Shown here: positions 1 to 15,159 of the stretch, one piece after another
Position numbering within the stretch: position 1 is the stretch's first letter
Layout of the letters: every line of letters begins with the position of its first letter
NCBI GenBank assembly: GCA_903870305.1
Contig: CAIQCM010000082.1
Coordinates: 1 to 15,159 of the forward strand
Reading direction: 5' to 3'
Length of the DNA: 15,159 bases
DNA from: an uncultured bacterium
Lineage (GTDB): Bacteria; Patescibacteriota; Patescibacteriia; CAIQCM01
Position numbers and translations under genes: made by a program
The notes under the pieces: model-generated
Database searches by the model: none
What the model was told of the DNA's origin: nothing
What the model saw: the letters and a program-made list of their open reading frames with translations, nothing else

Positions 1-1656
1 ACCTTGGCGGTTTCGGATATCGCTCCGACGCCCGACCCTAAGCTCGGCGACTTGGCCGTGCCGATGTTCAAGCTCGCGAAAGTCGCGGGAAAGGCGCCAA
101 GCATGATCGCCGAGGAATTGCGCGGAAAAATCTCCGGCGTTAAAGCGCTCGAAAGCGCGGAAGTGGCCGGGCCGTACCTTAACTTGCGACTCAAAAAAGC
201 GGTCGTAGCCAAAGAAGTCATGGCGGCGATCGCCAAGGACAAGACCAAATACGGCAACGGCAAAGCGACCCAGAAAAAGATCATGGTCGAATTCGTTTCC
301 CCTAATACCAATAAACCCCTCCACCTCGGGCATTTAAGGAACGCCGCGACCGGGGACGCGATCGCGCGCATTCTTGAGGCGGCCGGGTCCAAGGTCGTCC
401 GTGCCAACTTGTTGAACGATCGCGGTGTCGGCATTACCAAGGCCATGGTCGCCTATCTTCGTTGGGGCGACAACGAAACGCCGGCCGGCGCCGGGATAAA
501 AGGCGATCATTTGGTCGGCAAATATTATGTGATGTTCGAGAAGATGAAGGTACAGCATCCCGAGATCGAAGCGGAGGTCGCCGAGATGCTTCGGAAATGG
601 GAAGCCGGAGACAAAGCCGTGCGGGCGCTCTGGCGCACGATGACAAAGTGGTGCGTCGACGGCCAGAACGCGACGCTAAAATTGCTGGGCGTCAAACATG
701 ACAAGATATATCGCGAGAGCGCGATCTATAAAGAAGGGCAAAAAATAGTTCTCGATGCCTTGGAAAAAGGCATTTTCACCAAGGATGAAAAAGGTAATAT
801 CATCGCCAAACTCCCCGGCGAGCCGGACAAGGTTGTGCTGCGCGCCGATGGAACGGCGGTTTATATTACGACCGATATCATCCTGACGGTCAAGAAAATG
901 GCCGAGTTTAAGTTGAGCAAGAATCTTTGGATCGTCGGCACCGAACAAGATCTGCATTTGCGTCAGCTCTTTGGGATCATGCGACTCCTGGGCTATAAAT
1001 GGGTTGATGATCTTGAGCATGTTTCCTGCGGCCATGTGGCGCTGCCCGAAGGCCGGATGAAATCGCGCGAAGGCACCGTCGTGGACATTGATGAATTGGT
1101 CCAGCACCTTTCCGAGCTCGCGGCCGCCGAAATAAAAGAGCGTCACGATTTTCTTGATCAGTCGGAGATCGACAAGCGCGCGCAAGAAATTGCGCTTGGC
1201 GCGGTCAAGTTTTACTTGCTTTCGGTCTCGGCGGGGAACGGCATGACCTTTAATCCCAAAGAGTCGCTCGCTTTCGTCGGCAAAACCGGACCGTATTTGC
1301 AATATACCAACGCCCGCATTCAATCGATCTTGCGCAAAGCCGCCGAGTCCAGTTCGACCGGGGCCGGGCGCGTTGATGTATCCGTCCTCGATGCGCCGTC
1401 CGAGTGGCAGCTTCTTTTGCGGCTTTCCGAATTTGCCGACGTCATTTCGTCGGCGGCGAACGGGCGCGACCCGTCGATTGTCGCGCGTTACAGCTACGAC
1501 CTTTCCAAATCGTTCGCCGAATTTTACGAACAAGTGCCGGTCCTAAAAGCCGACGCATCGGTTCGCCGCGCGCGTCTCTCTCTTTTGCGCGCCGTCGGCC
1601 TTGTTTTGGGACGTTGTCTGTTTTTGCTCGGCATTCCGGCGCCTAAAGAAATGTAG
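1..1656 (+). CDS. argS: Arginyl-tRNA synthetase, 5'-truncated by window edge
   Basis: Class I aminoacyl-tRNA synthetase that charges tRNA-Arg with arginine in the cytoplasm. Counting from the TTG at position 4, the class I HIGH motif is HLGH at residues 107-110 within PNTNKPLHLGHLRN. The degenerate KMSKS loop is GRMKSREGTVV near residue 350. The C-terminal anticodon-binding domain ends in the family-typical LGIPAPKEM. The reading frame is open to base 1 with no stop. The first visible residues (PDPKLGDLAVPMFKLAK) align with a point some 25-35 residues into typical ArgRS, so the true start lies upstream; the TTG at 4 is unlikely to be the real start. The gene is followed by a long heptad-based inverted repeat (1676-1744) that may act as its terminator. 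No frameshift is visible, and the identification is secure from the motifs and co-linearity. Confidence 0.96.
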   Translation, partial: TLAVSDIAPTPDPKLGDLAVPMFKLAKVAGKAPSMIAEELRGKISGVKALESAEVAGPYLNLRLKKAVVAKEVMAAIAKDKTKYGNGKATQKKIMVEFVSPNTNKPLHLGHLRNAATGDAIARILEAAGSKVVRANLLNDRGVGITKAMVAYLRWGDNETPAGAGIKGDHLVGKYYVMFEKMKVQHPEIEAEVAEMLRKWEAGDKAVRALWRTMTKWCVDGQNATLKLLGVKHDKIYRESAIYKEGQKIVLDALEKGIFTKDEKGNIIAKLPGEPDKVVLRADGTAVYITTDIILTVKKMAEFKLSKNLWIVGTEQDLHLRQLFGIMRLLGYKWVDDLEHVSCGHVALPEGRMKSREGTVVDIDELVQHLSELAAAEIKERHDFLDQSEIDKRAQEIALGAVKFYLLSVSAGNGMTFNPKESLAFVGKTGPYLQYTNARIQSILRKAAESSSTGAGRVDVSVLDAPSEWQLLLRLSEFADVISSAANGRDPSIVARYSYDLSKSFAEFYEQVPVLKADASVRRARLSLLRAVGLVLGRCLFLLGIPAPKEM

Positions 1657-1675
1657 TGCTCGCTACCGCGAGAAG

Positions 1676-1746
1676 AACCAAGAACCAAGAACCAATTTCC
1701 AAGAAATTGATCTTGTTTGGAAATTGGTTCTTGGTTCTTGGTTTTT
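1676..1746. repeat. Heptad-based inverted repeat, 27-bp perfect arms
   Basis: Left arm 1676-1702 reads as 7-nt units AACCAAG, AACCAAG, AACCAAT, TTCCAAG. Right arm 1717-1743 reads TTGGAAA, TTGGTTC, TTGGTTC, TTGGTTT and is the exact reverse complement of the left over 27 bp. The loop is 14 nt. A short T run follows the right arm, so the transcript could behave as an intrinsic terminator for argS. The right arm shares 20 consecutive bases (1716-1735) with a second copy at 7105-7124. Confidence 0.9.
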
Positions 1747-1808
1747 ACCCCCGCGGGGTCTGTATACAAAAAGTATTCAGTAGAGCCGTTTTCCACACTA
1801 GCTATTAG

Positions 1809-1837
1809 TTGGCGTATGGGATAACATTAGTTATTAG
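1809..1837 (+). promoter_or_regulatory. Candidate promoter for the bactofilin operon
   Basis: TTGGCG at 1809-1814, a 17-nt spacer, then TATTAG at 1832-1837. Each box matches the sigma70 consensus at 4 of 6 positions. The predicted start near 1844 would leave a leader of about 15 nt without a Shine-Dalgarno sequence before the ATG at 1859. The boxes overlap the ATTAGTT heptads, so chance resemblance is possible. Confidence 0.35.
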
Positions 1838-1846
1838 TCATTTAGA
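1826..1846 (+). repeat. Three 7-nt-period units upstream of the bactofilin gene
   Basis: Consecutive units ATTAGTT (1826-1832), ATTAGTC (1833-1839) and ATTTAGA (1840-1846). A further lone ATTAGTT lies at 1804-1810, out of phase. The array shares the heptad period with the arrays at 1676, 7050, 10314, 11549 and 12949, and is closest in sequence to the ATTAGAT array before yidC. Confidence 0.6.
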
Positions 1847-1858
1847 TATCTAAATCAT

Positions 1859-2254
1859 ATGTTCAAAAAAGAAGAAGGAGCCGCGGGCAATGAGACGATC
1901 ATTGCGAACGGCGTTAAGGTTGAAGGGGACTTTTCCTCGCCCGGGAACGTCCGGATTGACGGAACGGTGATTGGCTCGGTCAAGGCCGAGGGCGACCTTA
2001 TTGTCACTGAGACCGCCGTGATCCAGGCCGATGTGTCGGCCGCGAATGCGGTTGTGGCCGGCGAGATTAAAGGCGATATCGCCGCCGTTGAAAAACTTGA
2101 ACTTCTTGGCACCGCCAAGATCCATGGCAACATCGCTTGTCGCACACTGACGGTGGAAGCCGGCGCCGTCATCTCGGGAAACTGCCAAGTGGCGCAAGAG
2201 CGCGCCGCCGCTCGCGAACGAACCCGCGAAACAAAAGTCGAGGCCGCCGCCTGA
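1859..2254 (+). CDS. Bactofilin (polymer-forming cytoskeletal protein)
   Basis: Small cytoskeletal protein that self-assembles into filaments and usually scaffolds envelope or morphogenesis enzymes. The 131-residue product has the short polar N-terminus and the succession of glycine- and valine-rich turns typical of the bactofilin right-handed beta-helix, for example GNVRIDGTVIGSVKAEGDL, followed by ADVSAANAVVAGEIKGDI and later TAKIHGNIACRTLTVEAGA (roughly residues 15-110). It ends in a charged tail rich in Arg and Glu. The length fits the family. The ATG at 1859 is the first in frame after the upstream stops, and no Shine-Dalgarno is visible. It leads a tight run: the next gene starts 7 nt after its stop. 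Confidence 0.9.
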   Translation: MFKKEEGAAGNETIIANGVKVEGDFSSPGNVRIDGTVIGSVKAEGDLIVTETAVIQADVSAANAVVAGEIKGDIAAVEKLELLGTAKIHGNIACRTLTVEAGAVISGNCQVAQERAAARERTRETKVEAAA

Positions 2255-2261
2255 CACCCCG

Positions 2262-3023
2262 ATGTACCATTACATCTACGAAGCATTTTTAACCGACCCC
2301 AAATTCGCCAAACAGCTTTCAGCCATCGAGAATCGGCTGACCGACCTCGGCATTTACGGCAGTGTTCATCGTTTGGCGCTGTTTAAGACCATGAAAGGGA
2401 CGATCCAGGACGCGGTGCGCCGCGGCGCCAAGACGGTGGTCGTGGTGGGGGACGACGGCTCGGTGGCGCGCGCCATCGATGCAATCGCCGAATTTCCCGG
2501 CGTGGTTTTTGGCATCATTCCCATTGGCGACAAGAATTCATTCGCGAAACTTTTGGGGATCGTTGACGCCGCCTCGGCCTGCGACATTCTTTCGGCGCGC
2601 TTGGTCGAGGAGCTTGACCTGGGCAAGGTTAATAAGCATTATTTTTTGACCTCATTGAACATTTCCGGCGCCGTCAAAGCCGAGTGCGACGGTCGCTACA
2701 CCGTTTCGCCGGAGAACGGTGGCGAGATCTGCATCAGCAATTTTTCCATGGACCCCGCGGGTCCGGGCGATCCGCGCGACGGCCGGCTCGAGACCATGGT
2801 CAAGACCGGTTCAAAGGGATTTTTCAAGTCGGTTTTCGCGCGCGCGCGATCCTCTTCCGGACTCAGCGTTTTTCCGACTCATAATGTCGTGGTCCGTTCG
2901 CCGGACAATGCGCAAATGACGGCGGTGGCCGACGGTCAGAGCTACCAGGACGCCGAGTTCAGGGTCGAAGTCGCGCCGCACCGGCTCACGGTCATCGTCG
3001 GCAAAGACCGGGCGATCGCTTGA
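2262..3023 (+). CDS. Diacylglycerol kinase-like / YegS-LCB5-like protein with diverged nucleotide loop
   Basis: Resembles the DAGK catalytic domain family, which phosphorylates diacylglycerol, sphingoid bases or related lipids with ATP. In place of the hallmark GGDGT the protein has GDDGS at residues 63-67 after a hydrophobic strand (KTVVVV). The second conserved block is GIIPIGDKNSFAKLLGI (84-100) instead of the usual G(T)GN(D)FA. A C-terminal VADGQ (222-226) resembles the family's late DG(E) block. At 253 residues it is slightly shorter than YegS (about 300). No signal peptide or membrane segment is seen. The opening (YHYIYEAFLTDPKF) resembles proteins I recall from CPR genomes that are annotated as DAGK family. 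It sits between bactofilin and a PHP gene with minimal spacing. Activity is uncertain because key glycine and threonine positions are altered. Confidence 0.75.
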   Translation: MYHYIYEAFLTDPKFAKQLSAIENRLTDLGIYGSVHRLALFKTMKGTIQDAVRRGAKTVVVVGDDGSVARAIDAIAEFPGVVFGIIPIGDKNSFAKLLGIVDAASACDILSARLVEELDLGKVNKHYFLTSLNISGAVKAECDGRYTVSPENGGEICISNFSMDPAGPGDPRDGRLETMVKTGSKGFFKSVFARARSSSGLSVFPTHNVVVRSPDNAQMTAVADGQSYQDAEFRVEVAPHRLTVIVGKDRAIA

Positions 3024-3024
3024 T

Positions 3025-3984
3025 ATGGCGCTCATCGATCTTCATGCTCACACCACATATTCCGACGGCCATGATACGCCGTCGGCGCTTGTTAAAATGG
3101 CAGCCGAAAACAAGGTCGCGGTTTTGGGCGTTACCGACCATGATAATTTGGACGGGCTCCCCGAAGCGATCGCGGCGGGCAAGGCGCACGGGGTCAGAAT
3201 AGTTTGTGGGGTTGAAATAACCACTGGCTTTCATGGGCAGACGATCCACATGCTTGGTTACGGCGTGCCGCTTGATAACGCCGAGTTCAATGATTTTTTG
3301 GGCAAGCTCTATCGCCATCGGAAAACGTTGATGACGCAGGTTGTGGAAAAACTGAATGTCGATTTTAAAGCGGCCGGCCGCCAGACCGTTGATCTTGATG
3401 ATTTCATTTCGTCGCAAGGCCAATATTTCAACAATGAAAAAACCGCACAATATCTGGTGGTGAACGGATTTTTGCCGGAGTTTGAACCGGCCATTCATCT
3501 GATGTTTTCCCTTTCCCGAGGCGGCGCGAGCGGCGTTGCTAAACACATGGCTTCTTCGGTGGAAGCCATTGCCGCGATCCATAAAGCCGGCGGCTTGGCG
3601 ATCTTGTCGCATCCGTTCGCCGCCGGGACGTCGCTCCGGAAGATCGACCCCACCTCGGAGGGGCAGGAAAATTTGCTCAAAGAAATGATCGCCGCAGGCA
3701 TTGACGGCATGGAATGCTATCAGTCGGAATATGGCCCCGAAGAAACGTCATTCGCTTTGTCGCTTGCGAAAAAATATGACCTGCTCGCTTCTGCCGGAAG
3801 CGATTGGCACGGGGCTATTTGCGACGTTCCAGGAGATATGAAGGACAGGAAAAGTTTTTACCCCGAGCACATCGGCGGCCTCGGCACGACGTCCGAGATG
3901 ATCGCCCCGCTTCTGGAACGCCTGGGCCTGCCCCGCGGAGCCGAAGCGAAGTGGGGGGTTGGCAAACAAGGTGATATTTGGTAA
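3025..3984 (+). CDS. PHP-domain metal-dependent phosphoesterase (TrpH/RNase AM-like)
   Basis: Member of the polymerase-and-histidinol-phosphatase superfamily. Relatives hydrolyse 3',5'-nucleoside bisphosphates or trim RNA 5' ends, using a trinuclear metal site. The metal-ligand blocks are present in order: DLHAHTTYSDG (H7, H9, D14), GVTDHDNLDG (D38, H39), GVEIT (E64), AILSHPFA (H196) and SAGSDWHG (D260, H262). Its 319 residues are close to the size of the YciV/TrpH group. The ATG at 3025 is one base after the stop of the preceding gene, implying translational coupling with the DAGK-like gene. The exact substrate cannot be told from sequence. An alternative role is a HisK-type phosphatase, but the short insertion domain and the terminal SDWHG favour TrpH-like. 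Confidence 0.88.
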   Translation: MALIDLHAHTTYSDGHDTPSALVKMAAENKVAVLGVTDHDNLDGLPEAIAAGKAHGVRIVCGVEITTGFHGQTIHMLGYGVPLDNAEFNDFLGKLYRHRKTLMTQVVEKLNVDFKAAGRQTVDLDDFISSQGQYFNNEKTAQYLVVNGFLPEFEPAIHLMFSLSRGGASGVAKHMASSVEAIAAIHKAGGLAILSHPFAAGTSLRKIDPTSEGQENLLKEMIAAGIDGMECYQSEYGPEETSFALSLAKKYDLLASAGSDWHGAICDVPGDMKDRKSFYPEHIGGLGTTSEMIAPLLERLGLPRGAEAKWGVGKQGDIW

Positions 3985-3994
3985 TATTGATTTT

Positions 3995-4042
3995 CGCAGT
4001 TATCAATTAACTGCGGGTTTGCGCAGTAGGCGGTCGACCCGC
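3995..4042 (+). other. Overlapping, mutually exclusive hairpins ahead of the homing endonuclease gene
   Basis: The motif CGCAGT occurs at 3995-4000 and 4022-4027, and its complement ACTGCG at 4010-4015. The central copy can pair with either neighbour: 3995-4002 with 4008-4015 (8 bp, loop 5) or 4010-4015 with 4022-4027 (6 bp, loop 6). A third stem, GCGGGT (4013-4018) with ACCCGC (4037-4042), also competes for the centre. No T run follows, so this is not a standard terminator. It lies between the PHP stop and the ATG at 4052. Confidence 0.55.
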
Positions 4043-4051
4043 GATCGCCAT

Positions 4052-4696
4052 ATGCGTTTAGGGCCAAAACTAAAAGCCGCTTGGGAACCGATTTGGACGC
4101 CGGGATTGGCGTACCTTGTTGGCTTGATCGCGACCGATGGTTGTTTGTCAGGCGATGGGCGGCACATTGACATAACCTCGAAAGATTTTCAGTTGTTGGA
4201 AACGGTTAACGAGATATTGCCGCGCCGGCAAAAAATCGCTTTCAAGCGGAATGGTCATGGTCAAACCGCGTATTGCATCCAGATAGGCGACGTCGCAATG
4301 TATCGTTGGCTGTTGCAATTAGGTTTAACGCCAAGAAAGTCAAAGGCCATCGGGCGGTTGAAGATACCGAAGGAATTATTCGCTGATTTTTTTCGCGGCG
4401 TATTTGATGGTGATGGATCGGCGTATTGTTATTGCGATCGTCGTTGGGCGGCCAGTACGACTGTGTGTCTGTCTGTCGCGTCTGCGAGCATTAAGTTTAT
4501 TTCTTTCTTGAGAAATAAGTTATCAATAGCATTGGGTATTAAGGGGTCGGTTTCGGGTTTTCGCTGTGCAGTTTTTCAGTTGAGATATGCGAAGCGCGAA
4601 TCAAGAAAGCTGGCTGCTTGGATATATTATTCAGATGATGTACCCTGTTTGTTGAGGAAAAGAGAAAAAGTGAAAAATATTTTGCTCGGGTGGTGA
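4052..4696 (+). CDS. LAGLIDADG homing endonuclease, overlapping tRNA-Leu
   Basis: Single-chain LAGLIDADG endonuclease, a site-specific DNA-cutting enzyme of selfish elements. From the ATG at 4052 (214 aa), the first dodecapeptide is YLVGLIATDG at residues 21-30 and the second is FFRGVFDGDGS at 113-123. Each ends in the catalytic acidic residue. Between them, DGRHIDITSKD (35-45) is typical of the two-motif family. The frame is open back to a TTG at 3959, but that would overlap the PHP gene and add a basic stretch without family resemblance, so ATG 4052 is preferred; no Shine-Dalgarno is seen. The last four codons and the stop lie within the tRNA-Leu gene (from 4684). No split host gene, intein motif or intron boundary was recognised, so it looks free-standing. 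Similar genes beside tRNAs are known to me from CPR genomes. tRNA-Leu transcription must start inside or before this gene. Confidence 0.88.
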   Translation: MRLGPKLKAAWEPIWTPGLAYLVGLIATDGCLSGDGRHIDITSKDFQLLETVNEILPRRQKIAFKRNGHGQTAYCIQIGDVAMYRWLLQLGLTPRKSKAIGRLKIPKELFADFFRGVFDGDGSAYCYCDRRWAASTTVCLSVASASIKFISFLRNKLSIALGIKGSVSGFRCAVFQLRYAKRESRKLAAWIYYSDDVPCLLRKREKVKNILLGW

Positions 4697-4766
4697 AATG
4701 GTATACACGTCAGCTTGAGGTGCTGATGGTCGAAAGGCCGTGGAGGTTCGAGTCCTCTCCCGAGCA
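4684..4766 (+). tRNA. tRNA-Leu(GAG)
   Basis: An 83-nt type II tRNA. The acceptor stem GCTCGGG pairs with CCCGAGC. The D-arm GTG/CAC has a GG-containing loop. The anticodon stem TCAGC/GCTGA encloses loop TTGAGGT, giving anticodon GAG. The long variable arm GGTC-GAAA-GGCC supports leucine. The T-arm loop is TTCGAGT, and the discriminator is A, as expected for tRNA-Leu. CCA is not encoded. The 3' end of the homing endonuclease ORF overlaps its first 13 bases. A terminator follows immediately. Confidence 0.96.
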
Positions 4767-4798
4767 TTAAAAAACCGACCCCTGGGCCGGTTTTTTAA
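4767..4798. terminator. Bidirectional intrinsic terminator shared by two convergent tRNAs
   Basis: The arm 4767-4777 (TTAAAAAACCG) is the exact complement of 4788-4798 (CGGTTTTTTAA). Two further C-G pairs lie inside, around a CCTG loop. Having A6 on one side and T6 on the other makes it functional on both strands. It directly separates tRNA-Leu (plus) from tRNA-Val (minus). Confidence 0.93.
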
Positions 4799-4799
4799 T

Positions 4800-4871
4800 T
4801 GCACGCTGTAGGGATCGAACCTACGGCCTTCTCCGTGTAAAGGAGTTGCTCTACCGCTGAGCTAAGCGTGC
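4800..4871 (-). tRNA. tRNA-Val(UAC)
   Basis: A 72-nt tRNA read on the minus strand. The acceptor stem GCACGCT pairs with AGCGTGC. The D-arm is GCTC/GAGC with loop AGCGGTA. The anticodon loop TTTACAC gives anticodon TAC (UAC). The T-arm GTAGG/CCTAC has loop TTCGATC, and the discriminator is A. CCA is not encoded. Position 27-43 is an A-A mismatch in the anticodon stem, and the other stems pair fully. It converges on tRNA-Leu and shares its terminator. Confidence 0.96.
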
Positions 4872-4924
4872 TTGATCGTTTATTCAAACTAGCAGACCCG
4901 CGGAATATTTTCCAGTCGCGGGGC

Positions 4925-4953
4925 TTGATTTTTTTATCGAAGTTGCTTATTGT
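4925..4953 (+). promoter_or_regulatory. Candidate promoter for the 4985 membrane-protein gene
   Basis: TTGATT at 4925-4930, a 17-nt spacer, then TATTGT at 4948-4953. Each box matches consensus at 4 of 6 positions. The predicted start near 4960 gives a leader of about 25 nt that contains the Shine-Dalgarno at 4973. A hairpin CCCGCG (4897-4902) with CGCGGG (4917-4922) lies just upstream. Confidence 0.4.
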
Positions 4954-4972
4954 CATTTCAGGTCTTTGTCAC

Positions 4973-4978
4973 AAGGAG
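4973..4978 (+). promoter_or_regulatory. Strong Shine-Dalgarno (AAGGAG) fixing the start at 4985
   Basis: AAGGAG lies 6 nt before the ATG at 4985. The reading frame continues upstream to a TTG at 4868, but that lies in the tRNA-Val gene. This site therefore decides the start. It is one of the few clear Shine-Dalgarno sequences in the window. Confidence 0.85.
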
Positions 4979-4984
4979 AAATTC

Positions 4985-5674
4985 ATGGAAAAGAATGCCA
5001 ACTCCGTTTCGGATCTGCGGCCGATCAAGTTCGGCTGGCTCATCGCCCTGTTTCTTTTTGCTGGGATCATAGGTGCCTCGAGAGGCGGTGCGTATTTTAT
5101 CAAGAGAATGTTCGAGGTCGGAAGGGCGGAGTATTTGATGCCGACCGCAACCATGGTTGTTGTACTCGCCGCGCTTCTGTTTGTTACGGTAAGGTTCATG
5201 CGCGTCTATTGGCGCCGCAATCGGATCGGCAGCGAAGTGATGATATTCAAGTTCCGCAGTTCGGCCGACGCGGCCGGGTATATCGTGCCCCCGGGCGTTG
5301 ATCGCTACGAATTTGCCGCTTCGATGCAAGGCAAAACTCCTATCGACTGCTCCTACGTGACCTATTGGCAGGGCGGATGGTTAAAGCCACCGGGCCGGTT
5401 CGTTCGCTTTGTGGGCGGCAGGGAATACGATCAGCAATGCGAGATACGTCCGGTCGGCTGGCAGACCAAGGATCTTCCGTGCCAGCAACTCAGGGTGCGC
5501 GACGGGTTCAATAACGTCATGACAATGCCGGCGCAAGAGCTCATCACAAACGCCGAGCTTGTCGATCTCGGCACCTTCAATTTGAGCGAGGTTATGTCCG
5601 GTCTTCGCAAGATGCTTGATACGCTCGCCCAGATATCCCCCCCGAAGATCGAGCGACAAATGTTGTCCAACTGA
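4985..5674 (+). CDS. Membrane protein of unknown function (two TM segments)
   Basis: A 229-residue protein that I do not recognise. A short polar N-terminus is followed by two hydrophobic segments: residues about 16-38 (starting FGWLIALFLFAGIIGA) and 50-72 (ending in VVLAALLFVTVRFM). A basic stop-transfer patch (RVYWRRNR) follows, then a soluble domain of about 150 residues with no family motif I can name. The soluble part holds aromatic-rich stretches (YVTYWQGGW) and three cysteines. The positive-inside rule would put it in the cytoplasm. It has its own candidate promoter, a clear Shine-Dalgarno and a terminator at 5687, so it is probably monocistronic. Coding status is supported by the ribosome-binding site, the length and the membrane topology. 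Confidence 0.75.
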   Translation: MEKNANSVSDLRPIKFGWLIALFLFAGIIGASRGGAYFIKRMFEVGRAEYLMPTATMVVVLAALLFVTVRFMRVYWRRNRIGSEVMIFKFRSSADAAGYIVPPGVDRYEFAASMQGKTPIDCSYVTYWQGGWLKPPGRFVRFVGGREYDQQCEIRPVGWQTKDLPCQQLRVRDGFNNVMTMPAQELITNAELVDLGTFNLSEVMSGLRKMLDTLAQISPPKIERQMLSN

Positions 5675-5686
5675 GTCGAATCTTTC

Positions 5687-5721
5687 AAGCGCTCCCGCTT
5701 CCGTCGGGGCGCTTCTTTTTT
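5687..5721 (+). terminator. Intrinsic terminator after the 4985 gene
   Basis: AAGCG (5687-5691) pairs with CGCTT (5710-5714), and CCCG (5694-5697) with CGGG (5705-5708). A small bulge lies between the two stems, and a T6 run follows at 5716-5721. Confidence 0.88.
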
Positions 5722-5735
5722 ATCCGCAGACAATC

Positions 5736-5744
5736 TGCTATCAT
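5736..5744 (+). promoter_or_regulatory. Extended -10 promoter placing +1 at the ATG of the 5751 gene
   Basis: TGCTATCAT is an extended -10 element (TGn plus TATCAT at 5739-5744). No convincing -35 is seen; the expected place is the T run of the preceding terminator. Exactly 6 nt separate the -10 from the ATG at 5751, so the transcript would begin at or next to the start codon. Confidence 0.5.
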
Positions 5745-5750
5745 ATATTC

Positions 5751-5999
5751 ATGCAATATTTTATCGGGATACTGGGGGCGGTGGCCGGGTTCATGCTGGT
5801 TTGGAAGACATCGGCCGTGCTTAGTTTTACCGGCCGAATCGATTTTGCCGAAAAGTATTTGGGCACCGAAGGCGGCTCACGGCTTTTCATCAAAATCGTC
5901 GGCGTCCTCATTATTTTTGTTGCTTGGCTTTACATGTTTAACATGGGCGGGTGGATACTCACGACGCTATTCTTGCCCGGCCACGCCAATCCTTCTTAA
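5751..5999 (+). CDS. Small membrane protein of unknown function, probably leaderless
   Basis: An 82-residue protein with two hydrophobic segments. One is N-terminal (YFIGILGAVAGFMLVWKT) and one C-terminal (from about residue 49, IVGVLIIFVAWLYMF). They are joined by a loop with GRIDFAEKYLGTEGGSRLF. From memory, a very similar layout (WKT, then GRI-WAEK-LGTEGG-RLFYK) recurs as an uncharacterised small protein in many CPR genomes; I cannot check that here. No enzyme motif is present. ATG 5751 is favoured over upstream in-frame starts because those lie before a terminator and because the extended -10 sits 6 nt upstream. The next gene starts 12 nt after its stop, so the two are probably cotranscribed. 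Confidence 0.78.
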   Translation: MQYFIGILGAVAGFMLVWKTSAVLSFTGRIDFAEKYLGTEGGSRLFIKIVGVLIIFVAWLYMFNMGGWILTTLFLPGHANPS

Positions 6000-6011
6000 A
6001 GCGTAAATCAT

Positions 6012-6560
6012 ATGTCGATCCCTTCGAACAGCATTTTGCTTGACGCGCCCGCGGTGCTCGCCAAAGCCGGCGTGCGCGCCGGTTTCATCGTCGCGGACAT
6101 GGGTTGCGGCACGAGCGGACACTTTGTCATTCCCGCCGCTCGCATGGCCGGACCGACCGGCCGCATTTACGCGATCGACATTTTAAAGTCGGTTTTGGCC
6201 GCGGTGGAAAGCCGCGCCAAACTCGAGGGCGTAAATTCGATTGAGACGCTTTGGGGAAATTGCGAAATGTGGGAAGGCGTGAAGATAGCCGCGAACGCCG
6301 TCGATATCACGCTTGTCATCAATAACTTGTATTTGGCAAAGAACCGTCAGATATTCCTGAGCGAAGCCGCCCGGCTCACCAAGGTCGGCGGCAAAGTGAT
6401 CGTCATCGATTGGAAGACCGTGGCGAGCCCCTTGGGTCCGACGCCTGAAAGCCGCGTTTCTCCCGAAGCGGCCAAGGCGGATGCTATGGCCGCCGGACTC
6501 AGGTTCGTCGAGGCATGGGATCCGGCGCCGTATTTTTGGGGGTTGGTCTTTTCCAAATAA
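6012..6560 (+). CDS. Class I SAM-dependent methyltransferase
   Basis: A 182-residue Rossmann-fold methyltransferase. Motif I is VADMGCGTSGHF (residues about 28-39), the GxGxG-type S-adenosylmethionine loop. The following GRIYAIDI supplies the acidic ribose-binding residue at the end of strand 2. VDITLVINNLYLA corresponds to motif IV, and GGKVIVIDWK is strand 5. The fold resembles small UbiE/PrmA-like proteins (Methyltransf_25/31-type), but the substrate cannot be assigned. No membrane segment is seen. The start ATG 6012 is 12 nt after the upstream small membrane-protein gene, without a Shine-Dalgarno. A terminator at 6568 ends the two-gene unit. Confidence 0.88.
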   Translation: MSIPSNSILLDAPAVLAKAGVRAGFIVADMGCGTSGHFVIPAARMAGPTGRIYAIDILKSVLAAVESRAKLEGVNSIETLWGNCEMWEGVKIAANAVDITLVINNLYLAKNRQIFLSEAARLTKVGGKVIVIDWKTVASPLGPTPESRVSPEAAKADAMAAGLRFVEAWDPAPYFWGLVFSK

Positions 6561-6567
6561 TCCTAAC

Positions 6568-6592
6568 AAGACCCCGGATACGGGGTCTTTTT
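6568..6592 (+). terminator. Intrinsic terminator after the methyltransferase gene
   Basis: A perfect 9-bp stem, 6568-6576 (AAGACCCCG) with 6581-6589 (CGGGGTCTT). The loop is GATA and a T run follows. Confidence 0.93.
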
Positions 6593-6594
6593 AG

Positions 6595-6623
6595 TTGCGA
6601 AATTTTTCGACTTCGGGTAAGCT
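6595..6623 (+). promoter_or_regulatory. Candidate promoter for the 6632 gene
   Basis: TTGCGA (6595-6600), a 17-nt spacer, then TAAGCT (6618-6623). The -10 is weak but resembles TAAGGT before thyX. Eight nt separate it from the ATG at 6632, so a leaderless or near-leaderless transcript is expected. The spacing and the upstream terminator support a promoter here. Confidence 0.35.
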
Positions 6624-6631
6624 CTGAAAAT

Positions 6632-7039
6632 ATGTCATACCTCAAACCGCTCGTCACCTTAAATTACTGGTTCAATGCCAACCCGCCGTCGTTCATCGGC
6701 CCGGTTTTCCTTATTCTGGGAATACTGCTCATCGTCATTTTTGTCGCCGGCATTGTCGTAAAGTGGTTCGCGTGGAAAAAGCGCGGCAACCCGCCACTCC
6801 ACCGCGTGCTTTCGCGCTTGGGTCGAGCCGAGATCGCGGTCGCGCTCATTGGCGGATTTCTTTACTTTGTTTCCTACGAACAGACCCCGGTCGTTTCAAT
6901 GCGTTTCTGGTGGCTGGTTCTGCTCGTCGCCGCGATCATTTGGAAGGTTTTCATTATCCTCGATATCCTGAAGCGCTATCCGGTGGAAAAGAAAGCGCGC
7001 CTTGAACGATTGGAAAGAGAAAAATATCTACCCAAGTAA
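6632..7039 (+). CDS. Polytopic membrane protein of unknown function
   Basis: A 135-residue protein with three or four hydrophobic segments: an N-terminal amphipathic stretch (LKPLVTLNYWFNANPP), IGPVFLILGILLIVIFVAGIV, AEIAVALIGGFLYFVSY, and MRFWWLVLLVAAIIWKVFIIL. It ends in a strongly charged cytoplasmic tail (KKARLERLEREKYLPK). The block YEQTPVVSMRFWWLV resembles YE.VP-LSARFWFL in uncharacterised CPR proteins I recall. No catalytic motif is seen. ATG 6632 follows a candidate promoter, and no Shine-Dalgarno is visible. The stop codon is at the centre of a 6-bp hairpin (CCCAAG-TAA-CTTGGG, 7031-7045). The heptad inverted repeat begins straight after. Confidence 0.78.
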   Translation: MSYLKPLVTLNYWFNANPPSFIGPVFLILGILLIVIFVAGIVVKWFAWKKRGNPPLHRVLSRLGRAEIAVALIGGFLYFVSYEQTPVVSMRFWWLVLLVAAIIWKVFIILDILKRYPVEKKARLERLEREKYLPK

Positions 7040-7042
7040 CTT

Positions 7043-7139
7043 GGGTAAAAACCAAGAACCAAGAACCAAGCTCCAAAGAAGAACCAAGCCCCAATTCTAC
7101 AATATTTGGAAATTGGTTCTTGGTCCTTGGTTCTTACCC
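7043..7139. repeat. Second heptad-based inverted repeat (diverged copy)
   Basis: The left part reads AACCAAG three times (7050-7056, 7057-7063, 7064-7070), then CTCCAAA, with another AACCAAG at 7082-7088. The right part reads TTGGAAA (7106-7112), TTGGTTC (7113-7119), TTGGTCC (7120-7126) and TTGGTTC (7127-7133). The outer ends GGGTAA and TTACCC also pair. It is related to the copy at 1676-1746: 20 identical bases in the right arm, and both continue into TTACCC. Its centre is less perfect than that of the first copy. Confidence 0.88.
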
Positions 7140-7149
7140 GCAGGTTTTT

Positions 7150-7506
7150 ATGTCCAACCAATCCTTCGGCAAACAAGGTGAAAACGCGGCGGCGGAATAT
7201 TTAAAGAATCTCGGTTATAAAATTTTGGCGCGGAATTTTCGAACGCGCTGGGGGGAGATTGATATTGTCGCCAAGGATGAGGATTGTTTGGTGTTCGCGG
7301 AAGTGAAAACGCGCGCCGGCGAACGCTTCGGAGCGCCTGAAGAGGCGGTGACGCGAACCAAACAAGAACATTTGGTCAAAGCGACGCAAATATATTTATC
7401 GCAAACCAAGCAAGCGCACATCCTTTGGCGCATCGACGTGCTCGCGTTGCTAAAACAAAATGACGGATTTGCGATCCGTCATTTGAAGAATGCAGTGACC
7501 GGTTAG
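7150..7506 (+). CDS. yraN: YraN/UPF0102 family nuclease-like protein
   Basis: A 118-residue member of the UPF0102 (YraN) family, with a restriction-endonuclease-like fold; its cellular substrate is not established. The diagnostic N-terminal block is FGKQGENAAAEYLKNLGYKI (6-25). The putative active site is GEIDIVAKDEDCLVFAEVKTR, with E36, D38, E51 and K53 in the PD-(D/E)xK pattern. The length matches the family. ATG 7150 is preferred to a TTG at 7120 because the extra 10 residues come from the heptad repeat and have no family counterpart. Only a weak AGG precedes the start. Near the 3' end, 7458-7468 pairs perfectly with 7474-7484 inside the coding sequence. The gene converges with tmk. Confidence 0.92.
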   Translation: MSNQSFGKQGENAAAEYLKNLGYKILARNFRTRWGEIDIVAKDEDCLVFAEVKTRAGERFGAPEEAVTRTKQEHLVKATQIYLSQTKQAHILWRIDVLALLKQNDGFAIRHLKNAVTG

Positions 7507-7622
7507 GAAAAGAGATAAGAAATACGATTTTTTGACTCCGGAACTCGCGTGGGCTATGGCATAGCGGTTCCTACGCTCAAACAGTCCTCGTCTAAAAAAT
7601 CCTATTTCTTATCCCTTTTCCT
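7505..7622. repeat. Long imperfect inverted repeat between convergent yraN and tmk
   Basis: Left arm 7505-7536 and right arm 7590-7622 are near-perfect reverse complements over about 33 bp, with two substitutions and one single-base gap. Each arm carries a 6-nt A/T run, so the RNA from either strand ends in a stem plus U run. The 53-nt centre holds a smaller hairpin (GCTATG-G-CATAGC), flanked by GGAAC (7540-7544) and GTTCC (7567-7571). It probably serves as a bidirectional terminator for both genes but is far larger than needed. No flanking target duplication was seen. Confidence 0.85.
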
Positions 7623-7626
7623 GTAT

Positions 7627-8346
7627 TTATTGAAAAATATCCCTTGCCAGCGCGGCAGTATCGGCCTTGACCGCCTCGAGCGGTTGCTCGGCGTTCAGGT
7701 AATGCACCTTGGTGCCGTGCTCTTCCCATATTTGACGGAACCACGCCGATTCAAAACGTTCGGCGGCTTTGGTGAGGAATTCTTCTTTTTCGAAAATTGC
7801 ATTATCGGCCTTATTAGATCGTCCGCCGATGCGGCTCATACCGGTTTTAGCCGAACATTTTACTATTACCAAGTGTCCGGGAGCGTGGTCGAAAGCCAAA
7901 TTATTGCCGCCGTAAGAAATGATCTCCTCAAGCCGCACGCCGTCTTTCATGATCGGTTGGTAAACCATCGATGTGGACAGGCCGCGGTCTTGAATGATGA
8001 TGGCGTTACGTTCCAGCATGGGGATAAGAAAACGGCGATAGAGGATAAGGCGATCCATGGCATAGGCCGCGGCGACCGTGCGGCGGTCGTAATTGGCGTC
8101 ATTAGAAATGAGTTCTTTGCGTATCGCCGCACCGACCCATACCTGCGTCGGTTCGGCTGAAAAAATAACCTCCTTGATCGGTGTCCATGGCAAGGGGAGT
8201 TCGCCGGTACTCTTGCAGGTCTCGGGAAGGTTAAAAACTTTCAGGTTTTTTTCTTTGGCTATTGTTTCGCAAAAAAATTTAACAAGGGTCGTCTTGCCGC
8301 TGCCGTCGATGCCGTCGAACATGATGAATTGCGGATATGCGGGCAT
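7627..8346 (-). CDS. tmk: Thymidylate kinase
   Basis: Phosphorylates dTMP to dTDP with ATP. From ATG 8346 (239 aa): the P-loop is GIDGSGKTT at 12-20; SAEPTQ at 63-68 is the substrate-side EPT block, followed by VGAAIRKELI; MDR at 97-99 and IIQDRGLSTS at 117-126 match the conserved DR and (D/Q)R blocks; the LID region is GGRSNKADNAIFEK (174-187). An extension of about 20 residues before SAEPT makes it longer than the usual 200-215. The frame extends to a GTG at 8376, but that codon overlaps the predicted -10 box, so ATG 8346 is chosen. The gene is transcribed divergently from thyX, which makes the substrate dTMP. Confidence 0.87.
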   Translation of the reverse strand: MPAYPQFIMFDGIDGSGKTTLVKFFCETIAKEKNLKVFNLPETCKSTGELPLPWTPIKEVIFSAEPTQVWVGAAIRKELISNDANYDRRTVAAAYAMDRLILYRRFLIPMLERNAIIIQDRGLSTSMVYQPIMKDGVRLEEIISYGGNNLAFDHAPGHLVIVKCSAKTGMSRIGGRSNKADNAIFEKEEFLTKAAERFESAWFRQIWEEHGTKVHYLNAEQPLEAVKADTAALARDIFQ

Positions 8347-8374
8347 ATATATCTGCTGTTGATAACCTGCGTTC

Positions 8375-8402
8375 ACTATAACAAATTATCCCCCTTGCGC
8401 AA
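8375..8402 (-). promoter_or_regulatory. Promoter for tmk with extended -10
   Basis: On the minus strand TTGCGC (8402-8397), a 16-nt spacer, then TATAGT (8380-8375) preceded by TGT, giving an extended -10. The predicted +1 near 8368 leaves about 22 nt before ATG 8346. It rules out the GTG at 8376 as a start. The -35 is part of the palindrome TTGCGCAA (8395-8402). Confidence 0.6.
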
Positions 8403-8404
8403 TG

Positions 8405-8434
8405 TTGCGCAGCGCCGCGGGCTTGTGTTAAGGT
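8405..8434 (+). promoter_or_regulatory. Promoter for thyX-like gene
   Basis: TTGCGC (8405-8410), an 18-nt spacer, then TAAGGT (8429-8434) preceded by TGT. The -35 is back to back with the tmk -35: TTGCGCA occurs at 8395-8401 and 8405-8411. GAAGG at 8456-8460 is the Shine-Dalgarno for ATG 8470 (9-nt gap). Confidence 0.5.
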
Positions 8435-8469
8435 CATGGAAACCCGATTTTTAACGAAGGCGAGACGAT

Positions 8470-10254
8470 ATGGAAAACACCACGCAAACGCACACCTTTG
8501 ACCATGCCGAAGATCGCGCTGCGGTCATCATTGATCGGACCACCGGCGAACGCTTTGTCACCTACGGCGATGGCGTTACTTTGCCCTACGGCGCTTTTAT
8601 CAAGGAAGAGCTTTTCAAGCTTGCCGCCGGCTATCTTACTTCGCCAACATCGAACGTCACGGCGGTCGATGGCAAACAGCTTGCCGGACTTGTCGGCGCG
8701 CTTCTTGCCCGCCAGAGCCGCGCCCAGGGTTCGGTCATCGATATTTTGGCGAAAGAATTCTTGCGACCCGACGGTTCGGTTGATCGCGAAAAAGCTGAGG
8801 CCTTGATCGGCCGCGTGCTGTTGCAGTTTGGCGACGATTCGGTTCAAGAGCTTGAATACGCCACCGTGCTCGTCACCTCAATCTCAAACCTCGCCACCAA
8901 AAAGATCGAAGATCGCCGGCTGGGGAGCTACATGGAGCAATCGAGCCGCTACGTGATCTATACTTCTCGCGATCCGGTCACCGGCGCCTGGCGCTATTAT
9001 CGCGAGCCGCGGATCATGGCAAGCGTTTTTGCGAGCCGCTATGTCACGCTCATGGACAAGTGCTTTACCACCTACGCCAAGTTGGTCGAAGCGCTTTCGT
9101 CATATTATGGACAGGTGAAACCGAAAGACGCGGCCGAGTATGCCATTCGCCCCAATGATACGAAGAAATATCGTTATGCCGCGCTGGGGTCTGACGATGA
9201 GCGACGCGAATTTGATCGCGTCTACAAAATGGACTTGAAGACGCGCGCCTGCGACACGGCGCGCATCGTGCTGCCGGCCTCGACCCTCACCAACATGGCG
9301 ATGGTTGCGAACGGACGCACCTTTGAGTATCTCTTGAAGGTGCTGTACTCGTCCGACGTGCCGGAGTTTGCCGATGTCGCGACGCGCCTGCATGAAACAT
9401 TGGGCAAGGTCATTCCGCAATATGTGAAACGCGCTCTTCCCGAAGGTGATGCGTTCATCCGCGAGACGCGGCGGCGCGGGCAAGAAATTGCGCGTTCTTT
9501 TCCGAACGCGTTTGCACCGGACGCCGCGGGAGAAACGGATTTTCTTGACGTTCCGCGCCTCATCGCCAACACGCACGAAGCCAAAGCGCATTTGCTCGCC
9601 GCGGTTCTATATCCGCATGTTCGCTGTTCGTATCGAAAATTGATTGAAACGATCAATGATGCCAAGGAACGAAATCTCGCCGGACTGATCGGCTACCTCG
9701 CCGGCGATCGCAAGGGCCGCCGCGACCGCAGCCCGCGCGCCTTTGAGCACGGCTATGACATTACGGTCGATGTCACGGGCAACTTTGGCATTTTTCGCGA
9801 CCTGCACCGCCACCGCATGATGACCTTGGACCGCCAAACGTTGAATCCGTACCTCGGCTTCGCTGTTCCCGCCGATGTCATCGCTGTTGGTATGGGGGAA
9901 ACCGTTCGCGCTCTTGCCGCCGAGATCCTGGCGCTCTACGGCGACCTTGATCAATACCTTGGCGCCGACGCCGCCGAGTACTGCGTGCTCTTCGGGCACA
10001 ACCTGCGTTTCAAGATCGGCATGAACTTGCGCGAAGCCCAGCACTTGCTGGAACTCCGCACCATTCCTCAGGGACACCCCGACTACCGCCGCATCTGCCA
10101 AAAGATCCATGACGAAATTTTGAAGCGTGCGCCGTGGATCGATGAGACCGGATTGCTCAAATATGTCGATCACAACGACTACCATTGGGCTCGCGCCGGC
10201 TCTGAGGCCTTCCAAAGCCAAGAGGCGCTGCGGCGGGGGATCAAACTCGAATAG
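8470..10254 (+). CDS. thyX: Tandem ThyX-like protein (FAD-dependent thymidylate synthase family)
   Basis: ThyX makes dTMP from dUMP using FAD and methylene-tetrahydrofolate. At 594 aa this is more than twice the usual 220-250, and two ThyX-like halves can be read. In half 1, DRRLGSYMEQSSRY (148-161) aligns with the signature RHRxxSxNExSxRY, followed by DTARIVLP (262-269) and NGRTFEYLLKVL. In half 2, FRDLHRHRMMTLDRQ contains RHR at 447-449, followed by NLREAQHLLELRT and HPDYR. Half 1 thus lost RHR but kept S-E-S-RY; half 2 kept RHR but lost most of the second part. It starts at ATG 8470 with Shine-Dalgarno GAAGG and ends at the terminator at 10260. Divergent tmk supports a role in dTTP supply. 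Whether it is catalytically active is unproven. Confidence 0.82.
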   Translation: MENTTQTHTFDHAEDRAAVIIDRTTGERFVTYGDGVTLPYGAFIKEELFKLAAGYLTSPTSNVTAVDGKQLAGLVGALLARQSRAQGSVIDILAKEFLRPDGSVDREKAEALIGRVLLQFGDDSVQELEYATVLVTSISNLATKKIEDRRLGSYMEQSSRYVIYTSRDPVTGAWRYYREPRIMASVFASRYVTLMDKCFTTYAKLVEALSSYYGQVKPKDAAEYAIRPNDTKKYRYAALGSDDERREFDRVYKMDLKTRACDTARIVLPASTLTNMAMVANGRTFEYLLKVLYSSDVPEFADVATRLHETLGKVIPQYVKRALPEGDAFIRETRRRGQEIARSFPNAFAPDAAGETDFLDVPRLIANTHEAKAHLLAAVLYPHVRCSYRKLIETINDAKERNLAGLIGYLAGDRKGRRDRSPRAFEHGYDITVDVTGNFGIFRDLHRHRMMTLDRQTLNPYLGFAVPADVIAVGMGETVRALAAEILALYGDLDQYLGADAAEYCVLFGHNLRFKIGMNLREAQHLLELRTIPQGHPDYRRICQKIHDEILKRAPWIDETGLLKYVDHNDYHWARAGSEAFQSQEALRRGIKLE

Positions 10255-10259
10255 TTATC

Positions 10260-10293
10260 AGAGGTCGTTTGCGCAAGCACTCGGCCTCTTTTT
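10260..10293 (+). terminator. Intrinsic terminator after thyX
   Basis: AGAGG (10260-10264) pairs with CCTCT (10285-10289). Extra CG pairs lie next to it, a GC-rich loop is enclosed, and a T5 run ends at 10293. Confidence 0.8.
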
Positions 10294-10301
10294 GAACGCA
10301 G

Positions 10302-10823
10302 GTGAGGTGTTTTGTTTTTGGTTTCTGGTTTCTGTTGAAAAAAGCGGTCTACCAGCGATTGGCCGATGCCAGAAGTATTCTAGCGGAACGCGGCCACCAT
10401 ATCGACCACAAGGCCGACCTAGATCCTCCTGGCGAGCGTGGCATTGCCGAGTACATAAAGGAAAAGTACGGCCACGAATTCGTCTTCGTGACGGACTATC
10501 CTACCGAGGTTAGGCCGTTCTATCACCGCCGGCACGAGGATGATCAGTCATTGACCAACAGCTTCGACCTTTTGTGGAAGGGGCTCGAAGTCACAACCGG
10601 TGCGCAGCGTGAACATCACGTGGACATCCTGTCGAGACAGGCCGAAGAGAAGGGCGTGCCGTTGGAGTCAATCAAATACTATCTTGATTTCTTCCGTTAT
10701 GGCTGTCCGCCGCACGGGGGATTCGGGGCGGGTTTGACCAGACTACTGATGGTTCTCCTCGACCGCAAGAATGTGCGCGAAGTCACATTCCTCTACCGGG
10801 GTCCAAATCGTTTGACCCCCTAG
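10302..10823 (+). CDS. C-terminal fragment of an Asp/Asn-type class II tRNA synthetase (possible pseudogene)
   Basis: A 173-residue ORF from GTG 10302, matching only the second half of the catalytic core of AspRS/AsnRS (or archaeal asparagine synthetase AsnA). Visible blocks in order are FVFVTDYPTEVRPFYHRRHEDD; SFDLLWKGLEVTTGAQREHH; YLDFFRYGCPPHGGFGAG; motif 3 GFGAGLTRLLMVLLDR; and the closing REVTFLYRGPNRLTP. The OB-fold domain and motifs 1 and 2 are absent, and sequence directly upstream is the thyX terminator, so nothing is recoverable by frameshift. The first 11 or so residues are encoded by GTTTCTG heptads, so the true start is unclear (TTG 10335 is an alternative); no Shine-Dalgarno is seen. 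The frame is intact and motif 3 Arg is kept. Either a decaying duplicate of aspS or a retained paralogue; the former is likelier. Confidence 0.7.
   Translation: MRCFVFGFWFLLKKAVYQRLADARSILAERGHHIDHKADLDPPGERGIAEYIKEKYGHEFVFVTDYPTEVRPFYHRRHEDDQSLTNSFDLLWKGLEVTTGAQREHHVDILSRQAEEKGVPLESIKYYLDFFRYGCPPHGGFGAGLTRLLMVLLDRKNVREVTFLYRGPNRLTP
10314..10334 (+). repeat. GTTTCTG heptad array fused to the synthetase fragment
   Basis: Three 7-nt units: GTTTTTG (10314-10320), GTTTCTG (10321-10327) and GTTTCTG (10328-10334). They lie exactly where the homology to the tRNA synthetase begins. They share the heptad period with the other arrays, with a unit similar to TTGGTTC. Confidence 0.65.
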
Positions 10824-10847
10824 AGTCGATCGATTCATAGTCGCAGT

Positions 10848-10882
10848 GGCGGCTGAGGGAATATTCCTCAGCCGCCTTTTTT
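10848..10882 (+). terminator. Intrinsic terminator after the synthetase fragment
   Basis: A perfect 11-bp GC-rich stem, 10848-10858 (GGCGGCTGAGG) with 10866-10876 (CCTCAGCCGCC). The loop is 7 nt and a T6 run follows at 10877-10882. Confidence 0.96.
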
Positions 10883-10883
10883 C

Positions 10884-10912
10884 TTGACAAAATTTGATTT
10901 TATTTTTATATT
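10884..10912 (+). promoter_or_regulatory. Near-consensus promoter giving a leaderless HIT-family mRNA
   Basis: TTGACA (10884-10889), a 17-nt spacer, then TATATT (10907-10912). The ATG at 10919 is 6 nt after the -10, so the predicted +1 is the start codon itself. The -35 begins two bases after the T run of the preceding terminator. Confidence 0.8.
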
Positions 10913-10918
10913 TATTCC

Positions 10919-11374
10919 ATGATTGATTGTATTTTTTGTAAAATTGCGAAGGGAGAGGTTCCATGCCATAAAATATGGGAAGACGAAAAGTATATGGCTT
11001 TTTTGTCGATTTTTCCTAACACTGAAGGTTTTTCGGTTGTCATAACAAAGGAGCACTACCCGAGCTATGCCTTTGATTTGCCAGACGATGTTCTTTCTGG
11101 TCTAGTTTTGGCTGCAAAAAAAGTTGGAAGACTGATCGATTCGAAAATTGATGACGTTGGAAGAACGGGCATGATATTTGAGGGTTTTGGCGTTGATCAT
11201 ATTCATGCAAAACTGTTTCCTATGCACGGAACTGGTAATTTGTCCGAGTGGAAACCACATAAATCAAATGTAGATAAATATTTTGATCAATACGAAGGAT
11301 ATATATCATCACACGATTTCAAGAGAGCGGATGATAATAAATTAAAGGAACTGGCAAAAAAAATAACCGGATAA
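10919..11374 (+). CDS. HIT-family hydrolase/transferase, variant HxHxK motif, AT-rich
   Basis: A histidine-triad superfamily protein of 151 aa; relatives hydrolyse or transfer nucleotides from dinucleoside polyphosphates and nucleoside phosphoramidates. The N-terminus MIDCIFCKIAKGEVP carries the usual CxxC (C4, C7). The HIT motif HxHxHxx appears as HIHAKLF (94-100): the first two histidines, including the nucleophile position (H96), are kept and the third is Lys98. The C-terminal part (SEWKPHKSNVDKYFDQYEGY) resembles proteins I recall from CPR genomes. The gene is much more AT-rich than its neighbours: 21 of 60 bases are G or C at 10921-10980, against 35 of 60 at 8521-8580. This suggests acquisition. 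It has its own promoter, lacks a leader, and no clear terminator follows. Confidence 0.9.
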   Translation: MIDCIFCKIAKGEVPCHKIWEDEKYMAFLSIFPNTEGFSVVITKEHYPSYAFDLPDDVLSGLVLAAKKVGRLIDSKIDDVGRTGMIFEGFGVDHIHAKLFPMHGTGNLSEWKPHKSNVDKYFDQYEGYISSHDFKRADDNKLKELAKKITG

Positions 11375-11406
11375 ATGTAATGCACTGGAATCAGAAACCC
11401 ATTTGG

Positions 11407-11456
11407 GGCTCATCTTGCATTGGACAAGTCTGGCTCATCTTGCGTTGGACAAGTCT
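11407..11456 (+). repeat. Two 25-nt tandem direct repeats upstream of the nusA promoter
   Basis: Copies at 11407-11431 and 11432-11456 are directly adjacent and identical except for one A/G difference in the middle (TTGCATTGG versus TTGCGTTGG). They end 5 nt before the -35 box. The placement suits an activator or repressor site, but no known operator is recognised. Confidence 0.9.
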
Positions 11457-11461
11457 CGGAT

Positions 11462-11490
11462 TTGACGGGTTTGTCCGCCTCTGCTATAGT
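11462..11490 (+). promoter_or_regulatory. Strong promoter upstream of nusA
   Basis: TTGACG (11462-11467), a 17-nt spacer, then TATAGT (11485-11490) preceded by TGC (extended -10). The predicted +1 is about 11497. This is one of the two best promoter matches in the window. Confidence 0.8.
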
Positions 11491-11498
11491 ATTGAACT

Positions 11499-11529
11499 GG
11501 ACATGTTGATACTCAACATGTCCTTTTTT
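11499..11529 (+). terminator. Perfect terminator hairpin at the start of the nusA leader (possible attenuator)
   Basis: The 11-bp arm 11499-11509 (GGACATGTTGA) is an exact complement of 11513-11523 (TCAACATGTCC). The loop is TAC and T6 follows at 11524-11529. It starts about 2 nt after the predicted +1, so transcripts ending here would be about 30 nt. No gene lies between the promoter and this hairpin, which suggests conditional termination ahead of nusA. Confidence 0.75.
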
Positions 11530-11548
11530 ATACCTCATCTTATTCAGC

Positions 11549-11626
11549 ATGAAGCATAAAACATGAAGCATTCCGGTCGAGCCGCATTCGACAAGAGTGT
11601 TTAGTGTTTCATGATTCATGTTTCAT
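11549..11626. repeat. Heptad inverted repeat in the nusA leader
   Basis: Left units are ATGAAGC, ATAAAAC, ATGAAGC (11549-11569). Right units are GTTTCAT, GATTCAT, GTTTCAT (11606-11626). The outer units pair with one G-U wobble each. A small internal stem, GTCGA with TCGAC, sits in the centre. The right arm ends 9 nt before the nusA ATG at 11636, so folding could affect translation. Confidence 0.75.
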
Positions 11627-11635
11627 TCAATTGAT

Positions 11636-12934
11636 ATGTCTAACCCAATCGTTCAAGCTATTAAGCAAATTTGCGACGAAAAGCAGCTCTCGGCCGAAGC
11701 GGTCCTTGAGACCGTCGAAGCGGCGCTTGCGGCCGCATACCGCAAGGACTTCGGCGAAAAGAATCAGAATGTGAAGATCGTGTTCGACCCCGAGACGGGG
11801 AACATGCGCGCTTTTGATGTTAAGACGGTTGTCGAGGATGAGCTTTATGAAAAGTACGCCAAGGAAGAGGAAGAACGGAAGAAGGCGGCCGAAGAAGCTG
11901 CGGCGGCGGGAGTAAAGCCGGAAGAAAAGAAAGAAGAAAAAAGGATCGAGACCCCGGCGCCGGTCCTAAACGCCGACGGCACGCCCGTGCCGGAAGAACC
12001 GGTATTTAATCCGAAATTGAATTTGTCCTTGGCTGCCGCGCGCGAAATAAAAAAGGACGCGGCGCTTGGCGACGAGCTTAAGTTGGAACTCGAGATCCCG
12101 GCCGCGTTCGGGCGCATGGCCGCGATGACGGCGAAACAAGTGATCACCCAGCGCTTGCGCGAAGCCGAGCGCAACATGGTCTATAACGAAATGAAAGGGA
12201 ATGAAGGCCAGCTTGTCATGGGCGTGGTTCAGCGCCGCGAAGGCCGCTTGGTGCTGGTCGACTTGGGCCGCATTGCCGCGATCATGCCGCCCGAAGAGCA
12301 GGCGCCGCAAGAGAACTACGAACCCGGCGCGCGCATTAAGGTGTACATCAAATCGGTGACGCTCGGGATCCGCGGGCCGCAGGTCGTGGTTTCGCGCGCC
12401 TCCGACGAAATGGTTAAAAAACTTTTCACTTTGGAAATTCCCGAGGTCTCGACCGGCACGGTCGTGATCCACAACGTCGCCCGCGAAGCCGGCTCGCGCT
12501 CGAAGGTCTCGGTCTCTTCGACGCAGGCGAACATCGATCCGATCGGCTCCTGCATCGGCCAGCGCGGTACGCGCATTCAGACGATCATCTCGGAACTGGG
12601 CGGCGAAAAGATCGACATCATCCAATACTCAGAGGATGCCGGCAAGTATATCGGCATGGCGCTCGCGCCGGCCAAGGTCGGCTCCGTCGAATTGAACGAT
12701 GCCGAGAAGATCGCGACCGTCACCGTGCCGGCCGACCAGCTGTCGTTAGCGATCGGACGCGGCGGACAGAACGTGCGCCTCGCTTCCTCGCTCACCGGCT
12801 GGAAAATAAACATTCTCGACTCCGGCGCGCCGGCCGCGCCCGCCGAGCTCAGCTCGGTTGCCTCGGAAGCGATTCCGGAAGAAGCGGCCAAGGAAGAGGT
12901 TAAAGCGGATGCGGCTGAAGAAACCAAGGAATAG
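11636..12934 (+). CDS. nusA: Transcription termination/antitermination factor NusA
   Basis: Binds RNA polymerase and nascent RNA, promoting pausing, hairpin-dependent termination and antitermination. From ATG 11636 (432 aa): the N-terminal RNA-polymerase-binding domain spans about 1-180; an S1 domain runs from about 190 to 255 (GQLVMGVVQRREGRLVLVDL); KH1 carries DPIGSCIGQRGTRIQ (301-315); KH2 carries LAIGRGGQNVRLA (371-383); an acidic Ala/Glu tail follows. Residues 74-128 are a Lys/Glu- and Pro-rich insertion inside the N-terminal domain. No C-terminal acidic repeats of the E. coli kind are present. An earlier in-frame ATG at 11618 lies in the heptad repeat and is less likely. No rimP precedes it. 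The leader contains a terminator at +2, so autoregulation is plausible. Confidence 0.95.
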   Translation: MSNPIVQAIKQICDEKQLSAEAVLETVEAALAAAYRKDFGEKNQNVKIVFDPETGNMRAFDVKTVVEDELYEKYAKEEEERKKAAEEAAAAGVKPEEKKEEKRIETPAPVLNADGTPVPEEPVFNPKLNLSLAAAREIKKDAALGDELKLELEIPAAFGRMAAMTAKQVITQRLREAERNMVYNEMKGNEGQLVMGVVQRREGRLVLVDLGRIAAIMPPEEQAPQENYEPGARIKVYIKSVTLGIRGPQVVVSRASDEMVKKLFTLEIPEVSTGTVVIHNVAREAGSRSKVSVSSTQANIDPIGSCIGQRGTRIQTIISELGGEKIDIIQYSEDAGKYIGMALAPAKVGSVELNDAEKIATVTVPADQLSLAIGRGGQNVRLASSLTGWKINILDSGAPAAPAELSSVASEAIPEEAAKEEVKADAAEETKE

Positions 12935-12948
12935 CTCGTCGGCAACGG

Positions 12949-12976
12949 ATTAGATATTAGAAATTAGATATTAGAT
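12949..12976 (+). repeat. Four ATTAGAT heptads between nusA and yidC
   Basis: Consecutive 7-nt units: ATTAGAT (12949-12955), ATTAGAA (12956-12962), ATTAGAT (12963-12969) and ATTAGAT (12970-12976), followed by ATT. The array ends 7 nt before the yidC ATG and occupies the position where a Shine-Dalgarno would be expected. No complementary arm is present. Confidence 0.85.
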
Positions 12977-12983
12977 ATTCGGT

Positions 12984-13733
12984 ATGAAAGCTTTCTTTAC
13001 AACCATTCTCTTCCAGCCGATGTTAAACGCCCTCATGTGGATCTACAGCATCATCCCGGGGCACGACATCGGGCTTGCGATCATCGCGCTTACGATCGTG
13101 ATCCGGCTCATCCTCTGGCCGTTCCAACAGTCGGCGCTTAAGTCGCAGCGCGCGCTTCAGACCGTTCAGCCAAAGCTCAAAGAACTTCAGATAAAGTTCG
13201 GCGACGACAAAGCCGGTCTTAACAAGGCGATGATGGAGCTTTACGCCAAAGAAAAGGTCTCGCCTTTTTCTTCGTGTCTGCCGCTTCTGGTGCAGCTGCC
13301 GTTCCTTATCGCGCTCTATCAGGTCTTGCGCGCCGGACTCACTTCGGCCAATTTCGACCTGCTTTATCCGTTCGTCCATAATCCCGGCACGATCAACCCT
13401 GTCGCTTTCGGCTTCCTGAATTTGGCATCAAAGTCGATCCCGCTCGCCGTCTTGGCCGGAGCTGCGCAATTTTTCCAGACCAGAATGCTTCCCATGAACC
13501 GGCCGCCCGCGGGCGCGGGTCCGGGCGCCAAGGACGAGGATCAGCTCGCGAAGGTCAACAAACAAATGCTCTACATCATGCCGGTCTTCACGGTCTTCAT
13601 CGGTATTTCGCTCCCCGCCGGTCTTACGCTTTACTGGGTGATCACCACCTGCATGGCTATTTTTCAGCAATGGTTGTTCCTGCACACGAGCAAGACCAAG
13701 AACGATCAGGTGCTTGCCTCGCCTAAACTATAG
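12984..13733 (+). CDS. yidC: YidC/Oxa1 membrane protein insertase
   Basis: Inserts and folds inner-membrane proteins, alone or with SecYEG. The 249-residue protein is the short form with five hydrophobic segments at about 8-25, 28-47, 98-118, 150-165 and 195-232. The hydrophilic-groove arginine is R41 in LTIVIRLILWPF, followed by the cytoplasmic helical hairpin QTVQPKLKELQIKFGDDKAGLNKAMMELYAKE across residues 59-90. The core SCLPLLVQLPFLIALYQVLR and the terminal LPAGLTLYWVITTCM are diagnostic. No lipobox or periplasmic P1 domain is present. ATG 12984 lacks a Shine-Dalgarno. It lies 49 nt after nusA with no terminator, and 6 nt before the next gene, so the four genes probably form one transcript. 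Confidence 0.95.
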   Translation: MKAFFTTILFQPMLNALMWIYSIIPGHDIGLAIIALTIVIRLILWPFQQSALKSQRALQTVQPKLKELQIKFGDDKAGLNKAMMELYAKEKVSPFSSCLPLLVQLPFLIALYQVLRAGLTSANFDLLYPFVHNPGTINPVAFGFLNLASKSIPLAVLAGAAQFFQTRMLPMNRPPAGAGPGAKDEDQLAKVNKQMLYIMPVFTVFIGISLPAGLTLYWVITTCMAIFQQWLFLHTSKTKNDQVLASPKL

Positions 13734-13739
13734 CCCCTT

Positions 13740-14690
13740 ATGGACCTCCGTGAAGCGATCATCCGGACGGTCTGTTATTTCGACCTTTTCGACTTCCCGC
13801 TAACGCGCGAGGAAGTTAGAAGTTATCTTTTGGAAACAAAAGCCGGCGCGGACGAAGTTGATGCGATGATCGCGACGCTAATCGCATCAAAAATATTAAA
13901 AGCAGAGAATGGTTTTATCTCGTTTCACGACCGCGACGGACTAAGCGCGATCCGCGCCGAACGAAAAATTTTTTCTGATCGAAAATGGAAGCGTGCGCGC
14001 GCCTGGGCGCGGATCTTTTCGGCGCTTCCCGGCGTCGAACTGGTCGGGGTGGGGAACACGCTCGCCTACGCGAACGCCAAGGACGGCTCGGACATTGATT
14101 TTTTTATCGTAACCGCGCCGGGTGCCATTTGGCGCACGCGATTTTTTTGCGCGGCCGTGTCCGCGATCCTCGATCTACGACCCAAGGAGAATGACAACCG
14201 CGACAAACTCTGTTTGTCTTTTTTTGTCACGACCGACGCGTTGGATATGTCGCGGTTCAACTGTCATTGCGAGGAGCGAACGAATGAGCGATGCTGCAAT
14301 CTCGCGGGGGATGTGCTGAAGGTCGATATTTACATGCGCTACTGGACGCGGCAGATGACCCCGCTCGCGGGCAAGATGTCGGTCTTTGAACTTTTCAGAG
14401 CGGAAAATCCCGAGGTTGAACCTCGGGAAAAGATCGATCGATCGATCTTTTTACGCGCGCTTTTTTCTCCGCTCGGCCTTTTGCCGGGCGCGTTCATGAA
14501 ACGCTGGCAGCAGAATCACTTTCCAAAAACGCTGCTCGAAGCCGCCGCTCGGCGCGACGGCTCGGTCGTCATCTCCGACGATGTGCTCAAGTTCCACGTG
14601 AGCGACCGGCGCGCCGATATTTACGACCGCTGGCAAAAGAGAGTAAAGTCAATATTGCATGAAGATCTCCAAGATCGTCGAACAAATTGA
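13740..14690 (+). CDS. Nucleotidyltransferase-like protein carrying an in-frame REP-like insertion
   Basis: A 316-aa protein. An N-terminal winged-helix-like part (REAIIRTVCYFDLFDFPLT, then TREEVRSYL) precedes a nucleotidyltransferase core: VGNTLAYANAKDGSDIDFFIV (103-123). There D118 and D120 form the DxD metal pair and Asn106 sits where GS is usual. The C-terminal part has IYMRYWTRQMTPL and a basic region. The target is unknown. Related genes beside O-antigen-ligase-like genes are known to me in CPR. Residues 174-188 (FNCHCEERTNERCCNL region) are encoded by a REP-like palindromic element, which has not broken the frame. Two further palindromes lie at 14408-14428 and 14428-14451. The stop is at 14690, 32 nt beyond the start of the next gene. 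Confidence 0.75.
   Translation: MDLREAIIRTVCYFDLFDFPLTREEVRSYLLETKAGADEVDAMIATLIASKILKAENGFISFHDRDGLSAIRAERKIFSDRKWKRARAWARIFSALPGVELVGVGNTLAYANAKDGSDIDFFIVTAPGAIWRTRFFCAAVSAILDLRPKENDNRDKLCLSFFVTTDALDMSRFNCHCEERTNERCCNLAGDVLKVDIYMRYWTRQMTPLAGKMSVFELFRAENPEVEPREKIDRSIFLRALFSPLGLLPGAFMKRWQQNHFPKTLLEAAARRDGSVVISDDVLKFHVSDRRADIYDRWQKRVKSILHEDLQDRRTN
14263..14305 (+). repeat. REP-like palindromic element inside a coding sequence
   Basis: Begins GTCATTGCGAGGAGCGAA and ends GCAATCTCGC. ATTGC (14266-14270) pairs with GCAAT (14296-14300), and GCGAG (14269-14273) with CTCGC (14301-14305). The sequence matches, from memory, a widespread intergenic repeat (TCATTGCGAGGAGCGAAGCGACGAAGCAATCTC-like) whose translation gives NCHCEERSDEA. 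Here it is read in that frame. Confidence 0.8.
14408..14451 (+). repeat. Two adjacent palindromes within the nucleotidyltransferase gene
   Basis: TCCCGAGG (14408-14415) pairs with CCTCGGGA (14421-14428), loop TTGAA. It is followed directly by a perfect 24-bp palindrome, 14428-14451 (AAAAGATCGATC and its mirror), which ends in a T run. The second has terminator-like form but lies mid-gene and is in frame. Confidence 0.8.
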
Positions 14691-15159
14691 CCGGTGGGGA
14701 ACCGTTCTCCTCATCTATCTCATCCCTTGGCAGGCGCGGATCATTTTTAGCCAAGGGTACCTCTCGGGCGTCCCCAGCGAACCGCAGACGCGGTCGCTTT
14801 TCGCCATCGAACTCATGATCGCGGCACTCCTCATCGTCCGGTTCGCGGCGATGCGGATCGAAAAAGAAAGGGTCGTTCGCAACCGTTATTATTCGCTCGT
14901 CGCCGATACCAAGACCTTATTTGCCGCCGGTGCGCTGGCCGTCTTGGCCGCGTTTTCCATAATTGTTTCGCTCGATCAGGCCGCCGCGGTCTTTGCCGCG
15001 CTACATATTATTGAAGGGCTCGCGATCTTCCTTCTTGTTTTGACCGCGCCTTCGGAGCGCGAGGCGCGTCTGGCGTTTCTCGTAAGCGCGTTGGTGCAAT
15101 CGGCGATCGCTATAGAACAGGTATTTTTCCAGCGGATCTATCCGGATACGTGGGTCGGG
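14659..15159 (+). CDS. O-antigen ligase/Wzy-like polytopic membrane protein, 3'-truncated by window edge
   Basis: An open frame from ATG 14659 to the last base, 167 codons without a stop. It has successive hydrophobic segments near residues 14-30 (TVLLIYLIPWQARIIF), 46-64, 88-107, 109-130 and 138-155. The opening 'LIPWQ(A/T)R-I' followed by a short hydrophilic loop matches O-antigen ligase-like proteins I recall from CPR genomes, which join or polymerise surface polysaccharides. The catalytic periplasmic loop would lie beyond the window, so this remains tentative. The start overlaps the end of the nucleotidyltransferase gene by 32 nt, implying translational coupling, and no Shine-Dalgarno stands out. 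Confidence 0.7.
   Translation, partial: MKISKIVEQIDRWGTVLLIYLIPWQARIIFSQGYLSGVPSEPQTRSLFAIELMIAALLIVRFAAMRIEKERVVRNRYYSLVADTKTLFAAGALAVLAAFSIIVSLDQAAAVFAALHIIEGLAIFLLVLTAPSEREARLAFLVSALVQSAIAIEQVFFQRIYPDTWVG

Follow-up and report, generated by a model that had tools for sequence, protein, structure and literature searches.

Heptanucleotide arrays in a Patescibacteria genome are probably, for the most part, arms of small dispersed inverted-repeat elements

In most prokaryotic genomes, heptamers are reported to outnumber all other long simple repeats, and a 7-nt polymerase contact has been proposed for this excess (Mrazek 2007, as cited in excerpts of PMC4679880 and PMC4692102). Several described systems resemble the arrays reported here. 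The cyanobacterial STRRs are likewise tandem 7-mers in non-coding DNA (PMC4692102, in part). An earlier note on this DNA named the paired heptads of cyanobacteria as an analogue, and the comparison is apt. Region P6b of the Nostoc tRNA-Leu intron also pairs two complementary seven-nucleotide motifs in a stem, and the region is believed to undergo wholesale replacement from strain to strain (PMC4476775, in part). Compared with STRRs and P6b, however, the genome studied here has many word families of uniform polarity, about four heptads per arm, and a copied element of ∼85 bp. The TAACTGA direct repeats of marine Beggiatoaceae are also many-copy intergenic heptamers, but they use one word and lie mostly just upstream of start codons (PMC4679880, in part). 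The GGGNATC and GGGGAYT heptamers of Xanthomonas and Nostoc are intergenic and some are inverted, with a majority of four units in Xanthomonas; those words are G-rich and are discussed as quadruplexes, whereas our words are largely AT-rich and form hairpins by pairing (PMC4692102, in part). Geobacter metallireducens carries elements of four tandem units, 49 copies made of heptamers and 48 of octamers, but its heptamer family also occurs within genes and is described in terms of putative regulator sites or RNAs (PMC2700814, in part). The arrays here consist, as in STRRs, of tandem 7-nt units lying chiefly between genes; instead of one or a few words per genome, some ten heptad words, sorted by eye, occur in the sampled genome.

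MITEs are small dispersed inverted repeats, and one family described below, family B, similarly ends in inverted repeats and has homologous copies at sites that are not linked. REP/REPIN elements are small dispersed inverted repeats as well, found as pairs and singletons, with several families per genome (PMC3733652, in part). In contrast to both, our arms consist of heptads in tandem, the only lone arm that we tested was not palindromic, and we saw neither a link to the local Y1 gene nor a target duplication. Integron attC sites, which have core sites of 7 nt and a central hairpin that varies, were considered as a model, but ATGAAAC does not fit the core RYYYAAC.

We analyzed a 15,159-nt stretch of DNA (the window), in which the earlier note had listed six intergenic arrays of period 7. 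Four of them are solid: the AACCAAG pairs at 1673-1746 and 7045-7137, the ATGAARC pair at 11542-11626, and the ATTAGAT arm at 12951-12978. The first is a family A element whose left arm (1673-1702, plus strand; GAACCAA three times, then TTTCCAA) pairs with its reverse complement, the right arm at 1717-1746 (minus strand). Folded as single-stranded DNA, it forms a 27-bp stem (z -12.1), and the same site in a sister genome holds an element with altered heptads. The second family A element has its left arm at 7045-7077 (plus strand) and its right arm at 7105-7137 (minus strand); the stretch 7043-7139 reached z -7.7 when folded as single-stranded DNA, and the corresponding sister site is also occupied, by arms that differ from each other by two heptads. 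The 85-bp family B element comprises an arm of four heptads plus ATT (11542-11572, plus strand), a 23-nt interior with a small GC-rich hairpin (11573-11595; by eye like that of the copy at L042:5052 on contig C112), and a second arm of four heptads (11596-11626, minus strand). At 12951-12978 lies a family C half element, which reads ATATCTA ATATCTA ATTTCTA ATATCTA plus ATCCG on the minus strand and has the third-heptad variant ATTTCTA in common with a copy at L050:16718. We looked for its partner arm and found none, and the stretch 12945-12982, the only single arm folded, did not fold on its own. The remaining two arrays are weak taken on their own. A possible remnant, ATTAGTT ATTAGTC (1826-1846, plus strand, ∼2.5 copies), was absent from the TRF list at score 30 and was missed by our array detection too; a GTTTCTG array (10314-10334, plus strand), which precedes a fragment of a class II (D, K, N) tRNA synthetase, had a TRF score of 35 and was detected at a loose threshold only.

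The period is found far beyond the window. Our genome sample comprised 40 of 160 contigs, taken by contig number, plus the window; 13 of the 40 were all N, leaving 262,743 unmasked bases. At a threshold of at least 12 of 14 lag-7 matches, we observed 60 period-7 arrays in intergenic DNA, against a mean of 0.05 and a maximum of 1 in 20 dinucleotide-preserving shuffles. The same criterion returned no intergenic array at lags 4, 5, 6, 8, 9, 10, or 11; lags 12, 15, and 18 gave 2, 1, and 3, and lags 14 and 21 gave 38 and 12, as multiples of 7. The suggestions that the arrays are real, that unrelated words share one period, and that period 7 is commoner than 5, 6, 8, or 9 were thus borne out, the last in the sampled part of this genome. 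The position between genes also held as the main one: 68 of 88 arrays were not wholly in an ORF; of the other 20, 9 lay in ORFs no longer than 600 nt, many of them possibly spurious, and 11 in ORFs above that length. In separate counts, 23 of 81 arrays lay mostly within ORFs of at least 90 aa, and 13 of 46 exact period-7 runs lay inside ORFs. Coding-side array counts and the coding fraction were left out because all-N contigs distorted them.

We then considered the arms. A complementary partner lay within 120 nt of 68 of 101 arrays, compared with 30 of 505 control flanks from other loci, in agreement with the complementary arms remarked on earlier; direct copies were found near 10 of the 101. 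Raw unit counts overshoot and were read through a calibration on synthetic arrays, by which the 4.5-5.5 units measured for 67 of 98 arrays correspond to about 3.4-4.4. Sizes peak near four units and do not fall steadily from the detection limit. Polarity was uniform within families (A 9/9, B 7/7, D 6/6, C 5/5, F 3/3, G 2/2), with families assigned blind to orientation and two A pairs having one left arm in common; an earlier count with the same result had been sorted by left arm, which is circular, and was repeated without that step. The orientation-blind sorting left 8 of 40 elements outside every word family. Because the polarity of a pair does not depend on the strand, independent origins should give mixed polarity. 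Heptad order along the arm was weakly shared (11, 36, 78, and 101 of 500 shuffles reached the observed value for B, A, D, and C). Mean spacer similarity exceeded that of shuffled spacers in four families (A 12.3/7.8, B 7.1/5.2, C 6.1/4.8, D 6.7/5.2) and some B interiors are clearly alike, which led us to reject unrelated inserts; the interiors are probably diverged copies. We also considered that the heptads might contain stop codons, three units then sufficing to close every frame, but dropped the idea because AACCAAG has no stop codon on either strand.

Family B gives the clearest view of copying. Its signature arm, whose third heptad contains ACG (the search pattern permitted ATG as well), occurs in 12 copies on 12 contigs. 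A second arm was recognizable in 11 of the 12, at total lengths of 76-87 bp, where the search itself had a lower cutoff of 76 bp; all eight sampled B pairs measure 81-87 bp. Since the arms were found with a four-unit pattern, "at least four" was imposed, and "not more" was read from the flanks. By eye, the interiors of L243 and L252 are alike, as are those of the window, L042, and L253; most B interiors have no recognizable relation to one another. A heptad 3 mismatch in one arm gives the hairpin a polarity, although one set examined had been chosen by that arm. No target-site duplication was visible by eye in 14 flank pairs.

We also compared sites with a sister genome of the same genus (G001), whose intergenic arrays number 14 at period 7 and none at periods 4-6 and 8-11. 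Of 14 pairs of stretches, we used argS, yraN, nusA, L050:15953, L039:4928, and L016, and set aside two without an array in our genome, one at a sister contig end, and four with unclearly aligned or unlike gaps; at L050:16700, the sister counterpart holds a different heptad-like stretch. In the sister genome, we found no B copy with the ACG signature and one looser match without it, and two B elements and one F element were missing from the orthologous gaps, including the B element upstream of nusA; that assembly is 73% complete, and absence there is no proof. We found no clean empty site, as the compared sister gaps contain other short sequence. Family A elements, by contrast, occupy the argS and yraN sites in both species, showing that not all elements were recently mobile. 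At argS, one heptad carries a paired change between the species, and before yraN, one sister arm exceeds its partner by two heptads.

Family-wide polarity, about four heptads per arm, and the length, signature, and some interiors of B at unlinked places argue for copying instead of independent slippage at each site. We consider it probable that the arrays are mostly arms of small, dispersed, copied inverted-repeat elements of several families, mainly selfish or neutral. The "rather than one mobile sequence" of the earlier interpretation is contradicted by these copied families and by the B signature arm, which has 12 copies in this genome, whereas our search of the sister genome returned none. 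A full element would consist of an arm, a spacer, and the complementary arm, typically 60-100 bp, each arm made up of roughly four heptads (28 nt) and a few additional nucleotides, with one-arm half elements as well and several word families side by side in one genome. Copies within a family would share descent and would have inserted at many sites, chiefly intergenic and in either orientation to transcription. Shared descent is best indicated in B by the signature arm, the narrow length, some related interiors, and the failure to find it in the sister genome. Within the arms, heptads would have arisen and been rearranged as 7-nt units were gained or lost, with pairing largely kept, as suggested by heptad-unit length differences and the one paired change at argS. 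The likeliest route of spread would be a single-strand or cruciform hairpin recognized as such, or recombination during replication, and the elements would mainly behave as selfish or neutral DNA.

Slippage in 7-nt steps seems to act on the arms as well, judging from the longer sister arm at yraN and from rare runs measured at 10-29 units in other genomes. Pure replication slippage would go further: a polymerase or repair enzyme favoring 7-nt steps would create each array independently, and hairpin arms would template each other. The cited heptamer abundance and proposed polymerase contact speak for it, as do the rare long runs in relatives, the weakly conserved heptad order, and the finding, which core machinery would predict, that neither of two candidate mover genes (below) is present in all twelve heptad-rich genomes searched. 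We nevertheless regard it as unlikely. Uniform polarity and a size peak near four units count against it; period 8 accompanies period 7 in two relatives (12 versus 18 arrays in G188 and 11 versus 22 in G247), which would not be expected from one fixed polymerase contact; and, given family B, slippage is hard to keep as the sole process.

Selection on transcribed RNA hairpins (terminators, attenuators, or 3′-end stabilizers) is, in our judgment, distinctly unlikely. Seven of eight hand-picked stretches folded with z -4.1 to -12.1, the eighth being the half element. Of the 23 paired elements in co-directional gaps, 14 started 3-12 nt past the upstream stop codon; genes were longest-ORF calls, which makes distances to start codons rough. 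The argS and yraN elements kept in both species, with their paired change, fit this reading too, as do six of eight B interiors that fold better than at least 88% of their own shuffles. However, the other two B interiors and seven C and D interiors folded no better than shuffles, and gap type showed no clear preference (23/156 co-directional, 4/33 convergent, and 3/33 divergent gene pairs; small numbers), without the 3′-end enrichment, above all at convergent genes, of intrinsic terminators. The X arm of B is sense to transcription in six and antisense in four of the 10 copies in co-directional gaps, the other two of the 12 lying in one convergent and one divergent gap. Sense-strand stem mismatches in co-directional gaps (G.U 17, A.C 32, transversions 36) do not favor G.U, against selection on sense RNA, and at the gathering score Rfam matched two tRNAs and nothing else in the window, against a conserved RNA family.

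Binding platforms, in which four heptads per arm would be four protein sites, for example for a nucleoid protein reading spacing more than sequence, would suit the roughly four units per arm across families and have a parallel in the putative regulator elements of G. metallireducens (PMC2700814, in part); with some ten words within one genome, we hold them to be very unlikely.

We searched for movers with PF01797 (Y1) and PF00078 (reverse transcriptase) in twelve heptad-rich genomes, chosen for many ATTAG (or reversed-word) hits except for this genome and its sister. Reverse transcriptase was rejected, with no match in five of the twelve, these two included. Y1 gave one match in each of the two and none in G193, G175, and G163 at E 0.001. 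The palindrome associated with the Y1 gene of our genome (L037:4965-5648) is a different one, GCCGAGGCGAAGCCTCGG; of its 15 occurrences in the genome, three are on C107, either adjacent to the Y1 gene or within it. The nearest heptad element ends ∼100 nt off, on one side only. Among eight further loci around Y1 matches, one (L232) has a heptad array. REP/REPIN-type elements moved by a RAYT (Y1) transposase would explain the inverted pairs, half elements, Y1 matches, and B hairpin polarity, but are highly improbable given that the Y1 gene goes with GCCGAGGCGAAGCCTCGG instead of being flanked by heptads, that three heptad-rich genomes have no match, and that the single arm folded was no palindrome, pairs folding through both arms.

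If the copied elements that we favor have a mover, it would be new. Heptamer excess in bacteria has been on record since 2007; here it is accompanied by paired arms, a standard size near four units, lineage-specific words, and genomes with an additional period 8, which make the polymerase-contact conjecture testable by comparing genomes of one class. Of 222 sampled gaps between neighboring genes in this small genome, 30 contain a paired element. We found no apparent description of heptad arrays in Patescibacteria in the open-licence PMC literature, and hairpin elements with other words in many relatives suggest that these are tiny copied elements of a kind not yet described. More tentatively, and with doubt outweighing confidence, these may form a class-wide Patescibacteria superfamily of miniature mobile elements with about four 7-nt (some 8-nt) units per arm and lineage-private words, needing neither Y1 nor reverse transcriptase and possibly spread by hairpin-templated copying with an enzyme-set unit length. 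Among 285 genomes of the class, ATTAG triplets were present with period 7 in 83, with period 8 in 31, and with period 6 in 12; for AACCAAG, a reversed-word control is invalid because the word read backwards is a rotation of itself. Arm pairing is not universal among relatives, as an inverted partner accompanies 4 of 22 arrays in G175 against 57 of 110 in the control. One genome carries many period-8 inverted pairs as well as period 7.

The window, contig C82, belongs to a draft genome (160 contigs, 947,774 bp, 90.5% complete) that its NusA relatives placed within Patescibacteria; the nearest was the MAG nzgw356 (90% in NusA), followed by records named Uhrbacteria, Patescibacteria group and Magasanikbacteria. 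The earlier note had listed arrays with an exact 7-nt period in six intergenic places of the window. Three inverted pairs (1673-1746, 7045-7137 and 11542-11626) and one single arm (12951-12978) proved solid, and the remaining two places, ATTAGTT at 1826-1846 and GTTTCTG at 10314-10334, were weak. The comparisons suggested in the note, with other periods and with shuffled sequence, both favoured period 7: in a sample of the window and 40 contigs (262,743 unmasked bases), we counted 60 intergenic lag-7 arrays, none at lags 4-6 and 8-11, and 0.05 lag-7 arrays in shuffles. In an exact-run test between ORFs, period 7 accounted for 33 runs, period 14 for 30, period 21 for eight, period 12 for one and period 18 for two, with zero at periods 5, 6, 8, 9, 10 and 11; inside ORFs, 13 runs had period 7. 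By a separate count, 68 of 88 arrays were not wholly within an ORF, nine lay in ORFs of 600 nt or less and 11 in longer ones. AACCAAGAACCAAG alone occurred 33 times genome-wide. An incomplete sister genome (G001), the one relative of the same genus in the set of genomes drawn, carried 14 intergenic arrays at period 7 and none at periods 4-6 and 8-11.

Most arrays were one arm of a larger element. A complementary array lay within 120 nt of 68/101 arrays, compared with 30/505 when flanks of other loci served as control. The sample held 40 paired elements of 41-180 bp, 32 of them 61-100 bp long, and array size was narrow, at about four units. Grouped by eye, the words fell into families A (AACCAAG), B (ATGAARC), C (CTAATRT), D (ATGAACN), F (GGAATTA) and G (CTTTTAG), with TAGAACN, AGGTGTC, GGGATTAG, GAGTTGC and GCCACAT as further words. 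Polarity was uniform within each of the six families counted (32/32 elements; eight elements belonged to no family). When eight stretches of our own choosing were folded as single-stranded DNA, seven folded far better than their shuffles; the eighth was a half element, with one arm.

Family B offered the clearest series of copies. Its eight pairs in the sample measured 81-87 bp, and 14 of 16 arms consisted of four heptads followed by ATT. In six of the eight, ACGYAAC formed the third heptad of one arm, never of both. Genome-wide, an arm with this signature was present on 12 contigs; a second arm was recognisable in 11 of these copies, which measured 76-87 bp, and the other was a half element. 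Interiors of full copies were 14-25 nt long, some alike and most without recognisable kinship, and in 6/8 sampled interiors a hairpin stood out from shuffles. In the sister genome, which is 73% complete, we found one looser match and no ACG signature, and family B elements were absent both upstream of nusA and at the L050:15953 site. On a plain reading, family B represents copies of one element, multiplied in the lineage under study, with a comparison genome that is just 73% complete. In families B and D, the third heptad of one arm was often aberrant (ACGYAAC for B; for D, ACGCACA, ACACACA or ATAAACN), as though an irregular unit had been kept in place while the words changed in concert.

A family A element followed argS and another preceded yraN in both species, with differing heptads. 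At the argS site, one heptad had changed in both arms with pairing kept; at the next heptad, the arms had not done so. At the yraN site of the sister, one arm exceeded its partner by two heptads in our reading of the aligned stretches. These differences in heptads and arm length point to older elements fixed in place, their words drifting and unit number shifting by sevens. A lone AACCAAG arm (L016:862-892) was seemingly translated in the low-complexity tail of an ORF whose sister counterpart had a different tail of similar length.

Paired elements occupied 30/222 gaps between neighbouring genes (23/156 co-directional, 4/33 convergent and 3/33 divergent), and no G.U preference was seen among stem mismatches, which together argue against a main role as terminator or sense RNA hairpin. 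Fourteen of the 23 co-directional elements nevertheless started 3-12 nt past the upstream stop codon.

The sample establishes period, pairing, size and polarity, and the presence of family B copies at many places. We infer that the elements would move as a hairpin and that their arms would be homogenised through 7-nt steps. Neither Y1 transposase nor reverse transcriptase genes were found in all twelve heptad-rich genomes searched for a mover, and inspection by eye of 14 flank pairs found no target duplication. The local Y1 gene (IS200-like, of RAYT size; L037:4965-5648 on contig C107) was rejected as mover, being accompanied instead by its own palindrome, GCCGAGGCGAAGCCTCGG, beside and inside it. 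This palindrome has 15 genome copies, some forming close inverted pairs, and together with the gene resembles a conventional REP/RAYT system, here within a Patescibacteria genome. Heptamer excess, dispersed palindromes and the paired heptads of a cyanobacterial intron are known in kind; in the open-licence literature, we found no description of arms of about four heptads united with lineage-specific words in one element.

Across the class, three ATTAG words occurred at period 7 in 83/285 genomes, at period 8 in 31/285 and at period 6 in 12/285. Twenty-five of the 31 period-8 genomes had one or two hits; G188 had 47, G247 17 and G166 six. Stretches of G188 held 18 period-7 and 12 period-8 arrays; inverted partners accompanied 12/17 period-8 arrays (control 12/85) and 14/30 at period 7 (control 26/150). 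Stretches picked for many hits in G193, G175, G247, G260, G231 and G112 showed a period-7 excess with other words. Partners were present for 13/27 arrays in the sister (control 9/135), 15/18 in G193 (14/90) and 20/47 in G260, G231 and G112 pooled (13/235); in G175, the count was 4/22 (57/110), its arrays being mostly direct. The latter genome (~0.6 Mb; L218-L220) came to view through 123 matches to GATTANNGATTANNGATTA, a reversed-word control, and its arrays measured up to ~29 units. Twenty relatives chosen regardless of hits (one stretch each, two masked) yielded 10 intergenic period-7 arrays, in five genomes, and no more than three at each of the other periods in the 4-11 range. The excess was mild in named loci around NusA: in 49 loci regarded as Patescibacteria-like, 17 arrays had period 7 and 3-8 had each of the periods 4-6 and 8-12; in 30 loci from other phyla, the counts were four and 0-3. 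The genome counts indicate a patchy trait, strong in some lineages and unseen in many.

The window held other features. An ORF at 3959-4693 with a LAGLIDADG_3 match (3.5e-9) overlaps two neighbours: a PHP-domain gene at that gene's end and, through the last bases of the ORF, a tRNA-Leu(gag) gene at its start. Directly 3' of the weak GTTTCTG array, the ORF at 10335-10820 matched the class II tRNA synthetase (D, K, N) model in its C-terminal part only (positions 168-303/308 of the model). A further inverted repeat with little heptad character (7507-7620; 21-nt arms, 72-nt spacer) lies amid converging genes, and two tandem copies of a 25-nt unit (96%) occupy 11407-11456, between a HIT-domain gene and nusA.
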